Assembly: GCA_029432795.1 (NCBI GenBank)
Contig: JARNMJ010000003.1
Location: forward strand, 62,001 to 126,000
DNA from: Pontiellaceae bacterium B12219
GTDB lineage: Bacteria > Verrucomicrobiota > Kiritimatiellia > Kiritimatiellales > Pontiellaceae
Direction: 5' to 3'
Length of the DNA: 64,000 bases
The notes beneath the pieces are model-generated. The model was not told the DNA's origin and ran no database searches. It worked only from the letters and a program-made list of their open reading frames with translations. Position numbers and translations under genes: made by a program. Every line of letters starts with the position of its first letter. Position 1 is the stretch's first letter. This document shows, piece by piece, positions 1 through 64,000 of the stretch.

Positions 1-1932
1 TTTGCCAACCCATACGACGCTCCGCACGACAATGGTCAGCGCTTTGACGATCATCCCGATATTCCACGCGACGATACGAAGTGCATAAGCCAGCCCCTGC
101 ATTAACACACCTGCAACGGTACCAATAACCGCGCCGAATTTGCGCCAAACTGATCCGTCCGTAGCATTCGCGGTGATACCCAGGATTTCGCCAACGGAAA
201 AGATCGCCTTAAAGAGCGAGCCAAATGCCGAACCCAGCGACTTGGCAACCGGCTCAAGGATCGCACGGATTCGGCTGAAGGCATGCGCAAATGCTCCCCA
301 GAGTCCGGCGAGACCTTCACGCACCCGGTAGAACACTTTGAATACCGTCACCACGAACCCGAGCAATCCAACTGAGCGCAGCTTTTCAGCCAGCTCCGCC
401 GACATTTGGCCCGTGCCACCGCTGAGGGAGGACATTAAGGATCTGATGCCCGTAAACACCAGTTTGATTTTGTTCCATGCCCCGGAGACCGTATCGCGGA
501 TACCTCCGAAGTTGGTCTGCCACGCTTTTTTCAGCAGGTAGACCGCCAACACCACTCCGGCGATCACGGCGGTAACGGGGAAAAAGCTAGCGGCAATGGT
601 TGATCCCATTCCTGCGGCGGCGGTGCTGATAGCGAGGAATCCCGCTTTCACCGCCGGGAGCATGAGTCCAACCAGCCCGACCGCCGACGTTACCAGCCCA
701 GCAACGACCAGCACCGCACCGAGAGCCATGGAGAGTGCGAGTATGGCCCGTGTGACTCCAGGCATTGATTTAGCTATTTTCTGAAAATGTAGAATGATGC
801 GCGAGATGCCGTTCATGATCGGTGAGACAATGGGAAGCAGCGTTGCTCCCAATATTTCCAGCAGGTTGGACAGCTGTTGCCGGATCAAACCAAACTGCGC
901 TCCGATGTCCTGATTCATCGCGGAGGCCATCTTTTCGGTGACAACCGTTCCGGTTTTCATAGCATTGCCAACCGCCTGAATATTGCCTTCAAGCGAATCC
1001 ATGCCCGCCGACATCTGCAGCACAAACTTAACAGCCTCATCCGAACCGAATGCTTTTTTCAACTTCACCTGTGCGGCGGCCTGCGACAGGTCGGGGAACT
1101 GCTTTTTGATCTCCTGTAGAATCGGCACAACGCCTTTGAGCTGACCGGATGCTCCGGTGAAAGATAGCCCCAGCTCATCACCGGCCTCTGCAGCTTTCAT
1201 GACGAATGCTTTATAAAGTGTTCCGGCCTCGGAACCGGGCATGGTGGTTTGAAGCTGACCGAGCACTGCCAACTGTTCCTGCAACGGGACTTTGCTCGCC
1301 GCCGCGACCGCACCAATGTTCTTGATGGCATCGGCCATCTGGCCTCCATTTGTTTTAAAAGAGGCAACCGTCTGCGCCATGGCACCGGAAAAGGCGGTGG
1401 CCCATTCCATATCGGTCATGTCGGTCATGATGGGTTTGAAGATACCGTAGGCAGAGGTGAAGGTACCGACCATCTCCTGCGTAGTCGCCTTGGTGGCCTT
1501 GGCGGTGAGACCGGCCATGTCGGTGAAAACTCCGACAGCCTCATCGCTGAGGCTGGAGAGAGCCGACTTTACATCGTAGGTAGCGGTGATGAATTCAGCC
1601 TTATTGGATCCGGCCCATTTGTTCGTGAATGATTCGGCGGCGGTCTCGATGGCTCCAAGGTCTTTCACTCCCAACGAGGAAAGCTCGCCCAATGCTTTCT
1701 GGGAAGCAGCAGTTGATGCAGCCAACACGGCGGGGGCGGCCAGAAGCGCAAGACCGGCTCCGGTCATTATCATACCTTTTTGAATGCGATCCAGATTTTT
1801 GGTCATCCGCTCGCTGGCCGCCGCGACCGATCCGTCGAGGCTTTCCATGGAATTTTCAATGCGCTGGGCGTTTTGCGAAAAGGCATCCTTCATGGATACC
1901 TCCAAGCCCAGCCCGAGGTCGTTGCCCATCAT
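1..1932 (-). CDS. Phage tail tape measure protein (partial, C-terminus outside window)
   Basis: The frame stays open from an ATG at 1932 to the window edge, giving 644 codons without a stop. The translation is Ala/Gly/Met-rich and helical. It has a hydrophobic segment near residue 55, repeated Ala-rich stretches, and long apolar stretches around residues 400-460, as in tape measure core domains. The family sets tail length and is expelled during DNA ejection. The start overlaps the stop of the frameshifted chaperone reading frame (ATGA), so translation is probably coupled. The gene sits directly after the chaperone, the canonical position. The C-terminal part is not seen, so lysozyme-like domains there cannot be judged. 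Confidence 0.88.
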   Translation of the reverse strand, partial: MMGNDLGLGLEVSMKDAFSQNAQRIENSMESLDGSVAAASERMTKNLDRIQKGMIMTGAGLALLAAPAVLAASTAASQKALGELSSLGVKDLGAIETAAESFTNKWAGSNKAEFITATYDVKSALSSLSDEAVGVFTDMAGLTAKATKATTQEMVGTFTSAYGIFKPIMTDMTDMEWATAFSGAMAQTVASFKTNGGQMADAIKNIGAVAAASKVPLQEQLAVLGQLQTTMPGSEAGTLYKAFVMKAAEAGDELGLSFTGASGQLKGVVPILQEIKKQFPDLSQAAAQVKLKKAFGSDEAVKFVLQMSAGMDSLEGNIQAVGNAMKTGTVVTEKMASAMNQDIGAQFGLIRQQLSNLLEILGATLLPIVSPIMNGISRIILHFQKIAKSMPGVTRAILALSMALGAVLVVAGLVTSAVGLVGLMLPAVKAGFLAISTAAAGMGSTIAASFFPVTAVIAGVVLAVYLLKKAWQTNFGGIRDTVSGAWNKIKLVFTGIRSLMSSLSGGTGQMSAELAEKLRSVGLLGFVVTVFKVFYRVREGLAGLWGAFAHAFSRIRAILEPVAKSLGSAFGSLFKAIFSVGEILGITANATDGSVWRKFGAVIGTVAGVLMQGLAYALRIVAWNIGMIVKALTIVVRSVVWVGK

Positions 1933-2749
1933 GATTTATCCATCTGCTCCCGTTCAAAATCAAGCTGCCGCTCCAAAGCTTCAACAAACTGTTGCCGAAG
2001 CTGGAGCGGCAGCACTCTTATTTCCTGATAGCTCCAGTGGAGTCCGCCGTAAGCGAGAAAAAAGCTGTCGCTTACAAGCGAACTCCGGGAAATAAAAAAG
2101 CCGCTTCGGATTCCAGTCGGGTACGGATTCGGGTACCGCATCCGTCGCACTCGACTTCCACTGCCGTATCAATCCCCGCATCCACCCGCGCCATCTCCTG
2201 ACGCAGGGCACTGCGGTCACGCATCGACATTTCAGCAAGGGATTTTTTACTCGGGGCTTTTTCATCGATCTCAAGGATTCGAATCAGCATGGCCGAAGAA
2301 ATATTCGGCTCACGCAGCGCCGCCAGCCGTTTTTCCTTGTGACCATCGAGGAGGCCAAACCGCACCGTTTTATTGGACCCGGGTAACGTGAATGAAAACT
2401 CACGCTCATCGGTGTATGGCGTAACCTTCGAGTCGTCCAGATTGACGCTCACAAAGTTATTCATTCGGCACCCGGTGTTCGGACAGGCCAATTCCAGTTC
2501 TACCTCGTCGCCGAGAGAAATCTGGCGCAGCTTGACCAGAGCGAAAAGCCGGTCACCGGACAGCAGATCCAGTATGTCGTTTACGCTCGGTTTATCGTTA
2601 TCTCCAAGCCGGACAGTACAGTTTTTCAGCACCTGATTGATGGCCTCGCCATTTCGGATGAGGCGCTGATTGGTCAGTAGTTCTTCTTCAACACCGGTCA
2701 TCTCTTTGAGTTCGATCTCAGTGCCGCTGGGTAATTCAAATGTGTACAT
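1929..2749 (-). CDS. Tail assembly chaperone, long product by -1 programmed frameshift
   Basis: Slippage of -1 on T TTT TTA at codons 218-219 of the 225-aa frame would skip the nearby TAA and add 54 residues. They start ISRSSLVSD and end EREQMDKS, giving a product of about 273 aa. The extension ends in a TGA that overlaps the tape measure ATG. The overlapping frame continues to 2150 but has no convincing ribosome site, as expected if it is only reached by frameshifting. In lambda and many tailed phages a gpG/gpGT pair with this geometry chaperones the tape measure. The sequence shows the heptamer, the overlap and the position. Actual frameshifting is inferred. Confidence 0.65.
2072..2749 (-). 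CDS. Tail assembly chaperone, short (zero-frame) product
   Basis: This 225-aa protein lies between the tail tube and tape measure genes, the position of lambda gpG and its analogues. It begins with MYTFELPSG and an acidic helical part. It carries two Cys pairs, CPNTGC near residue 111 and CDGCG near residue 202, which suggest a zinc ribbon like those in T4-like baseplate/tail assembly proteins. The SD AGGAG lies 7 nt before the ATG. The last codons cross a T TTT TTA slippery heptamer, so a longer -1 frameshift product is likely (separate entry). Function is inferred from position, the Cys pattern and the frameshift signal. No enzymatic motif is visible. Confidence 0.75.
   Translation of the reverse strand: MYTFELPSGTEIELKEMTGVEEELLTNQRLIRNGEAINQVLKNCTVRLGDNDKPSVNDILDLLSGDRLFALVKLRQISLGDEVELELACPNTGCRMNNFVSVNLDDSKVTPYTDEREFSFTLPGSNKTVRFGLLDGHKEKRLAALREPNISSAMLIRILEIDEKAPSKKSLAEMSMRDRSALRQEMARVDAGIDTAVEVECDGCGTRIRTRLESEAAFLFPGVRL
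2093..2099 (-). promoter_or_regulatory. Slippery heptamer T TTT TTA for -1 frameshifting
   Basis: On the minus strand the zero-frame codons read GCT TTT TTA, which makes an exact X XXY YYZ heptamer. About 11 nt downstream, TCGCT-TGTA-AGCGA can form a 5-bp hairpin whose loop includes the zero-frame stop codon. That is a plausible stimulator. Confidence 0.7.
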
Positions 2750-2763
2750 GGGTTTACTCCTGA

Positions 2764-3225
2764 TTAAGTCCAGTACTGGTAACAGAGGGTGAGTTTTTCG
2801 AAGGTGTTTTCCGTGTTGCCGCCTTCGAGTTCGTCATATTCCAAGCCTTTGATCCATGCGCCGTGCAGTGTCCAGCGGCGTGTTTCGTTACCGCTCCGGT
2901 CATAGCGCACCAGATCGACATCGCGCATATAGTCGGCAGGCAGTCCGCCGGTGACGGCGTTCACGTCGACCTGCTTTTTGACCCATTCACGAGCCGCTTC
3001 ATCGGAGCCGTCCTGGAGAATCCCTTTCTCGAGACTGATATCCTCAAACTTCACCCGACCGGCGACCTTTTGATCGAACATCGATCCGGCGGGGGCGAAG
3101 GCCACTTCCTCAAATTCTGTTTTCGGCTCCTGTCCCTTGTGGAACAGGGCCACGTCAAAGCCGTTAACCTCGATGGCAAATTGCCAGTTTTGATAGAGGC
3201 TCTTGGGCATATTTCCGCTATTCAT
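2764..3225 (-). CDS. Phage tail tube protein (gp19-like)
   Basis: This 153-aa protein matches the tail-tube/contractile-injection inner-tube family (T4 gp19-like, TIGR02241-type) in length and pattern. It starts with a basic LYQNWQFAIEVNGF segment. The middle has FKFED-like strands (VKFEDISLEKG), and it ends in GLEYDELEGGNTENTFEKLTLCY, typical of the C-terminal strand of this family. It lies 12 bp after the sheath gene, the normal sheath-tube order in contractile tails. It should polymerise into the hexameric inner tube. Confidence 0.9.
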   Translation of the reverse strand: MNSGNMPKSLYQNWQFAIEVNGFDVALFHKGQEPKTEFEEVAFAPAGSMFDQKVAGRVKFEDISLEKGILQDGSDEAAREWVKKQVDVNAVTGGLPADYMRDVDLVRYDRSGNETRRWTLHGAWIKGLEYDELEGGNTENTFEKLTLCYQYWT

Positions 3226-3237
3226 AATCGATTCTCC

Positions 3238-4806
3238 TTATGGGATAAGTTCGCTGAAGACCGCTCCGGTTCCGGAGAGGATAAAGTTGAGTTCGATGAA
3301 TTCCGCCGTCTTGGTTGGCTTAACGAAGACCCGGGCCATCATTTCGTTCCGGTCGATAACCACGGGCGTATTGGTCTCTTCGTCGCACTGGAATGCGTAA
3401 TCGTACAGGCCGCCTTTTTCCTTGATGTCCTGCAGGAACGGATTGATTAAACGACCCAACGCCCGCCACGTCTGCGGATTGTTCGGTTCAAAAACCACGA
3501 AACGGGAGGATTCGGAAATGGCCTCTTCGATATACATCATCAGACGACGCACATTAACTCGATCCACAGCCGACGGCTGGCTCTGAAGCGTCTTCTGTCC
3601 CCAGATGTTGATGCCGGTGTCGGGGAAGACGGCAATCGTATTGATGCCTTCCGGATACAGCACATCGCGTTCGCCCCGGCTGGTTTTGTAAGCAACAGTC
3701 AGTGCGTTAAAAATGCGGCCCCGGTCGATTCCGGCAGGTGCCCACCAGACATGCGTCTTCTGATCGCTTCGCGCACAACACCCGGCCACCGCACCGCTGG
3801 GAGGAATATTCTTTTTCTGGGCGGTCACAGGATCGCTGATTTCGAGCCATGGATAATAGAGCGCGGCATACGAAGAATTGAACGCGGCGTGCGTGTAGGT
3901 TCCCTGACCTTTGCGAAAGTTCACCACATCCAGCGGTTCCAGCATTGGCGGAGCGTCTGCAACGAAGAGCAGATCCTTGCGACTTTCGGCATAACCGATA
4001 CCGGCATTAATGACCGGAACAGTCGTCACGCCCGGAACCATCAGCAAGTTTAGTGCGTCGATCTCATCAAAGGCAAAAAGGCCGGTGCGCTGGGACGGGT
4101 CGCCGATATAGTCGACGTCGGCTATATCAATTAAACCGTTATCGCCACCGCTCAGAGCATAGGTTCCTCCGCGCGGTGTTCCCATACCCGTATCACCGAC
4201 AGGCTCCCAAATATCATGAACCGTTATGTAATCGGAGATACCATTGACGCGCAGTTCGATGAAATCCGATGAGTTTTCGTCGGAACTCACCTTGCTGAAG
4301 GTTTCAACGACTTCACCCTTTAAAAGGACATGAAGATCGACGAATTCATCCAGTACATTGTCGGAATTATCAATCCGAACCTCCAGCCGGTTCGCCCAGA
4401 TCCCCTCGTTAACAGCAAAGACATCAAATATCTCTTGCGGCGGGAGCGGATCCGGATCGCCGTTTAGAAGATACATATCCATTTGGCTGACTAGCTTTGC
4501 GGCGGCTTTCTGACCGCTTAGGGTATTGCGGTCCGTTGGATCTGCATAGTGTGCTACTCGGCAGACGTACAGCACCGAACCGCCGTTATCAAAAAATGAC
4601 CGCGCAGCATACGCGAGATAGCCTTCATTGATATAGCCGCCAAAGGTTTTCAGGAATTGCTCCCAGCTCGTTAGCAATGTCGGCTTATTGATCGGACCTT
4701 TTTCGGCGACACCGACCATCGCGGCGGACGAGGTGGAGATCTGCTTAACGTAAAAACTAAAATCCGTTTCCCGGGGATACACACCCGGAGATAGATAGCT
4801 CGGCAT
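3238..4806 (-). CDS. Phage contractile tail sheath protein
   Basis: This 522-aa protein opens with MPSYLSPGVYPRETDFSFYV, the N-terminal PGVY signature of contractile sheath proteins. The C-terminal third has the family's conserved block: RLMMYIEEAI, RALGRLINPFL, and FVKPTKTAEFIELNF near the end. The family wraps the tube and contracts to drive DNA delivery. With the tube gene downstream it shows that the prophage is a myovirus type. The start is an ATG 3 bp from the preceding gene. Length is normal for a non-T4 sheath. Confidence 0.95.
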   Translation of the reverse strand: MPSYLSPGVYPRETDFSFYVKQISTSSAAMVGVAEKGPINKPTLLTSWEQFLKTFGGYINEGYLAYAARSFFDNGGSVLYVCRVAHYADPTDRNTLSGQKAAAKLVSQMDMYLLNGDPDPLPPQEIFDVFAVNEGIWANRLEVRIDNSDNVLDEFVDLHVLLKGEVVETFSKVSSDENSSDFIELRVNGISDYITVHDIWEPVGDTGMGTPRGGTYALSGGDNGLIDIADVDYIGDPSQRTGLFAFDEIDALNLLMVPGVTTVPVINAGIGYAESRKDLLFVADAPPMLEPLDVVNFRKGQGTYTHAAFNSSYAALYYPWLEISDPVTAQKKNIPPSGAVAGCCARSDQKTHVWWAPAGIDRGRIFNALTVAYKTSRGERDVLYPEGINTIAVFPDTGINIWGQKTLQSQPSAVDRVNVRRLMMYIEEAISESSRFVVFEPNNPQTWRALGRLINPFLQDIKEKGGLYDYAFQCDEETNTPVVIDRNEMMARVFVKPTKTAEFIELNFILSGTGAVFSELIP

Positions 4807-4808
4807 GA

Positions 4809-5051
4809 TTATTTACTCCCTTTGGTGGTTTTCGCCGAGGATGCGGCTTTCGGTTTTTCAGTGGTGAGTGCGGGTTTCTTTGCAGGCTGCTTCTGCAACC
4901 GAATCAGCCCGTGCTTTTCAGCCAGTCTGATTTCATGCGACACCTCCTTGTCGGGAATCGCAGTACGCTCACGCGAGCCGAGATGCAGGGTTTTCTCCCC
5001 GGCCATATTGAAGGTGAGCGGTTGGAACTGAAGGTTATGGATTTCAATCAC
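4809..5051 (-). CDS. Small phage protein upstream of sheath, unknown function
   Basis: This 80-aa protein has a folded-looking N-terminal half (MIEIHNLQFQPLTFN, then EVSHEIRLAEKHGLIRL). It ends in a Lys/Ala/Thr-rich tail that looks disordered. Its start overlaps the stop of the 187-aa gene (ATGA), and the sheath gene starts 3 bp after its stop, so it is translated with the tail operon. I do not recognise the family. Small proteins at this position in contractile phages are often neck or tail-terminator accessories, which is a guess from position only. Confidence 0.7.
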   Translation of the reverse strand: MIEIHNLQFQPLTFNMAGEKTLHLGSRERTAIPDKEVSHEIRLAEKHGLIRLQKQPAKKPALTTEKPKAASSAKTTKGSK

Positions 5052-5611
5052 AATACATCTCCTTGAGGGTTATAGGTTCGTTTTTCGTTCACGCTGCCGT
5101 GAAACTCGAAAGTGCGATCTTTGATGAGCTGGCCGTTATGGATCTGGCCGTCATATACCGGGCAGTCCTCGATGCGGATGCGCCCGGCGCTCTGTTTAAG
5201 ATTGGAAAGATTGACCCGGCTCAGGCCGCCAAGCGGCGCGAGTTCGGTCAGGTTGAGGGCACCCTTGTCATCAATCGACAAAACCGGGGTGCATTGAATA
5301 AATCGGGAAACCGCTTCGTGAAAATCCAGCAGTTCGGATTCACGGTCCACAGTGATGATGAGGTCGAAGTCCAGGTGGTAGAGGCGCGGGAAAGCACACT
5401 CCTCATAGGAGAGGTTTTCGATATCCTTATCTATCAGGCGGCTCAGGCTCCGCCGTTGGCGATTTTCGGTCAGCTTCGGGCCTTGAAGAATCACGCATGG
5501 CGTTCGCTGCACCTCAAACAGATCATCAGGCAAAACCAAAACCGCATCCGGATGGATGTCGGCTTTGATCTTTCTGATTAAGGTTTCGGTAACGGTTCGA
5601 ATGGTGCCCAC
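5048..5611 (-). CDS. Phage neck/tail-completion-like protein, first gene of tail operon
   Basis: This 187-aa protein starts at GTG (5611) with GGAG 6 nt upstream. It mixes helical and strand segments (FPRLYHLDFDLIITVDRESELLDF, then FIQCTPVLSID). The alternation resembles the Mu gp37-like/tail terminator group, but the match is loose. It is the first gene after the bipartite promoter element at 5638-5669 and precedes sheath and tube, the usual place for a tail terminator. Function is a positional inference. Confidence 0.7.
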   Translation of the reverse strand: MGTIRTVTETLIRKIKADIHPDAVLVLPDDLFEVQRTPCVILQGPKLTENRQRRSLSRLIDKDIENLSYEECAFPRLYHLDFDLIITVDRESELLDFHEAVSRFIQCTPVLSIDDKGALNLTELAPLGGLSRVNLSNLKQSAGRIRIEDCPVYDGQIHNGQLIKDRTFEFHGSVNEKRTYNPQGDVL

Positions 5612-5637
5612 GGCGCTCTCCAGTTGCTTCTGGAGGG

Positions 5638-5669
5638 TTACTTACCGGAAACGCCGTGAATGTGTCGGA
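5638..5669 (-). promoter_or_regulatory. Prophage bipartite promoter element, copy 1 (tail operon)
   Basis: On the minus strand this reads CCGACAC, 12 variable bases, then TCCGGTAAGTAA. It ends 26 nt before the GTG of the first tail gene and follows the terminator of the metal-efflux cassette, so it restarts transcription for the tail genes. It is one of seven copies in the prophage. Confidence 0.75.
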
Positions 5670-5679
5670 GAGTTGATAC

Positions 5680-5720
5680 AAAAAAGGAGAACGGTTTCCT
5701 GTTGAGGGGAACCGTTCTCC
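5680..5720 (-). terminator. Rho-independent terminator of the metal-efflux cassette
   Basis: A perfect 11-bp stem, GGAGAACGGTT/AACCGTTCTCC, surrounds a 13-nt loop. On the minus strand it is followed directly by six T. It lies 32 bp after the CDF transporter stop, so it isolates the cassette from the tail operon. Confidence 0.9.
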
Positions 5721-5751
5721 TTATCAAAGATCTACACTGTAAATCTGAATA

Positions 5752-6726
5752 TTAGATTTGTCTGCACCGGCATGAATCATCAGTGCAGTCATGAATCTCT
5801 ATTGTTGTATGTTTCAGTTTTGAAAATTCTGATAGGCGCGAATGGTAGTCTTGGGGACTACGCTTTTCTTTTGTGACAATAGTCATTGTGGCGGCAAGAG
5901 CGTTTGAGCTAACCGGCCAAATATGGAGGTCTCCAATAATACTGTCTCCATCAGACTGAATCGCCTCGACCACTTCATTATGAAGGTTTTTTTGAGTGTT
6001 TCCATCAAGCAGGATGAGTGCGCTGCTCCGAAGCAAACCCCACGCCCACTTGGCAATGAGGACTCCTCCAACGATACCCATAACGGGATCGAGGAAAACC
6101 CATCCCAAATACTTTCCTGTAATCAGAGCGATAATCGCCAGAACAGAAGTCAACGCATCTGCAATCACATGCAAATATGCCGCTCGAAGGTTGTGATCAT
6201 GGTGATGATCATGCTCATGATGGTGGTCATGTTCATGGTGGTGGTCATGTTCATGGTGGTGATGGTGACCTTCTTGACCATGGAGCATCCATACGCTTAC
6301 TACGTTGACAATAAGCCCGACAAGAGCGACTCCAATAGCTTCATTAAATGCAATATTTACGGGGTGAAAAAAACGCTCAACCGACTCAACCATCATATAA
6401 ATTGCTGTTCCGCCCAAAAACAGAGCGCTTGTGTAAGCGGATAGAATCCCGAATTTTCCGGTGCCAAAACCAAACTTTGAAGAGCCGGAATACTTTCTGG
6501 CCATGACATAAGCAAAATAGGTGATTCCCAGCGCAAAAGCATGAGTTCCCATATGCCAGCCGTCTGCCAGCAAAGCCATTGAACCGGTAAAGATTCCAGC
6601 AACAATTTCTACACACATCGTTATCCCGGTCAGGATAATTACTTGTAGTGTCTTTTTTTCATTTTCCTGAGCATCACCTTCGAAATTGTGCTCATGATGA
6701 AGCTGCTTTAATACGTTTTCGTGCAT
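5752..6726 (-). CDS. Cation diffusion facilitator metal efflux protein (DmeF-like)
   Basis: This 324-aa inner-membrane transporter has about six membrane segments. A His/Asp/Glu-rich cytoplasmic run lies near residues 147-180, as in CDF exporters. The second helix carries DGWHMGTH, a HxxxH in place of the usual HxxxD/DxxxD. The fifth carries YLHVIADAL (HxxxD). The HMGTH form is typical of DmeF-type cobalt/nickel/cadmium exporters rather than ZitB. It would export divalent metal in exchange for protons. AAGGA lies 8 nt before the ATG. It follows a CsoR-family repressor by 20 bp and has its own terminator. The cassette looks AT-richer than the flanking phage genes and interrupts the neck/tail gene order, consistent with a lysogenic-conversion gene. 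Confidence 0.92.
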   Translation of the reverse strand: MHENVLKQLHHEHNFEGDAQENEKKTLQVIILTGITMCVEIVAGIFTGSMALLADGWHMGTHAFALGITYFAYVMARKYSGSSKFGFGTGKFGILSAYTSALFLGGTAIYMMVESVERFFHPVNIAFNEAIGVALVGLIVNVVSVWMLHGQEGHHHHHEHDHHHEHDHHHEHDHHHDHNLRAAYLHVIADALTSVLAIIALITGKYLGWVFLDPVMGIVGGVLIAKWAWGLLRSSALILLDGNTQKNLHNEVVEAIQSDGDSIIGDLHIWPVSSNALAATMTIVTKEKRSPQDYHSRLSEFSKLKHTTIEIHDCTDDSCRCRQI

Positions 6727-6746
6727 GATTTATGTCCTTGAGGCTA

Positions 6747-7025
6747 TTATTTGATTTTGCTGAGATGATCGACTAGCTCATCTATAAGCTGATCGCTACT
6801 GTCATCTTGAAGCGTTGCGTTTTTTATGCACCCTTTCAGGTGGTCTCCAACAATTTGAGTCCAAACACCTTTAATGGCTCCTGATACGGAAACCACTTGA
6901 CGGAGAACATCGATGCAATCTCGATCATTTTCAATCATTCCACTGAGACCGCGAATTTGACCTTCAATGCGATTGAGCCGCTTGATAAGTCGTTCTTTAT
7001 TTTGATCTGTTCCACAGAGAGCCAT
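6747..7025 (-). CDS. CsoR/RcnR-family metal-sensing repressor
   Basis: This 92-aa all-helical protein is of the DUF156 family (CsoR/RcnR/FrmR). It carries the signature RLNRIEGQIRGLSGMIE and a Cys-His-Cys ligand set: C in NDRDCIDVL, then H and C in GDHLKGC. Members bind DNA as tetramers and release it on binding metal. It is transcribed just ahead of the CDF exporter, the dmeR-dmeF arrangement, so it most likely represses both genes through the operator at 7053-7071. AAAGG lies 7 nt upstream of the ATG. The metal cannot be fixed from sequence. C-H-C is seen in copper sensors, but the exporter type points to Co/Ni/Cd/Zn. Confidence 0.92.
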   Translation of the reverse strand: MALCGTDQNKERLIKRLNRIEGQIRGLSGMIENDRDCIDVLRQVVSVSGAIKGVWTQIVGDHLKGCIKNATLQDDSSDQLIDELVDHLSKIK

Positions 7026-7052
7026 CTGAATACCTTTCCAAATTTAATAGTG

Positions 7053-7071
7053 TATAGGGGTATACCCTATA
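7053..7071 (-). promoter_or_regulatory. Palindromic operator upstream of the metal repressor gene
   Basis: TATAGGG and CCCTATA arms surround GTATA, and GGGTATACCC inside is a perfect palindrome. G-tract/A-T palindromes of this kind are the operators of CsoR/RcnR repressors. It lies 28 bp before the repressor ATG. TTGACA (minus strand, 7086-7091) lies just upstream and could be the -35 box, so bound repressor would cover the -10 region. Confidence 0.7.
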
Positions 7072-7104
7072 TTGAGCTGAGCAAATGTCAATCCAGTATT
7101 TCCT

Positions 7105-7590
7105 TTAGAGAAAGGACTGCAGAGCCTCCCGATAATTCTGCTCAATCGCCTTGCGGTGCTTCTGCATAACCGGGTGCAAAAATGGGCGGGCGGGGATAAT
7201 AATGGTCGCGCCGTTGGGATGGTTGATGGTCGCGCCGTATTCCATTACCGCGCCGATGTTGACCATATCCTCGCCGTCTTTGTTGACGGTGCCTCGGAGC
7301 AGGCCGACAAAAGCTTTGTCGGCCATGATTTTCTGGGTGATGGAATTGATCAGAAAGCCGGTGTCGATGAGGGCTTTGCTGGAACCTTTACGGTCAACGG
7401 TGCTATCGGCCAATTTGGCTAAGGGTTTGCCTCCGGGAGCCTGACTACGGATGCCTCGCTGGATTTCGCGAACAAGAAAAAGTGTGTTGCGAATGGTGGC
7501 CTGCTGCAGGGCCGCCGCGATGCGAACACCGAGCGTGCCGTTGAGCTTGGCCTTTGCTTTGTTCCAGTCGCCGGTTCGTTTAACGCCCAT
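7105..7590 (-). CDS. Phage virion morphogenesis / tail completion protein
   Basis: This 161-aa protein resembles the HK97 gp10/Mu gpG-like morphogenesis group that joins head and tail. It has an N-terminal helical part, then a central SQAPGGKPLAKLADSTV segment with the common 'P-G-G-K-P-W/L' turn. IDTGFLINSI follows, then a C-terminal RPFLHPVMQKHRKAIEQNYREAL helix, all characteristic of that group. It is the last gene of the capsid/neck operon before the metal cassette. Its start overlaps the previous gene by 11 nt. Confidence 0.8.
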   Translation of the reverse strand: MGVKRTGDWNKAKAKLNGTLGVRIAAALQQATIRNTLFLVREIQRGIRSQAPGGKPLAKLADSTVDRKGSSKALIDTGFLINSITQKIMADKAFVGLLRGTVNKDGEDMVNIGAVMEYGATINHPNGATIIIPARPFLHPVMQKHRKAIEQNYREALQSFL

Positions 7591-7939
7591 GAAGCTTTAC
7601 CAGTTCAATGGATTGATGGGTGATCGTGCCGAAAAAATGCTCTTCGGCAATGGTTTGGATCCGATATACAACGTCCTCAATCCGAAGACGATCTTCAGCC
7701 AAAACATCGGCATCCGGAAGGACGGAAAGGGTCGCGTCGATTTTACCGCTCAGTTCCTCGGGCGGCGTGTGGACAATTTCCACGGGGATGGTGGCGTTTT
7801 CGCTGTGAGATTGGTCGTCGCTTCCGTACAGGTTTTCTGAGGGCTCCACGCGCAACACAGCGGCGGTAACGCCGGAAGAAACGATCAATTCGCGGACATC
7901 ACGGACGGCCTGCGCCTTTTCCTGTTCGCTCAGCAGCAT
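7580..7939 (-). CDS. Phage head-tail connector-region protein
   Basis: This 119-aa protein has an N-terminal helix (LLSEQEKAQAVRDVRELI) followed by a mainly beta region ending IEDVVYRIQTIAEEHFFG. The phrase 'VYRI....E' is common in head-closure/stopper proteins. It overlaps both neighbours by about 10 nt within the neck operon. A stopper or head-tail joining role is inferred from position and size. Confidence 0.72.
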   Translation of the reverse strand: MLLSEQEKAQAVRDVRELIVSSGVTAAVLRVEPSENLYGSDDQSHSENATIPVEIVHTPPEELSGKIDATLSVLPDADVLAEDRLRIEDVVYRIQTIAEEHFFGTITHQSIELVKLHGR

Positions 7940-8400
7940 TCACTGTCCTCATCCACGCAGATTCCTTGTTCATAAATGACAGGTTCTAGCCCGGGCGTGA
8001 TCATATAGTTATCGTCATTAATCTGAATATCGGGATTTAAAGCCTCCAGCCGACGGTCATATTCAGATTGCAGATCCAGTTCCAGCTTGGCCCAGTGTTC
8101 CGGCTGCTTAGATTTGTCGACCTTCTTGTCGCCACTGGAAAAAGAGAAGGCGTTGGCCGTGGCCGAACGCATCACCTGACAAGCATGGATCTGGCCCAGC
8201 AACAGAAGTAGTTCCCGGGTTTCTCCTTCTGGATCCGGTGAGATGTTGTCACCGGAAATGGTCAGTGTTAGCTTCGCATCCCGAGAAAATTTATAGACTG
8301 CCTTCCGGACGCACCGCTCCAAGGTGTTCTCTTGAAAGAGCGATGCGTCCGGATCGGACAGGTCAATGCGCAGATCGCTGATGAGGTCAGTCAGCAACAC
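7930..8400 (-). CDS. Phage head-tail adaptor-like protein
   Basis: I choose GTG at 8400 (VLLTDLISDLRIDL). GGGAAG lies just upstream and the start overlaps the previous stop, giving 156 aa. A longer reading to 8532 would overlap the previous gene by 146 nt and is unlikely. The sequence is largely helical, with TLERCVRKAVYKFSRDAKL and a C-terminal region ending in Cys-Cys (DEDSECC). Size, helical content and location between the 113-aa gene and the stopper-like gene fit a head-tail adaptor. I see no specific motif. Confidence 0.7.
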   Translation of the reverse strand: MLLTDLISDLRIDLSDPDASLFQENTLERCVRKAVYKFSRDAKLTLTISGDNISPDPEGETRELLLLLGQIHACQVMRSATANAFSFSSGDKKVDKSKQPEHWAKLELDLQSEYDRRLEALNPDIQINDDNYMITPGLEPVIYEQGICVDEDSECC

Positions 8401-8728
8401 GTTCGCTTCCCACTTCTTCGAGCCGGTCGCCCAGCGCATCGAGTACGGTTTTGCGCTTTTCAGTCTGCATATATCCCTGAAGCAGGTCGGGATCGTCCAT
8501 CTGATTGACCTCAGCGATAGCTTCAGTCGCATTCATCGTGCTGAGGTCGATGGATTTTGCTTCCGGAGCCTCCGTTTCTTCCTCGGAGCGCTTCACCAGT
8601 TTTTGCTTTAGGGCGTGCTTGATCTGATCGGTTCGCTGCTCAACGGTGATGGATTCTCCCGGAAGCAGTTTCAGTCCGGCATCCGGAATAATCAGGATGC
8701 CGGGGCGTTCATTCTTAATCGTAACCAT
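8387..8728 (-). CDS. Small phage structural-region protein, unknown
   Basis: This 113-aa protein starts with a short strand-rich part (MVTIKNERPGILIIPDAGLKLLPGE). A charged, probably flexible region rich in Glu/Lys follows, and the C-terminal helix is LLQGYMQTEKRKTVLDAL. It sits 18 bp after the major capsid gene and overlaps the adaptor start by 14 nt. An N-terminal 'pG...l.PGes' pattern is seen in small capsid-associated proteins, but I cannot name a family. Confidence 0.68.
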   Translation of the reverse strand: MVTIKNERPGILIIPDAGLKLLPGESITVEQRTDQIKHALKQKLVKRSEEETEAPEAKSIDLSTMNATEAIAEVNQMDDPDLLQGYMQTEKRKTVLDALGDRLEEVGSERVAD

Positions 8729-8745
8729 AATAAAGATCTCCTTCC

Positions 8746-9609
8746 TTATAGGCCCAGTTTAATTCGCGCCATGATGTCCGGGCGGGTGATACCCTGACCG
8801 ATTTCCGACCAGACCAGCCAGCCCGTCTTGAAGCGTGTTTTCTTCTCGATGGACTCCGCTTTGAGCTTTTCGCGAACGGGAAGCTTTCCGACTTCCTTGT
8901 CAGGAATAATCAGCACCTCGTCTAACGGCATCGCGGCGGTCAACAAAATGCCACCGGTTCCGTAGTTTTTGACCACACCTTTCTGTCGAAGCTCCAGTTT
9001 GGTCTGCGGATCGAGGTCCCATCCGCGTAGATCGTTGAAACGGCGACCGCGCATCACGATATATTTTACCGACAGCTCCAGGTCTTCAATAATAGAGATA
9101 GCTTCGTTGAGCGCCTCTTCGGTCAGCGTATTGCCAACTACCTCCACCGTGTTTTCTGGAGGAACCGCAGCGGATAGCACGTTGATTGAGCGGCTATCCA
9201 TCTCTTTGCGAATGGCATCCGATGCGCTGGTCTGAATATCCATCAGCGTGCCGATGTTGCCGTTTTTGAGGACGGAAATGTCGACCATCGGGTTGGAGTG
9301 GATTCGGTTTGTCGGGAATTCGACTTCGTCGCTACCGACTTCTTGTTCCTGCGCTTCGCCATCTTTGCTGATCCAGTGGGCCTTAACGGTTGGCTTTTTC
9401 TGGTACAGCGGACGCTCACCTTTGGGCAAGGTGTGACGAGTGAGCAACAGGGAGGAAATCTCCTTGCGCCGGATTTCCTGCTCAATAGGCGCGGCGATAG
9501 CGGCGGCCAATGCCTGCATCCCCTCGGGAGACTCCAGGGCCTCCGTCATCAGTTGCGCCATGGTCTCCATGTATTCCTGACTGTGAATATCAATAAGTTC
9601 GTTTTCCAT
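8746..9609 (-). CDS. Major capsid protein (probable HK97-like fold)
   Basis: This 287-aa protein follows the protease/scaffold gene and the decoration-like gene, the expected place of the major capsid protein. It has an acidic N-terminal arm (residues 1-60). The central part, TVEVVGNTLTEEALNEAISIIEDLELSVKYIVMRGRRFNDLRGWD, matches the spine-helix/A-domain pattern of HK97-type coats that line up as 'l...al..i...g...k.ivm....f.dl'. DEVLIIPDKEVGKLPVR and a C-terminal 'GWLVWSEIGQGITRPD' strand complete the picture. No catalytic motif is present. Good SD and independent start. Confidence 0.8.
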   Translation of the reverse strand: MENELIDIHSQEYMETMAQLMTEALESPEGMQALAAAIAAPIEQEIRRKEISSLLLTRHTLPKGERPLYQKKPTVKAHWISKDGEAQEQEVGSDEVEFPTNRIHSNPMVDISVLKNGNIGTLMDIQTSASDAIRKEMDSRSINVLSAAVPPENTVEVVGNTLTEEALNEAISIIEDLELSVKYIVMRGRRFNDLRGWDLDPQTKLELRQKGVVKNYGTGGILLTAAMPLDEVLIIPDKEVGKLPVREKLKAESIEKKTRFKTGWLVWSEIGQGITRPDIMARIKLGL

Positions 9610-9625
9610 TGAATAGGCTCCTTGG

Positions 9626-9991
9626 TTAAATCAGCAGTTTAAATTTCAGCACGCCGCTCTGAACGGAGATGGCCTGAGCGATCACATGTTCATCATCGGC
9701 AATGTTTCCGCCCTCAAGCGTACCGGTGTCCGAAACTTTCAAATCGTCACCGGGATTGATCGTTCCTTCGAAAACATCGGTTTCATACGTGCCGCCTTTG
9801 CAGTGAATGCCGGGCATTTCGCCGTCGGCATAGCTCTTTATCAGCATTCCGAACGAGCGGACTTCTGGATCGGTGTTAACGGCAAATTGGTCGTTTCCGG
9901 CCACAGCTACAAACTGACCGATCTCGCCGCTGCCCTGCATATAGCCATCGCCATATGCGAGGCCGGGATGGGTGGGATTAATAAATGGCAT
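9626..9991 (-). CDS. Capsid decoration-like protein
   Basis: This 121-aa, Gly- and Asp-rich, strand-dominated protein lies between the protease/scaffold gene and the major capsid gene. It holds short beta segments (GQFVAVAGNDQFAVN, TYETDVFEGTINPGDDLKVS, HVIAQAISVQSGVLKFKLLI). Composition, length and position match phage head decoration proteins, which stabilise the capsid surface. It is preceded by a strong SD-like AGGAGA. A single His-Cys pair near residue 63 is the only notable detail. Confidence 0.7.
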   Translation of the reverse strand: MPFINPTHPGLAYGDGYMQGSGEIGQFVAVAGNDQFAVNTDPEVRSFGMLIKSYADGEMPGIHCKGGTYETDVFEGTINPGDDLKVSDTGTLEGGNIADDEHVIAQAISVQSGVLKFKLLI

Positions 9992-10008
9992 ATCGATTCT
10001 CCTTGGGG

Positions 10009-10536
10009 TTAGGCGTTGGTGGTTGCTTCGCTTCCGACGCGGTTGTTATAGGCGGCCATGAATCCGTTTTTCAGGCGGTCTTCGAGCGATAGCTTCTGAT
10101 CGTCTACATCGTGCGGACGGACTCCAGCAGACGTTCGCATTGGCGATTCATCCGAGGCTTTGGCCTTCTTGGGGGCAGGCTCTTTCTCCGGCGGCGGTTC
10201 CGAAGTATGTGTTTTAGCCATCTTTTCGTAGGCGGCCTCGGTTGCGGAAAAGGCATCATCCGAGAGTTCGGCCAAACGCTTGAGTTCGTTGTCTCGCTCT
10301 TCGCCGAAGTCCATGCCCTGTTTTTCGAGCTTACCGATCAACTGGCTGGCACGAGCTTTGGATGCAGCGGCTTTCTGCTCGGCTTCCAGTTCCTCAATTT
10401 TCTTCTGAAGTTCGGACACCTTGGCTTTCAGCTCACGGTTTTCCTTTTCCAGCTCCGCATTCGGCGTTTCTTCTGCAGCTTTGCTTTTCGCGGCATCGGA
10501 AGACGACGGATCGGGTTTCTTGTCTTTATCGTCCAT
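10009..10536 (-). CDS. Nested in-frame scaffold protein start
   Basis: An internal ATG at 10536 (MDDKDKKPDPSSS) lies in frame within the protease fusion. A perfect AAGGAG (minus strand, 10545-10550) lies 8 nt upstream, as strong as the SD of any independent gene here. It would yield a 175-aa protein made only of the coiled coil (NAELEKENRELKAKVSELQ region) and C-terminal tail. This is the lambda C/Nu3 arrangement, in which the scaffold is made both as the tail of the protease and on its own. The ribosome site is seen. Separate expression is inferred. Confidence 0.65.
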   Translation of the reverse strand: MDDKDKKPDPSSSDAAKSKAAEETPNAELEKENRELKAKVSELQKKIEELEAEQKAAASKARASQLIGKLEKQGMDFGEERDNELKRLAELSDDAFSATEAAYEKMAKTHTSEPPPEKEPAPKKAKASDESPMRTSAGVRPHDVDDQKLSLEDRLKNGFMAAYNNRVGSEATTNA

Positions 10537-12342
10537 TAGGGATTCTCCTTGGGGTTGTTGTTCATCAGATGGATCCTGAACCGACGCCACCTGTAGAATT
10601 CGGGCCTGCTCATCGGCTCCTTTTCGGTCGAGAAGGCCCAGACCGGAAAAGGTAACGCCATGCAGGATTTCGTAGACGGGTTTGCCGCTCAGTTCGCGGC
10701 CTTTAAATTTGCGCAGATGGGTGCAGTAGTCGGCTTTGCTTTTGAATCGCTTGTGGCAGACGGAGCATTCGCCTTCTTCATAATCGCACTCCATCGAAAC
10801 CTGGGTGATGATTCCGCGCTTCATGAGCTTGTAGGCCAATTGCGCGTTGGGTGTGTCGGCTGCGTAAAGTTCACCGACACATTCAATGCGCCCGCCTTGC
10901 TCATCTTCCTGATAATCTGCGGCGACGATCCCGCCCACAATATCGCCGAAATCCTGCGAGTGCTGCAGGTCGACCTTCTTATTGATGGCCGTCATGTGAC
11001 GTTGGTTTAGTTCTTCCGCAGTAAAGTGATCGCCATTCCGATTGGTACCGGTTCGGCAAAGAATAAAGGTGAACTGGGGATCGCCAGTAGCTCCCATCAT
11101 CGCCTCTGAGCGCATAGCATCCTCGTCTAAAGCAAGCTCCACCGGAATAGATGTGTGGAAATTCGCAGCGGCGGCCATGGGTTGGGTCTTTTCTTCCGAT
11201 GCTTTGGCCGAGGTTCCCTTCACGCAAACAAACAGGCGTTCTTTTGCGGACGAAGCGGAGCCACGTTTTGCCGTAATGGAATAGGAATGATCCTTGGATT
11301 GCATTCGTGATGAGCGACCGTGCCCCGCAATGATCTTTTTCATCTGCGATTCGTTCGGGTGTGCGTGGTCGCGGTAGGAAATCAGCCAATGCTTGATGTG
11401 CTTGGCGTTACCGAGGAACGTTTCAAAAAAGGCGGAGGAGTTGCCTTTGGTGACGGTCTGGTGATCCGTGGCATAATGCTTGGTCTTACTGTCCTTGTTG
11501 ATTTCAAGACCTTTCCAGTAGACCATGAGGCCTTCCACAAAGTGATAGGCTTTTTCATAGTTGGTGGTCGAAAATTCAGTCGCATACGGCGGATCAAAAT
11601 AGGCCAGATCGGCATTCACCTTCGGCAGGATGGCGTTCACATCGCCATGGTGAGCCTTATTCGTTTTACCGTTATCGAACACTAGCGCATTGACTCGCTC
11701 CAGATTCTTGCGGAACCGCGCCTTAAACTGTTCGGGCGTATCCTTACGTTGGCCGCCCTCGGCAGAGGATGAAAAATGCCCGAACCCGCCGCTGGCGCAG
11801 GTTTTCCCCAGCGCAAACAGTGCGATATCCTTTTTATAGCCGGAAAGTTTGTCGCAGTTGGCTCGGATCGCATCGATCACCCCATGGACACCTTTAACAA
11901 AGAAGATGCCCTTAAAATTATCGCGCACAAAGGTTCCGGCATTGGCGTTGTCGGCAATCAGCGCATCCATTTCTGCTTCGGTCAGGGTGACTGAGCTGTT
12001 TTCAACAATCGCCTTTGCCGCATGATGGCAAAAATGGAGCCGGTCGTTGGTGGTTACCTGCATCCCTTTGGATTTGTACATATAGGCGACAACGGCAGAA
12101 CCGGAAAAGGCATCCAGTACCGAGCCGACCTTGTCGGGCGTGTTTTTCCAAATCCAATCCACGAGCTTTTGTTTACTGCCGATGTAATTGGTGATGTATT
12201 TCGGGCGTTTCCCGGGAGCCTGCTCTTCAGGAGCTGTCTGTTCGGCGGCATCGGTTCCCAGTTCTTCGGGATCGATTGCGAGCGCCGCATCTGCTTCTAA
12301 GAGAAACGCCAGCCGGTCAAGGTCGGTCGCAAATGTCTTCAT
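10009..12342 (-). CDS. Fusion: D12-class DNA adenine methyltransferase + prohead protease + scaffold
   Basis: This 777-aa protein has three parts. Residues about 48-310 are a D12-class N6-adenine methyltransferase, with ITNYIGSKQKLVDW, the AdoMet motif DAFSGSAVVAYM and catalytic DPPY near residue 249. Residues about 400-600 look like a capsid maturation protease, with His in DLQHSQDFGDIVGGIV and Ser in ITQVSMECDY, the His/Ser spacing of HK97/T4-type prohead proteases. A Cys/His cluster (CSVCHKRF...YCTHL) near residue 527 may bind zinc. From residue 603 a long coiled coil and Pro/Lys-rich tail form a scaffold. GGAG lies 7 nt before the ATG, and a bipartite promoter is 62 nt upstream. Protease and scaffold are often fused. 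A methyltransferase at the front is unusual. Confidence 0.88.
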   Translation of the reverse strand: MKTFATDLDRLAFLLEADAALAIDPEELGTDAAEQTAPEEQAPGKRPKYITNYIGSKQKLVDWIWKNTPDKVGSVLDAFSGSAVVAYMYKSKGMQVTTNDRLHFCHHAAKAIVENSSVTLTEAEMDALIADNANAGTFVRDNFKGIFFVKGVHGVIDAIRANCDKLSGYKKDIALFALGKTCASGGFGHFSSSAEGGQRKDTPEQFKARFRKNLERVNALVFDNGKTNKAHHGDVNAILPKVNADLAYFDPPYATEFSTTNYEKAYHFVEGLMVYWKGLEINKDSKTKHYATDHQTVTKGNSSAFFETFLGNAKHIKHWLISYRDHAHPNESQMKKIIAGHGRSSRMQSKDHSYSITAKRGSASSAKERLFVCVKGTSAKASEEKTQPMAAAANFHTSIPVELALDEDAMRSEAMMGATGDPQFTFILCRTGTNRNGDHFTAEELNQRHMTAINKKVDLQHSQDFGDIVGGIVAADYQEDEQGGRIECVGELYAADTPNAQLAYKLMKRGIITQVSMECDYEEGECSVCHKRFKSKADYCTHLRKFKGRELSGKPVYEILHGVTFSGLGLLDRKGADEQARILQVASVQDPSDEQQPQGESLMDDKDKKPDPSSSDAAKSKAAEETPNAELEKENRELKAKVSELQKKIEELEAEQKAAASKARASQLIGKLEKQGMDFGEERDNELKRLAELSDDAFSATEAAYEKMAKTHTSEPPPEKEPAPKKAKASDESPMRTSAGVRPHDVDDQKLSLEDRLKNGFMAAYNNRVGSEATTNA

Positions 12343-12404
12343 TAAAATCTCCGGTTAGTCGCTGTAAAGTTCGGCGCGTGTAGACGCGACCGGTTGTTCA
12401 GCGG

Positions 12405-12436
12405 TTACTTACCGGAGAAGTTTGAAAAGTGTCGGA
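12405..12436 (-). promoter_or_regulatory. Prophage bipartite promoter element, copy 2 (capsid operon)
   Basis: The minus strand reads TCCGACAC-N12-TCCGGTAAGTAA. It lies 62 nt before the ATG of the methyltransferase-protease-scaffold gene and just after the stop of the 115-aa gene. It should drive the capsid and neck genes down to about 7105. Confidence 0.75.
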
Positions 12437-12445
12437 CGAGTGGCC

Positions 12446-12793
12446 TTATTTTTTTATCGAGGCGAGCAAAGCAGCTCCACAGGCCGTGGTGGATGGATAC
12501 TCGGAGGTCTCGAAAATCTCAGAAAATGTACCGTCATATGGCGAGTGTTGTTGCTGATGGTATTCCAAAAAATCATCAGGAAGAGTCCTGACCTCATTTT
12601 CGACAAGGCGATTAATCACCCAGTCGGCGGCTTCTTTACGGTCAAGAATAGCCGGATCATTAGAGTCCAGGTAGAACATTTCGATGTCCAATCCGGGACC
12701 GAAACCCTGAACCCATACTCCGACGGGCTGGTATTCCGGCTTCGATGGATTGGGTAAAATGGAATCGATCATGTAACGAAGCTTCATTCCCAA
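12446..12793 (-). CDS. Unknown protein downstream of the giant head protein (115 aa)
   Basis: This is an acidic 115-aa protein with no recognised motif. Its middle has a pattern of short strands (YQPVGVWVQGFGPGLDIEMFYLDSND), then a helix containing EAADWVINRLVENEV. Its start overlaps the 169-aa gene by 10 nt. With that gene it forms a tail to the portal/head-protein operon, ending 10 bp before the next promoter element. Immunity or regulatory partner for the kinase-bearing head protein is possible from position but unproved. Confidence 0.65.
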   Translation of the reverse strand: MGMKLRYMIDSILPNPSKPEYQPVGVWVQGFGPGLDIEMFYLDSNDPAILDRKEAADWVINRLVENEVRTLPDDFLEYHQQQHSPYDGTFSEIFETSEYPSTTACGAALLASIKK

Positions 12794-13293
12794 TCCTCCG
12801 CAATTTCGAGGTGTTCTTCCAATACGCTCTCGTCAATTCGTTTGATCAGATCCGGATGGTCACGCCGGTATTTTGTCCATTGTTTCCAATCGGCAGCATG
12901 GTCCGGCTCGGTGACAGGTTCGATCATCTCGATGTGATGGATCCGCTTGTGCTCATCGGTCAGCTCAACAATCAGCCACGCATCGATGGTTTGCCCGTCA
13001 ATATCAACAGGAAGCGTATCGTCTACATCCACACCAATCACCTTGGTGGTGTGGCAGCAACGCCGATCTTCGGAATAACCGAGTTCTTTCCAGAGCAGCC
13101 AGAAATCTACTCGGGTTATTTTCCCCGCTGTATCAAAATGAGGGGCAATGCGTGTGACGATCCATTCAGCGACAATGGTATCGATGAAGTTTTCGCCTCC
13201 ATGTTCGCGGACCTGCATCCGACAGCCGTTCTGATTAAACAACTGAAACAGGTTTTGAATCCGGGCTTTTTCTTGTGCGATTACTTCTTTCAT
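12784..13293 (-). CDS. Unknown protein, tightly coupled to the giant head protein (169 aa)
   Basis: This 169-aa acidic protein begins with a helix (MKEVIAQEKARIQNLFQLF) and continues with mixed alpha/beta sequence, including RRCCHTTKVIGVDVDDTLPVDIDGQTIDAWLIVEL. The ATG overlaps the stop of the 1519-aa gene by 4 nt (ATGA), so translation is coupled. I do not recognise the family. Two adjacent Cys near residue 73 stand out. Confidence 0.65.
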   Translation of the reverse strand: MKEVIAQEKARIQNLFQLFNQNGCRMQVREHGGENFIDTIVAEWIVTRIAPHFDTAGKITRVDFWLLWKELGYSEDRRCCHTTKVIGVDVDDTLPVDIDGQTIDAWLIVELTDEHKRIHHIEMIEPVTEPDHAADWKQWTKYRRDHPDLIKRIDESVLEEHLEIAEDWE

Positions 13294-16200
13294 TTCCTGC
13301 TGCTCCAGTTGTCCGATGTTCGGACCATATCCTCGATCTTTCGTCCATCCGGTAGTTTGGTTATGCCTCGACTGACGAAACTCTGAATCACCTTTTTCTG
13401 TTCTGTTGTTGAATTGGTAACGATGTATTCAATGTTGTCCAGCAACGTCACCGAATATTTAAAAATCGTTTCATTGCCACTGTTGCTGGAGAATTGCTTC
13501 CAGTCCGCGATGTCGCTTCCTCGGTGCGTTTTGACATACCCATCAACAACCTTTCCGTAGGCATCGTGGTTGTAGCTGATAGCATCCATGCGGCGGAGCA
13601 TGCTCTTTTTGAAATAGAGCGCGGGTTGCGCGTGGCTGGACGGATTCTTTTTGATACGGGTAAAAAAGTAACTGGCCCCGCCTGAATTCATATCAGCGAC
13701 CGGCGACATACCTCCCGGCGGAATTCCCATCCGCATCTTTTCAACCGTGCTAACCATGGCACCGTTGTTCTGCATGATCATTTCGACAAAATCCGACATT
13801 TTCTCGCTGTTGGTCAAACTGTGGACAAGGGAGTGTCCCTTCATCTTTTCTTCCAACTCCTGTTCAGATATGTCGAACCGGAATTGGTTCCGGTAACCGC
13901 CTTTTAATTTTCGGTCCAAAAACCCAGCCTGATACGCACCCATTGGATCGTAATCGGGAAGTTTCGTGAGATCGTCGACTTTCAGTTCTTTTTGCCAATA
14001 TTCCCGCATTGCCTGCACCCGCTCGGTGGTGGACGCCTCACGATCATCCAGTCCTTTCTGCAACCGTTTAAAGTCGGCCTTATGATCCACCTTGCGAATG
14101 TAGGCCATCTTTTCCAGATACATCTGCTCGGCGTTCTCCGGAGAGGCCACCCGGGCGTCGATGCCCAGTTGATCCAGCTTATCCATCAACGATTCCATTT
14201 TATCCGGCGACACTTTCCCGTCGATGGTTATCTCCATTTCGCCGCGCTGGGCGTACAGGTTGTCACCTTTCCACGGGCGATAGTTGATCCGGGTGCCGTC
14301 ATCAAATTCCGCCGTGTATTGAACGCCGCCTTTTACGGATCGCCCCTTGAAAAGGGTGGTATTGCTCACACCGTCCTTATCCACTAAAATCTCTCCATTC
14401 TTGATCTGGCGCTTGGTGTGCGTGACGGATCCCTTTTTTACTTTGAAATCAGGCTTCTTCTGTTTTTTCGGTTTGGGAGCTTCAGGCAGGTATTGCTCAA
14501 ACGTACCCTTCGTTATTTTTTTGTTTTTCACCGCATCATCGAGCTGATCCAGCCAACTGACATAACTTTCCGCCATCTTTCGAACATCCGGATCATCGCT
14601 TTTCGCGAGTTTGCTCAGTTTGCTCCGGAGTTTCATCGCCTTATCGAGCTTTATCTGGTTGTAGTTCCCGCTTTGGGCGGAGTGGTAATTCACATTCTTA
14701 ACGGCATCCAGAATATCTGAGTAAAAGGAGTCTTCTTTAAGCGGTTTTCCTTTCGGAATCGTGACGCGGTCCAATTGCCCCTGGAGTTTGGAAACGATGG
14801 TTCCATCAGTATCCGGGCGGATTTTCATTTTAACGACAGTGCGAGGCTTGCCGTTGAACATTTCCGTAAAGATCAATGCGTTCTGGTCTTCCACGTCGCC
14901 GCTGTCGAACGGGAGTGTTTTTCCCTGCCAGCCAAGTTTTCCTGCATCATCAATGATGGCCTCATCTGCTGCCTGAAGGAGTTTTTTTGCACTGACCGTC
15001 GGCTTCTTTGCGTCAAAACGGAATCCCTTTTGACCAAGCACCTCGCCATAGTAGCTTTCAAAATCACGGAGCAGGTTATGCTTCCGGTCCAATGCCTGTT
15101 CGTAAAACTGATTCAGCCCGGCTTTGTTTTTCCCGAATCGGCCTTCTGCGTAGGGGCGGATCATATCGAGATAGGACTCGTCTGAAATTTTTTCGACCTC
15201 CTGAATATATTTCAGCGTCACGTTGGGGTCGAAGTTAACCTTGCCGTCTTTGGCGGCACGGAAAACAGTGTTGTAGAACGGCTCCGCCTCTCCACATTTT
15301 TTGTTGGGGTGGTAATTGAGTGATAGCTGGTCTTTCCCCAGAAACTTAAATGCCTGCCCTTTATCGATGCCGTACACCTGTCCATCCGTCGCTCGGATAA
15401 ACTGCTTGGAGTGACCGTCGTGATTCGCAATCAACCAGTCAATCACATGCTCTCGCTGGAGCTGTTCAATCTCTACGGTGGATAGGTTTTCGGGAATGAC
15501 GCCGCGAAAATCAAAGTCGTTTTTCAGATCGGTACGCCATTTCTGAATGGAGCCGGTCCGTCCATTGAGCTGAATGGTTCGTACTTCAATGGCATCCGGA
15601 TCAATCAGTCGTCCAATCTTGTATGCCGCTTCCTCACCGTGCGCGATAAAGTTGTCGCTGGAGTTCTTCGCCGGTTTAAATAGCCATTTCTCGCCGTTTT
15701 CATCCGTCCAGAATTCCTTTTCGTGCGCACCGCCGACATCGGCCTTGCCAGCTTTTTTAAAAGCATTGGCAGGTTTCTTTTTCCAGCTCAGGTCGGCCTC
15801 GTCATATTCGGAGCCTTTCTTGGTAAAGGCGGGCTTCTTCTTAGGTTCCGGTTTAGGTGTTTGGGCTTTGGTCGGAGACTTGGGTTTTAGCTTTTTCTTC
15901 CCGCTATGCTTTTCCGCCCACTTTGACCATTTAGTTTCAATGCTTTGCTTGGCAACTTCCACCTTGGTCGGATCGGTTTCGGTAAAAATCGTGACCAGAT
16001 CGTCTTTGCCCGCCCACTGCCAATGCTTCAGCTTGGATTCCTTCGCAATATTTTTCAGCTCGGACGCTTTTAGTTTGGTCACCTGATCCTGAAACAGCTT
16101 TTTTTTGAGTGCGATCTCTTTTGCGTGACCTGCCAGCAGATCTTGAGACAGCTCCGTGGCGGAAGTGAGAGCCTTTTCCGCATCGCCGAGCTGACTGATA

Positions 16201-17849
16201 AACTGGCTATACTCAAGCGGATAGTCCGGAACCTGGACTCCGGAAACCGCATCTTTGAGCAGCTCCTTCTGTTTTTTGATGAGGAGCTTTTTGGCTTGGT
16301 CCGCCGCTTTCTGTTTTGTCGATTCGGCCAGATCGGATCCTGCCTTCTTCTGGAGAGCTTCGATCAGCTGCTGTTTGTTTTTCAGTATGCCGATGCCGTG
16401 CTGCTTTTTCTTTGCCAGCAATTCCTGGCCCTTAAGCCCAGTGTGATCAATGCCCGGCTCGAGTTTATCGAGCAGTTCAATGGTTTCCTGCTTGGTCATA
16501 TTCAGCGATATGCTGTTGCTCTTGGCCATTTCTTTCAGCTGTTTGGCCGTCATGCCATCCAGCCCCTCGACTGGCGGAAGCTTGGCCATTTGCTGGGCGA
16601 CCATCTGCGCCTGTTTGAGTTGTGCCTGCTTTTGGGACAGCAGTTCAATCAGCTCATCTTTCGTGCGAAGCAGGCCGATTTTGTGCTCCTTCAGTTTTGC
16701 CTTCAGTGCAGCTCCAGCCAGTCCGCTGTGATCCACGCCGGGGTCGGCCTTATCGAGGAGCTTGATAAAATCGACCTTAGTGCGGGCGACGGACACTCCG
16801 TTTCCCTTGGCGAGCGTTTGGAGCTGTTTGGCCGTCAGTCCGTTGAGGCCATCCACGGAGCCGTTTTCAAACACCTGTTTGAGCTGCTTTTCCTCTGCGG
16901 CCTGTGCATCCGCCATACCTTCCACAACGTGAGGGGGCAGAATGCAGGCATCGCCTTGAACCGCAGTTGGAGCGGCCTGAGCTGACATGTCGGAACCGCA
17001 GATCGTCATGGGCCATGCGACCATGTTGGTGCATCGGCAGTGAGGATGCGCAGGCTGTTGGGGAAATTTGTCGATGAGATAAGTCTGGCCATCCAGTGGT
17101 CCGCAGACCGGGCAGGTTCGCTCGTCGCCCATAGTCATCCATTCGAGCTTCTGGACACCGACCCGCTCATGAAATTTAAGCCGCCCCATGTTATGCGCCC
17201 GCAGAATTTCTGTCCGGGCGATCATTTCCATCCGGTATTGCGCTTTGCTGAATACCCGGGTTCCGGCTTGGCGGAACGAATCCTTGTCCACAATTACGGA
17301 ACCCAGATCCCGGACAATATCATCCGCGCCTTTGCCAGTGGCGATGCCGTTAAGAATGGTGCGCTGAATTCCGTCGGCCAGCTCTCGATTTACATCGCCC
17401 GCCAGCGTGAGGTTGTATTGCGACATAAAATCAAGCGCGTTGGTATCGACGATAGTGAAGGCCTTGGTGGCCAGCTTATCAATCCCATCGGGTTTGAGGT
17501 CGGCGTAGAACGGCAACTGGGCAGAGGTCAATTCTCCGATGCCTTCAGCAATCCCGCCCTTAAAAGCGCCCTTGGTGTTTTTGCGAAAGATCAGCGTTTG
17601 CTGTTTTTTGAGCGTCCGAGTTACGTCTCCCAATTCGCCCTGTAGTTTTTCAAGGCCGGATAGTCGAGCCAGTTGGTTGTCGGGAAGTGAACCGAGCGAT
17701 TTATACTTAAGAATCGCCTGCGCGACTTCCTGCTCCGCCTTTTTCAGTGCCTGCGTAAGTTGCGCGGTGACGGAATCGCTGTAACGATTGCGGGCCTTCA
17801 GGCTCTTCTCCGTAGCTTTCCGGATCCGCTGTTTAAGATCGGAGGGCAT
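13290..17849 (-). CDS. Giant Mu-F-like minor head protein with HipA-like kinase domain
   Basis: This is a 1519-aa protein. Residues 1-280 match the Mu gpF/SPP1 gp7 head morphogenesis family, with helical MIARTEILRAHNMGRLKFHER followed by CPVCGPLDGQ and PHCRC (about 246-270), a zinc site typical of the family. Residues about 340-510 hold two long SAP/HeH-like repeats (GLTAKQLQTLAKGNG and GMTAKQLKEMAKSNS). Residues about 680-900 resemble a HipA-type Ser/Thr kinase: DWLIANHDGHSKQF (about 803-816) aligns with the HipA catalytic loop WLI-xxx-DGHxKNF, and GIDKGQAF follows as metal-binding loop. The usual Asn is Gln here. Residues 950-1519 are unrecognised, with a conserved-looking SGGASYFFTRI...LRRMDAISY block. 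It follows portal by 2 bp. Ordinary family members are about 300-500 aa. Confidence 0.85.
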   Translation of the reverse strand: MPSDLKQRIRKATEKSLKARNRYSDSVTAQLTQALKKAEQEVAQAILKYKSLGSLPDNQLARLSGLEKLQGELGDVTRTLKKQQTLIFRKNTKGAFKGGIAEGIGELTSAQLPFYADLKPDGIDKLATKAFTIVDTNALDFMSQYNLTLAGDVNRELADGIQRTILNGIATGKGADDIVRDLGSVIVDKDSFRQAGTRVFSKAQYRMEMIARTEILRAHNMGRLKFHERVGVQKLEWMTMGDERTCPVCGPLDGQTYLIDKFPQQPAHPHCRCTNMVAWPMTICGSDMSAQAAPTAVQGDACILPPHVVEGMADAQAAEEKQLKQVFENGSVDGLNGLTAKQLQTLAKGNGVSVARTKVDFIKLLDKADPGVDHSGLAGAALKAKLKEHKIGLLRTKDELIELLSQKQAQLKQAQMVAQQMAKLPPVEGLDGMTAKQLKEMAKSNSISLNMTKQETIELLDKLEPGIDHTGLKGQELLAKKKQHGIGILKNKQQLIEALQKKAGSDLAESTKQKAADQAKKLLIKKQKELLKDAVSGVQVPDYPLEYSQFISQLGDAEKALTSATELSQDLLAGHAKEIALKKKLFQDQVTKLKASELKNIAKESKLKHWQWAGKDDLVTIFTETDPTKVEVAKQSIETKWSKWAEKHSGKKKLKPKSPTKAQTPKPEPKKKPAFTKKGSEYDEADLSWKKKPANAFKKAGKADVGGAHEKEFWTDENGEKWLFKPAKNSSDNFIAHGEEAAYKIGRLIDPDAIEVRTIQLNGRTGSIQKWRTDLKNDFDFRGVIPENLSTVEIEQLQREHVIDWLIANHDGHSKQFIRATDGQVYGIDKGQAFKFLGKDQLSLNYHPNKKCGEAEPFYNTVFRAAKDGKVNFDPNVTLKYIQEVEKISDESYLDMIRPYAEGRFGKNKAGLNQFYEQALDRKHNLLRDFESYYGEVLGQKGFRFDAKKPTVSAKKLLQAADEAIIDDAGKLGWQGKTLPFDSGDVEDQNALIFTEMFNGKPRTVVKMKIRPDTDGTIVSKLQGQLDRVTIPKGKPLKEDSFYSDILDAVKNVNYHSAQSGNYNQIKLDKAMKLRSKLSKLAKSDDPDVRKMAESYVSWLDQLDDAVKNKKITKGTFEQYLPEAPKPKKQKKPDFKVKKGSVTHTKRQIKNGEILVDKDGVSNTTLFKGRSVKGGVQYTAEFDDGTRINYRPWKGDNLYAQRGEMEITIDGKVSPDKMESLMDKLDQLGIDARVASPENAEQMYLEKMAYIRKVDHKADFKRLQKGLDDREASTTERVQAMREYWQKELKVDDLTKLPDYDPMGAYQAGFLDRKLKGGYRNQFRFDISEQELEEKMKGHSLVHSLTNSEKMSDFVEMIMQNNGAMVSTVEKMRMGIPPGGMSPVADMNSGGASYFFTRIKKNPSSHAQPALYFKKSMLRRMDAISYNHDAYGKVVDGYVKTHRGSDIADWKQFSSNSGNETIFKYSVTLLDNIEYIVTNSTTEQKKVIQSFVSRGITKLPDGRKIEDMVRTSDNWSSRK

Positions 17850-17851
17850 GG

Positions 17852-19321
17852 TTAAGCCTCCCGTGAATCCATAAACCGACAGGCAGGTGCGTCAAAACTC
17901 CGCTCTGCATTATGTACCCGGCAGTGGTTGGTCTCTGTGTTGAAGTGGGTGCATTCATCACAAAGGCTGTCGGCCTGTGCATTTAGCGACGCCTGAGCTG
18001 TCTCCGTGCCCGGCATATCGGCTTCTTCATTGGGAATCCCGAGCATTTTGCGGGCGGATGGAACACTCATGATACCGGAGACCACCATATCGTTAATCGG
18101 CTTCACTTGCTTTTCATCCAGCAGATCAATGACCTTCTGTTCGTTTTCCCGGTTGGCCGATTCAATGGCCGGGTCCAGATCCATCTTGAGCTGCAGGCTG
18201 GAGCGACTGATCAATTTGCGGTCATACAGTTCGATAAGCAGCTTCTTAAAATCGACCGCATCGCTGGGATCAAGATCGTTAAAAATGAACTGGAGCGATT
18301 TGTTATCGTATCCATTCTGCTCCATCCAATCGTCGAAAATCCAATCCAGCAGCTTTCGGGCTGCCTGTTTAATTTCACGGATCATCACCATCATTTTCTG
18401 CATGCTGACGGAGGCGGTGGCAAAGTTGGGGCCGTCACCGGTTACCAATGAGCGGGAAAGGCCGAGAGCTACAACAATATCCTCTTTGACTTCCTTCACC
18501 TTGTCTTCGACATTCAGCACCTGTCCGTCGGTCCCGTGGGTCTCAACATTGACGTAAAACGGAACAACAAGGCCGCTTTTCATATCCATCTTATTGACCA
18601 TGTCGCGCACCTGCTCGAGCATGCGCTGGTCGGGCATCACCATCTTTTGGCCGAATGCGCCGCCGACCTTCAGCATCCGAAACGGGGTCGTCCATCGTTT
18701 GGCAATGGCCTGCTCGGCTTTGCGATAGTCTCGCAATAGTTCGATGGACTGGAACGCTGGAAGCACCAGCGAATTACCCCGGGGAGAAAAAGCAGGTGCA
18801 TCCCATTTTAAATGGATGGTCTGATCAACAGGCAGATCAATTGAGTCGCCGCCACTATTTTCAGACTGCTGTTTGGCTTCAATCAACTCTCCTTGGGCAT
18901 ATTTAACCTTAACGGATACCGGGTTAACGCAAACCAGCTCTTCCGTATCATTGCCCGTTTCGCCGTATCGTTTGAAACCAACCGCATCTCCTTTAACCAG
19001 TAATTGCAGAATCATATCTTTGATGAATTCCGTTATTCCCAGCTCCCCAGCGGCCTCCAATGCGGCATCTTTCAGCTTTTCATCATCACTGGAGATTTTG
19101 ATTTCATCCCCCACGGCAAAGGTACGCCATGAGTTGACGCAGTTCTTCACCAGTGGTTCTTCAAGATAGTATTCCCACGCTTTTCGCGCTCGTTCGTCCC
19201 ACGACGCCGGAACCGCATTGTTAGCGTTGACGTTGCTGAATGCTGAGCTGTCCAGTGCAGCCGCCGTTGCCATCGGTGTTAACACGTCGCCATTAGATTG
19301 CTGTTCTGCTGTTGCTTCCAT
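17852..19321 (-). CDS. Phage portal protein
   Basis: I start at ATG 19321 (MEATAEQQSNGD) because GGAG lies 6 nt upstream and the promoter element is at 19389-19420. A longer frame to 19435 would cover that element. An ATG at 19345 is possible too. The 489-aa product has portal features: a disordered N-terminus, KAWEYYLEEPLVKNCVN, then the stem/crown region and a long helix PFRMLKVGGAFGQK...MLEQVRDMVNKMDMKSG. A Cys motif, CDECTHFNTETNHC, lies at the C-terminus and is unusual for portals. Position after large terminase and before a Mu-F-like protein is canonical. It forms the dodecameric DNA entry ring. Confidence 0.88.
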   Translation of the reverse strand: MEATAEQQSNGDVLTPMATAAALDSSAFSNVNANNAVPASWDERARKAWEYYLEEPLVKNCVNSWRTFAVGDEIKISSDDEKLKDAALEAAGELGITEFIKDMILQLLVKGDAVGFKRYGETGNDTEELVCVNPVSVKVKYAQGELIEAKQQSENSGGDSIDLPVDQTIHLKWDAPAFSPRGNSLVLPAFQSIELLRDYRKAEQAIAKRWTTPFRMLKVGGAFGQKMVMPDQRMLEQVRDMVNKMDMKSGLVVPFYVNVETHGTDGQVLNVEDKVKEVKEDIVVALGLSRSLVTGDGPNFATASVSMQKMMVMIREIKQAARKLLDWIFDDWMEQNGYDNKSLQFIFNDLDPSDAVDFKKLLIELYDRKLISRSSLQLKMDLDPAIESANRENEQKVIDLLDEKQVKPINDMVVSGIMSVPSARKMLGIPNEEADMPGTETAQASLNAQADSLCDECTHFNTETNHCRVHNAERSFDAPACRFMDSREA

Positions 19322-19388
19322 CCTGTTCTCCGTCGCGGGGTTCATCGCGCACATTTGCCCCGTACGGGCGAAACAATGCCTTGGTCGG

Positions 19389-19420
19389 TTACTTACCGGA
19401 GCGGCGGAAAAAGTGTCGGA
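19389..19420 (-). promoter_or_regulatory. Prophage bipartite promoter element, copy 3 (portal operon)
   Basis: The minus strand reads TCCGACAC-N12-TCCGGTAAGTAA, in the gap between the terminase stop (19428) and the portal start. It should drive portal, the 1519-aa head protein and the two small genes after it. Confidence 0.75.
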
Positions 19421-19427
19421 GGGAGCG

Positions 19428-20951
19428 TTAAACAAAAACCGGATCAGTCAGGACGGGTTTGATAAAGACGGTTTCTTCGGTTCCTGCATCCAGATCGCCG
19501 AGTTCCCGAATCAGCATAGCGCAGCGGACGGCATCGATGATGTGATCGTTGCCCTTTGAATAGATGATTTTCCCGTCGCGTAAGGTGTAGGTCTGCGTGG
19601 TGAATTGATCTTCAATTTCCAGATCGTCCGATGGGAAGATAAGCTGCTTGCGCTGGAGTGCCCCATTGATAAGGCTGGTCATCAGCTCTTTGGTGCGTTT
19701 TTTGATCTCTTTACCATCACGCAGTGTAATCCGGGTCATACCGCCGAAATCAAAACCTTTGAGGCGATCTTCGAGCTGTAGCTCTTTGTATTTGTCGAGC
19801 GTCAGCAACTCCTGGACGACGGACAAGCCGTTACCGCCATTATCCACGCCGATGCCAGCCGGAGTGAAATAGCGTTCCAACAAGGCGATGGTCTGAGCGA
19901 TATGCGGATAGGATACATGCTTCATGTGAAGCCGTAGCACCAGCTTCAAGATGGTACGGTCGCCAACTTCCACCTCCTGAAAAACGACCAGTTCGGTTGG
20001 ATCGTTCGTATAGCCCAAGTCGCCGCCGATCCAAAACAGCCCGGTTCGAGGCATGAGGTTCAGCAGCAGTTCCAGCCGGTCATAGGCGGCTTCTTCGGTT
20101 TCGCAGTCCCGGAGCTCTGCGTCGGTAATGGTGATCTTCTGATATTCCAGCAGCTCCTGTCGGCAGAGGTTGAACTGCTCAATGTTGAACGCGCCATAGG
20201 ACGGCTTGCCGTGTTCTCCCGCAACCTCGTGCTGCCACCCGGAGGTATCGCGCCCGCCATAGAACTCCAGCAGTTCGGCTTCGCGTTCGGCGTTCCAATG
20301 AGGATTCAGCCAAGATGACCAGCGAAACACTTGGAACTGCTCCGATAGCGTCAGGCGATAATAGGTCGTGTTGCGCAGGCCGTTGGGAGTGGAATAAATC
20401 TTTAAGCGCCCGCCAGTTTTCAGACATTGGCGCAGGGCCTTCCACGCCCGTTCCGGTAACCACGCACCTTCATCGACCCATACGCGATTGACGTGGAGTG
20501 AACGGAACGCATCGCCATACGCGCCTGCAGGGCGAAAATAGATCACTGAACTATTAGTGAATTCGATTCGGAAGTAGGGTTTGCGCTGGATCTTCGGTTT
20601 TCCGTATTTGGTCAGCGCGATGCTGTTCATCAGGTCTTCGTTGTGGTCCAGCTGGAATTCAATCTCTTCAATCAGCGTGTCGAGATGCCCTTGGTGCGGT
20701 GCAGCAATGAGGCCTTGTCCGCCCCGGGTCGTGAATGCGTAATGCAGCGCATCCGTTGACAGAACAATGGATTTACCCACATCTCGGCCATCCAGATGGA
20801 TGATATTCTTATGGGAACTCCGCAGGTCTTCGAGTTGGTGGTCCCAATAGGTACGGCCAGAGCCGTCCCGATTATGGAGATAGGCTTGTCCCCATAACAC
20901 GGGATCGCGCAGTGTTTCCGCGAGTTTACGTTCTCTGGCCGTCAGTGCCAT
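19428..20951 (-). CDS. Phage terminase large subunit
   Basis: This 507-aa packaging motor has an N-terminal ATPase with Walker-A-like GRDVGKSI near residue 55 and Walker B VNRVWVDEG (VWVDE) near residue 155. It continues with IYSTPNG, the coupling motif. The C-terminal RNase-H-like nuclease has acidic residues in IGGDLGYTNDPTE, GIGVDNGGNG and KGNDHIIDAVR. Length is normal. It starts 3 bp after the 91-aa gene. It cuts the concatemer and pumps DNA through the portal. Confidence 0.93.
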   Translation of the reverse strand: MALTARERKLAETLRDPVLWGQAYLHNRDGSGRTYWDHQLEDLRSSHKNIIHLDGRDVGKSIVLSTDALHYAFTTRGGQGLIAAPHQGHLDTLIEEIEFQLDHNEDLMNSIALTKYGKPKIQRKPYFRIEFTNSSVIYFRPAGAYGDAFRSLHVNRVWVDEGAWLPERAWKALRQCLKTGGRLKIYSTPNGLRNTTYYRLTLSEQFQVFRWSSWLNPHWNAEREAELLEFYGGRDTSGWQHEVAGEHGKPSYGAFNIEQFNLCRQELLEYQKITITDAELRDCETEEAAYDRLELLLNLMPRTGLFWIGGDLGYTNDPTELVVFQEVEVGDRTILKLVLRLHMKHVSYPHIAQTIALLERYFTPAGIGVDNGGNGLSVVQELLTLDKYKELQLEDRLKGFDFGGMTRITLRDGKEIKKRTKELMTSLINGALQRKQLIFPSDDLEIEDQFTTQTYTLRDGKIIYSKGNDHIIDAVRCAMLIRELGDLDAGTEETVFIKPVLTDPVFV

Positions 20952-20953
20952 GC

Positions 20954-21229
20954 TTACATTCCCACACGCAGGGCGGAACCCAGCACAGCGGTCAACAGTT
21001 CGGTGAGCACCTGCTGAACCGCCAGCGAGTTCTTACGGTTGGCGATGGCATCTTCAATGTCCAACGCGGCCTGATCCAACTCTTCCCATTCGGCATACTT
21101 CTGCTGCTCCGTTGCCAAACGGTCAAAAGCGTTATCGATCTTTCCGGCGGCCAGCTCGGAGCCGATATCCACCAGAGCCTGACCAGCCTGCTGCACGGCA
21201 TCGCTGTTCTGTTCGAGGATCTGTTTCAT
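20954..21229 (-). CDS. Small helical phage protein upstream of terminase
   Basis: This 91-aa, nearly all-helical, acidic protein (MKQILEQNSDAVQQAGQALVDIG through QQKYAEWEELDQAALDIEDA) ends in a hydrophobic helix, VQQVLTELLTAVLGSALRVG. Its ATG overlaps the lipoprotein stop. The family is unrecognised. A C-terminal membrane-associating helix beside a lipoprotein could point to a lysis role, but that is speculative. Confidence 0.68.
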   Translation of the reverse strand: MKQILEQNSDAVQQAGQALVDIGSELAAGKIDNAFDRLATEQQKYAEWEELDQAALDIEDAIANRKNSLAVQQVLTELLTAVLGSALRVGM

Positions 21230-21498
21230 TCCGCCACCTCCGCCGACGTGTCGTTGGCCCAGCGGTCTAGCGAATCAATCGCCGTTTCCAGCCGCTGACC
21301 AATCCCGGTCAAACGTTCCGCGTCCGGATGGTTCGATTCCGTGAGCGCCTTGTTGGCCTCGCGAACGTATTCGGGCGTGTAGCGGTTCAGTGTCGCCGTA
21401 GCCGACTTTATCTTTTCAGGCGGCTCATAGGTCGTGCATCCGGTCATCAGGCCGACTGCCGCGCAGGTGATGGCAACGAGTGCGATCATCTTTTTCAT
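21226..21498 (-). CDS. Small prophage lipoprotein
   Basis: I start at ATG 21498 (MKKMIALVAITCAAVG), with AAGGAG 9 nt upstream, giving 90 aa. The N-terminus is a lipoprotein signal: two Lys, a hydrophobic stretch, and lipobox LMTGC, followed by TTYEPPEKIKSATATL. The mature part is a hydrophilic helix. Small outer-membrane lipoproteins in phages include o-spanins and superinfection-exclusion proteins. No neighbouring i-spanin or endolysin is seen, so the role stays open. It is the first gene of a minus-strand unit divergent from the recombinase pair. Confidence 0.8.
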   Translation of the reverse strand: MKKMIALVAITCAAVGLMTGCTTYEPPEKIKSATATLNRYTPEYVREANKALTESNHPDAERLTGIGQRLETAIDSLDRWANDTSAEVAE

Positions 21499-21635
21499 TG
21501 TGTTGGTCTCCTTGGGTTTATGGTTTATTTTTAAATGCACATTACTCGCCTCAATGACTTGATATGCAACGGGATAAGAGCGTTAGTGCAGGCGTTGCGG
21601 GAGAGGCCCGCGAGAGCAGAAAACGGAGAAACACC

Positions 21636-21830
21636 ATGCAGAAGATCAAGAACAGCGACACCGCCCGAACAGCCTTTGCGAAGCGACAGGCCAACATCGA
21701 CGAGAGTCTGAAGCTCATTCAGGAAAAGATGAAAGCGGAGGCCGAGACCGACACGGTCAACTGGGCGCACGTCGGTTCGCTCGGGCACGTTGAGGGGCTT
21801 CTTCAGCAGGTGATTGAATTCATGGGGTGA
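21636..21830 (+). CDS. Small basic protein leading the tyrosine-recombinase unit
   Basis: I start at ATG 21636 (MQKIKNSDTARTAFAKRQ) with GGAG 7 nt upstream, giving 64 aa. An upstream in-frame ATG has no SD. The product is a charged helical protein (LKLIQEKMKAEAET) with a C-terminal amphipathic helix. It is the first gene of a three-gene plus-strand unit lying against the surrounding minus-strand phage genes. Function unknown. Confidence 0.62.
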   Translation: MQKIKNSDTARTAFAKRQANIDESLKLIQEKMKAEAETDTVNWAHVGSLGHVEGLLQQVIEFMG

Positions 21831-21863
21831 ACGCCCCGACTTAACCACAAAGGAGACCAAGCC

Positions 21864-22232
21864 ATGACAGAGATGACTATTCACGAAGCGACCGAAGCCT
21901 TTATCGAGCATTTGCGCGGACTGGGCAAAAAGGAGCGGACGCTCTACACCTACGCCAAAGACCTCGCGTTGATTGAGGAGTATTTCGGCTCCGATAAGAA
22001 GCTGGCCGACCTTCGCGTTCCACAGGTCGGCAAATTCCTGAAATCCGACCAACTGCTGAAACGTGCCAACGGCGACGCTCGGGCCGAGCGAACCGTGGCC
22101 AAGACCGTGCGGGTTTTCCGCATGATGCTGGTCTGGGCAAAGGAGGCTGGAACGATTGAGGATCTCCCGCTTCCGAAGAGCACTCCGATGGGGCGGGATA
22201 AAGCCGTTGACGAGACGACCGAGGGTGAATAA
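21864..22232 (+). CDS. Core-binding-domain protein of tyrosine recombinase type, no catalytic domain
   Basis: This 122-aa protein begins MTIHEATEAFIEHLRGLGKKERTLYTYAKDL, the SAM-like core-binding pattern found at the N-terminus of Xer/phage integrases. It continues AERTVAKTVRVFRMMLVWAKEAGTI. It ends before any catalytic domain: no R-K-H-R-H-Y residues are present. An AAGGAGA SD precedes it. Its stop overlaps the GTG start of the full recombinase next door. It may modulate or pair with that recombinase, or be the remnant of a duplicated integrase. Confidence 0.75.
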   Translation: MTEMTIHEATEAFIEHLRGLGKKERTLYTYAKDLALIEEYFGSDKKLADLRVPQVGKFLKSDQLLKRANGDARAERTVAKTVRVFRMMLVWAKEAGTIEDLPLPKSTPMGRDKAVDETTEGE

Positions 22233-23133
22233 CCAAACGCCACAGACCGAATTAACCGCAGAGGCCGCAATCGCGGCCTTTTGTTTGCACCTGTCCGCCG
22301 AAAGCCGAGCCGAAGGAACCATCGCCGCATACAAGCGTGACCTCTGCCTTGTGGCGCGTGTGGCCGGTTGGTCGCGGTGCGCCGATGCTACGCCAGCCTT
22401 GCTGGATCGAGCCTTTTCCTCGGACGAGGTATTGCAGTGCCCGAAAGGCGAGCGGTCGCCCGCATCCCTGCATCGGATGAAAGCGGCAGTCCGTTCATTC
22501 TTTAGCTGGACTTCGGATATGGGCATCACGCCGGACAATCCGGCGCGGTCCCTGCGTATGAAGCGGCTCCCGCAAAAGCCTCCAGTCTTTCTTACCGGCG
22601 CGGAAAAGAAGGCCTTGCTGAAAGAGGTTAAATCACGCACCGGCTTTGCCTCCTTGCGCGACCGAGTGATGATTGAAATCCTGCTCGGTACCGGAATCCG
22701 CATTGGCGAGTTGGCGGCGCTGAAGATCAGCGACATTGATCTCGATGCCAAACAGCTACGGGTGCGGGCCAAGGGGAATGTGATACAGGTCAAATTCATA
22801 AAGACCGACCTCCGCATTCTGCTGAAACGATATATGAAAGAACGATCCCGACAAAACACGCCACAGTGCAGTGCGCTACTGATTTCCAACCGAAAGACGC
22901 GCCTTTGCCAACGCCAGATGGCCAACCGCATCGCGCATTGGATGAAGAAGGCTGGAATCGAAAAGGAGCTTTCCCCGCACGGATTGCGGCATACGTTTGC
23001 CACGCACCTTTACGAGGCCACCAACGACCTGCTGGTGGTTCAGCGGGCACTGGGGCACCGCGACGTTTCCACCACGCAGATTTATACCCATCTGGTCGAC
23101 GGCCAGCTGGAGGATGCGCTGGAGCGGTTATAG
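22225..23133 (+). CDS. Tyrosine recombinase (XerC/D-like)
   Basis: I place the start at GTG 22225 (VNNQTPQTELTAEAAIAAF), which overlaps the previous stop (GTGAATAA), giving 302 aa, the usual Xer length. The N-terminal core-binding domain covers residues 10-110. The catalytic domain carries Arg in GTGIRIGELAAL, Lys in VRAKGNV, His/Arg in SPHGLRHTFATHL, His in LGHRDVSTTQIY and the nucleophile Tyr in that segment. It breaks and rejoins DNA at paired sites. It is transcribed against the phage genes and lies mid-prophage, so it may belong to an inserted element or resolve phage multimers. The prophage integrase is more likely the serine recombinase at 38161-39738. Confidence 0.92.
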   Translation: MNNQTPQTELTAEAAIAAFCLHLSAESRAEGTIAAYKRDLCLVARVAGWSRCADATPALLDRAFSSDEVLQCPKGERSPASLHRMKAAVRSFFSWTSDMGITPDNPARSLRMKRLPQKPPVFLTGAEKKALLKEVKSRTGFASLRDRVMIEILLGTGIRIGELAALKISDIDLDAKQLRVRAKGNVIQVKFIKTDLRILLKRYMKERSRQNTPQCSALLISNRKTRLCQRQMANRIAHWMKKAGIEKELSPHGLRHTFATHLYEATNDLLVVQRALGHRDVSTTQIYTHLVDGQLEDALERL

Positions 23134-23351
23134 CCTCTGAGGCATTGTCATTGTTTACGGGAGCGGTTGAGGCAGCTCTCTTTTGCTTACAGCATAGAGA
23201 CAGTATGAGAGAGTATAGCTCAAAGCACACAATTCCCGATGACACCTGACCATATCCCAACAATGACTGACTATGAAACAATGTCATCAGCGGCGCATTC
23301 AGGGAAATATTGGTTAAGCAAAATTTCCAGTAAGCAGAGTTATCCGCACTT

Positions 23352-23912
23352 CTACGCATTGCCATCCTCCGATTCGCCCCGTTTGGCGGGGGTCTTCTTT
23401 TTGGTGGCGTTGGTGTTATCCGCAGTTTTTTTCCGCTTTTTACGGGGAGCGCTCTTTTTCTCAGCGACTTCTTCCACTTTTTCCAGCAGTGCGGTTGCCC
23501 AGTCCGAGGGGGACGTGGTCGGGCCGCGCTCTTCGCCTTCGCGGGAAATCTTGGTGGTCTTGAGATCCTTCATGTGACAGCGGATCATCCGGTCCAGACT
23601 CTCAGCAGCCTGTGTATTGCCTTCAATCTGCGCCCGGACCAGTTTGACGGAGTAGATACCCACCAGTTCCACCTGCAGGAAGTCGCTGGATTTGTTGAAC
23701 TGAAAGTCGGCATGTAGCTTTTCGATGATGTGGTCGAACATGACCTTTTCTTCAGGCGTCAGGCAACGGTCGGCAAAGATGCCGTGTTTGAGGGTCTGAA
23801 GATTACCTTCCATGGATTCCGCCTTTTGCTTCATCGCGTCGGACATTTCGGTTTTTCCTTCATTCCGATGCCAGCGATCCAAGCTTCCTTTATCTGATTT
23901 TGAAATGCCCAA
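23352..23912 (-). CDS. Putative terminase small subunit-like protein
   Basis: The start is uncertain. TTG 23912 has GGAG 8 nt upstream, and ATG 23846 (MSDAMKQKAESM) has AAGGA 9 nt upstream. The protein of 164-186 aa contains NLQTLKHGIFADRCLTPEEKVMFDHIIEKL, a pattern seen in small terminase-like phage proteins ('lkHG...L..ee...f..l...l'). It ends in a long Lys/Arg/Pro-rich tail able to bind nucleic acid. It is a single-gene unit behind promoter copy 4, on the same strand as large terminase but separated from it by the recombinase insertion. Small terminase is a moderate guess. Confidence 0.6.
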   Translation of the reverse strand: MGISKSDKGSLDRWHRNEGKTEMSDAMKQKAESMEGNLQTLKHGIFADRCLTPEEKVMFDHIIEKLHADFQFNKSSDFLQVELVGIYSVKLVRAQIEGNTQAAESLDRMIRCHMKDLKTTKISREGEERGPTTSPSDWATALLEKVEEVAEKKSAPRKKRKKTADNTNATKKKTPAKRGESEDGNA

Positions 23913-23999
23913 AGGGTAATCTCCGATTTTTGATTTTCGTTTTGACAAGCCGGGGTTCGGGGCGGGAGAAAGATTTAGCCCTGTATCGAACCTCAACGC

Positions 24000-24031
24000 T
24001 TACTTACCGGAAGCCGGGGCAATGTGTCGGA
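24000..24031 (-). promoter_or_regulatory. Prophage bipartite promoter element, copy 4
   Basis: The minus strand reads TCCGACAC-N12-TCCGGTAAGTAA. It overlaps the last codons and the TAA stop of the 91-aa HTH gene, so it serves the small-terminase-like gene downstream. That one copy is partly coding yet keeps both boxes intact supports functional constraint. Confidence 0.7.
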
Positions 24032-24275
24032 CGGCTTGCTCTTTTTTGTGCTGAGCCAGAATCTGGTTCACTCGGCGCGGTGTAATTCCGGCGAGGTTGG
24101 AAATTTCCTCCGTACTAATACCCTCTGCCTTGAGAGCAATCACCAGTTTCCGGCGTTGCCGATAAAAAGACTCGGCGGCGGGAATCCAAAGCATGCCCGA
24201 ATGATGCTTCTGCACCTCTTCAAGTAAATCAGGAGGCAGAACTTCTTCTGCATTCGCATAGGGTTTAGTGGACAT
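24000..24275 (-). CDS. Mor/CD3324-like helix-turn-helix protein
   Basis: This 91-aa protein begins ANAEEVLPPDLLEEVQKH, followed by a short WIP segment, as in the CD3324/Mor-like family (ilPeeLLeeiqkyv.g..iyiP). The C-terminal part, ALKAEGISTEEISNLAGITPRRVNQILAQ, is a clear helix-turn-helix. Mor-type proteins activate middle or late phage transcription. It overlaps the 237-aa gene by 11 nt and is likely coexpressed. Its own target is unknown, but it is a candidate regulator of phage transcription besides the sigma factor. Confidence 0.75.
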   Translation of the reverse strand: MSTKPYANAEEVLPPDLLEEVQKHHSGMLWIPAAESFYRQRRKLVIALKAEGISTEEISNLAGITPRRVNQILAQHKKEQAVRHIAPASGK

Positions 24276-24978
24276 AGGCTTTCTCCTGATTTTTCATCCA
24301 TGATTGAGGAACCTTGGAGTTGTGAAATTTCAGGACGCGCTCCCGGCTGGTGCCTATCCCGTGCACAATCTGAATGTAGGATTCGGTTACCCCGGCAATC
24401 TCCCGATCACCACCAACAAAACAGATCAGTCCATAATCGTCACCGCTGGGAAAACGGTGTCGGCCTTGGCTTTGATAGAGCTGTGCTTCCGTCCAGCCAA
24501 GCTCCATGGCTTGATCCCGAATCGCATCTACTTTAGCGACGACGCTTGATTTAACGTCCGCAGAAAATTTAAACGTTTCGTTTTGTGGATAGATCCACCG
24601 TTCCTCCTGAAAATCCTGCGGAGGCTGATAACGGTTTGAGTTGAAATTTTCACAGGCCGTTTTGAGGGCATCCTGCCCGAACATCTCAATGGCATGGTGC
24701 TGAATGGGATTGAAGCGCTCTCGGAGTATGTTCCAGTTTTTGTCTGAGATCCGTTTATTCCGGTGCGCGGACTGAGCGGTCTGCATGCGGGAACGGAGCC
24801 AAGCAAAATAGTCGGGGGTTAACTGACGATAGGTTTGCCCGTCATGGTTAACGTCCTGCTCCTGGAGTGTGAGTACCTGCGCGTTCAAATCGGTAGAAAC
24901 GTACAGCGCCTGCTGCTCGCTATCTTCATCGTGGTCATTGCTAGACCCCAGTAAATGTCGGATGCCTTCGAGAAACAT
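24265..24978 (-). CDS. Unknown prophage protein (237 aa)
   Basis: This 237-aa hydrophilic protein is preceded by CGGAG 6 nt before the ATG and by promoter copy 5 at 28 nt. The first part is acidic. The middle, LTPDYFAWLRSRMQTAQ...NWNILRERFNPIQHHAIEMFG, is helical and resembles hypothetical proteins often found near plasmid/phage replication genes. The C-terminal part has a beta-rich GDDYGLICFVGGDREIAGVTESYIQIV segment. No catalytic motif is recognised. Confidence 0.65.
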   Translation of the reverse strand: MFLEGIRHLLGSSNDHDEDSEQQALYVSTDLNAQVLTLQEQDVNHDGQTYRQLTPDYFAWLRSRMQTAQSAHRNKRISDKNWNILRERFNPIQHHAIEMFGQDALKTACENFNSNRYQPPQDFQEERWIYPQNETFKFSADVKSSVVAKVDAIRDQAMELGWTEAQLYQSQGRHRFPSGDDYGLICFVGGDREIAGVTESYIQIVHGIGTSRERVLKFHNSKVPQSWMKNQEKAYVH

Positions 24979-25006
24979 ACTTTGCTCCGGTGGTTAATAC
25001 TGGTTC

Positions 25007-25038
25007 TTACTTACCGGAAACAGAGGAGGAGTGTCGTA
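25007..25038 (-). promoter_or_regulatory. Prophage bipartite promoter element, copy 5
   Basis: The minus strand reads TACGACAC-N12-TCCGGTAAGTAA, with one change at the edge of the first box (TA for TC). It ends 28 nt before the ATG of the 237-aa gene and sits between that gene and the iteron region. Confidence 0.72.
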
Positions 25039-25070
25039 ATCCCGCCTGTTTTAAAGGGGATAGTCTTATT

Positions 25071-25443
25071 GGCGGGTGTTGGCGGGGGACGGCGGGTGTT
25101 GGGCGGGGGATAAAAAACACAACACCCGCCAGCTGAAAAACGTTGTTATTTGTTTATATTTAAGCAGATATGAATAATAAAAAATGGAGAGGCGGGTGTT
25201 GCGGGGGTTAATTTAGAAAACCCACCATCGTGCGACAGACTTTTTTTCCTCTGTATGCGTATAAGAGAGGGAGAGAGAAAAAACGTGTGATATAGAGGGG
25301 CATAGTTTCCGAAAAAACACCCGCAACACCCGCCAACGAATATAACAGCTTCATTGATAGCTAGATGCCGAGGCGGGGGATCCTTTTTTGTTACCCGCCG
25401 AATACCCGCAACAGATCAGCCCATCACCCGCCAACAAAAAAAG
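25071..25443. other. Candidate replication origin: iteron-like GGCGGGTGTT repeats
   Basis: This noncoding stretch holds exact GGCGGGTGTT at 25071, 25091 and 25191. The complement AACACCCGCC is at 25121 and about 25325. Shorter ACCCGC(C/A)AAC-like variants lie near 25317, 25392, 25404 and 25434. Between them is an AT-rich segment (about 25131-25185) and a purine-rich run (about 25262-25282). Repeats in both orientations, an AT-rich unwinding-type segment and the primase-helicase gene directly alongside match an iteron-type phage or plasmid origin. Which protein binds the repeats is unknown. Confidence 0.6.
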
Positions 25444-25458
25444 CACCCCGAAGGATGC
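25436..25458 (-). terminator. Terminator after the primase-helicase gene
   Basis: On the minus strand GCATCC-TTCG-GGGTGC forms a short hairpin with a stable tetraloop, followed by seven T. It lies 35 bp past the primase-helicase stop. Confidence 0.75.
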
Positions 25459-25492
25459 CCGTTAACAATATTATAATCGTCTATTCAGCATG

Positions 25493-28400
25493 TCATATAA
25501 GCTCAATGGAATACTGCCAGCTTTTCATCTTTTTGTTTTGGGTTCGCTCGATTCTTAGCCCAGCTGATTCGATAATTTCCATGTCGTTGGCGATTCGTTT
25601 ACCCAACTGTGCCGGGGTCTTGAAATCAAACTCCAGGCTGAAGTCCTTACTGATACGCCGGAGCGCAATCAACAGCTGACTGGATGAGAGTCCATCCAGA
25701 TGGTCCCGGTGGGATAATTTGATCTGGTACCGCTCTATAAACGAGCTGAGATGATTGCTCCGTTCTCCAGAGAAGGTGGCTTTTTCATCCAGCTCGACCG
25801 CATTTTTGTATGCCTTGAATAGTGCGTGCAAGGCCGTCGCAATATGATTTGAATCCCGAGCCGTAGCTTGAGTCGCCTCGTTCAGGCTTTTTATTTGTTG
25901 AACAAACTCTGGCCGGACCTCAGACAATGCCTGCTCCCGCTCTTCGGCAGAATCATTGGAAAGCATCATCAGATACATCAGGCTGAGATATTCATTGCAG
26001 CGGCGTTTATCGTGATCGCCTAACGCTCCGAGCAATAGCTCCATAGTTTTTGAACGCTTACCATCCCGGATCATCGCCAACACCTCGCTGGTTCGTTTCA
26101 TGAGGGCCGAAAGGATCAGGTCGCGATTCTTTTGAATGGCCGCAATGATCTCCGACTCAATAAAACAGGCGTTCGTTTGGTTCTTCCGTTCAAAGTTGAT
26201 GACAAAGCTGCGCGACTGGATTTCAGATAGCTCCCCGCAAAGCGGTTCAATACCGGTCGTATTGAGCAGGCACTTGGTGCGCTCCGATACCGTTTCGCTA
26301 TCGGTTCCTCCTTTTCGCTTTTCCTTTGCTATGCCGGTGATACTGGTGAGCATGAATGTCGTCAGCTCCTCGGTCATCTGTTTGACCTCGATGTTGTCGA
26401 GTGCGATCAGTGGGTTCTTCGTGCCATCGGTATAGTTGGCGGCATCGGTCGCTTTCTTGTGCTGCGGGTCTCCGTAGAGGAGTGTAGAGATCAGTTTGCT
26501 TGCCGTGGTCTTTCCGGACCCGGCGGAACCCTCGAAGCGGGTCATTGGTTTGGTGCCGGAAAAATCAATCAGCAGAAAACAGCTCATCCACGACATGATG
26601 AGATAGCGGTCGTCCGGTGAGCAGGTCAGATTATGGAAAATAAGATCAATCAGCAGGCGGTCGGCTTCCTCTACATCTGCGTCGGACATGAATTTGATCG
26701 GCTTCATTTTCTGTGATCCGTCGAGAATCACACCGTCGGCGTTTCCGCCATTCTTCATGACCTCAATACCATCCGGTGTGATCTTTACGATTTCCTGCGC
26801 TTCATTGTTGAGGTTGAAATAAACGGCATGCTTGGAAATATCGGAATGGAGCCATGAAAAATGGTCGCGCCGTTCGCCTTTGATCAGCGCGAGAGTCGGC
26901 AGCACGTCAAAGAAGATGCGTCCGCCATTGTTGGTTGGAACAAGGCCGGTCATTTTATAAATCATCGATGCAAAATGACGTTTGCGCCCACGGTCCGATG
27001 AATCCATCCAATAGATAGAGTTATCGTAATACATGAACGGCTCTTTAGCCAAGGTATAGAAAAACTGACCGCTATGTTCGGAGAACCATTCAAAGGCAGC
27101 TTCGGCGGCTTGGGTATAATCAGCGGATCCAGTTGCCAGCTCTGAATCAAAAAGAGCTTCCTGAATCCGAGCCTTGCAGGAACCTGGAGTAATGCCGCTC
27201 AGACGTTTTGCCCGTTTTTCAGCTTCTGTCTCTGACTTCTTTCGATTGCGAGACACCTGCCGGATCTCTTCTTTCAGGGCGGCCAGCGGAACGGTTTTAT
27301 TGATCCGCGTATGGATCTGTTTCAGCAAACGATCCTGCTTTAACGGCGAGTGGGCGGCGACTTCGGCCAGAATTGGCTCTAGCAGGCGATCCCGCTCTGA
27401 TTCCGACATGTCGTCCGGTAGGTTTTGAATGCCCAACTCAACCGGCGTACAGGCCGACGCGAGCAATGCTTCAAAATCGGAAGATCCTTTTCCTGATGCA
27501 AAGTAGTCGTTCGCATCGATCTTTGCCTGCGCTAATAAAGCCTTGGCTTCACGCACCTCCTCATCCGACCGACCGGCCAGCAATTTGATCAGCTCTTTGG
27601 GGCCGACTGCAGTCGTTAAATTGTAGCGTTCCCGCAATGCAGACCGAGCCAGCGTCTGCGATTCGTTCAGCGGGATCGTTACCACCTTTGTTTCGATCTG
27701 GTGCTTGGCCAGCGTGCGTGCGGTAATCAGTGCACCGTTCAATCCGGCTTCGGAGATCTCGTTGTCCTGACAGATATAGACCGTTTTGATCTCGCGCATT
27801 TTTGGAATCAACCGCTTCCAGTCTTCTCCGCGAATCCGAACAGTTACCGGTGAAATAACCGGGAATCCTTGCTGCATGAGGGCAATGCAATCCGTCACGC
27901 CCTCGGTGATAATGATCCGCTCAGGTTTGCTCAGGAGAGCATCTTCATTAAAGAGGACGGCGTTATTGATAAACGGTGCGATGGTCGGGCGCTGATGCTC
28001 ATCGTAAACTGGGAGCTTCTTATATTTTCCCTGTTCCCATTTATTGTTGGGCGTCTTTGGTGTTTTGCGCCCAATCATGAACACGACTCGTCCACGGCTC
28101 CAGTACGGGAAAATCATCCGCTTTTCAAAAAAGGGAACCAGCCCGTCCTGCGATGTGGTACGGAAGGCTCCGGTGGCAGCGAGTTCGCGTTTGGTAAATT
28201 TCTGGTCACCGGACAACAGGTGCGCCATTACGCCGGTGTTGTCGGCAAAGCCGATCTGCAGGGCATCAATGGTTTCATCGCTGATCGCATACTTAGATTT
28301 CAGCCACTCCATTGCGTCCGGATTGGATTTCAGTTGCTGGTGATAAAACGCGGCTAACGTCGAGAGCGCATCCTTCACACGCAGCTCGTGGGCGCGTTCT

Positions 28401-28792
28401 TTTTCCAACTGCTCTAATCGTTCTGGCGACAGGCCATAGCCCGAAAGCGGCGGAAGCCCGGCCTTTCCAGCAAGGAAATCGCGGGCATTCTTATGGCTCT
28501 CGGGCATGGGGCCGGATTGACCGGCGGTGACAGTGCCGTACAAAACAAACTCCGCCAGCTGCAGCACGTCGCCGCCCACACCGCATCCGAAACAATACCA
28601 GCCCTGTTTATCGAGCATGATATGCAGCGAACGCCGAGACTGACTTTGATGATGCGGACAATCACACAGGATACTTTGCTTCGTTTCCTGCGTGATCCGT
28701 CCGGACAGCAACTCACGGGCAATATCGCCAATATCGACTTCGGTAATTTGACGATAATATTCGCGAATATTATCAGCCGTACCTGAACTCAT
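25493..28792 (-). CDS. Phage primase-helicase (CHC2 zinc finger, TOPRIM, P-loop helicase)
   Basis: This 1099-aa protein has an N-terminal CHC2-type zinc finger (CPHH ... WYCFGCGVGGDVLQL, residues about 44-80) and a DnaG-like catalytic core. TOPRIM (RIIITEGVTDCIALMQ, near residue 289, with YICQDNE) comes next. Following a linker, a helicase-type P-loop domain has GSAGSGKTTASKL near residue 759 and Walker B-like IALDNIE. It would unwind DNA and make primers at the phage origin, which probably lies just downstream. The ATG overlaps the RecD-like gene stop by 4 nt. It is the last gene of the replication operon. Confidence 0.9.
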   Translation of the reverse strand: MSSGTADNIREYYRQITEVDIGDIARELLSGRITQETKQSILCDCPHHQSQSRRSLHIMLDKQGWYCFGCGVGGDVLQLAEFVLYGTVTAGQSGPMPESHKNARDFLAGKAGLPPLSGYGLSPERLEQLEKERAHELRVKDALSTLAAFYHQQLKSNPDAMEWLKSKYAISDETIDALQIGFADNTGVMAHLLSGDQKFTKRELAATGAFRTTSQDGLVPFFEKRMIFPYWSRGRVVFMIGRKTPKTPNNKWEQGKYKKLPVYDEHQRPTIAPFINNAVLFNEDALLSKPERIIITEGVTDCIALMQQGFPVISPVTVRIRGEDWKRLIPKMREIKTVYICQDNEISEAGLNGALITARTLAKHQIETKVVTIPLNESQTLARSALRERYNLTTAVGPKELIKLLAGRSDEEVREAKALLAQAKIDANDYFASGKGSSDFEALLASACTPVELGIQNLPDDMSESERDRLLEPILAEVAAHSPLKQDRLLKQIHTRINKTVPLAALKEEIRQVSRNRKKSETEAEKRAKRLSGITPGSCKARIQEALFDSELATGSADYTQAAEAAFEWFSEHSGQFFYTLAKEPFMYYDNSIYWMDSSDRGRKRHFASMIYKMTGLVPTNNGGRIFFDVLPTLALIKGERRDHFSWLHSDISKHAVYFNLNNEAQEIVKITPDGIEVMKNGGNADGVILDGSQKMKPIKFMSDADVEEADRLLIDLIFHNLTCSPDDRYLIMSWMSCFLLIDFSGTKPMTRFEGSAGSGKTTASKLISTLLYGDPQHKKATDAANYTDGTKNPLIALDNIEVKQMTEELTTFMLTSITGIAKEKRKGGTDSETVSERTKCLLNTTGIEPLCGELSEIQSRSFVINFERKNQTNACFIESEIIAAIQKNRDLILSALMKRTSEVLAMIRDGKRSKTMELLLGALGDHDKRRCNEYLSLMYLMMLSNDSAEEREQALSEVRPEFVQQIKSLNEATQATARDSNHIATALHALFKAYKNAVELDEKATFSGERSNHLSSFIERYQIKLSHRDHLDGLSSSQLLIALRRISKDFSLEFDFKTPAQLGKRIANDMEIIESAGLRIERTQNKKMKSWQYSIELI

Positions 28793-30990
28793 TGAGCCAC
28801 CTCCAATGCGGCTGGATTCAGCAGAATGGAGAGGAATGTTTTGCGTTCATCGACCTGTGATTTCTTCGCACAGTTTCTGACGCCCCAATGATCGCCGATA
28901 ATGATGGCCGTCTTCTTTGCACGGGTGACGCCGGTATAAAACAGGTTCCGGTGGTGCATAAAAGAATGCATCTTATGAACGAGCAATACAGCGCATGGGA
29001 ATTCCGATCCCTGGACTTTGTGAAAACTCAGTGCATAGGCGAGCTGAATGTCCTTCAGGTTGGGCGAACCTTTTTCAATCTCCACGGCCACACCGTCAAA
29101 ATCAACCAGCAACGTGCCGTTGGGCAAAACGTCCAGCACATACCCAATGGAGCCGTTCATCACATTGAGATCATAGTTGTTCCGAGTCTGGATTACCTTG
29201 TCGTGTTTGAATAGAGGCGGTTTGCGTTTGGGCGGTATCGGCGGAACAATTACATTCCAGAATTTCTTCTGAATGAGACGCTGTAGCTCTTCATTCAAAA
29301 CCTGCGTACCAAGCGGGCCTTTATGCGTGGGGGTTAAAACCTGGACTTCTTTTACGAGGTCAAATCCCAGTTCATCCAATCGCGTCGAAAATAGGCTGAG
29401 CAGGAAACGACGGGCTTCGGATGGATCGGTGAATTTGTCAGCCAGATACCAGTCCCGGCATTCCTTCGATTTTGCATCGCTGGTTTTGCGGACCTCTCCG
29501 TTCAATATCGCGATGCTATTTTCTTTCAGCACTCCGGCCTGACGTACCACCTTATCGAGAATGACCGTCGGGATCGCCCGGGTCTGAATCAGGTCTCGTA
29601 GAACATTGCCCGGCCCAACCGGAGGGAGCTGATTGTGATCCCCGACGATAATAATAGCGGTGCGCGATGCATCAACCGCCTGAATCAAATGCCATGCAAG
29701 CGATACATCCACCATGGAAAATTCATCGATAATCAGCCAATCGGCATCAATCGGATTGTCCCGGTTCCGGGCGAACTCTTTACCGTCATAGCCCAGCAGG
29801 CGATGGATGGTGGTTCCCTGACGGCCACTGACTTCTTCCAGACGTTTGGCTGCTTTACCGGTCGGCGCAGTCAATACCACTTCCAAATCACACTCTTCGC
29901 AGATCGCATTGATTGCGGCCACCGTGAAACTCTTACCCGATCCAGCGCCCCCGGAAATCAGACTGATTGAGTTGCGCAAGGCCAGCTCTACAGCCTCAAA
30001 CTGCTTATCATTCAGCGTTTCGCATTGGCGAAGAATGATGGTTTTCAGATCCTTCTCCACCCCGAAGTGCGGATTGGGTTTGGTGGCCCGCTTAAAGAAG
30101 TCTGCCAGTTCCCGCTCCATCTTGAGGATTTCGGGCAAGGCAACCACAAACCGGCCACCGATTGAATCGCAGACCAGCAGGTTTTCATGAATCAACTGAT
30201 CCAATGCGGTTTCAATTCGATCCCGGCTATCAAAGCAATCCATCACCAACAGGAGATTGGACTGATCAAGCAGCTCCTCGTATTCCACCCAGCAGTTCCC
30301 TTGATCAAGCGCGTCTTTTACACAATAGATGATTCCGGCTCGAACGCGGGGCGGATGGTCTTTTGGTGTGCCGAGCTGGCGGGCAATCTTGTCTACCTTC
30401 TTAAAGCCGAAGCCGCGCAGTTCCCGAATCAGAATATATGGGTCGGCCTTCAGCACATCGAGCGCATTGCCTCCCAGCTTATCCACGAGCGTCGTGACCT
30501 GATGGTGGGTCAGACCGAAGGCGGAAAGCCATGCCAATACGGCGTTGACGCTCCGGTTCTTCGCCCATTCTTCCTGCAGACGCTCGACGGCCTCAATGGA
30601 GACTCTCGCTTCCGTAGCGATGCGTACCGGTTCAGCCATCAACGTGGCTTCAAAATTATCACCGAAGGCCTCAACGATACGTCGGGCCTTGGCCGGGCCG
30701 ATGCCTTTAATCTCCGGATGGTTGGCCAGATAATGAATAAGCCCGTCCTGATCCAAGTCCAAGTCGTGCTCCATCATTTCCACCTTAAACTGGCGACCAA
30801 ACTTCGGATGCGTTGCCCATTCTCCAACAAAAACAACAGGCTGCTCTTCCTGCGCAAACAGGTTTCCAGCGAACTGCACGGCATCGCCGCTGTCCGTCAG
30901 CATTCGACCGGCTGAAAATTTCGGCCCAGCAAAATATACTTTTTCTATACGTCCCCGGAGTCTGACGGGGGTTTTTCTTTTTCGTGGCAT
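28789..30990 (-). CDS. RecD2-like superfamily 1 DNA helicase
   Basis: I start at ATG 30990 (MPRKRKTPVRLRG) with GGAGG 8 nt upstream, giving 733 aa. A frame opening at 31062 is only an extension. An OB-like N-terminus and helix-hairpin-helix segments (HPEIKGIGPAKARRIVEAFGD) come first. Then Walker A GGAGSGKSFTV near residue 348, Walker B WLIIDEFSMVD, GDHNQLPPVG, the 2B-type YALSFHKVQGSEFP and final TGVTRAKK motifs follow. This is the RecD2/TraA order. It is a 5'-3' helicase for replication or recombination. The start overlaps the ERCC4 gene by 46 nt. Confidence 0.9.
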   Translation of the reverse strand: MPRKRKTPVRLRGRIEKVYFAGPKFSAGRMLTDSGDAVQFAGNLFAQEEQPVVFVGEWATHPKFGRQFKVEMMEHDLDLDQDGLIHYLANHPEIKGIGPAKARRIVEAFGDNFEATLMAEPVRIATEARVSIEAVERLQEEWAKNRSVNAVLAWLSAFGLTHHQVTTLVDKLGGNALDVLKADPYILIRELRGFGFKKVDKIARQLGTPKDHPPRVRAGIIYCVKDALDQGNCWVEYEELLDQSNLLLVMDCFDSRDRIETALDQLIHENLLVCDSIGGRFVVALPEILKMERELADFFKRATKPNPHFGVEKDLKTIILRQCETLNDKQFEAVELALRNSISLISGGAGSGKSFTVAAINAICEECDLEVVLTAPTGKAAKRLEEVSGRQGTTIHRLLGYDGKEFARNRDNPIDADWLIIDEFSMVDVSLAWHLIQAVDASRTAIIIVGDHNQLPPVGPGNVLRDLIQTRAIPTVILDKVVRQAGVLKENSIAILNGEVRKTSDAKSKECRDWYLADKFTDPSEARRFLLSLFSTRLDELGFDLVKEVQVLTPTHKGPLGTQVLNEELQRLIQKKFWNVIVPPIPPKRKPPLFKHDKVIQTRNNYDLNVMNGSIGYVLDVLPNGTLLVDFDGVAVEIEKGSPNLKDIQLAYALSFHKVQGSEFPCAVLLVHKMHSFMHHRNLFYTGVTRAKKTAIIIGDHWGVRNCAKKSQVDERKTFLSILLNPAALEVAQ

Positions 30991-31406
30991 GGAGCAAACC
31001 TCCGGTAAAATCGGGATAAAAAAGTTTCGGTGAAAAGGCAAGAGGCCTGCCGGTCCGAGCAAAAGTAGACCGGCACACCGAAGTCGATAATGATGGAGGC
31101 AATGGTTCCCGCGAGGGCGTTGGGATGCACGTCGCTCAAATAACGCCCTTCGAGCAGATCGCGAAAGTTCCCTTCGACAACCACACAGGCTGCGTCATAA
31201 TCACGAAGCTTCTGCAGTTCCTTGTGAAAGCGTTTGCGCCCGCGAACGACGGTGGAAACAAAATCAGCCATCGATTTGCGCTCCACAGCCACCCGGTCTT
31301 CAAAGCCTTCAAGGGAATAATCGCCCGCCTCCAGTTTCCGGCGAATAGAGGGAGCAGAGAAAGAATATCCCTCTTGCTCCCTCGTATCGATTACAACGGT
31401 CATCAT
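30945..31406 (-). CDS. ERCC4-type nuclease
   Basis: This 153-aa protein carries the ERCC4/XPF nuclease signature: VVIDTREQE at the start, AGDYSLEGF (GDY), then AVERKSMADFVSTV, the V-E-R-K-S core. It continues CVVVEGNFRDLL and GVPVYFCSD, as in this fold. The family cuts branched or flapped DNA. It sits between the SSB-like and RecD-like genes, in a recombination block, and overlaps the latter by 46 nt. The length is that of a minimal stand-alone nuclease, as found in phages and archaea. Confidence 0.88.
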   Translation of the reverse strand: MMTVVIDTREQEGYSFSAPSIRRKLEAGDYSLEGFEDRVAVERKSMADFVSTVVRGRKRFHKELQKLRDYDAACVVVEGNFRDLLEGRYLSDVHPNALAGTIASIIIDFGVPVYFCSDRQASCLFTETFLSRFYRRFAPCHEKEKPPSDSGDV

Positions 31407-31409
31407 GGC

Positions 31410-31883
31410 CTAAAACGGGATCATGTCGTTTACGTCCTGACCGTCCGCCGAACCGGTTGTATCGCTTTCATCCAACACAATGCGTCGGTTGAAATAGATA
31501 TTCTCGAATTCGTTTTTCGTGCGCTTGGTCACTTCGAGGCCAACATCCAGCAGGGACTCCAGTTTGCCCGAAAGCTCCGACAACTTTTCAATCTGAAGAC
31601 CGCAGGTGTAGAGATCCTGTTTCAGCCATTTCACATTGTCTTTACTGGCGATCACGTTATTGCGCCACAGCAGACGGCCTTTATGGGCCGGACCGAGAAT
31701 CTTCAACGCCCACTTCAGCATCGGATTGCCGGATGTCTCTGAGCGGGTCAGCTCAACGCGATCCACTTTGACCTGATATTTCCCGTCTGGAATCTCGTCG
31801 AATTCCTTCTCTTCAACATCTGCCGTTTCAAAGTCGTCATCAAACTGCGCGAGGTCGAGATCGTCATTTTCATTCCAGCTCAT
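31410..31883 (-). CDS. Single-strand-binding-like protein (DUF669 type)
   Basis: This 157-aa protein has an acidic N-terminus and an OB-like core (DGKYQVKVDRVELTRSETSGNPMLKWALKILG ... GRLLWRNNVI, then LDVGLEVTKRTKNEFENIYF). It ends in an acidic tail, DVNDMIPF, which mimics the SSB C-terminal peptide (DDDIPF) that recruits partners. DUF669-type phage proteins with this pattern sit next to Sak4-like ATPases and nucleases, as here. It likely coats single-stranded phage DNA. Confidence 0.85.
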   Translation of the reverse strand: MSWNENDDLDLAQFDDDFETADVEEKEFDEIPDGKYQVKVDRVELTRSETSGNPMLKWALKILGPAHKGRLLWRNNVIASKDNVKWLKQDLYTCGLQIEKLSELSGKLESLLDVGLEVTKRTKNEFENIYFNRRIVLDESDTTGSADGQDVNDMIPF

Positions 31884-31885
31884 TA

Positions 31886-32629
31886 TTATTTCTCCTTGGA
31901 TTTAGCGGTTTCTTTTACGGTGGGCTTGGGAGCGCTCGTCGCGGCAAACGCCTCCATAAAGGATGGGAAGTCGAGCGGGATTACTTCCGGCAGCATTCCG
32001 GTACGGTCACCTGCGTCATAGTTGGGGCTGGGTTTCGTTCGCATCACCCGTTGGTGGATAGGCTTGCTGTTTTCTCCGACCTTGGTTTCAAGATCACAAA
32101 ACAGAATCAAGTCGACCAATCCGGTCAGCAGTTTGCGGGCTTTGTCCGGAAGCGTTGGCATGATACGCGTGTGTTTACCGGTACGCGTTTCAATCTCGCG
32201 CTCCTGTGAATGCGAAATGAGAATCAGGCCATACGGAAGGAACGCCAGTTTGTTAATGACCCGCTGAAACTCATTGTTGATCAGCGCATAGCCCTTGCCG
32301 AAACCGAGGTCGGACTCGTGCTCAATCTGGAATTTTTTACATACATAGTCGGCGCACATGCGATAGGCATTATCGACCGTATCAATGATGATGGTTTTGA
32401 AATCGTGTTTTCCTTCCGCAATTTCGGCGCAGGCCTGCAGTAGGTCATCCCAACAGGTGATCGGGGCTTCGAACACCTCAAGGGAGTTCAGTCCCGGCTC
32501 GGTTGCAAGGAACAGGGCGTTTTCGGCATGGGAGCACCACGTTGACTTCCCGATTTTGCTCGGTCCGTAGACCAAGGCGGTCAGGTTATGCAGGCTTGCT
32601 TTCGGTTTTGTTTTGCTTTGAGGAAGCAT
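31886..32629 (-). CDS. Sak4-like RecA-fold ATPase (phage recombination)
   Basis: This 247-aa protein has the short P-loop ATPase pattern of Sak4/phage nucleotide-binding proteins (AAA_24). Walker A is GPSKIGKSTW near residue 21, then FLATEPGLNSLEVF. Walker B is IIIDTVDNAYRM near residue 78, and LPYGLILISHSQERE follows. It probably helps load strand-exchange or annealing activities on ssDNA with the SSB-like protein next to it. The C-terminal tail is Lys/Thr-rich. 31 bp separate it from the nuclease gene upstream. Confidence 0.88.
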   Translation of the reverse strand: MLPQSKTKPKASLHNLTALVYGPSKIGKSTWCSHAENALFLATEPGLNSLEVFEAPITCWDDLLQACAEIAEGKHDFKTIIIDTVDNAYRMCADYVCKKFQIEHESDLGFGKGYALINNEFQRVINKLAFLPYGLILISHSQEREIETRTGKHTRIMPTLPDKARKLLTGLVDLILFCDLETKVGENSKPIHQRVMRTKPSPNYDAGDRTGMLPEVIPLDFPSFMEAFAATSAPKPTVKETAKSKEK

Positions 32630-32660
32630 AGTTATCTCCTTCGGTTAATGATGTTGCGGG

Positions 32661-33695
32661 TTAAAAAACAGGGTTCTGCGGATCCGACTTCGGTGCATCG
32701 CTTTTCGGCTCTGTCCGGAGTTCCTCATGCGGGCGGACCTCCTCGAAGCAGTTCTCGATAACGTTGGGGTTTTCGCCACTACGGCAAAGCGGGTAGTAAG
32801 GACAGGCCCGGCCATACTGAAAACAAAAGGCGGTGTTTCGATAAAATGTGTTTCGGCGGCGAGCATCGAGCATCGCTTTGGACAGCTCCCATAGCTCACT
32901 GCGCAGCTCGGTAAATTGATCGCGGGAAAGGTATAGCTCCTCGCGATGGAACATGCCCGGATCGTCATACTTCGCCCTGAGCCGCGCCTGAAAGGCCTCA
33001 TCTGTTTCCGGCATCTTGCGTTTTGCGCTGCTTTTTCCAGTCTTAGATTTGGCGATCAGTTCGGCACGCCGAGTTTCAAACTCTGCTTCGGTTTCACCTT
33101 TGCTCTGGCGCAGTTTTGCTTTAACCAGCACGTTGTAAATGATGCCTGTGATTTTGATGCCAAGCGTCTGCTCCAGGTACCACGCATAAAGAATGATCTG
33201 AAAGTCCGTCCAGAGTCGTTCCAAGTAAGCGGCATCAACCTGCGCAGCGGTTTTATGCTCCAACAGGAAATACTGACCATCCTGAATCACCAGCCCGTCA
33301 ACCTTGCCCGCCAGCACAAAACTGCGGGAAGCAGCGTTGGTATCCGGATTGATAATGGAGCCTTCAAAGGTTTCTTCCAGCGCCTGAACATCGAATCCCT
33401 CTGTGGCGTACCGTTCCGAATAGGAGGTCATCATTGCGGTAGCCAAATGCCAGTCCGCTAATTGTTTATCGTCCTTTATGCGGTCGGCATACGTGCGGTC
33501 GATATGCTCAATCACCTTTTCAAGTTCGCGCTCGCCGTGCCAAATCTCAAGGCAGTCGTGAATCACGGATCCGAAAGCCATATTGTGGTCTTTTTCTAAT
33601 GGGACGAGATTGCGAAGGTAGCGGTATTCACAGGCCTTTCGGCAGTTGCGGAACATGCGCCACATCGAATAGGTAGTGATCATCGGCTTATTCAT
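32661..33695 (-). CDS. PD-(D/E)XK nuclease of RecB/Cas4 type
   Basis: This 344-aa protein starts TYSMWRMFRNCRKACEYRYL, the common RecB-nuclease N-terminus (SQLs...C..ky.y). It has SVIHDCLEIWHG (the GxxxH motif), KVDGLVIQDGQYFLLEHKT (D-x-E-x-K core) and QIILYAWYLEQTLG. The C-terminus carries clustered Cys (CFQYGRACPYYPLC ... ENCFEE), which with the N-terminal Cys could bind an iron-sulfur cluster as in AddB/Cas4. It would degrade or resect DNA in phage recombination. The stop is just before a short intergenic gap, and the start overlaps the 104-aa gene stop. Confidence 0.88.
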   Translation of the reverse strand: MNKPMITTYSMWRMFRNCRKACEYRYLRNLVPLEKDHNMAFGSVIHDCLEIWHGERELEKVIEHIDRTYADRIKDDKQLADWHLATAMMTSYSERYATEGFDVQALEETFEGSIINPDTNAASRSFVLAGKVDGLVIQDGQYFLLEHKTAAQVDAAYLERLWTDFQIILYAWYLEQTLGIKITGIIYNVLVKAKLRQSKGETEAEFETRRAELIAKSKTGKSSAKRKMPETDEAFQARLRAKYDDPGMFHREELYLSRDQFTELRSELWELSKAMLDARRRNTFYRNTAFCFQYGRACPYYPLCRSGENPNVIENCFEEVRPHEELRTEPKSDAPKSDPQNPVF

Positions 33696-34009
33696 TACGC
33701 CACCCCCTGAGCCATTTTCTGTTCGGCTTTGGATCCGAAGACATCGCCGTTTTGGCGATCAATCATCACGGCGCGTTCTCCATATTCTTTGGTGGCGAAG
33801 CCGGTGAAAATTTTGGCCAGATCACTGCCGATCTGCGTCATGGTTTCGATCAGGCAGGTGCGTTTTTCTTTGTTTACGGTGAAGCGGGATTCCATACGTA
33901 CCCGGGAGTGACCGTACAGGCTTTCGACGGCCAACAGAGCCAGCATAAAAGTGTCTTCCATTTCCTGTGCCGGAACATCCGAGGCAAAGCGATAGGTGTA
34001 GTGTTCCAT
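33695..34009 (-). CDS. Small protein at the head of the replication operon
   Basis: This 104-aa protein has no recognised family. A helix near residue 20 (EMEDTFMLALLAVESLYG), a short basic strand and a central helix (TQIGSDLAKIFTGFATKEYGE) are visible. It is the first gene after promoter copy 6, which ends 75 nt upstream of its ATG, and it overlaps the nuclease gene by one base. Conserved position at the head of the block suggests a role in replication or recombination. Confidence 0.7.
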   Translation of the reverse strand: MEHYTYRFASDVPAQEMEDTFMLALLAVESLYGHSRVRMESRFTVNKEKRTCLIETMTQIGSDLAKIFTGFATKEYGERAVMIDRQNGDVFGSKAEQKMAQGVA

Positions 34010-34084
34010 TGTTTATTCTCCAGTTGATTGCAGTTAAATGTTCTTCACCGAGGCCCCGGTAATCCGCTTTCTGGGCGGTAGTCA

Positions 34085-34116
34085 TTACCTACCGGAAACA
34101 GGTGAAAAGTGTCGGG
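34085..34116 (-). promoter_or_regulatory. Prophage bipartite promoter element, copy 6 (replication operon)
   Basis: The minus strand reads CCCGACAC-N12-TCCGGTAGGTAA, with one change in the second box. It lies between the sigma-factor stop (34121) and the first replication-block gene, so it should drive 34009 down to 25493. Confidence 0.75.
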
Positions 34117-34120
34117 GTGG

Positions 34121-34705
34121 TTAGAGGTATTCTTTCAGCCCAGCTTCCTGAAACGCCTCGCGCAGAAGGGTCAGGCGGTAATAAAGGGTGCCGCGACAAA
34201 TGCCGGTATCCCGCGAAATCTCCATCATATTTCTGGTCCGCAGTCGTTCGCAGAGGTCACGCAATTGTTCGGGAAGCGAAGCGATGACCTCCTCCAGATC
34301 AATCTGCATATCGCCAGACTTTCGCTCCAGTGGTTCGCTGGTTTTCGATGCCGGATTCAGGTCGCTGCTCAAAAGGTCAACCCGCTCGTCTCGGTCTCCG
34401 TAACTTCCGGGAACGATCTCGTTTAGGGAGGTAGAACAAAGGCGGCAATCGCGGCGTTGTGCAAATCGCTTTTCCAGCAGCGACGCAATGCGGCGTTCAA
34501 CAATCCGGGCCATAAAGGTGGTCTTTTTGGCTTTGGCCGGGTTGTAACGTTTCATGCGTTCGAGCAGGTCAATCATTAGTTCCTGCTCCAGGTCGGGGCG
34601 GTCGCTTTCGGTGAGACCAGCTTTGCCAATCAGCAATCGGGCTTTGTTTCTGATAAGGTCGGCGGCGTAGGTATCAATACCTTCATACGAATTCGGTGAT
34701 AACAT
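34121..34705 (-). CDS. Phage-encoded sigma-70-like factor
   Basis: This 194-aa protein has sigma region 2-like sequence (DLEQELMIDLLERMKRYNPAKAKKTTFMARIVERRIASLLEKR, residues about 38-80). A linker with CRLC follows, then region 4 (SLPEQLRDLCERLRTRNMMEISRDTGICRGTLYYRLTLL, about 138-178), a clear helix-turn-helix. This is the two-domain order of small sigma factors. AGGAG lies 7 nt before the ATG. Its promoter region contains three GGTGAAATTTCAC sites that may control it. Copies of a bipartite promoter-like element in front of prophage operons make it the obvious candidate for recognising them. A reading as terminase-associated protein is possible but weaker. Confidence 0.82.
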   Translation of the reverse strand: MLSPNSYEGIDTYAADLIRNKARLLIGKAGLTESDRPDLEQELMIDLLERMKRYNPAKAKKTTFMARIVERRIASLLEKRFAQRRDCRLCSTSLNEIVPGSYGDRDERVDLLSSDLNPASKTSEPLERKSGDMQIDLEEVIASLPEQLRDLCERLRTRNMMEISRDTGICRGTLYYRLTLLREAFQEAGLKEYL

Positions 34706-34810
34706 TCCGAATCTCCTGTCATTGTCGAACCGCCCGAATGACAGGACTGGAAAATTTCTCCGGGTGCGGTCGTGGTTTCATGCTGAACACCAGACCTGTC
34801 ACCCCGCCTT

Positions 34811-34944
34811 GGTGAAATTTCGTTGAGACGGTGAAATTTCACTACTCACAGAGAGACGAATTCCCTGATTTGCTAAGGAATTTGATGATTGTGTCGGGAA
34901 ATATTTCTTAACTTTTTCTTCTGCTTGCCCGGTGAAATTTCACC
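34811..34944. promoter_or_regulatory. Three-site palindromic operator region upstream of the sigma gene
   Basis: GGTGAAATTTCG is at 34811-34822, GGTGAAATTTCAC at 34830-34842, and the perfect palindrome GGTGAAATTTCACC at 34931-34944. All lie in the about 320-bp gap before the sigma gene, which otherwise holds no gene. Clustered palindromes of this type look like operators for a dimeric repressor that could control the lytic switch. Confidence 0.65.
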
Positions 34945-34962
34945 GAACCACCGCCGGAAACG

Positions 34963-34997
34963 AAAAAAGCCCCGACCCAAATGAATGGATCGAGGCT
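34963..34997 (-). terminator. Terminator of the accessory two-gene unit
   Basis: On the minus strand AGCCTCGATCC pairs with GGGTCGGGGCT through 11 positions (including G-T pairs), around an 8-nt loop and followed by six T. It lies 30 bp after the 356-aa gene stop. Confidence 0.82.
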
Positions 34998-35026
34998 CTT
35001 TATAGAGTGGTTGTTATCAATGGCAG

Positions 35027-36097
35027 CTACCAGCTGTCGTCTGTACCCTCCGAAAGAATTGTGAAGCGGCAACGATAGCTACCAGAGGAATCATCCCAGT
35101 AGATGGGGTCATCTTCCAAATGGAAGAATGCTCGGAGTCGTTTTGAAAGAGCTGCCTTCTGCGATTTCAAGTTTGTAGCGGCCAGTTCACTGTTCCAATC
35201 AATTGCCCCCTCTGTCGCAGCAAAAGCTAGGAAGGCAACCCACTGCTTTGTGGGCTTCTTATTTCTTTGGTTGCTCATTCCCATATCGCTATAGGTGTAC
35301 ATGCCGGTTTTTTCACCGGCCCAAATCCTGACAGTGTGATTGTCGCGGAACTGAATTTTGATGTCTTCCCATGTGGTTCCTTTCGGAGTCTGGAAGAATA
35401 CGGTGCCGCCGGAATCCGCTTCAGGCACCTGATCCAGCAATGGCTTAAAGATGATCTCAGGCGTCCGGTTCACAGTGAAAGTCGATTTGTTGATATTGAA
35501 ATCTTCCGCTAAAACGCCTAGCGCACATTTCTTTTGTGCCAGCAGTTCTTCAATGGATGGTGTCAATCCACAGCGGGAGGGGATGATCAGTGTAAACGGA
35601 CCGTCTTGGGTGTGGCAAAGCTGACGACAAATATCAAATAAGGTGCGTTCCGTTTTTTGCATGGTGACGAACACCGGGTAGCGAAATCCCTCGGTCGGGA
35701 CAAACTCCCCAACGTTCCATGTGCTACAGAGACCATTGACCGACGATTCTTTAAACGAAATTGCCAACGCGGAACATAACGCCCGGTTGATAGCAGACTG
35801 TTTGAGCTGGTAAACCAGCAGGTCGCTACGGGACACCTGAACCTCCGGCTCTCCCTCATCACAGATTGCCACAATATCATCATCGGAATGCCGTACGATT
35901 CGGCGTGGGCAGGAGAAATCGCAATCCGTGTCGCAGGGAATAGAGTCGACTTTATCTTTGGTCAGGGAAAGGAAATGCTTTTTGAAATCGGCGGCTTGCG
36001 GGCAGTCGGACAGGATCCGGTTCCACTGAAGCATGCAGGCGGAGTTAAACGGTAGCAAATTGAGGAACGACCATACTGGATCATTCACCCGAGTCAC
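35027..36097 (-). CDS. Accessory-unit protein 2, unknown (356 aa)
   Basis: This 356-aa protein has no recognised domain in its first two thirds. Clustered Cys (CDTDCDFSCPRR, near residue 55, then further Cys) could bind metal. A conserved-looking segment, FTLIIPSRCGLTPSIEELLAQKKCALGVLAEDFNIN, follows. The last 75 residues (KQWVAFLAFAATEGAIDWNS ... SKRLRAFFHLEDDPIYW) read like a winged-helix domain. The start overlaps the 387-aa gene by 17 nt. It is terminated before the sigma gene, so the two genes are a separate unit. A role in superinfection immunity or lysogeny is suggested by position only. Confidence 0.65.
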   Translation of the reverse strand: MTRVNDPVWSFLNLLPFNSACMLQWNRILSDCPQAADFKKHFLSLTKDKVDSIPCDTDCDFSCPRRIVRHSDDDIVAICDEGEPEVQVSRSDLLVYQLKQSAINRALCSALAISFKESSVNGLCSTWNVGEFVPTEGFRYPVFVTMQKTERTLFDICRQLCHTQDGPFTLIIPSRCGLTPSIEELLAQKKCALGVLAEDFNINKSTFTVNRTPEIIFKPLLDQVPEADSGGTVFFQTPKGTTWEDIKIQFRDNHTVRIWAGEKTGMYTYSDMGMSNQRNKKPTKQWVAFLAFAATEGAIDWNSELAATNLKSQKAALSKRLRAFFHLEDDPIYWDDSSGSYRCRFTILSEGTDDSW

Positions 36098-37244
36098 CGC
36101 CTGTCACAATAAAGCCGCGATTATTCAGCCAACGTTCGATGGCCTCCGCATGCTCGTTACACTTATACTCCGCCCGGTTTGCATTCGTGATTTTTACCAC
36201 TTTGGGCCGCGCTTCATTTTTAAATTTAACGCCGAATTTGATCTGGGTAATGGCCCCCTCGGGCGGGAGCGCTTGTCCCGAATGCCGCATGGATGCGAAG
36301 AGATCATCCGACTTAAAAACTTTCACATCATTGAATGGCCCATTGAGAGCAATATGTACTTCTCGCAATTTAACATCTTCAAATTCGTCGATATCTTCAA
36401 AACGAACGGAATCTTCTTTATCGGTGCGAATCGGATCCAGATTGAACTGTTTACTTAGGTCAAAAAACTTTCGGTCCTGAAAAATGTGAAGACCGAAGGC
36501 TGTGCGATATAATTGAATCTCGCCCTTAGCTTCGGCGTTGATACGCAACTCCCCATTGGCGGGGTTGTAAACCACAACATCATGCTTTTCCGGACGGAAG
36601 TGGTAACTTTTGGAATCCCCGCCATCGATGATGGCCGCTCTGGAGTAGCGCTTTCCATGACGAATCATGAACCAGACGTAATCATCTCTTAGGGTGCAGA
36701 TTACTTTTGAGTAACGACCTTTTAGCTTTTGGAAGAACCAATCATCAAGTGCGCTCTCCAGCTCCCCAATAATCTCTTCAGAGGGCTCTTGGAACTCTGG
36801 AATCGTTTTCCTGCTGGTTTGAAAGTAGTCGTATGATCGCTTGCTAACAGAGAGAAGGTTGCCGCTGATTCGTTTCAAAAGTTTGGGCCGAACCATCCAA
36901 AGCTGAAGCGCCAGATCAGCCGGAGTACTATTTTGTTCGGCAATGAATAGATCCGGCTCACGATCAAGGTAGTCCAGAATTACCTCTGCGCCATCTTCAC
37001 TGGCCACATCATTTACATAATATAACGCCTCGGCCAGATCATCTGGGGTGGCGTCGTCGGAAGTAATCAGGATGCGGCAAATTTCAGCGTAGTCAGGCTC
37101 TTTCTGGCCCAGTTCTGCCAGTACATCCAATCCGCGTCCGAGGAAATACTCGGCATGCGGCTTAAAAAAATCAATCAGATGCTTTTTATCTATCTGCTGC
37201 AAAACCTCCGGTTTAGAAAATTGTCGGAAATTTAGCGTACTCAT
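36081..37244 (-). CDS. Accessory-unit protein 1, unknown (387 aa)
   Basis: This 387-aa hydrophilic protein is mixed alpha/beta. The first half is helical (DYAEICRILITSDDATPDDLAEALYYV and similar). The second half has AKGEIQLYRTAFGLHIFQD and a region ending YKCNEHAEAIERWLNNRGFIVTGG. I find no nuclease, NTPase or protease motif. Its promoter region (37245-37330) is divergent from the recombinase cassette. It is the first gene of the two-gene unit. Such paired unknown genes at a prophage edge are often defence or immunity modules. Confidence 0.65.
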   Translation of the reverse strand: MSTLNFRQFSKPEVLQQIDKKHLIDFFKPHAEYFLGRGLDVLAELGQKEPDYAEICRILITSDDATPDDLAEALYYVNDVASEDGAEVILDYLDREPDLFIAEQNSTPADLALQLWMVRPKLLKRISGNLLSVSKRSYDYFQTSRKTIPEFQEPSEEIIGELESALDDWFFQKLKGRYSKVICTLRDDYVWFMIRHGKRYSRAAIIDGGDSKSYHFRPEKHDVVVYNPANGELRINAEAKGEIQLYRTAFGLHIFQDRKFFDLSKQFNLDPIRTDKEDSVRFEDIDEFEDVKLREVHIALNGPFNDVKVFKSDDLFASMRHSGQALPPEGAITQIKFGVKFKNEARPKVVKITNANRAEYKCNEHAEAIERWLNNRGFIVTGGDSGE

Positions 37245-37335
37245 TCAGGTCTCTCACTCTTTGAAGCTTAAAGACCTCAAATATATATAACCAACCTCGC
37301 GAAATAAAATGGAAACCCATTTTTAGTTCAATTTC

Positions 37336-37366
37336 CCGACGTTTTCCTAACGTTTCCGGTAGATAA
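37336..37366 (+). promoter_or_regulatory. Prophage bipartite promoter element, copy 7, plus strand (recombinase cassette)
   Basis: The plus strand reads CCGACGT-N12-TCCGGTAGATAA, the same boxes and exact spacing as the six minus-strand copies with a few changes. It ends 34 nt before the ATG at 37401. Its orientation follows the gene it faces, which supports promoter function. Confidence 0.72.
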
Positions 37367-37400
37367 GCAATATATCGCCCCCAAAAGTAGGAGAAATCGA

Positions 37401-37568
37401 ATGCAGAACATAGAGCTTGCCCCAGAAAATCCATTTTCAACCCCGCTTCAAGACTCATCCGGTCCGTCCAACCAACTGGCTTCCAAGGATCACTGGGATG
37501 CCATTTCAGAGATTCTGGCGATTGCAGTGCTCAGAAACCGCTTCAGACGCCAGCAACAGTCAGATTAA
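37401..37568 (+). CDS. Small leader gene of the recombinase cassette (55 aa)
   Basis: ATG 37401 is preceded by GGAG 6 nt upstream. The 55-aa product starts MQNIELAPENPFSTP and ends in a basic helix (EILAIAVLRNRFRRQQQSD). It directly follows promoter copy 7 and precedes the DUF2924 gene, so it opens the cassette. No family recognised. Size and basic tail are compatible with a small DNA-binding or recombination-directionality protein, which is speculation. Confidence 0.6.
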   Translation: MQNIELAPENPFSTPLQDSSGPSNQLASKDHWDAISEILAIAVLRNRFRRQQQSD

Positions 37569-37658
37569 TGCCGATGTGGCCAGAGAAGGACTTGCTTAGT
37601 CGCGCCACAAGAGCGTGTGTCATGAAACCAAGTCCAGAACCAAGAGAAGGAGGATTTC

Positions 37659-38168
37659 ATGGATGAATTGAAGAAACAGCGGAACGATGAACGGTCCCGC
37701 ATATCAGTCCTGCGCCAGTTGGCCGCATTGGAAAAGATGAGCGCGGAACAGCTACGGGAAAAGTGGCTGGATCTGTATGGAGAGAAGGCCCCGAATTACC
37801 GGAAGTCGTTTCTCTTAAAACGGCTGGCATATCGGGTTCAGGAGCTTTTTCACGGAGGGCTGTCGGCCCCCGCAAAAGAGTGCCTGAAGGAAATTGCGGC
37901 CAAGGATCCGGTCGCGACGGTAAAGGTTCAAGTTCCGGAGGCCCGCCAACCACAGGATTCCATTCTGCCCGGAACACGTTTTGTGAGAATTTGGCACAAA
38001 AGGCGGTACGAAGTAATCGCCCGGGAAACGGGGTTCGAATACGAAGGGCAAATATACCGTTCACTCAGCGCGGTGGCTCGTACGATCACAGGAACGCAAT
38101 GGAACGGGAAAATCTTTTTCGGCGTGAAGCGAGACTACAGAAAGAAAAAGGAGGCCGCAGATGCTTAA
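37659..38168 (+). CDS. DUF2924 protein of the recombinase cassette
   Basis: This 169-aa basic protein matches the DUF2924 family: LAALEKMSAEQLREKWLDLYGEKAPNYRKSFLLKRLAYRVQEL at the N-terminus, then PGTRFVRIWHKRRYEVIARETGFEYEGQIYRSLSAVARTITGTQWNG at the C-terminus. In phages and mobile elements DUF2924 genes lie directly ahead of large serine recombinases, as here. The stop overlaps the recombinase start by 8 nt. AAGGAGG lies 5 nt before the ATG. It probably assists integration. The exact role is not established. Confidence 0.88.
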   Translation: MDELKKQRNDERSRISVLRQLAALEKMSAEQLREKWLDLYGEKAPNYRKSFLLKRLAYRVQELFHGGLSAPAKECLKEIAAKDPVATVKVQVPEARQPQDSILPGTRFVRIWHKRRYEVIARETGFEYEGQIYRSLSAVARTITGTQWNGKIFFGVKRDYRKKKEAADA

Positions 38169-39738
38169 TAATGTAAATACCCGGAAAGACGGAAAGCCCC
38201 TGCGGTGCGCGATCTATACCCGTAAAAGTCATGAAGAAGGATTGGAGCAGGAATTCAACTCGCTGGATGCTCAGCGCGAATCGGCAGAGGCCTATATTGA
38301 AAGTCAGAAGCTTCAGGGCTGGCAAGCTATTCCAACGCGCTATGACGATGGCGGTTTTTCCGGCGGTACCATGGAGCGTCCGGCTTTGAAGCAACTTCTG
38401 GCTGACATCGATGCCGGAAAGGTCGATTTGATTGTGGTCTATAAGATAGACCGGCTTTCACGCTCATTACTTGATTTCATGAAAATGATTGAGGTGTTTA
38501 ATGAGAAGGAAGTGAGCTTTGTTTCTGTCACCCAGCATTTCAGTACAACGGATCCAACGGGGCGTATGTTCCTCGGAATCCTGATTACCTTCGCTCAATA
38601 CGAACGCGAAGTGATCGGCGAACGCATCCGAGACAAGGTGTCGGCGGCAAAGCGGCGCGGTAAATATTGTGGTGGCGTTCCTCCTCTGGGATATGACGTG
38701 GATCGAGATAAGAAAAAGTTGATGGTTAATCCGGAAGAGTCGCGATTGGTACAGCGCATTTTCAAACGATACGTTCAGCTCGGCTCCGTTCAGCAATTGG
38801 GAAAAGAACTGAACGAACAAGGCTATCGAACCAAGTCGTGGACGACCAAAAAAGGGATAGAGCGAATAGGCACCGAATGGAATAACGGCCAACTTTACCG
38901 GTTGCTGAATAATCGGCTGTATCTTGGAGAGATCGCCTATAAGGGAAAAAACTATCCGGCAGAGCATGATGCGGTGATCGACCAGCAGGTGTGGGATCAA
39001 GCGCAGGCGCTACTTTCAGAAAATCAACGGGCAAAGAGGGTCAAAGCTCGCGTGAAAACAATATCCCCCCTGAGCGGCGTGATTCGGTGCGGCCATTGCG
39101 ATTGCGCGATGGGGATCACCTACACGAAGAAGAAGGATCGCCGCTATTCATATTACATCTGCATGAAAGATGATAAGCGCCCGGTCAGTACGTGCCCGAT
39201 AAAGCGCGTTTCAAGCGGCGACATTGAAAAGGTGGTGCTGGAACAACTTGGCGCAGTCTTCCGGACGCCAACGTTGGTGGCGAAAACCTACTTCACCGCC
39301 CGGGATCTGGAAAATGAAGAACGGGAACGGCTGGATGCGGAACGGTTGAAGCTGGAAGAGAAGCTCCGCACCGCACAAAGGGGCGCGTTGGCCTTGATGT
39401 CGGCAGACAGCACCGATCCTGAAGCCTTTAGCCAATTAACGGAGGCCAACCGCCTTGTGGGCGAACTCAGCGATCAGCTCGCCCCAATTGTGGCCCGGCT
39501 GAATGCGATGAAGTCTGGAGCCATTACAGAGGCCGACGTTTCCGCCGCATTCCAGAGCATCGAGGTCTTCTGGGAGGATCTTTTCCCATTGGAGCGACAT
39601 CGACTTATTCAACTGCTGGTGGATCGGATTGAACTTCGGGAAGAAGGAATAGATATGACGCTGAAAACCAACGGCCTGACCGGATTGGTATCCGAATTGA
39701 GCGGTCTGGCGGAAGAAGTCGAAGGAAGGACAGCATGA
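38161..39738 (+). CDS. Large serine recombinase (likely prophage integrase)
   Basis: This 525-aa protein has the N-terminal resolvase domain (CAIYTRKSHEEGLEQEFNSL, with catalytic Ser in YTRKS, then IVVYKIDRLSRSLLDF and FGRMF-like TGRMFLGIL). A recombinase domain (GKYCGGVPPLGYDVD) follows. A zinc ribbon (RCGHCDCAM ... CPIKR) and a C-terminal coiled coil (ERERLDAERLKLEEKLRTAQ) complete it. This is the domain order of phage serine integrases. AAGGAGG lies 6 nt before the ATG. It cuts attP/attB and rejoins them. Position at the prophage edge near tmRNA makes it the probable integrase. Confidence 0.94.
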   Translation: MLNNVNTRKDGKPLRCAIYTRKSHEEGLEQEFNSLDAQRESAEAYIESQKLQGWQAIPTRYDDGGFSGGTMERPALKQLLADIDAGKVDLIVVYKIDRLSRSLLDFMKMIEVFNEKEVSFVSVTQHFSTTDPTGRMFLGILITFAQYEREVIGERIRDKVSAAKRRGKYCGGVPPLGYDVDRDKKKLMVNPEESRLVQRIFKRYVQLGSVQQLGKELNEQGYRTKSWTTKKGIERIGTEWNNGQLYRLLNNRLYLGEIAYKGKNYPAEHDAVIDQQVWDQAQALLSENQRAKRVKARVKTISPLSGVIRCGHCDCAMGITYTKKKDRRYSYYICMKDDKRPVSTCPIKRVSSGDIEKVVLEQLGAVFRTPTLVAKTYFTARDLENEERERLDAERLKLEEKLRTAQRGALALMSADSTDPEAFSQLTEANRLVGELSDQLAPIVARLNAMKSGAITEADVSAAFQSIEVFWEDLFPLERHRLIQLLVDRIELREEGIDMTLKTNGLTGLVSELSGLAEEVEGRTA

Positions 39739-40148
39739 GCAAAGCAACCATCAGCGTGAACGAAAACGGCAATCTGCACATCCATATCCCCATGTTTGTG
39801 AAGAGAAGCCATGGTCGGAAGATTATTTATACGCCCCAAACACTGGAAGGCGACAACGCCGATATGCCCGACGTTGTTCAATCCGCAGTGGTCCAATCAA
39901 TCGCCCGAGCCTTTTCATGGGCTGAGCTATTGGAGAACGGTGAGATCAAATCCGTGGCCGAGCTGGCTCGGTCGCTTTACGTGGATAGTTCATACATCTC
40001 GCGTACGTTGAAACTCACCACGCTTGCGCCGGATATTGTGGAGGCCATACTCAACGGCGAAGAACCTGACGGGCTGTCGTTGTCAAAGCTGGTTCTCAGC
40101 TTTCCAGCGGATTGGTCAGAACAACGAGCGCATTTTGGATTCACCTAA
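39735..40148 (+). CDS. ParB/KorB-like HTH protein after the recombinase
   Basis: This 137-aa protein overlaps the recombinase stop (ATGAGC). Its central part, SVAELARSLYVDSSYISRTLKLTTLAPDIVEAILNGEEPDGLSL, matches the helix-turn-helix of ParB/KorB-type proteins that follow serine recombinases in many mobile elements. The first 45 residues form an N-terminal strand-rich part (ISVNENGNLHIHIPMF). It may regulate or assist the recombinase. It is followed by a strong terminator. Confidence 0.82.
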   Translation: MSKATISVNENGNLHIHIPMFVKRSHGRKIIYTPQTLEGDNADMPDVVQSAVVQSIARAFSWAELLENGEIKSVAELARSLYVDSSYISRTLKLTTLAPDIVEAILNGEEPDGLSLSKLVLSFPADWSEQRAHFGFT

Positions 40149-40168
40149 ACCTTAAGTCTACGGTCATG

Positions 40169-40206
40169 AAAAAGCCCGAATAGCTTGGATGCTATTCGGG
40201 CTTTTT
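40169..40206 (+). terminator. Rho-independent terminator of the recombinase cassette
   Basis: A perfect 14-bp stem, AAAGCCCGAATAGC/GCTATTCGGGCTTT, with loop TTGGAT, is followed by a T-run. Confidence 0.92.
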
Positions 40207-40640
40207 GCTGTCGTTAGCTCTGCTGCGGAAAGTCCGAAGGGAAAGAAAGTTAATAATCGTCACACAGGAAAAGAGCGCAAAACCTTCATGCAGGGGATTT
40301 GCAACCACCGTGTTTTAAGATGGTAACAGCGTTGCAGAAATTTAATTAACGGTTTTTCCTTCGGTAAGTCCGGATTTGCGTTCGAATGTGCGACCGAAAT
40401 TGATCACCGGAACCCGCGCAAACGCAACGGCTAGAAACGGAGTTTTGCATAACTGCCTGCGCTTAAAGGATGTCGATATTCGGACGCGACTCTGACTCCG
40501 TCCGAAAAATTCAGAGAAAAAGCGGAGAAACAGAGAATACATGTTGCTGAGAACCGGAAAATAGCAGCCCATGTCCGGTTCAATGCAAAATGCTGAAACG
40601 TCAGAAACGCCGCTGTTTAAGGGGCAAACGAGGCATAAAT
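40207..40640. other. Noncoding junction between prophage cassette and tmRNA
   Basis: I see no convincing gene in these about 430 bp. A 76-aa minus frame has no ribosome site and odd composition. The right attachment site of the prophage probably lies in or next to this stretch, because serine integrases normally sit beside attP. I could not identify a core without the left end. Confidence 0.5.
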
Positions 40641-40676
40641 AAAAAAACTCCCCCTCGTTAGAGAAGGAGTTTTTTT
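40641..40676 (-). terminator. Terminator of tmRNA
   Basis: ACTCC and CTC pair with GGAGT and GAG around a GTTA loop with an interior mismatch. T-runs flank it on both strands, and it lies just past the tmRNA 3' end. Confidence 0.8.
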
Positions 40677-40684
40677 AATAAAAC

Positions 40685-41039
40685 TGGTGGAGATGGGGGG
40701 AATTGAACCCCCGTCCGAATAAGAGTCACAGCAGCCTCTACGTGTGTAGTCGGGCATTAATAGATTCGCCGCCTCCGCTGCCACCCGACAGAGCCACTTT
40801 GGTCGCTAGTTTCCTGTTATAGTTTTCGAGCTGCATTCCGGAAACCCGAATGCAGCCTTAGCCTGCTATCGTCGCCTCTATCTCTTAACAGACATCGGAG
40901 TAGAGACGTAGCGGAACTATGCCGCTAGTGCGTAACTTTCGTCAGCATTTATGTTTTTGGGCTCCTTTTTACGAGGCCTGGAGTCCAACCTCGACACGCC
41001 ACTGAAGCTTCAACTTACCCGTCGAAACCAGTCATCCCC
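40685..41039 (-). ncRNA. ssrA: tmRNA (transfer-messenger RNA)
   Basis: The 5' end reads GGGGATGACTGGTTTCGACG. The 3' end has a T-arm GGGGGTTCAATTCCCCCC and encoded CCA (CTCCACCA). The tag reading frame runs ...AAT GCT GAC GAA AGT TAC GCA CTA GCG GCA TAG, giving a peptide ending NADESYALAA. ALAA is the standard degradation signal. About 355 nt is normal. tmRNA rescues stalled ribosomes. Confidence 0.96.
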
Positions 41040-41130
41040 ATTTGTGAGACAGACGCAGGGAACACCAAAAATGTTCAATCGTCAATCAGAGTTGTTGCTT
41101 TTCCGCTGCGATATGAGCGAACCGGATGAG

Positions 41131-42234
41131 TTACCGGTGGGCATCAGCAACCAAATAAGATGAATGCGGGGCCGGAATATTTTGTAAAAACCGGCCCATC
41201 TGTTCTGCCATAATCTGTATTAATGAGACTTGATAACATTGCCAGTCGGGCCTTTTCGCAGTTCCAGTCATTGGAAGCCGCTCGATGAGTCGGGGACCGA
41301 GTACCTTGGCGGAGGATGCGTAACGACCGGAAAAAATTATACGGTCAACCCCGTCCATTGCGGCCAGTGCCATGCCCACGCGCAGGAGGATGCGGTATTC
41401 GAGCACCTTCTTTGCGAGGGCGAGTTCAGTCTCTTCGGAAACAAGCACTTCCTCTATGGTTGCCGGCCGACCGGCCAGTGCCATCATTCCGCTTCGCTGC
41501 GTCAGTAGTTGATTCAGCTGCTCGGGGCCCCAGTTTTCCTCCCGGACGATGGTCAGTAATACACCGGAATCAATCTCTCCGCAGGAGGTTTGGCCGGGCA
41601 GCCCTTCCAGTGGAGTGGTGCCGCCGCTGACCATGAGTGGTTTTCCATCGAGAATGGCCGCAATTTCAGGGTGCGGTTCCAGACAAATGGAAATCACCTT
41701 TGCCGGGAGCTTCCCTTTTGTTCCAGAAAAAGAAGCTGCCGTACGGATGGCGGCTTCATGAAATAATCCGTGGTAACCAAAACGGCGAATGCCGGCACCA
41801 CCCAGCGCTTCCGGACTTATCGCGTAGAGGTATTCATGTGCCGGAAGTTTCGTGAAAAATGAGGTTTCGAAAAACAGTAAAACCGGTCTTTCCGGCAATC
41901 GTCTGGAACAGCATGCGATCAGTTCCAGCACCGATGGCAGGTGCATTGGCGCGGAAGATATCTGCGCCTTCAGTTTTTTTATGACGGTCGGCGTTGCTAT
42001 CTGGTGGGACTCGAACTGATTGCCGCCTGCCGCAACATGAATGCCAATGGCTTCAATCGGATGGATGTGTTGCGCCGGATTCAGGCGGGTGAGAATCTGT
42101 TCCAATGCGTCGTCGATGCTTAATTCTCCGCGGATGCCGGCAACGCATCCTTCTAAATCAGCGCCTCTTTTACGTGCCGGGAAAAACCCATAACACAGTG
42201 CGTTTGTTTCCTGCTTAAGTACTAACCGGTTCAT
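41131..42234 (-). CDS. Degenerate acetate-kinase paralogue
   Basis: I start at ATG 42234 (MNRLVLKQE) with AAGGAG 7 nt upstream, giving 367 aa. The fold matches acetate/propionate kinases: IRRFGYHGLFHEAAIR aligns with the RxxGFHGTSH motif, and TTPLEGLPGQTSCGEIDSG with the D-T-x-M-G/TPLEG block. But the N-terminal NCGSSS phosphate motif is missing, as are the two substrate Arg positions and the HLGSG loop. It is probably inactive or a partner or regulator of the enzyme encoded next to it. The start overlaps ackA by 20 nt, so the two are coupled. Confidence 0.85.
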   Translation of the reverse strand: MNRLVLKQETNALCYGFFPARKRGADLEGCVAGIRGELSIDDALEQILTRLNPAQHIHPIEAIGIHVAAGGNQFESHQIATPTVIKKLKAQISSAPMHLPSVLELIACCSRRLPERPVLLFFETSFFTKLPAHEYLYAISPEALGGAGIRRFGYHGLFHEAAIRTAASFSGTKGKLPAKVISICLEPHPEIAAILDGKPLMVSGGTTPLEGLPGQTSCGEIDSGVLLTIVREENWGPEQLNQLLTQRSGMMALAGRPATIEEVLVSEETELALAKKVLEYRILLRVGMALAAMDGVDRIIFSGRYASSAKVLGPRLIERLPMTGTAKRPDWQCYQVSLIQIMAEQMGRFLQNIPAPHSSYLVADAHR

Positions 42235-43471
42235 GGCCGAACTCCTTTTTCTGATCAATGGAGGCCGTTAACTCCGATTGAAGGGTTTGGTAAACCTGTC
42301 GTGCAATAGCCAGTTCTTCGTTCGTCTGAATTACCAGAATGCGGATGTGGCTGTTGTCAGAGGCGACATCACGGGGTAACGGCATCTTTTCTCGATTTTT
42401 CACTTCATTCAGCTCCACTCCAAAACAACGTAATCCTCGGCAAACCTGTTCTCTGACTGCTGCAACCTGCTCACCGATGGTATCGGTAAAAATCAGCGCA
42501 TCCGCTGTGCCGACCACCGCCAGGTAGGCACCAAGATATTTTCGGATTCGCCAGATATAGGCGGATGCTGCATCACGAATTGCGGGGTCGTCGACAGAGG
42601 GATCCGTTGATTCTGCCAGAACATCCCGGATATCTCCGGAAATACCGCTTAATCCCAGTACCCCGCTTTTGCGATTCAGCACCTGTTCGACAGCCGCTTC
42701 ACCTCCCGATAAACTGGTCATCAGGCTGAGAGTCAGGGCCGGATCGATATCTCCGCAGCGGGTACTCATAATCAAACCCTGCAGTGGGGAATAACCCATG
42801 GTGTTATCCATGCTGCGCCCGTTTTTTACTGCACATAGGCTGGCTCCGCCACTGCCAAGGTGGCAGCTGACTGCAGAAAGTTCAGCCGGCGGTTTTTTCA
42901 TAATCCGGGCGGCTTCCTTAACAACATACTGGTGGCTGGTTCCGTGAAATCCGTATTTACGCAATCCATATCGCTGACGGAGTTGTTTCGGGATCGCATA
43001 GGTATATGCTTCTTCGGGAATTGTTGCATGAAATGCGGTGTCAAAAACCGCAATCTGCGGCAGTTCGGGATATTCCCGGCTACAGCTGTGAATTAAATTA
43101 AGAGTTGGCGGATTATGCAATGGAGCCAGCTTGTTCAGGCCTTCGAGCTGCTTGATAGTTGCTTTGTTCATGTGGGTTGGCTGTGTAAACAATGATCCGC
43201 CGTGCACTGCGCGATGTCCCAGGGCGTCCGGCTCCAGCCCCGCAATTTTCAATAGATGCATCACCTCTCGGAATGCCGTGCCGTGGTCGGGCATATCGAC
43301 ATAATACACCTGCTTTGCATGTCCCGAAACGGTGTGATAAATTCGGGGACGTTCAGCGGTTGAAGGACCGACCCGCTGCGCTTCTCCCGCCGCCAGTTCC
43401 TCTTCGGCCGGAAAAGCGATCAGTCGATACTTCAGTGATGAACTTCCGCAATTAAAAACAAGTATATTCAT
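42215..43471 (-). CDS. ackA: Acetate kinase
   Basis: I start at ATG 43471 (MNILVFNCGSSSLKYRL) with GGAG 7 nt upstream, giving 418 aa, near the family norm. NCGSSS is the phosphate-binding signature. HRAVHGG, RKYGFHGTSHQYV, CHLGSGGASLCAV, DNTMGYSPLQGLIMSTRCGDIDP and the C-terminal IFTDTIGE block are all intact. It converts acetyl phosphate and ADP to acetate and ATP. It is second in a sigma-54 operon after an M20 hydrolase and is followed by a degenerate paralogue. No phosphotransacetylase gene is seen in the window. Confidence 0.95.
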   Translation of the reverse strand: MNILVFNCGSSSLKYRLIAFPAEEELAAGEAQRVGPSTAERPRIYHTVSGHAKQVYYVDMPDHGTAFREVMHLLKIAGLEPDALGHRAVHGGSLFTQPTHMNKATIKQLEGLNKLAPLHNPPTLNLIHSCSREYPELPQIAVFDTAFHATIPEEAYTYAIPKQLRQRYGLRKYGFHGTSHQYVVKEAARIMKKPPAELSAVSCHLGSGGASLCAVKNGRSMDNTMGYSPLQGLIMSTRCGDIDPALTLSLMTSLSGGEAAVEQVLNRKSGVLGLSGISGDIRDVLAESTDPSVDDPAIRDAASAYIWRIRKYLGAYLAVVGTADALIFTDTIGEQVAAVREQVCRGLRCFGVELNEVKNREKMPLPRDVASDNSHIRILVIQTNEELAIARQVYQTLQSELTASIDQKKEFGHEPVST

Positions 43472-43484
43472 TCCTACGCTCCGG

Positions 43485-44702
43485 TTAGATTTCATCCGTG
43501 GTCCAGCCACATACCGGTATTCCAATCAAGGCGTGAACAATGGAGGCTGTTCCGTATACCGTTTCCCGAATATCAGAACAGGATACCCGTTCATCCAGTG
43601 CGTGCGCCTGATTTTCGTCTCCGGGGCCATAGCCGATGGTGGGGATTCCATATTCGTTGACCAGTACTGCTCCGGCGGTGCCCATGCCGAGACGGCCAAG
43701 TTCCCATTTTCCTGTACGCACTTCGCAGTTTGCCGCTGCCAATGCCTGCCGGGCCCGTTCGATCAGCCGATTGAATGGATCTGTTGTCCAGGCATTGGAA
43801 ACGCGCCGAACGGTCACCGTTCGGCCGCTTTGGAGATTTTGCTGCTCTTCGTGCACTGCCACGGCTGTATGGATTCCGGGCAACCGGTTGACGGCGAGCT
43901 GAACATGCTGATCAATCTCATCCAGTACAGCTACGGCTGATTTTCCTTCTGTCACGCGTTGTGCCATGTGCAGGGTTTGGCAGGAATGTCCGGCGCCGGA
44001 AGACTGAATCGGTTCGATCTCACGGATTTCGGTCCAGGACGATTGATTGTTACCGGTTTGATAGCTGTCGGTAATCGATCGGGTTGCATCCTTCAGAAGT
44101 TCTGTTGCGGTTCCTTCAACCGCGATATCAACCTCGATCCAGCCGTCGTGACCGTAATAGAGCCCCATTCCGGTTGGTTCTCCCAGAATCGCATAGGTCG
44201 GCATGAGCCGGAGTGCGGGCAAGGTGTGTTCCAGCAAACCGCGAATTCCGATGCTTGCCCCGTTTTCCTCGGCAACAGTGGCGGCAACAACCAGATTACC
44301 GCGCAAGGGCAAAAGACTTCTTTGTAACAGTGCCCCTGTGTAAACCTGGGCAGCAAGACCGCCTTTACAGTCAGCGGCGCCTTCGCCGTGCAGATAACCG
44401 TTTTCCAGTTTCCCATCATACGGAGGGGTCTTCCAGTTTTCTTCTCTGGAGGGATTCACGGTATCCATGTGGCTGTTCAGCAGAACGGTCGGAGCTGACT
44501 CTTGTCCAAAGAGGATGCCGATCACATTGCCGTAATCATCCCGCGTGACCTGATCGTATCCGATTCGTTGCATTTCCTGTTCAATGCAGTCCGCAATATA
44601 CGTTTCGTTCAGGCTGTTGCTCGGTGTTTGAATTAATCGCTGGGCAAAATCGATTTCCTGTTTATAGAGTCCGCTGTTTTTTCCTTTAAGGATCGCATGC
44701 AT
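43485..44702 (-). CDS. M20-family metallohydrolase (YgeY-like)
   Basis: This 405-aa zinc hydrolase has the M20/ArgE-DapE ligand set: His and Asp in LLNSHMDTV, Asp in GEGAADCKGG, Glu-Glu in VAEENG, Glu in ILGEPTG, and a C-terminal His in ENQAHALDERVS. The middle contains the dimerisation insert. The wording 'EENGAS' and GEPTGMGLYYGHDGWIEVDI is closest to YgeY-type enzymes, which act on small N-acyl or carbamoyl compounds. The substrate is not fixed by sequence. It opens the sigma-54 operon: AGGAG lies 7 nt before the ATG and the promoter 44-59 nt upstream. Confidence 0.9.
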   Translation of the reverse strand: MHAILKGKNSGLYKQEIDFAQRLIQTPSNSLNETYIADCIEQEMQRIGYDQVTRDDYGNVIGILFGQESAPTVLLNSHMDTVNPSREENWKTPPYDGKLENGYLHGEGAADCKGGLAAQVYTGALLQRSLLPLRGNLVVAATVAEENGASIGIRGLLEHTLPALRLMPTYAILGEPTGMGLYYGHDGWIEVDIAVEGTATELLKDATRSITDSYQTGNNQSSWTEIREIEPIQSSGAGHSCQTLHMAQRVTEGKSAVAVLDEIDQHVQLAVNRLPGIHTAVAVHEEQQNLQSGRTVTVRRVSNAWTTDPFNRLIERARQALAAANCEVRTGKWELGRLGMGTAGAVLVNEYGIPTIGYGPGDENQAHALDERVSCSDIRETVYGTASIVHALIGIPVCGWTTDEI

Positions 44703-44745
44703 GGTTTGTCTCCTATTCTGTTTAATTTTGTGACGACTCCATTAA

Positions 44746-44761
44746 TGCATATATCGAGCCA
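44746..44761 (-). promoter_or_regulatory. Sigma-54 promoter (-24/-12) of the M20-acetate kinase operon
   Basis: On the minus strand TGGCTCGATATATGCA matches TGGCACG-N4-TTGCW at 12 of 14 ... the GG and GC are exactly spaced. It lies 44 bp before the operon ATG and faces away from the divergent sigma-54 activator gene. Confidence 0.85.
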
Positions 44762-44837
44762 GCGATTCTTTGTCGGTGCATCCTTTTTGATGGGAGGTTG
44801 TTAGGTGGATTTATTGAATTGTACGATTATGAAGTAA

Positions 44838-44854
44838 CATTTCATTGTGAAATG
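44838..44854. promoter_or_regulatory. Candidate upstream activating site (inverted repeat)
   Basis: CATTTCA-TTG-TGAAATG is a perfect 17-bp inverted repeat, followed by two more ATTTCA half-sites up to about 44876. It lies about 80-90 bp upstream of the sigma-54 promoter, where XylR-type activators bind, and just before the activator gene. Confidence 0.65.
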
Positions 44855-44879
44855 AATGATTTCATTTCAATATGCTTAT

Positions 44880-46502
44880 ATGAAAGCCAAGGAACTTCAA
44901 TTGAACGAATTAATCTGTTTTTCCGACGGATTAATCAGCCTGCAGGGAAGGCGTCTGATTCTGCATGATATCCGGGCGTTTGCTCATCTGCGCAAGGATC
45001 TGCTGAAAGGGGTCGGTTCGGTGCCGGCCCGGAAAATATTAACCCGTTTCGGCTATTTCCAAGGTCAGGAAGATGCCGCGGCCATGAAACGAATTTTCGA
45101 TTGGGATAATTTGGAAGAATGGCTGCGGGCGGGGCCGGTTATGCAATCGTTACAGGGGCTTGCGAAGGTGACGGTGGATGCTTTTTCGCTGGATTCTGCA
45201 AAAAAACAGCTGAACATGAAAGTTTCATGGCGAAATTCCAGCGAAGCCAACGAGCATCTCGCTGAGCATGATGCTGCGGAATCGCCGGTCTGCTGGACGC
45301 TGGCGGGTTATGCCAGTGGATACGCCTCCTTCTGTCTTGGAAAAGAGGTGGTATTTATCGAGGAAGACTGTCTTGCGACCGGCAATAAGCTGTGTACTGC
45401 GACAGGTCGGGATGTTGATTCGTGGGGGCGGGAGCTGGATGAGCATCGCACCTACTTTCGGGAAGTTGAAATTGGAGGGGAAATTCTCAAGTTATCTGAA
45501 GAGCTGAAACAGAAAGAACTGAAGCTGGCCCGGCAGAGCCGGAAAATGAACCTGCTGGAAGGAAAAAATCAGTCCGCATTTTTTGAAGTGCACAGTGCCG
45601 CATTCGAGCAAGTCATCAATTTGGCCACGCGGGTGGCCCGTTATGATTCATCTGTCGTGATCACCGGTGAAAGCGGTGTCGGGAAAGAAATTCTGGCCCG
45701 GCATATTCACCGCAGTTCGAACCGTTCTGAAAATTCGTTTGTGGCGGTTAATTGCGCGGCATTGCCGGAGGCGCTTCTCAACAGCGAGCTGTTCGGGCAC
45801 AAGGCCGGTTCCTTTACCGGAGCCCAGAATGATCGAATCGGTCTGTTTGAAGAGGCTGACGGCGGGACTATTTTTCTCGATGAGATCGGAGAAATACCGG
45901 TTGCGCTCCAGACCAAACTGTTGCGGGCGCTTCAGGAGCGGGAAGTCATCCGCGTCGGCGAAAATCGTCCGCGCAAGGTGGACGTCCGTATTCTGGCAGC
46001 AACCAACCGCAATCTGGCCCGGTCTGTTCAGGAAGGCACCTTCCGGGAGGACCTTTATTACCGGTTGCGGGTCATCGAAATTGAAATCCCGCCTTTGCGA
46101 AAACGTACGGAGGATATTCTTCCGCTGGCGCGATATTTTATGAACCGGTTTTCGGAGCGGTTCGGGAAGTCCAACTTGCATCTGGATGCAAAGTGTCTGA
46201 ACTATTTATTGGCCTATCATTGGCCCGGTAATGTTCGGGAGCTCGAGAACGCGATGGAACGGGCGGTTGTGCTATGCAGTAAAAAAGCCATTCTGCCCGA
46301 ACATCTTCCTCCGGGGATTCTGCACCCGAACATCGAAGCCGGTCCCGCTCCGTTTCGGCTGCAACGTTCGCTGGCCGAAGTGGAGTCCGAACATATTCAG
46401 CGGGTGCTGGAATGGGCCGGAGGCAATAAATCCCGTACCGCGAAAATTCTCGGGATCAGTACTGCAACCCTCTGGCGAAAATTGAAAGCCATAACGCCAT
46501 AA
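44880..46502 (+). CDS. XylR-type sigma-54 transcriptional activator
   Basis: I start at ATG 44880 (MKAKELQLNELICF); an in-frame ATG at 44856 is possible. The 540-aa protein has an XylR_N-like input domain (DGLISLQGRRLIL ... GRLGYFQG-type RFGYFQGQEDAA, residues 1-120) and V4R-like segment (VCWTLAGYASGYASFCLGKEV), usually sensing small ligands. The AAA+ domain (about 250-470) has GESGVGKE, a GSFTGA loop in place of GAFTGA, GGTIFLDEIGE and WPGNVRELENA. A Fis-type HTH ends it (GNKSRTAKILGISTATLWRKL). It is divergent from the M20-ackA operon and likely activates it. Confidence 0.92.
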   Translation: MKAKELQLNELICFSDGLISLQGRRLILHDIRAFAHLRKDLLKGVGSVPARKILTRFGYFQGQEDAAAMKRIFDWDNLEEWLRAGPVMQSLQGLAKVTVDAFSLDSAKKQLNMKVSWRNSSEANEHLAEHDAAESPVCWTLAGYASGYASFCLGKEVVFIEEDCLATGNKLCTATGRDVDSWGRELDEHRTYFREVEIGGEILKLSEELKQKELKLARQSRKMNLLEGKNQSAFFEVHSAAFEQVINLATRVARYDSSVVITGESGVGKEILARHIHRSSNRSENSFVAVNCAALPEALLNSELFGHKAGSFTGAQNDRIGLFEEADGGTIFLDEIGEIPVALQTKLLRALQEREVIRVGENRPRKVDVRILAATNRNLARSVQEGTFREDLYYRLRVIEIEIPPLRKRTEDILPLARYFMNRFSERFGKSNLHLDAKCLNYLLAYHWPGNVRELENAMERAVVLCSKKAILPEHLPPGILHPNIEAGPAPFRLQRSLAEVESEHIQRVLEWAGGNKSRTAKILGISTATLWRKLKAITP

Positions 46503-46542
46503 GGATCTGTCCCAATAGATCGGAGCTGTTGTTATGCACCTT

Positions 46543-46557
46543 TTCCATGGATTGGAA
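46543..46557. repeat. Palindrome TTCC-ATGGA-TTGGAA variant
   Basis: TTCCATGGATTGGAA, a member of the TTCCAATGGTTGGAA family found across 46.5-52.1 kb, in the gap between two convergent genes. Confidence 0.55.
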
Positions 46558-46590
46558 AAAATACGGGCGGACCTGAAGGCCCGCCCGTGG
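46554..46590 (-). terminator. Terminator of the EF-G-like gene
   Basis: ACGGGCGG and CCGCCCGT form an 8-bp stem. On the minus strand it is followed by ATTTTTT. It lies between convergent genes, 45 bp past the EF-G-like stop. Confidence 0.85.
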
Positions 46591-46594
46591 GGTG

Positions 46595-46609
46595 TTCCAG
46601 AGGTTGGAA
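46595..46609. repeat. Palindrome variant TTCCAGAGGTTGGAA
   Basis: Another member of the TTCCAATGGTTGGAA family, just downstream of the EF-G-like gene stop. Confidence 0.5.
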
Positions 46610-46634
46610 CGGTTATTTTTGTTTTCTCTCTTTT

Positions 46635-48668
46635 TTATTCCTCTTTTGCAAGCTTTGCCGCCTCGATGACTTTCGCGGCCATATGGGCCGGAACCGGTTC
46701 ATAGCGGGAAAAGTCCATTTCGAAGGATCCCTGTCCGCTGGTGATGGAACGCAGCTCGGAGCAGAATTTAAACATCTCCGCCTGAGGTACATCCGCCGTA
46801 ATGACCTGAAGCCCGTCTTCGGGGCCCATGCCGAGAATGCGCCCGCGCTTGGTATTGAGCAACCCTGAGATATCGCCCATGAATTGATCGGGTACGATGA
46901 CTTTGACCGACATGATCGGTTCGAGGAGAACAGGATTGGATTTCTCGATGGCTTCGTGCAATGAGCGGGCACTGGCAATTTTGAAGGCGACTTCGGACGA
47001 GTCGACATCGTGATAAGAACCATCGTAAAGCTCGACATGCACATTGATGACTTCGGAACCGACGAGCGGGCCGTTGGTGAGGCCTTCTATAAATCCTTTT
47101 TCACAGGCCGGAACAAAGTTTCCGGGAATGGAACCTCCGACCAATTTGTTAACAAACCACTCTTCTTCGGACGGATCTTTCGGGCGAATGCGAATGTAGG
47201 TTTCGCCGTATTGGCCACGACCGCCGGATTGCTTTTTGTGTTTGTAGTGCCCTTCTCCGGAACCGGTGATGGTTTCTTTATAGGCAACCTTCGGGGTGTG
47301 ATGGGTCATTTCGATGTTAGAACGGTTTTTAATGTGTTCCAGTGTGACGTCGAGATGCATATCGCCCATGCCCCAGAGTACGAGTTCGTGGGTTTCGGGA
47401 TCGTGGACCAGTTTGGTGGAAGGGTCTTCGTCGGTTGCGCGGTGCAGGGCCTGACCGATCTTGTCGGCGTCGGCTTTGTTTTTCGGTTCAACTGCGTAGG
47501 CGGCAACAGGCGAGGGGAAGACGATCGGCTCAAACTTGATTTCGCTTCCGAGGGAGCACAGTGAATCATTGAGATAGGTATGCTTCAATTTGGTGAGAGC
47601 AACAATGTCGCCGGCTTTGGCTTCGGAGGCTTCGATGGTCTTTTTCCCATCCACATAAAGGATCGTGCTGATTTTTTCCTTCTGATTTTTGGTGGTGTTA
47701 TAAATTTCCATGCCGGGCTTGAGTACGCCGCTGTAGATCCGGATAAAGGTGAGCTGGCCAATGAAGGCGTCGTTGTAGCAACGCCATACCTGGCCGGAAA
47801 AGGGCTGGTCCTCTTCTGCAGAGATCTGATTTCCTTCCGCGCAGCTCACGGGGTAGTCGTGCGGCGAGGGGAATAGGCGGCTGATGGAATCCATAGTTTC
47901 TTTTACGCCCATATCGGATTTAACGGAAGTGGCGAACACAGGAATGAGATGTGCATCGTGCACGGATTTACGCAAGCCTTCCGAAAATTCGTCGGCGGTG
48001 AGTTCCTGCCCTTCGAAATATTTTTCCATAAGGGTGTCGTCGGTTTCGGCGGCGAGTTCGATCAGATGGTCTTTAATGGATTTAACGTGGTCTTTCAGAT
48101 CGTCGGGAACCTGATCGGCCGGGGTGTTGAGAATATCGAGTGCTTTTCCGTCGGAGGTCGGAAGCACCATCGGAATGCAACGTCCATCCCCCCAGCGTTC
48201 TTTGATTTCCAATAGCGTGTTGTCAAAATCGGTATCGTCTTTGTCGAGGCAGGTGATGGCAATGCCGCGGGGCAGGTTGCGCTTTTCTGCTGACTTCCAT
48301 GCGCGCTGAGTGCCGACCTGAATGCCGGCGGAGGCGTCGACGGTGATGAGGGCGGCGTCGGTGATTTCCGCCGCGCAGATCTTCTGGCCGATAAAGTCGG
48401 CGAAGCCGGGGGTATCAATCATCACGAGACGGCGGATTTTTCGTGAAGCGGCCGTATAGACGCCGTCAAAGGGTTTGGCCCAAATGGTGATTCCGTGTGC
48501 TTTTTCTTCTTCAGTCCAATCTGCCACACTGGTGCCGTTTTCCGGAGAACCCATGCGATCAACCTGGCCGAGCTTAAACAGAATGCTGTCGATCAATGAG
48601 GTTTTCCCGCTACCAGTGTGGCCCATTAGGGCGAAGTTGCGGACATTATCAATGGGAATATTTTTCAT
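46635..48668 (-). CDS. EF-G-like translational GTPase (FusA2 type)
   Basis: I start at ATG 48668 (MKNIPIDNVRNFALMG) with an AGAGG site upstream, giving 677 aa. GTPase motifs are GHTGSGKTS (G1), a switch-I EEEKAHGITI (G2) and DTPGF (G3). In place of NKxD the G4 reads CLDKDD. The C-terminal domains follow the EF-G pattern (KQSGGRGQYGE, IPGNFVPACEKGFIEGL, HDVDSSEVAFKIA, VPQAEMFKFCSELRS). Such second EF-G proteins act in ribosome recycling or stress roles, or are of unknown function. A Ser in the conserved RGITI is replaced by His (AHGITI). It stands alone and convergent with the sigma-54 activator gene. Confidence 0.88.
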   Translation of the reverse strand: MKNIPIDNVRNFALMGHTGSGKTSLIDSILFKLGQVDRMGSPENGTSVADWTEEEKAHGITIWAKPFDGVYTAASRKIRRLVMIDTPGFADFIGQKICAAEITDAALITVDASAGIQVGTQRAWKSAEKRNLPRGIAITCLDKDDTDFDNTLLEIKERWGDGRCIPMVLPTSDGKALDILNTPADQVPDDLKDHVKSIKDHLIELAAETDDTLMEKYFEGQELTADEFSEGLRKSVHDAHLIPVFATSVKSDMGVKETMDSISRLFPSPHDYPVSCAEGNQISAEEDQPFSGQVWRCYNDAFIGQLTFIRIYSGVLKPGMEIYNTTKNQKEKISTILYVDGKKTIEASEAKAGDIVALTKLKHTYLNDSLCSLGSEIKFEPIVFPSPVAAYAVEPKNKADADKIGQALHRATDEDPSTKLVHDPETHELVLWGMGDMHLDVTLEHIKNRSNIEMTHHTPKVAYKETITGSGEGHYKHKKQSGGRGQYGETYIRIRPKDPSEEEWFVNKLVGGSIPGNFVPACEKGFIEGLTNGPLVGSEVINVHVELYDGSYHDVDSSEVAFKIASARSLHEAIEKSNPVLLEPIMSVKVIVPDQFMGDISGLLNTKRGRILGMGPEDGLQVITADVPQAEMFKFCSELRSITSGQGSFEMDFSRYEPVPAHMAAKVIEAAKLAKEE

Positions 48669-48891
48669 AGTTCCTCTCCGGTTTGTGTTGCTGAATCCCA
48701 GGTCCTTCTGGTGCACGCGCAGCATACGAAGCGGGATGCTTCAAAAAATACCTGCCAGCGATAGGCTTTTCAATCCTTTTCCCGAACAACCCCGTTATTA
48801 ATAGGTAAAAACCATTCGTCGCTTCGAAGGATTCGGTGGCATGGGAATCATTTTGCTCTAAATCGTTTTGCTATACGGAACCGGCTCATTC

Positions 48892-50160
48892 ATGCTTTTC
48901 CGACCTATGAAAAACAAAACATCCAGATTAGAACTCATGGCGCCGGCCGGTTCCTATGCCTCGCTTTCCGCCGCTATTCGCGGCGGGGCCGACTCCATTT
49001 ATTTCGGCGTCGATAAGCTTAATATGCGCTCACGCGCCGCCAGTCCGTTTTCGTTGAGTGATTTAAAACGTATTTCGCGTATCTGCCGCTGGTGCGGCGT
49101 GAAGTCGTATCTGGCGCTGAATGTGATCGTCTATGATGACGAGCTCGAAATTATGCGCGAGGTCTGCGATGCCGCCAAAGCCGCCAATTTGAGTGCCATC
49201 ATCGCCTCCGACATTTCCGCCATTGAATATGCCCACACCATTGGCCTCGAAGTGCATATTTCGGTGCAGGCCAATGTTTCAAACCTTGGAGCGGTAAAAT
49301 TCTATGCTCGGTACGCCGATGTTATGGTGCTGGCCCGCGAGTTGACGCTGGAGCAGATTTCGGCCATTGGAAATGCGATTAAGGAACAGGACATCCGCGG
49401 ACCAAACGGAGAGTTGGTGAAAATTGAACTGTTTGCCCACGGCGCGCTTTGTGTTGCGATTTCCGGCAAATGTTATATGAGCCTCGGGTGCTACAACAAA
49501 TCGGCCAACCGGGGCTCCTGTTTCCAAAACTGTCGGCGCGCATATCGTCTGGTCGATGTGGAAACCGGCGACGAGCTGGAGGTGCAGAACCAATATATTA
49601 TGTCGCCGAAAGATCTCTGCACCCTGCCGCACCTCGATAAATTGGCTGAAGCGGGAGTTTCGGTCTATAAACTCGAAGGGCGCGCCCGCACTGCCCAATA
49701 TGTCAGCACCGTCACCAAAGCTTACCGTGCCGGACTCGACGCGGTGGAAGACGAAACCTTCAATCCCGAAAACTTCCAACCTTTGGAAGCCGGATTAGCG
49801 GAAGTGTTTAATCGCGGATTCTGGGATGGCGGCTACTATTGCGGCGAAAAGATGGGCGAGTGGGCCGCCAGCGGTCATTCGCAGGCGACGGTAAAGCGCG
49901 TCGAGCTTGGGCACGTTACCAATTATTTTGCCAAAATCGGCGTTGTTGAATTCAAGCTCTGGCAAAAAGAACTGCTGCCCGGCAGTAAAATTCTGATTGA
50001 AGGTCCAACCACCGGAGCGGTCCAGTTGCAGCTGGATTCATTGCGCGTTGCCGGCAAACCCGCCGACAAAGCCGTTAAAAACGATATGGTCACCTTCGCC
50101 CTCCCCGAAAAAGTCCGACGCCAGGATAAGGTGTTCCTGCTTCAGCCGGTGGAAAGTTAG
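48892..50160 (+). CDS. Peptidase U32-family protein (TrhP/YegQ-like)
   Basis: The start is uncertain between 48892 (MLFRPMKNK) and 48907. I prefer the first, and the product is 418-422 aa. LELMAPAGSYASLSAAIRGGADSIYFGVDKLNMR is the N-terminal signature of U32 proteins. The metal/iron-sulfur Cys cluster lies at GKCYMSLGCYNKSANRGSCFQNCRR. YKLEGRARTAQYV and the C-terminal domain fit YegQ-type members, which act in tRNA wobble-uridine hydroxylation. Assignment to that function rather than to protease is from family knowledge. It is divergent from the EF-G-like gene. Confidence 0.88.
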   Translation: MLFRPMKNKTSRLELMAPAGSYASLSAAIRGGADSIYFGVDKLNMRSRAASPFSLSDLKRISRICRWCGVKSYLALNVIVYDDELEIMREVCDAAKAANLSAIIASDISAIEYAHTIGLEVHISVQANVSNLGAVKFYARYADVMVLARELTLEQISAIGNAIKEQDIRGPNGELVKIELFAHGALCVAISGKCYMSLGCYNKSANRGSCFQNCRRAYRLVDVETGDELEVQNQYIMSPKDLCTLPHLDKLAEAGVSVYKLEGRARTAQYVSTVTKAYRAGLDAVEDETFNPENFQPLEAGLAEVFNRGFWDGGYYCGEKMGEWAASGHSQATVKRVELGHVTNYFAKIGVVEFKLWQKELLPGSKILIEGPTTGAVQLQLDSLRVAGKPADKAVKNDMVTFALPEKVRRQDKVFLLQPVES

Positions 50161-50178
50161 CGGGAGGCTTAGTTTCAT

Positions 50179-51564
50179 TCAACTTCGCCGGGTGCGGACA
50201 TTGAGGACAATGTCCCTCCACATTGGTTTGCCAGCTCGTCGAAGTCGGTGCGTGATCAGATAGTCATGGAAAATCTGGATGAGGCCCTGGCGGGCGAGGG
50301 CGGATTTATAGACTTTGGCGGTGTGGTCGGGACCGAAGAGGGTGAAGGCGGTTTGGCGGATGATGCTGTTGCTGGGCTCGGCGGGCAGGTTGTCCAGATT
50401 CAGCTCTGAATTTTCAGTGGCGGCCTGGAAGGGAATTAGGATGTTGGTGATGATGGCATTGGCGCGGGCCTGGCCGACGAGTGCGGTGGGCGTACATTTT
50501 CTTTTCCAGCTGATGTGGGTGTTCCAATGGTTGGAAGGGAATTGGGTGAGGTGTTTCCAATGGTTGGAAATTTCCAGCGTTTGGAAGGCGTAAAATGCGG
50601 CGGCCATTAAGCGGCGGACGGGATGGTTGGCGGGGCGGATACCGGAGAGGGTCCAGTCGGATTTAGTCAGAGCGAGTTCATGCAGTTCTTCGGGCTGTTT
50701 CCACCAGCAGTCCCAAACGGAGCGAATGAATGTTTTGGTTTCGGGCGTCCATTCGGGATCGGGGTTTTTCGGCAGCAGGCCGGAAAGGCCGAGCAGGAGG
50801 GCGTAGGCTTCGTCGGGCGTTGAGGCCATGGCTCGTAATCGGGCGAGCGGAAGCTGGGTGGCAAGTCGGCGAAAGGCGGCTTTGTTGTTTTTGTAGCCGA
50901 GGGCGGCGAGGAGTTCTTCCCAGAGGACTTGTTCGGGTTCTTTGTGCTGAAGCGCCAGGAGAAGTCGTTCGGCTTTCAGGCGCAGGCGTTCTTCGCCGGC
51001 GGCTTCCAACCATTGGATCTTTTGATCGGGGTGAATTCCAAGCATCGGAAAATCGCCGGAGGGGATGGAGTAGGGGAAGGCGGTGAGGTCGATGTTATCG
51101 AAGGAAAAGCGCGGATCGGTGGCAAGGATTCCCTGCAAGGGAATTTGAATGAGGCCGGGAATTTCCAATCCCTGGAAGTAGACGATGTGGAATCGGGTGT
51201 TGGCAAAGTTCGGGTCGGCGGCATGGCCGTGCTGTTTCCAGCCGTTGGGATGAATATGGATTTCAAGGTCGCCGGTGATGCGGCGTTTTTCTTTTCCGAT
51301 GAGTAGGGCGGCGTTGAGAAAGTCGGGACCGGCTTCGAGATTCCAGTCGCCGGGATGTTCGACGCGAACGGTTTCGCCATCGGTGGTTTTGAGTTCGACG
51401 GGGCGGTTGCGGGGATCGGCCCAAAGGCATTGGATGTGTCGCTCTCTATAAGGAAAGCGGCTGAAGGGCAGCGCGGTTTCGTGAACGGCGCTTTCCGAGT
51501 TCCCATTTCGATAGGTCCCGGAGTGCGGGAAACAGTGTTCCAATGATTGGAAAGTTGGTTTCAT
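50179..51564 (-). CDS. DUF2851-family protein
   Basis: I place the start at ATG 51564 (MKPTFQSLEHCF), giving 461 aa. The sequence has the DUF2851 core: PHSGTYRNGN, LWADPRNRPVELKTTDGETVRVEHPGDWNLEAGPDFLNAALLIG, GDLEIHIHPNGWKQHGH and NTRFHIVYF, with the acidic and His residues reminiscent of a nuclease fold. The C-terminal half is helical. DUF2851 is common in Bacteroidetes and PVC bacteria, with no established function. The coding sequence carries several TTCCA(N)TGGAA palindromes, encoding repeated 'SNHWK' peptides. Confidence 0.85.
   Translation of the reverse strand: MKPTFQSLEHCFPHSGTYRNGNSESAVHETALPFSRFPYRERHIQCLWADPRNRPVELKTTDGETVRVEHPGDWNLEAGPDFLNAALLIGKEKRRITGDLEIHIHPNGWKQHGHAADPNFANTRFHIVYFQGLEIPGLIQIPLQGILATDPRFSFDNIDLTAFPYSIPSGDFPMLGIHPDQKIQWLEAAGEERLRLKAERLLLALQHKEPEQVLWEELLAALGYKNNKAAFRRLATQLPLARLRAMASTPDEAYALLLGLSGLLPKNPDPEWTPETKTFIRSVWDCWWKQPEELHELALTKSDWTLSGIRPANHPVRRLMAAAFYAFQTLEISNHWKHLTQFPSNHWNTHISWKRKCTPTALVGQARANAIITNILIPFQAATENSELNLDNLPAEPSNSIIRQTAFTLFGPDHTAKVYKSALARQGLIQIFHDYLITHRLRRAGKPMWRDIVLNVRTRRS
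50522..50586. repeat. Cluster of three TTCCAATGGTTGGAA-type palindromes
   Basis: TTCCAATGGTTGGAA at 50522-50536 and 50555-50569 and TTCCAGCGTTTGGAA at 50572-50586, inside the DUF2851 gene. Confidence 0.7.
51538..51552. repeat. Palindrome TTCCAATGATTGGAA
   Basis: Exact inverted-repeat arms TTCCAA/TTGGAA around TGA, near the 5' end of the DUF2851 gene. Confidence 0.6.
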
Positions 51565-51652
51565 TCGCACAGAATAATGAATTCTTATAAACAGAGCAAG
51601 GGTGAGGTTTTCTGTTGATCGGGGAGACTGGGGCGATAGTATTCGCAACCCT

Positions 51653-52159
51653 ATGAATACATTACAGGCAGATCGGGTTGTGAAGGCAATTGTGGATGGC
51701 GTGCAGGATTATCGAATAATTGCGGAGCGAGGGGGCGTTGAGCCTCAGGAATTGCCGGCGTTTTCGGATACGCTGGACCGGGCTATTCAGCTGATGCGCG
51801 GCTTTTACAAGTATGCACATGAAAATATGCAGCCGATCGGGCTTCCTCCTCCGCCAAACCCCTATCTTGATACAGAGCGGGGAATTGAGCATCAGTTGCC
51901 TGAATATTATGCCTTTGAGGCGGTGCAGCGGAATGGAATGACGGTTGAACGGGCCATCTGGACCTGCGGGCAGTTGGGCCTGGATGCGGATGCGGCGGAA
52001 ACGGCGCTGGATACCGTGTCGATGCCCTGGCGGGCTTCCAATGGTTGGAAAACCTATGCGCAGCTGAGTTCCGAGGGCACGTTTGTGCTGATGGATAAAC
52101 CTCCGGTGAAGCTGAAGCGGCATATTGAGCGGGTTCTTATCGAACTTATCGGTACATGA
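51653..52159 (+). CDS. Conserved-looking small protein, unknown (168 aa)
   Basis: I place the start at ATG 51653 (MNTLQADRVVKAIVDGVQDY), giving 168 aa; a longer frame to 51602 lacks support. The protein is helical, with a DRAIQLMRGFYKYAHENMQ segment, a Pro-rich turn (GLPPPPNPYLDTERG) and TVERAIWTCGQLGLDADAAETALDTV. No family recognised. It carries a TTCCAATGGTTGGAA palindrome at 52036-52050 encoding SNGWK, and is divergent from DUF2851. Confidence 0.65.
   Translation: MNTLQADRVVKAIVDGVQDYRIIAERGGVEPQELPAFSDTLDRAIQLMRGFYKYAHENMQPIGLPPPPNPYLDTERGIEHQLPEYYAFEAVQRNGMTVERAIWTCGQLGLDADAAETALDTVSMPWRASNGWKTYAQLSSEGTFVLMDKPPVKLKRHIERVLIELIGT
52036..52050. repeat. Palindrome TTCCAATGGTTGGAA
   Basis: Exact copy of the repeated 15-mer, inside the 168-aa gene. 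Confidence 0.65.
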
Positions 52160-52823
52160 GCATTATTACTTTGGCTTAGATTGGTATTGTTTGATCTCTT
52201 TTATGGCTTTTGTGCAGGAGGATGGCTTAGACGCCTCTTCATGGGGGTATTTGAGCTATTTGGCGGCTCGAGTGAAAAATCCTCAAATGCGACCGGAATT
52301 TACGTATTTATAAATGGTCGGTAAATATATTTGACCCTACGTTGAAACCCATATAAACACGACAATTCTATTCAGGCAGGGGTATGTCTGTTTATGCGTA
52401 AGTCCTTATTTATTAAGGGAAAGAGATATTGCTTTACTGAGTTCGAAAGAGCTGAAAGTAAAGCGTTTCATTGGTGTGCAGCAGTGCAGAATGGACGATG
52501 GTAAATTCAGATTTCACATTTTTGCGAAATAATAAAATGGGCTAAATTGCTGTCATCGATTACGTGTTAATGAAGTTGGGACTAATATCTTTTAAACTTA
52601 TATAAATTTGTGGGTTTTCGTTTGGCCTAAATGCTGGCGATATCCTTATATTTTGTTGACTTTGAAGGGGTAACCTTCACGCATAGATTCCTATCCCTGT
52701 CTGTTTGGCATAACAGATGCTGTTAGTTACGCGCATGTTCATGATTCGAGCGGCGAAAGCTGATTCGGATCACCTCTTGGGGGAGAGGGTTGTGTTCGAA
52801 GCTAACTATATAGGAAGAAGTCG
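52160..52823. other. Noncoding stretch before the surface-protein gene
   Basis: About 660 bp without a convincing gene. AT-rich. It contains a sigma-54 promoter candidate (52706-52721) about 100 bp before the next gene and no obvious terminator. Confidence 0.55.
52706..52721 (+). promoter_or_regulatory. Sigma-54 promoter candidate of the surface-protein unit
   Basis: TGGCATAACAGATGCT keeps GG and GC at the exact spacing of TGGCACG-N4-TTGCW. It ends 102 bp before the ATG at 52824. Confidence 0.65.
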
Positions 52824-54728
52824 ATGCGTTTTAATCAGTTTAATATGAGACTACCCCTCATCCTGGCCCTCTTGGTTCCGGTTGTGTCGCTTGCAGTCGG
52901 TCCACCTCCTCCAGACGGAGGTCCCCCAGATCCTGTTTTGGCTAAAATTGAAATTTCAGGACCGACGTTGGTTGACGAGGGTGCTACAGCGACTTTTGTG
53001 TGTTCCGCAACGTATTCCGATGGAAATAAGGAAGATGTTGTTCCTGTTTGGAGTGAGGATTCGTCGTCCAGCAGCATCAGCGCGAACGGTGTTTTATCGG
53101 CGGGCGATATTCTCGCTGATGAGAGTGTAAGTATTACCGCTACTTTTGGCGGAAAGACGGCAACGGTTGGGGTGTTAATTCGTTATATTGCTCCAACTCT
53201 CGATCATTTAGTTATCAGCGGCCCGTCTGCTGTTAATGAGGGGGCGAGTGGTATTTATTCCTGTGTTGCTCATTTTTCGGATGGAGCGAATGTGCCGGTT
53301 ACGCCTGTTTGGAGTGCATCATCAACCTCTGTTATGATTGATGGCAACGGAACCCTTGAAGTGCTCAGTATTGATAATGATCAGATGATTGATGTGGTTG
53401 CCGCCTATGGTGGGCAAACTCAATCGTATTCTGTTGCATTGACGGATGTTCCTCTTGTTTTGGAGGACATAACGATTCAGGGCGCTGTTTCTATGGATGA
53501 AAACTCTACGATACAGTTAAATTGCATTGCCTTGTATTCGGATGGTTCGCAACCGCTAATAGAGCCAGTCTGGGCGGAAAATTCTGCCTTTGCTCAGATT
53601 TCGCAGGATGGGCGGCTCAGTGCCGGCGATGTGACGGCGAATCAGGCAGTAACCGTCAGTGCAAGTTTTGGTGGAGTTTCGGATACGCATAGCGTTTTGA
53701 TTAATTATGTGGCTCCGAATATTGAGCGCATAGAGATTTCCGGTCCGCTGAGTCTGGATGAAGGCAGTTCGGCAGCTTATTCCTGTTCAGCCTATTATGA
53801 TGATGGAACAAGCAAGAGTGTTACTCCGTCCTGGAGTGAAGATTCGGAGTATGCAACGGTGAGTTCGTCGGGGGTGCTGATGGCCTCTGATGTGCAGTCG
53901 GATCAGGTGCTCACGCTTTCTGCTACGTTCGACGGGAAGTCGGACTCAATGCAGGTTGCTATTGTTTACGATGCTCCGACTGTTGTTTCGCTTATCATTG
54001 ATGGCGCAATGATTGTTGAAGAGCATAATGAAACCCGTTATGTCTGCATGGCACTGTTTTCCGATGGAACTTCAGAGCGTGTTGTTCCTGTTTGGAGTAT
54101 TAGTGAGGAGTGGGCGCAAATCGATTCTGATGGAGTGTTGAGGGTTGGCGAAGTGAATCGTGATGAATCGGTTACTCTTTCCGCTTCATTTGGCGGTTCG
54201 ACGGATACCTATAATGTGTTGCTAAAAGATGTGCCTCCGGCTGCTGTTCTGGAGAGTCTGAGTGTTTCCGGTCTTTCGGAGGTGATGGAGCGCGAATCAA
54301 CTGTCTTGGTTTGTACGGCGCATTATTCAGATGGAAGCAGCTTCGCGGTTACTCCGGTGTGGAGCGATAATTCAAAAGTTGCGACGGTAAGCTCTGCCGG
54401 AGAATTCTCGGCAGGAAATTTTGATTCCGATTCCGTTGTGGAAGTGACTGCTTCGTTTGGGGGGATGACGGCAACTCATCAGATAACGGTCAGAATGATA
54501 GGGACTGAAATTATATATCCATTGAGTGGTTTTGATGGAAGTGCAGTGAAGGCGGAACTTTACGATTATGAGACTGCAGAATGGCGAACTTATGGTCCTG
54601 TCGACAGCCCGTCCGAGTTGGTCCTCGATGATATGAGCACGAATCAGTGGTATTGGGTTTCGGTGCTTGAATCGAATACAACCAGTAATGTTTGGGTGGA
54701 AGTTCAGGGAAATTGGCTGAATCTGTAA
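52824..54728 (+). CDS. Secreted Ig-like repeat surface protein
   Basis: This 634-aa protein has a signal peptide (MRFNQFNMRLPLILALLVPVVSLAVG) and a Pro-rich start. Six Ig-like (Big-2-type) repeats of about 85 aa follow, each with 'ISG...VDEG...C.A.YSDG......PVWS....A.IS..G.LSAGD......V..SA.FGG.....' pattern and a single Cys. The last about 75 residues (LYDYETAEWRTYGPV ... NQWYWVSVLESNTT ... VEVQGNWL) form a different Trp-rich domain shared with the next gene. It is likely exported and exposed. It begins a unit behind a sigma-54 promoter candidate, ahead of exopolysaccharide export genes. Confidence 0.85.
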   Translation: MRFNQFNMRLPLILALLVPVVSLAVGPPPPDGGPPDPVLAKIEISGPTLVDEGATATFVCSATYSDGNKEDVVPVWSEDSSSSSISANGVLSAGDILADESVSITATFGGKTATVGVLIRYIAPTLDHLVISGPSAVNEGASGIYSCVAHFSDGANVPVTPVWSASSTSVMIDGNGTLEVLSIDNDQMIDVVAAYGGQTQSYSVALTDVPLVLEDITIQGAVSMDENSTIQLNCIALYSDGSQPLIEPVWAENSAFAQISQDGRLSAGDVTANQAVTVSASFGGVSDTHSVLINYVAPNIERIEISGPLSLDEGSSAAYSCSAYYDDGTSKSVTPSWSEDSEYATVSSSGVLMASDVQSDQVLTLSATFDGKSDSMQVAIVYDAPTVVSLIIDGAMIVEEHNETRYVCMALFSDGTSERVVPVWSISEEWAQIDSDGVLRVGEVNRDESVTLSASFGGSTDTYNVLLKDVPPAAVLESLSVSGLSEVMERESTVLVCTAHYSDGSSFAVTPVWSDNSKVATVSSAGEFSAGNFDSDSVVEVTASFGGMTATHQITVRMIGTEIIYPLSGFDGSAVKAELYDYETAEWRTYGPVDSPSELVLDDMSTNQWYWVSVLESNTTSNVWVEVQGNWLNL

Positions 54729-54747
54729 TTACAAGGAGAAATAAAGC

Positions 54748-55047
54748 ATGAAAAAACAACTTATATCGCTCGTCCTACTCCTGCTCTTAGTGAATGCATT
54801 TGCTGGAGAAGTCGGTAAACCTTTGGAGCGTTTGGCATTGCCAGAAGTGCAGGGAAGTCATCTCGTTTGTATTTGGGATGAGTCGGCTGGTGCCTGGCTT
54901 CAAGGCTTCGAAGGGTATGATCTATCGGGAACGTATGAGTTTCAATTGCCGGAATGGAACCGGTGGTATTGGATTGGGCTCTGGGATGAGACCAAAGGTG
55001 AATATGTTTATGAAAAATGGATAGGACATTTTATTGTTTCGGAATAG
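54748..55047 (+). CDS. Small secreted Trp-rich domain protein
   Basis: This 99-aa protein has a signal peptide (MKKQLISLVLLLLLVNAFAG). The mature part, VCIWDESAGAWLQGFEGYDL ... PEWNRWYWIGLWDETKGEYVYEKWIGHF, resembles the C-terminal domain of the preceding surface protein (same 'NrWYWv.v.' and 'W.G.w' pattern). It follows by 19 bp with AAGGAGA ahead of the ATG, so the two are cotranscribed. Probably a small extracytoplasmic partner or stand-alone copy of that domain. Function unknown. Confidence 0.78.
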   Translation: MKKQLISLVLLLLLVNAFAGEVGKPLERLALPEVQGSHLVCIWDESAGAWLQGFEGYDLSGTYEFQLPEWNRWYWIGLWDETKGEYVYEKWIGHFIVSE

Positions 55048-55322
55048 CATTATTATGAAGCGTGGCTGGAAAAGTTATTTCCGAGCACTGTTCCGGCAGC
55101 CACTTACATTTGTTGTGTGTCGATAGAGAGCTCTTCTGGTGAATTAACAATGAAATATGAGGTTTCGGTGCGATAGGGTGCTTGGGTTGCGGTGTGATAA
55201 GCATCTTGTTTGGCACGTCTGTTTATTATCCGTGAAGGGAAGAATAACTTGCTTTGGTTCTATCGAATCGTCTAAAGATCAGCTCATAAGATTGGGCTGT
55301 TTTTTTTGGAGATCATATTTTT

Positions 55323-55985
55323 ATGTTTAAAAGTTTATTTGCGGGCATTTTGGCAATGGGAATTGTTTTGTTTGAATTTGGGTGTCAAACAACGGATTCT
55401 ACAAAGGTAACTGCACAGGATTTCAACAAGCGTGCCGAGGTTGTTGAGGATGTGAAAGCTGCAGAATTAATTCCGGGCGATTTTATAGAAGTGTCAGTTG
55501 AGGTGGATGGCCGTATGGAGGTGCAGATGCATCGTTCCGGTATTAACTATCTCGGTTTGGTGACGCTTCCTCTGGTGGGTGACGTTAAGGTTTCCGGGAT
55601 GTCGCTACAGGATGCCAGGGCGGTCATTGCAAAAAAATATGGAACCTATTTCGTAAATACTCCTCTGATCATGGTAAGCCGGGTTGATGATTCTTCATCT
55701 CAGGGGGAATGGGGCTTTGTCACGGTAACTGGCCGGGTGGGGCAACCCGGGCGTGTGAAAATTATGTCCGCAAAAGGCATCCGCTTAACGGCGGTCATTC
55801 AGGAGTCCGGGGGCTTTGGACCCAGCGCGAAGAAAAGTGATATTCAGATTTCCCGCATTAACGAAGATGGTCAAAAAATCCGAACATCGGTAAATTATGA
55901 AGATATTGGGCAGAGTGGTAACCTGGATGCCGATGTTAATCTGTTCGATGGTGATATTGTATATGTTCCGGAACGGATGTTTTAA
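55323..55985 (+). CDS. Wza-like polysaccharide export lipoprotein
   Basis: This 220-aa protein starts with a lipoprotein signal (MFKSLFAGILAMGIVLFEFGC, lipobox FEFGC). The Poly_export core AAELIPGDFIEVSVEVDGR ... GLVTLPLVGDVKVSGMSLQDARAVIAKKYG follows. SLBB-like GFVTVTGRVGQPGRVKI ... AVIQESGGFGPSAKKSDIQISR comes next, and it ends GDIVYVPERMF. This is the outer-membrane export channel family. It is shorter than E. coli Wza. Next gene starts directly after its stop (TAAATG). Confidence 0.93.
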   Translation: MFKSLFAGILAMGIVLFEFGCQTTDSTKVTAQDFNKRAEVVEDVKAAELIPGDFIEVSVEVDGRMEVQMHRSGINYLGLVTLPLVGDVKVSGMSLQDARAVIAKKYGTYFVNTPLIMVSRVDDSSSQGEWGFVTVTGRVGQPGRVKIMSAKGIRLTAVIQESGGFGPSAKKSDIQISRINEDGQKIRTSVNYEDIGQSGNLDADVNLFDGDIVYVPERMF

Positions 55986-57137
55986 ATGAAGCGTTTAGGG
56001 ACAGGATTAGGTGTTTTTCTGCTATCACTCTGTTCCTATGCTCAGGAAGCGGAGCTGGAAGGATGTCGGCTATGGAGGTTTATTCTTCAGCCTGATGCAA
56101 AAATTACGGGCGCGTATGATACGCGGGCGTATCAGGATACGAGTGGTGCTTACGATTCTGGTTTTTATTCGGAGCTCTCAGCGGAAACTTCGATTAAAAA
56201 CGAGCCTGCCAAGTACAGTTTTTCCGGTTTTGCGCTGTACGGGATTCGTCATTATGACGAGTTTTCTGAAAAACTGAGTCCATTTTATAACTTTTCAGGT
56301 GCGTTATCGCAGTCTGAATCCGCGTTTCAGTGGAAGCTATATGCTTCGTATGCTCACACGCTCACGTATCAGACGGCATATGATCCATCGGTGGGATTGG
56401 TTCCCGGGCCCATTTTAACCAGTGAGGAGAGTACTCAAATCCAGGCCAGTGCATTAGTGGCATATGACAAAGAGCTGACCGAGAAAATGTCGCTCAAGCC
56501 GGCGTATGTATTGCAGCATTATGATCAATCGTTTGAGACTCAGTCCGATGCGGATTGGCAGACTCATGATGTGAGTATTCAATTGCGGCGTAAGCACGAT
56601 GATGCAACGGTTTTTACTGTTGGTGCCTATGAAACGCTTCAGGTAAACAGTGAAGAGGATGGAAATATCGTTACTGTAATGGCGGGTATGGAGAGAGAGG
56701 TTTCAGAGAAAATAGATCTTCTGGTTGAGATCGGCTATGCCTATGCAGATTACGAAGTTTCGGGTTCCGGAAGCAGCATGGTGAGTAATTATCGGGGGAC
56801 CTGGAATGCAACGGATCAGTTGAGTTTGTATATCTTTGGTGGAACTGACTTTTTGCCCGGATATGATGCTTCCGGGGCGACCTTGCAATCACGATTGGGC
56901 TATGGTGGCGGGTGGAAGATTTCATCGAAAATCGCGGTAACTGCATCGTTGTTGCATAATTACCAAGAAGCGGTCGATGGTGCAGCTGTTACGGACCCTT
57001 GGCAGCACTTTGCGACGTTGGGATTGAATTATCAATTTAGCCGAAAATTAAATGCAGGGATTGCATATCAGTATAATCGGGATGGACTTGAGCCTGATCA
57101 GCAGGTGGGTTCTGTGAGTACTGGTTATGCATTCTGA
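55986..57137 (+). CDS. Outer-membrane beta-barrel protein of the export cluster
   Basis: This 383-aa protein has a signal peptide (MKRLGTGLGVFLLSLCSYAQ). The rest alternates polar and aromatic residues in long strands (YSFSGFALYGIRHYDEFSE, FQWKLYASYAHTLTYQTAYD, and a C-terminal AGIAYQYNRDGLEPDQQVGSVSTGYAF ending in Phe). A C-terminal aromatic residue is typical of outer-membrane barrels. It starts at the Wza-like stop, so it is translationally coupled. It likely is the outer-membrane partner in exopolysaccharide export, as EpsL-type barrels are. Confidence 0.85.
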   Translation: MKRLGTGLGVFLLSLCSYAQEAELEGCRLWRFILQPDAKITGAYDTRAYQDTSGAYDSGFYSELSAETSIKNEPAKYSFSGFALYGIRHYDEFSEKLSPFYNFSGALSQSESAFQWKLYASYAHTLTYQTAYDPSVGLVPGPILTSEESTQIQASALVAYDKELTEKMSLKPAYVLQHYDQSFETQSDADWQTHDVSIQLRRKHDDATVFTVGAYETLQVNSEEDGNIVTVMAGMEREVSEKIDLLVEIGYAYADYEVSGSGSSMVSNYRGTWNATDQLSLYIFGGTDFLPGYDASGATLQSRLGYGGGWKISSKIAVTASLLHNYQEAVDGAAVTDPWQHFATLGLNYQFSRKLNAGIAYQYNRDGLEPDQQVGSVSTGYAF

Positions 57138-57399
57138 TCCTGCCGGTATTTTTGAGGTCGGCAGGCTGTTGATGAATGCGTGAGTTGGTGCGGATATGTA
57201 ATTTATTTATTGAGTTGGGAAACTTGAGCGAGCAATCTGTAAGGGGATTTGTGGAGTATTAATGATAGGCATTGATTTGGCCTCATTCATTGCCTGATCG
57301 ATGTTTAATGCTCTAGTATAAGTATTGTTTTTTTTAAACTAGTGAAGTATAAAAGCAGGGTATTGAGTTAGCTGGATAAGCTCTAAAAAGGAAAAAACG
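57138..57399. other. Noncoding gap with hairpin
   Basis: About 260 bp without a gene. A 7-bp hairpin CCTGCCG/CGGCAGG (57146-57171) follows the barrel gene but has no T-run, so I call it only a weak terminator. Confidence 0.4.
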
Positions 57400-58338
57400 A
57401 TGATAAAACAGTTAATAACTATGGTTGCAGTTGTGGGAATTGCGGCTGCCACGCAGGCGGGAATCGCTACAGAATTTACTGTAGATGACGACTCGCATAT
57501 CTTGGATGGTGCAGTGTTATCCACTTATATTGATGGTGCAGACACTTGGACGGAGTCCGTCGGTTCTCCTGGTGTTTTCGGTGCCGTAGGAAGCAATGCC
57601 ACCTTAACCATTTCCAATGCATCGGGAGCTGGAGCTGCGTGGAATGGGGTATACACTTACTATAATGGAACGGGGCAGGGACCTTTTGTGGGGGCTTACC
57701 AGGACAGTGGTGATAGCTATGGAACTGTGGGCCTTACTCCTGATCAGGAGGCCGCAGTTCCCTATTGGGAAAATGGTACAGGAAATCAACTGTACTTTTT
57801 GCTTGGGCTGGCTACAGGTACAACGGCGGCCTCCGATGGCGCCGCGGTGGTGCAGGATAATTTTGGGGGGTTAAAGCAGTTATACTTAGAATCCCCTTCG
57901 TTTGGAACGCCAGTGGGCGGTTTGGGATCTATCACGGTCATTCCAGAGCCGGGAACGATCAGTCTGATGAGTTTGAGTACGGTAGGTCTGTTTTTGACTC
58001 GGACCCTGCGTCGTCGGAAACGTTTGGGAAGAACCATGATGCCTATTCGCCGGGTACCTCTTTGCGACAGTTTCCTTTCGGAGGCGGAATGGCGCTCCGA
58101 AGCGGATCAAATCGAAGAGCTCGGTACGGAAGAGAGTGTGATTGCTCAATTCACTGTTGCTGTGAAGGGCCGTTATGTTGCAGTTTCCACAAAATATCGG
58201 GAGCTTGAAAAGGCATTCTGGAATCGAATGGTCATGCGTTATGAGAATCGCTTGGAAAAACGCAGTGTCAGATTCGTTCGTCTTAAAAAAGGAGCCACTC
58301 ACTACCTTGATGAGTTCCTTGCAATGATTATGAAATAG
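57400..58338 (+). CDS. PEP-CTERM protein with a long C-terminal extension
   Basis: This 312-aa protein has a signal peptide (MIKQLITMVAVVGIAAATQA) and an extracellular Gly/Ser/Asp-rich domain (VDDDSHILDG ... GAVGSNATLTISNASG). At residues about 183-209 comes the exosortase sorting signal: IPEPGTISLM, a hydrophobic helix (LSTVGLFL) and basic RRRKR. Normally the protein ends there. This one continues for about 103 residues (MPIRRVPLCDSFLSEAEWRSEA ... RLEKRSVRFVRLKKGATHYLDEFLAMIMK), which look cytoplasmic. It is followed by a strong terminator. Confidence 0.85.
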   Translation: MIKQLITMVAVVGIAAATQAGIATEFTVDDDSHILDGAVLSTYIDGADTWTESVGSPGVFGAVGSNATLTISNASGAGAAWNGVYTYYNGTGQGPFVGAYQDSGDSYGTVGLTPDQEAAVPYWENGTGNQLYFLLGLATGTTAASDGAAVVQDNFGGLKQLYLESPSFGTPVGGLGSITVIPEPGTISLMSLSTVGLFLTRTLRRRKRLGRTMMPIRRVPLCDSFLSEAEWRSEADQIEELGTEESVIAQFTVAVKGRYVAVSTKYRELEKAFWNRMVMRYENRLEKRSVRFVRLKKGATHYLDEFLAMIMK

Positions 58339-58355
58339 TGCATAAGCTTTTCTGC

Positions 58356-58389
58356 CAAAGGCCTCGTTTGCGAGGCCTTTGTTTTTTTT
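58356..58389 (+). terminator. Terminator after the PEP-CTERM gene
   Basis: CAAAGGCCTCG-TTTG-CGAGGCCTTTG is a perfect 11-bp hairpin, followed by eight T. Confidence 0.95.
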
Positions 58390-58506
58390 GTGGGAAACGA
58401 TTATCAGCCGCCTATTCTATACGCTTAATATGATCAGGATGATTTGGTCATTTCGGCAGACAGCTACTGCGTATTGGTTTACTAATATTTCCGTGGTTGA
58501 TTTATT

Positions 58507-58522
58507 TGGCCTGCATCATGCT
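58507..58522 (+). promoter_or_regulatory. Sigma-54 promoter candidate of the BY-kinase gene
   Basis: TGGCCTGCATCATGCT keeps GG-N10-GC. It ends 75 bp before the chosen ATG at 58598. Confidence 0.65.
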
Positions 58523-58597
58523 CTACATTCCCCAGTTTATTGTTTCCAATAGCTTGGCTGTGTGAATGTTTCTTTATTTTTGAACAAAAGAGATCAA

Positions 58598-60793
58598 ATG
58601 GATAATTCTGGTATACATAAAGGGCAATCAAATTCAGAGACTTCTGTTTTGAAACGAGGTGGTTCCGCAGCCGGGGGAGGAGGGGTGCTGGATCCGATGA
58701 ATTTATTGCGCATCGTCTTGCGAAGTTGGCTGGTCGTCGTGCTCCTGGTTATACTTGGCGGTTTATGCGGACTGTTTGTTGCTCAACAAGTGGTGGATAT
58801 TTACAGAGCAGAAGCTCAATTGGAAATGAATGTTCGCCGCCCTAAAGTCATCAATAATGAAGCGGTTTTTGATGATACCTCTGCTGGTAATGAGGCGGTG
58901 ATTTTTAATACCCGTTTTGCAAAATTCAAATCGCCGGCTATGGAGCGATTGGCGACTCAGGAATATTTTAAGCGTTATCCGCAAGATGAAGAGGGGAATG
59001 GAGGCGCGGTTGGAAAATATATGCTCGCGACATCGATTAGGGATGTGGCTTGGCGAAAAGATTCATCAGCGAATATTGTTTATGTTTCTTATCAGAGTTC
59101 TGATGCTGAGTTTGCTTCCAAATTGGTCAATGTCATGTCGCATTGCGCAGGTTTGTTAATGATGCAGGAAAATCAGGCGATTTCCGATGAGGCCGTGAAA
59201 TGGTTGATTTCCCAGCTGGAAGATCAGCGAGATAAACTGGAGGCTGTTGAATTGCAGTTGGCAACTCTTAGGGAGGAATTGCAATTGGGTTCATTGGAGC
59301 AGCGCAAGGAAGCGGCCTCTCAAGCTTTGCTGTCCGCTTCTATTGAGCGGGAAGGGTTGGTGAGCACGTTGGCCTCCCGTAAGACGGTTTATGGCTATGT
59401 GATGGAGTTGAAGGATGCAGATCCTAATTTAGAGGTGCTGCCACCCGGCTTGCCAAAAGAGGCGGAGCTGAATGCTCTGATTTCGACTTGGCGTTCTGCC
59501 CGTGACGAATTATTGGCTTTGGGAGGAAGATATACTGAAATTCATCCAGAGTATCGCACTGCGGCTGAAAAAGAAAAAAGAGCGAGGGCAAGATTAGAGC
59601 AGTTTGTTGATTTGTCAGCGAAAGCTGTCCAGAATGAAATTGATCTACAGGGAAAGCAGCTTAAGCAGGTAGATCAGCGGATTGCTACCCTTGAAAAAGA
59701 ATCGTTGGATTTAGAACAGCAGATCGTCAGAGGGAATCAGAGTCTTCAGCGGTTAGAACGTAAGCGGGATGCGGCGGATAATGCCTATCAGTCAATGTTA
59801 CGCAGAATGGAAGAAGCGCGTTTGTCGGCTGATGAAAATATGGCATATACGAAAATTATACGTGAGGCAGAGGTTCCGCGGATTCCGGTGAGCCCAGGTA
59901 AAGGAAAGGTAATTCTAACGGGATTGTTTCTCGGTGGAGTTGCGGGGTGCGCATTGGTAATTCTTATGACACTCATTGGCGGTAAAATAGAGTCTGTTAC
60001 AGACCTGAAGGCATTCGGACTCAATATTATGGCTACTATCCCGTCGCAGAAGAAGGTGGACTCCCGCGGTGATTTGGCGACGATTGGGTTGCGGGATAAG
60101 TTTAGCCATGTCGCTGAAATATTCGCCGGAATTAATGCCCTGTTGTCTTCCAAAAAATATGCACAAAGCACGCAGGTACTTTTGTTGAACAGTTCGATGC
60201 CGGGCGAAGGCAAAACTATATCGTCGTGTAATCTGGCAGTCAGCTCGGCATTAAATGGAACAAAAACGCTTTTGATTGATGGTGATTTACGCCGGCCTCA
60301 GTTAGCCAGTATTTTTTCGATTTCTGAAGAACATCCATCGTTATTGGAATGGTTGACTGATCGAGGCTCGTCTATTGACCATCCCGGTTTAATTTCAAAA
60401 GGAATTATTGAGAATCTTGATATTATTACCAGTCGGCCGATTAAAGATATTAATCCGGCTGAATTGCTGGGAAGAGAGCGGCTTGCGGAGCTGCTGCAGT
60501 GGGCGAGAAAGCATTATGACAGAATTATAATTGACTCTCCCCCGATTGGTGCGGTTGGAGATGCTCAGGTACTTGCGAATCTGTCTGATGCAGTCATCAT
60601 AGTTTCCAGAGTTGGCAAAACTCGTCGCCGGGCACTCCGGTTTGCTTTGACTAAATTTGAAGAAATTGACGTGCACATTTTTGGGTGTATTGCAAATGAT
60701 GTTCCGCATTCGATTTCCGGCATGTTCATGGGTGCCGAAGGATATGGTTATACCAGTGGTTACGGAAGTTATAAGCCTTACGTTGGAGAGTAG
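58598..60793 (+). CDS. Wzc-like tyrosine autokinase for exopolysaccharide
   Basis: I start at ATG 58598 (MDNSGIHKGQSNS) with AGAG upstream; a GTG at 58562 is too near the sigma-54 site. The 731-aa protein has a Wzz-type first membrane helix (LRSWLVVVLLVILGGLCG), a long coiled-coil periplasmic part (residues about 200-400), a second membrane helix, and a cytoplasmic BY-kinase: SMPGEGKTISSCNLAV near residue 534, LLIDGDLRRPQL, then IIIDSPPIG. The C-terminal tail GYGYTSGYGSYKPY is the Tyr cluster for autophosphorylation. It controls chain length and export. Confidence 0.93.
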   Translation: MDNSGIHKGQSNSETSVLKRGGSAAGGGGVLDPMNLLRIVLRSWLVVVLLVILGGLCGLFVAQQVVDIYRAEAQLEMNVRRPKVINNEAVFDDTSAGNEAVIFNTRFAKFKSPAMERLATQEYFKRYPQDEEGNGGAVGKYMLATSIRDVAWRKDSSANIVYVSYQSSDAEFASKLVNVMSHCAGLLMMQENQAISDEAVKWLISQLEDQRDKLEAVELQLATLREELQLGSLEQRKEAASQALLSASIEREGLVSTLASRKTVYGYVMELKDADPNLEVLPPGLPKEAELNALISTWRSARDELLALGGRYTEIHPEYRTAAEKEKRARARLEQFVDLSAKAVQNEIDLQGKQLKQVDQRIATLEKESLDLEQQIVRGNQSLQRLERKRDAADNAYQSMLRRMEEARLSADENMAYTKIIREAEVPRIPVSPGKGKVILTGLFLGGVAGCALVILMTLIGGKIESVTDLKAFGLNIMATIPSQKKVDSRGDLATIGLRDKFSHVAEIFAGINALLSSKKYAQSTQVLLLNSSMPGEGKTISSCNLAVSSALNGTKTLLIDGDLRRPQLASIFSISEEHPSLLEWLTDRGSSIDHPGLISKGIIENLDIITSRPIKDINPAELLGRERLAELLQWARKHYDRIIIDSPPIGAVGDAQVLANLSDAVIIVSRVGKTRRRALRFALTKFEEIDVHIFGCIANDVPHSISGMFMGAEGYGYTSGYGSYKPYVGE

Positions 60794-61373
60794 GGGTTTT
60801 TAGCGATTTGCATCGTTTTCTTCCGTCTAAATATTGTTTCCCAATGTTTGGATCCTATAACAAAAATATGTGCAAGTGGTTTTGGCTGTCTGGTCAATTA
60901 ACCAATGGCGGTAGCGTATTTGTCTTTAAAGTTGAGTAAATTGCTCATCAATATCCTGGGTGCCATGTATGTCCAGTTTGCAGAAGTGCGAATGGACTTT
61001 TGTTGTGTGTTTTACGGAGCTATGAGTTGTGATGGAGTCGAGGGGAAGAAGTATATAGCTGCAGTTTAAAACTGCCTCGCTTTCGCGGCTCGGCGAACTC
61101 CACGTATTTTTTGATTAATATTCGTTCTGAGCTGAATCGCATTCAGTGAATAATAAGTGAAATCCTCAAATTGGGGTTATTCAGCCTATGTACGATATTA
61201 GTTGGCTGTGTTTGGGTTGTGAAAAGTACTTTATTAAGTTCCGGCATGTTAAGTTTCTCGTGTTGGCACTATTAGTGCTCTGACTAACTCATGTTTTATG
61301 AGATCTTTACATACCAATTCATACAATCTTACAAGGTCTGCGTACTCGACAAATAACCAATAGGGTAGTCGTG
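60794..61373. other. Noncoding stretch before the pectate-lyase-fold gene
   Basis: About 580 bp without a convincing gene. It contains a sigma-54 promoter candidate at 61264-61279. Confidence 0.55.
61264..61279 (+). promoter_or_regulatory. Sigma-54 promoter candidate of the pectate-lyase-fold gene
   Basis: TGGCACTATTAGTGCT matches the -24 element fully (TGGCAC) and has TGCT at -12 with correct spacing. It ends 94 bp before the ATG at 61374. Confidence 0.75.
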
Positions 61374-64000
61374 ATGAAATATTTTAGTATACATAATGTG
61401 TCCAGTTTAAGGGCAACTGTATTATTTATTTTTTTAATATTAAGAATTTCGCAGTATTCGTCTGGAGAAGCTTTTCCTGATATGGTGGCTGTTGGGCCTA
61501 ATGTTGTAATTCCAGAGGCTTTAGGTTTTAGGACTTTTGTTCCACCCGTTGATGCTTCTTTGAGTATTTCGTCTGAGGCTCCGATCATTGCTGAGTGGAC
61601 AAGGAGCAGTGAACCAGGGGATACAATGGTTCTTACTGGAGAAATGTTAACATCCTTTTCTTCTGCGAAGGAGCAGGGACGAGACACCCGGTTTGTTCTC
61701 TATGGGGAAGGTGTTCCGGTCCAGGATGCTGCTGTTCGAAGGTTGAATGGAAGGCAGTGTGCTATAACGTTGCCAGAAAGCCTTCCTCCTGATGATATGT
61801 ATTTGCTTTGGCCTGCTAATAGTTCTGGTTTTGGCGCGCCTGTCGCTATAAACAAAACAGAAGCTTGGTGGGTAGGGTTGGATGAAGTTTCTCCCGGGGA
61901 ATCCTTTTCTGTTTATGGGCGGAATTTGTCTCTTGGAGGAAAGTCCACCCACCTTTATATTGAGAACTACGGATGGATACGGAGCATTTCGCAAAATCCG
62001 TATAAGGCAGACTTTATCTGTCCCGACTTGTCGGTTGGCAGTCATGTAATTTATGCTCATAATGGACATGGAGATAAGTATGGTTGGAGTACTCAGAAAA
62101 TATTAAAAGTTGTTCCTCATCTTCAGTGGAGTGACGATATTAGTACATGGGTGAATGTAAAAGATTTTGGAGCGAAAGGTGATGGGGTTGCTGATGATGC
62201 GTCTGCTATATCCTCTGCATATGAAACGATTAAAAATGGGGACTTAAAGACTCTATATTTCCCTGCTGGTACCTATTTGTTAGGAGCGGAGTTTTTAATG
62301 AATGGCTCAGGCAGTGTTCGTATTAAGGGTGAAAATATGGATGTGACAACCATTAAGCCATCACGACTGCTTCATCCCTATAAAATGCTCAATATCCGGT
62401 CGGATCATACGCGAGTCGAGGACATCTCAATTGAATCTGGAGGCTTTGGCTTATTACATCATGAACCCCTGTTTAATGTAGAGCGCTGTTCTGATATTCG
62501 TTTCACACGAATGCGTTTAGTTCAGACAAATGCAACTTCACAAGTGGAAGATCATTTTCAAGCGTTATATGCTGATCACCTTTATTTTAAGGATTGTGAA
62601 TTCTTTACGGCCAGATCGGTTTATTTTAGTTTTTCGGAAGATATTATCATTGATCGCTGTCAGTGGTTTGGGGTCCATGATTGCAACAACATGTTAGGTA
62701 TGGAAACTACGCGGGCAGCTGTTTTTGATTGCAGTTCTCGCATGATGGATAATTCGGACCCCTCGAATGGAAATGGGTGGGCAAAGGGGCGTTGGATTGC
62801 AGGAGGTGTTAGGGGGTGGAATAATTTTTATGTAGGCACGAGTAAAACAACGAATATGGCTCCTCGCATCGCGACTCCTTTTATGGAGTCTGTTCCTATT
62901 CGTCAGAGTGAAGATGTTCTGTACTATGATGATGAAAATGATGCGATGGATGTTTGGCGAAGAACTTTATATTTCAGTAGTCTCCCGCGACCGAATGTTG
63001 AGGTCGGAAGCGTTAAAGTTCAGTTGATAAACCCTGTTTCTGGTAAAAATAGAAGCTATGACGTCGTCAGTTATGATCAAACGTCTAATACTGTCGTCTT
63101 TGATTATTTTAACTGGGAAGCTCCTTATGTTCCGAAAAATCTGCCTTTCATGTGTAGTGTTGTAGATAATGTTGATCAGAATTCCAGTGAGCAGATTCTT
63201 TTTGAGGGGGGAAATACTTCATTTCGTGGAGTGGTTACCGCAGGGACTGCGAACTCGGTGTCTATACAAAACTATTCACAAAATCATGAAAGCACAGATT
63301 ATGGATATGTCACTATTGTAGATGGTCGAGGTGTCGGGCAGCAGCGAGCCATTCTCTCGAATAATGAAAATACAATTTATGTAAAAGAAGAATGGCGAGT
63401 GGTACCTGATACTTCTAGTCGGGTAGTCGTTGGTCGTTTTTGTGATCGTTTCGTTGTCTATAATAATGATCTTGATGGGGTTGATCGAGATGCCTATTCC
63501 GCCAGTGTCGGGTTTCAAATTACAGGTGGCGGTCATTCAATAGTTGTAGATCAGAACCGTTTCTCTGAAACACGTACCGGTATCGCTAACTACGCAGAAT
63601 CGCAGGAATATTGGAACGATGAAAATACGGTTAACCCAGTATTTTTCGGGACGTATCAGAATAATACATTGAGATCCAATAAGGATGGAGTTCTTTCTGT
63701 TTTTGGAATCCGACCAACTAGTGGCGATAATTATCCGAAAGATCTGGCGCTTCTCGGAAATGTTTTTCGCCGGAATTCATTTTCCAATGTAAAAGATACA
63801 GCTTTTCTTATCCGGGCACAGGTAAATGATCATGTCGGCTTACAGGTTTTGGCAGATAGTGATTTTACATCCGTTAAAGATGGTATTATTGAAACAGAAA
63901 ATAGTTCCGGGCTGATCTGTGTAGGTAATACATTTATCGGAACTGGTACGGGGATTGGATATGCATTCCCCAATGACAGCACGCCTCTGTTGCGAAATAA
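61374..64000 (+). CDS. Secreted pectate-lyase-superfamily beta-helix protein (partial, C-terminus outside window)
   Basis: The frame stays open from ATG 61374 to the window end (875 codons so far). A hydrophobic segment near residue 15-30 (RATVLFIFLILR) looks like a signal peptide. After two strand-rich, IPT/TIG-like segments, WVNVKDFGAKGDGVADDASAISSAYE ... LYFPAGTYL marks the start of a Pectate_lyase_3-type right-handed beta-helix (near residue 260). Repeated short strands with Asn ladder follow (DHLYFKDCEFFTARSVYFSFSEDIIIDRCQWF). It probably binds, cleaves or epimerises the exopolysaccharide. Catalytic residues cannot be assigned. Confidence 0.85.
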   Translation, partial: MKYFSIHNVSSLRATVLFIFLILRISQYSSGEAFPDMVAVGPNVVIPEALGFRTFVPPVDASLSISSEAPIIAEWTRSSEPGDTMVLTGEMLTSFSSAKEQGRDTRFVLYGEGVPVQDAAVRRLNGRQCAITLPESLPPDDMYLLWPANSSGFGAPVAINKTEAWWVGLDEVSPGESFSVYGRNLSLGGKSTHLYIENYGWIRSISQNPYKADFICPDLSVGSHVIYAHNGHGDKYGWSTQKILKVVPHLQWSDDISTWVNVKDFGAKGDGVADDASAISSAYETIKNGDLKTLYFPAGTYLLGAEFLMNGSGSVRIKGENMDVTTIKPSRLLHPYKMLNIRSDHTRVEDISIESGGFGLLHHEPLFNVERCSDIRFTRMRLVQTNATSQVEDHFQALYADHLYFKDCEFFTARSVYFSFSEDIIIDRCQWFGVHDCNNMLGMETTRAAVFDCSSRMMDNSDPSNGNGWAKGRWIAGGVRGWNNFYVGTSKTTNMAPRIATPFMESVPIRQSEDVLYYDDENDAMDVWRRTLYFSSLPRPNVEVGSVKVQLINPVSGKNRSYDVVSYDQTSNTVVFDYFNWEAPYVPKNLPFMCSVVDNVDQNSSEQILFEGGNTSFRGVVTAGTANSVSIQNYSQNHESTDYGYVTIVDGRGVGQQRAILSNNENTIYVKEEWRVVPDTSSRVVVGRFCDRFVVYNNDLDGVDRDAYSASVGFQITGGGHSIVVDQNRFSETRTGIANYAESQEYWNDENTVNPVFFGTYQNNTLRSNKDGVLSVFGIRPTSGDNYPKDLALLGNVFRRNSFSNVKDTAFLIRAQVNDHVGLQVLADSDFTSVKDGIIETENSSGLICVGNTFIGTGTGIGYAFPNDSTPLLRN

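What the first reader, a model, noticed from the sequence alone, without database searches (positions are those of the whole stretch)
5638..37366. Seven copies of a strictly spaced bipartite promoter element define a prophage regulon
CCGACAC-N12-TCCGGTAAGTAA occurs at 5638, 12405, 19389, 24000, 25007, 34085 (minus) and 37336 (plus, with mismatches). The boxes are conserved, the 12-base spacer length is invariant, and the spacer sequence is not conserved. Each copy points toward the nearest downstream operon start (26-75 nt, longer at copy 4). That combination fits a promoter with two contact boxes rather than a generic repeat. Taking CGACAC and TAAGTA as boxes gives a 17-bp spacer, within the sigma-70 range, but the boxes are far from TTGACA/TATAAT. 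So the recognising factor is probably special, perhaps the sigma factor encoded at 34121-34705.
Basis: partly seen in the sequence, partly recalled or inferred. Interest (0 to 1): 0.9.

Follow-up and report, generated by a model that had tools for sequence, protein, structure and literature searches.

The report
Phage sigma factor and its promoters
A family of temperate phages carries its own small RNA-polymerase sigma factor, and a strictly spaced two-box promoter stands at the head of nearly every phage operon; the boxes change together with the sigma factor, and lone copies also sit in bacterial defence loci.

Summary
Six copies of CCGACAC-N12-TCCGGTAAGTAA lie on the minus strand in the window, two more just left of it, and none elsewhere in the 4.7-Mb host genome at 2 mismatches or fewer. 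Chance predicts 0.01 per window. The 12-base spacing is the only spacing found. The plus-strand seventh copy is weak (4 mismatches) but recurs in related prophages.

The 194-aa protein is a two-domain, ECF-like sigma-70 factor. Its homologues accompany such elements in prophages of many bacterial groups, and an element usually follows the sigma stop codon within about 13 bases. Where the sigma diverges the boxes diverge too (Mantel r=0.63, p=0.0004; 0.51 after controlling for capsid divergence). Sulfidibacter corallicola carries two such prophages in one chromosome, each with its own sigma and its own, different element. Wolbachia phage WO has a matching sigma and element.

Most unexpected are lone elements in genomes where no phage sigma was found. 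They stand before a small gene (MDINDLF...), mostly beside type I restriction-modification or toxin-antitoxin genes: five of five cases. They may be phage-sigma-triggered genes in defence loci.

The parts
34121..34705 (-). 194-aa ECF-like sigma factor, last gene of the presumed early operon
   Evidence: phrog_1740 RNA polymerase sigma factor E=6.6e-17; Pfam Sigma70_r2 2.3e-5; TIGR02937 sigma70-ECF 1.3e-7, below its cutoff; profile matches RpoE/SigE structures; model with two helical domains joined by a disordered linker
34085..34115 (-). element copy 6, 5 nt after the sigma stop codon; heads the replication/recombination operon
   Evidence: start codon 75 nt downstream
25007..25037 (-). element copy 5; heads gene 24265-24978
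   Evidence: start codon 28 nt downstream
24000..24030 (-). element copy 4; heads the operon with genes 23352-23996, 21531-23003 and the large terminase
   Evidence: exact start of the first gene uncertain
19389..19419 (-). element copy 3; heads the portal gene
   Evidence: ATG 67 nt downstream
12405..12435 (-). element copy 2; heads the DNA methyltransferase and major head protein operon
   Evidence: ATG 62 nt downstream
5638..5668 (-). element copy 1; heads the operon starting at 5611
   Evidence: GTG 26 nt downstream
37336..37366 (+). element copy 7, degenerate (4 mismatches), pointing the other way, towards DUF2924 and serine recombinase genes
   Evidence: the relative G024 has a counterpart with nearly the same spacer and further prophages have an opposite-strand copy upstream of sigma
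35027..37244 (-). two genes (35027-36097, 36081-37244) upstream of sigma: presumed early operon, no element
   Evidence: no family match
25493..34009 (-). replication/recombination operon: PD-(D/E)XK exonuclease, Sak4-like ATPase, SSB-like, RecD2-like helicase, primase
17852..20951 (-). large terminase (19428-20951) and portal (17852-19435, in-frame ATG about 19321)
8746..12342 (-). DNA methyltransferase (10009-12342) and major head protein (8746-9609)
37659..39738 (+). DUF2924 protein and serine recombinase, next to tmRNA at 40685-41039
   Evidence: the recombinase was recognised by reading the protein, not by a family search

Best explanation
The repeated element is the promoter of a phage-encoded sigma factor. 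CCGACA(C) is its -35 box and TCCGGTAAGTAA its extended -10 region, with an invariant 12-base spacer. Host RNA polymerase with host sigma presumably transcribes an early operon that ends in the 194-aa ECF-like sigma (inferred). The sigma then directs host core polymerase to the elements at the head of the replication operon, each head and tail operon and, through the weak plus-strand copy, the recombinase module, switching on the rest of the lytic programme. Shown here: the element and its spacing, its phage-lineage specificity, its co-occurrence and covariation with the sigma. Inferred: transcription, timing, and binding by the sigma.
For: Statistics, spacing and restriction to the prophage. 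In the genus, the same three genomes have the sigma and multiple elements. All of the roughly 105 viral loci with an exact element carry genes of this phage lineage. An element follows the sigma stop codon within about 13 nt in most relatives, including diverged ones. Diverged phages carry diverged boxes in the same 19-nt register: GCCGGTATATAT, GATAGTAAATAA, TAGGTAGA, TCACCAC with TCCGATAAATAT. Sulfidibacter corallicola holds two prophages with different sigmas and mutually exclusive elements in one chromosome. Element distance tracks sigma distance (r=0.63, p=0.0004), also after controlling for capsid (0.51, p=0.0004) or neighbouring exonuclease (0.38, p=0.027), while neither control tracks the element given sigma. 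A weak G preference 7 nt after the -10 hexamer fits a start site. Wolbachia phage WO has a remote sigma (21-25% identity) with the element GGACGAAT-N-CGTNNATATA, three copies per record and none in the reversed-pattern control.
Against: No transcript data. In G070, L249, L250, L252 and L253 no element directly follows the sigma gene, and G078 gave no element. G085 has elements but no sigma in its fragment. Tests separating sigma region 2 from region 4 were not significant. No clear sigma-70 promoter could be picked out upstream of the early operon. The -10 is G+C-rich for a -10. Box consensus per phage was partly chosen by eye.
Confidence: 0.9

Rival explanations
1. The element is the target of a phage activator (as P2 Ogr or Mu C) that recruits host sigma-70 polymerase; the small sigma has another job.
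For: The -35 box shares GACA with TTGACA; activator-driven late promoters are common in temperate phages (own knowledge).
Against: Box change tracks the sigma specifically beyond a structural and an adjacent protein; the element is placed directly behind the sigma gene in most relatives; both boxes and their spacing look like a whole promoter; no Ogr-like protein among the window proteins scanned (the scan did not cover every gene).
Confidence: 0.06
2. The element is a promoter of a phage-type single-subunit RNA polymerase.
For: Phage-specific, repeated and strongly conserved.
Against: Bipartite with a free spacer rather than contiguous; no such polymerase among the proteins scanned; a sigma factor is present and covaries.
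Confidence: 0.01
3. The element is an RNA-level or DNA-structural signal (antitermination, packaging, recombination).
For: Repeated at module borders.
Against: Short distance before start codons, one direction per operon, free spacer sequence, covariation with a sigma factor.
Confidence: 0.03

Closest known systems
SPO1 gp28 and gp34, T4 gp55 and other phage sigma factors controlling middle and late genes (background in PMC9429907)
   Same: Phage-encoded sigma redirects host core polymerase to phage promoters in a cascade
   Different: Here in temperate phages of mostly Gram-negative hosts; ECF-like two-domain protein; one element class heads both replication and structural operons; different boxes
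phiEco32 / 7-11 sigma and promoters (PMC4331800)
   Same: Phage sigma with a few well-conserved promoters found by comparing intergenic regions
   Different: That motif (tgTGATGTTATA) is a single block and the phages are lytic; here two boxes with an invariant spacer
Wolbachia phage WO sigma factor
   Same: Remote sigma homologue (21-25% identity) beside AAA-type genes; here shown to have its own two-box element behind the sigma gene and at other module starts
   Different: Boxes GGACGAAT and CGTNNATATA; spacer varies by one base; the targets of Wolbachia's small sigma factors were described as undetermined in PMC7397232
Bacillus anthracis lysogen sigma factors Bcp25/26, Wip38/39 (PMC2716549)
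   Same: Temperate phages with sigma factors
   Different: Studied for lysogenic conversion of host traits, not as the lytic master regulator
Cellular ECF sigma factors (RpoE, SigE)
   Same: Regions 2 and 4 only, similar fold hits
   Different: Low sequence similarity; -35 lacks the usual GGAAC; no anti-sigma partner identified

Membership tests
ECF-type sigma-70 factor | sigma region 2 present | tested here: met
   Pfam Sigma70_r2 at gathering score
ECF-type sigma-70 factor | sigma region 4 helix-turn-helix at the C-terminus, no region 1.1 or 3 | tested here: met
   model helices at 127-187, 194 aa, PDB profile and Foldseek hits to ECF sigmas; model of moderate confidence
ECF-type sigma-70 factor | above the curated ECF family cutoff | tested here: not met
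   TIGR02937 31.4 bits against a cutoff of 42.9
ECF-type sigma-70 factor | -35 with GGAAC-like AAC motif | tested here: not met
   -35 is CCGACAC
Housekeeping sigma-70 promoter | TTGACA and TATAAT | tested here: not met
   CCGACA shares 4 of 6; the -10 region GGTAAGTAA does not match
Phage-encoded sigma with its own promoter regulon | sigma gene and element on the same phage, covarying | tested here: met
Phage-encoded sigma with its own promoter regulon | transcription from the element depends on the sigma | not testable with these tools
   needs transcription assays
Ogr/Delta-type late activator system | an Ogr/Delta-like zinc-binding activator gene | tested here: inconclusive
   none among about 20 window proteins scanned with PHROGs; not every gene was scanned

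The most novel reading that the evidence does not exclude
Bacterial or mobile defence loci have acquired the phage's sigma-dependent promoter: a small gene (product begins MDINDLF[DE]GI), set beside type I restriction-modification plus XRE genes or a HepT/MNT toxin-antitoxin pair, is switched on only when a phage of this family makes its sigma factor, acting as an alarm or defence effector.
Probability: 0.33. Interest if true: 0.9.

Novelty: new variant of a known kind. Interest (0 to 1): 0.74.

Why it matters
It gives a sequence-level reading of the transcription programme for a widespread, mostly uncultured family of temperate phages that is not represented by close relatives in the named-phage collection. 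It supplies more than fifteen sigma/promoter pairs, including two apparently orthogonal pairs in one chromosome, useful for learning sigma specificity and for building orthogonal expression systems. It predicts targets for the small sigma factors of Wolbachia phage WO, which the literature calls undetermined. The lone elements in defence loci suggest that a phage's own sigma could betray it.

Tried and rejected
Home-made EM motif discovery on upstream regions found only noise; gapped-word counting and reading the DNA behind sigma genes worked instead. A single-protein sigma search of IMG/VR found nothing and the sigma alignment was too diverse for a pattern scan, so relatives were reached through the major head protein. 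The test of whether -35 tracks region 4 and -10 tracks region 2 was not significant. A first capsid control was spoiled by one frameshifted sequence and was redone. Hits in G049 are one repeated sequence, mostly near contig ends, and were set aside. Satellites carrying the exact element were sought among viral contigs; every one belonged to this phage lineage. The two facing elements in Desulfatitalea contig C12 could not be explained. Whole-genome download was not available.

Full report
Observation. The pattern CCGACAC-N12-TCCGGTAAGTAA occurs six times in the window with at most one mismatch, always on the minus strand; shuffled windows give 0.01 matches. The whole host genome adds only two exact copies, both on the same contig just left of the window, and nothing else with two or fewer mismatches. 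The spacing is 12 in all eight cases, and no other spacing from 4 to 30 yields a pair. Across 24 de-duplicated sites from seven related phages the boxes are nearly invariant and the middle of the spacer is free. The seventh, plus-strand copy has four mismatches. Alone it would be dismissed, but a counterpart with nearly the same spacer exists in the sister prophage of G024, and other prophages carry a copy on the opposite strand about 4.5 kb upstream of sigma. It points to the DUF2924 and serine recombinase genes next to tmRNA.

Setting. The prophage runs leftward from tmRNA. An early block (35027-37244, then the sigma gene 34121-34705) is followed directly by copy 6 and the replication/recombination operon. 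Copies 5 to 1 head later blocks with terminase, portal, DNA methyltransferase and major head protein. Start codons lie 26 to 75 nt downstream of the copies where they are clear. The host is placed in the Kiritimatiellales: a genus-mate, G025, is very probably the genome named Kiritimatiellales bacterium OB10, because the sigma place on contig C213 is the same in G025 and in the genome behind that record.

The sigma factor. It matches phage and ECF sigma profiles weakly but consistently. The AlphaFold model shows two helical domains joined by a disordered linker, and the best solved-structure hits are ECF sigmas. The nearest sigma in the named-phage collection is that of Wolbachia phage WO at 21-25% identity. 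The capsid's nearest named relative is Bacillus phage G at 30%.

Related phages. The major head protein leads to 78 viral loci and 49 loci in named genomes, including Desulfobacterota, Ectothiorhodospira, Sulfidibacter, Armatimonadota and others. Some MAG assignments are probably mis-binned, because nearly identical prophage DNA appears in MAGs labelled Phycisphaerae, Ozemobacter, Anaerolinea and Desulfobacterium. Close relatives keep the identical element at the same places. Profile searches find the sigma in most genomes that have the prophage, and an element follows its stop codon within about 13 nt in most of them.

Covariation. More distant phages carry changed boxes in the same register: GCCGGTATATAT (G071), GATAGTAAATAA (G073), TAGGTAGA (G080), CCGACAT (G079), TCACCAC with TCCGATAAATAT (Armatimonadota phages), and, with a spacing that differs slightly, TGACCCG-N15-CTGTAGTTAGTC (G076). 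G076 and G080 correspond to two prophages on the one complete chromosome of Sulfidibacter corallicola, and each element occurs only in its own prophage when the two are compared. Host factors are the same, so the specificity must be phage-borne. Over 17 lineages element distance correlates with sigma distance (r=0.63, p=0.0004), and still does after removing capsid distance (0.51, p=0.0004); capsid adds nothing given sigma (0.008). The neighbouring exonuclease gives the same picture in 13 lineages (0.38, p=0.027, against 0.08). Assigning the two boxes to sigma regions 4 and 2 was not resolved statistically. The recognition helix keeps R171 and Y175 in the CCGACA phages and changes in G076, whose -35 box is different.

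Phage WO. Behind the WO sigma gene, divergently from it, and once more in each record stands GGACGAAT-N-CGTNNATATA; three copies per record and none in the reversed-pattern control. In the wMel_KL record these lie before the sigma-linked operon, before the block with DNA methylase, terminase and portal, and before the block that ends in the tail sheath gene. Wolbachia's extra sigma factors of 158-181 aa are described as having undetermined targets (PMC7397232), and a 5'-end study reports only sigma-70-like motifs without lytic induction (PMC12558409), so this is testable.

Lone elements. Two genus-mates without the prophage sigma (only weak, partial matches of the kind expected for host ECF sigmas) carry one element each, at the same place near tmRNA, between a type I restriction-modification locus with an XRE gene and a 63-codon gene. 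The element is conserved 28 of 31 between them, against 42% and 57% in the flanks, and the small gene shows dN/dS 0.36. Among 388 genomes of the phylum the only further lone element (0-1 mismatch) is in G375, again before an MDINDLF gene and beside an hsdM-like gene (recognised by eye) and an XRE gene, with a second, tandem element. Two viral-collection contigs with the same decapeptide also have the element before it, one beside HepT, a nucleotidyltransferase-like gene and a C5 methylase, the other beside an XRE gene. That is five of five. The small gene is broken by a stop in one case and shortened in another. The likeliest reading is a gene in defence loci that answers to the phage sigma; a prophage relic is the main alternative, made less likely because no fetched phage locus of this lineage carries this gene.

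Limits. Nothing here measures RNA or binding. Element consensus for the diverged phages was partly read by eye from few copies. A few phages with the sigma lack a recognisable element beside it (G070, L249, L250, L252, L253), and G078 gave none.

Noticed in passing
L166:7362-10301, L167:7261-10209, L265:1400-1990, L268:5531-6553, L269:643-1150: Lone phage elements before a small gene beginning MDINDLF[DE]GI, next to type I restriction-modification/XRE or HepT/MNT genes, in genomes or records where the phage sigma was not found; five of five cases.
   Followed up: partly
L383:8640-9640 and 18112; L384:11505-12600 and 18161: Wolbachia phage WO has its own sigma plus two-box element, three copies per record, at module starts.
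   Followed up: partly
G080 contig 545-2575 (L116, L244): In one Sulfidibacter prophage the sigma is fused in frame to the PD-(D/E)XK exonuclease (731-aa open frame).
   Followed up: no
L258:13736-14090: Desulfatitalea alkaliphila has two facing element-like sequences 324 bp apart on a contig away from the prophage, beside a recombinase fragment.
   Followed up: partly
window 37659-41039: Prophage inserted beside tmRNA with a DUF2924 plus serine recombinase pair; the lone elements of genus-mates lie at the same tmRNA.
   Followed up: partly
L251: Sigma gene of the Desulfosarcina widdelii prophage holds two in-frame TGA codons and looks degraded.
   Followed up: no
L237-L241: Nearly identical prophage DNA in MAGs labelled as different phyla, suggesting mis-binning.
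   Followed up: no
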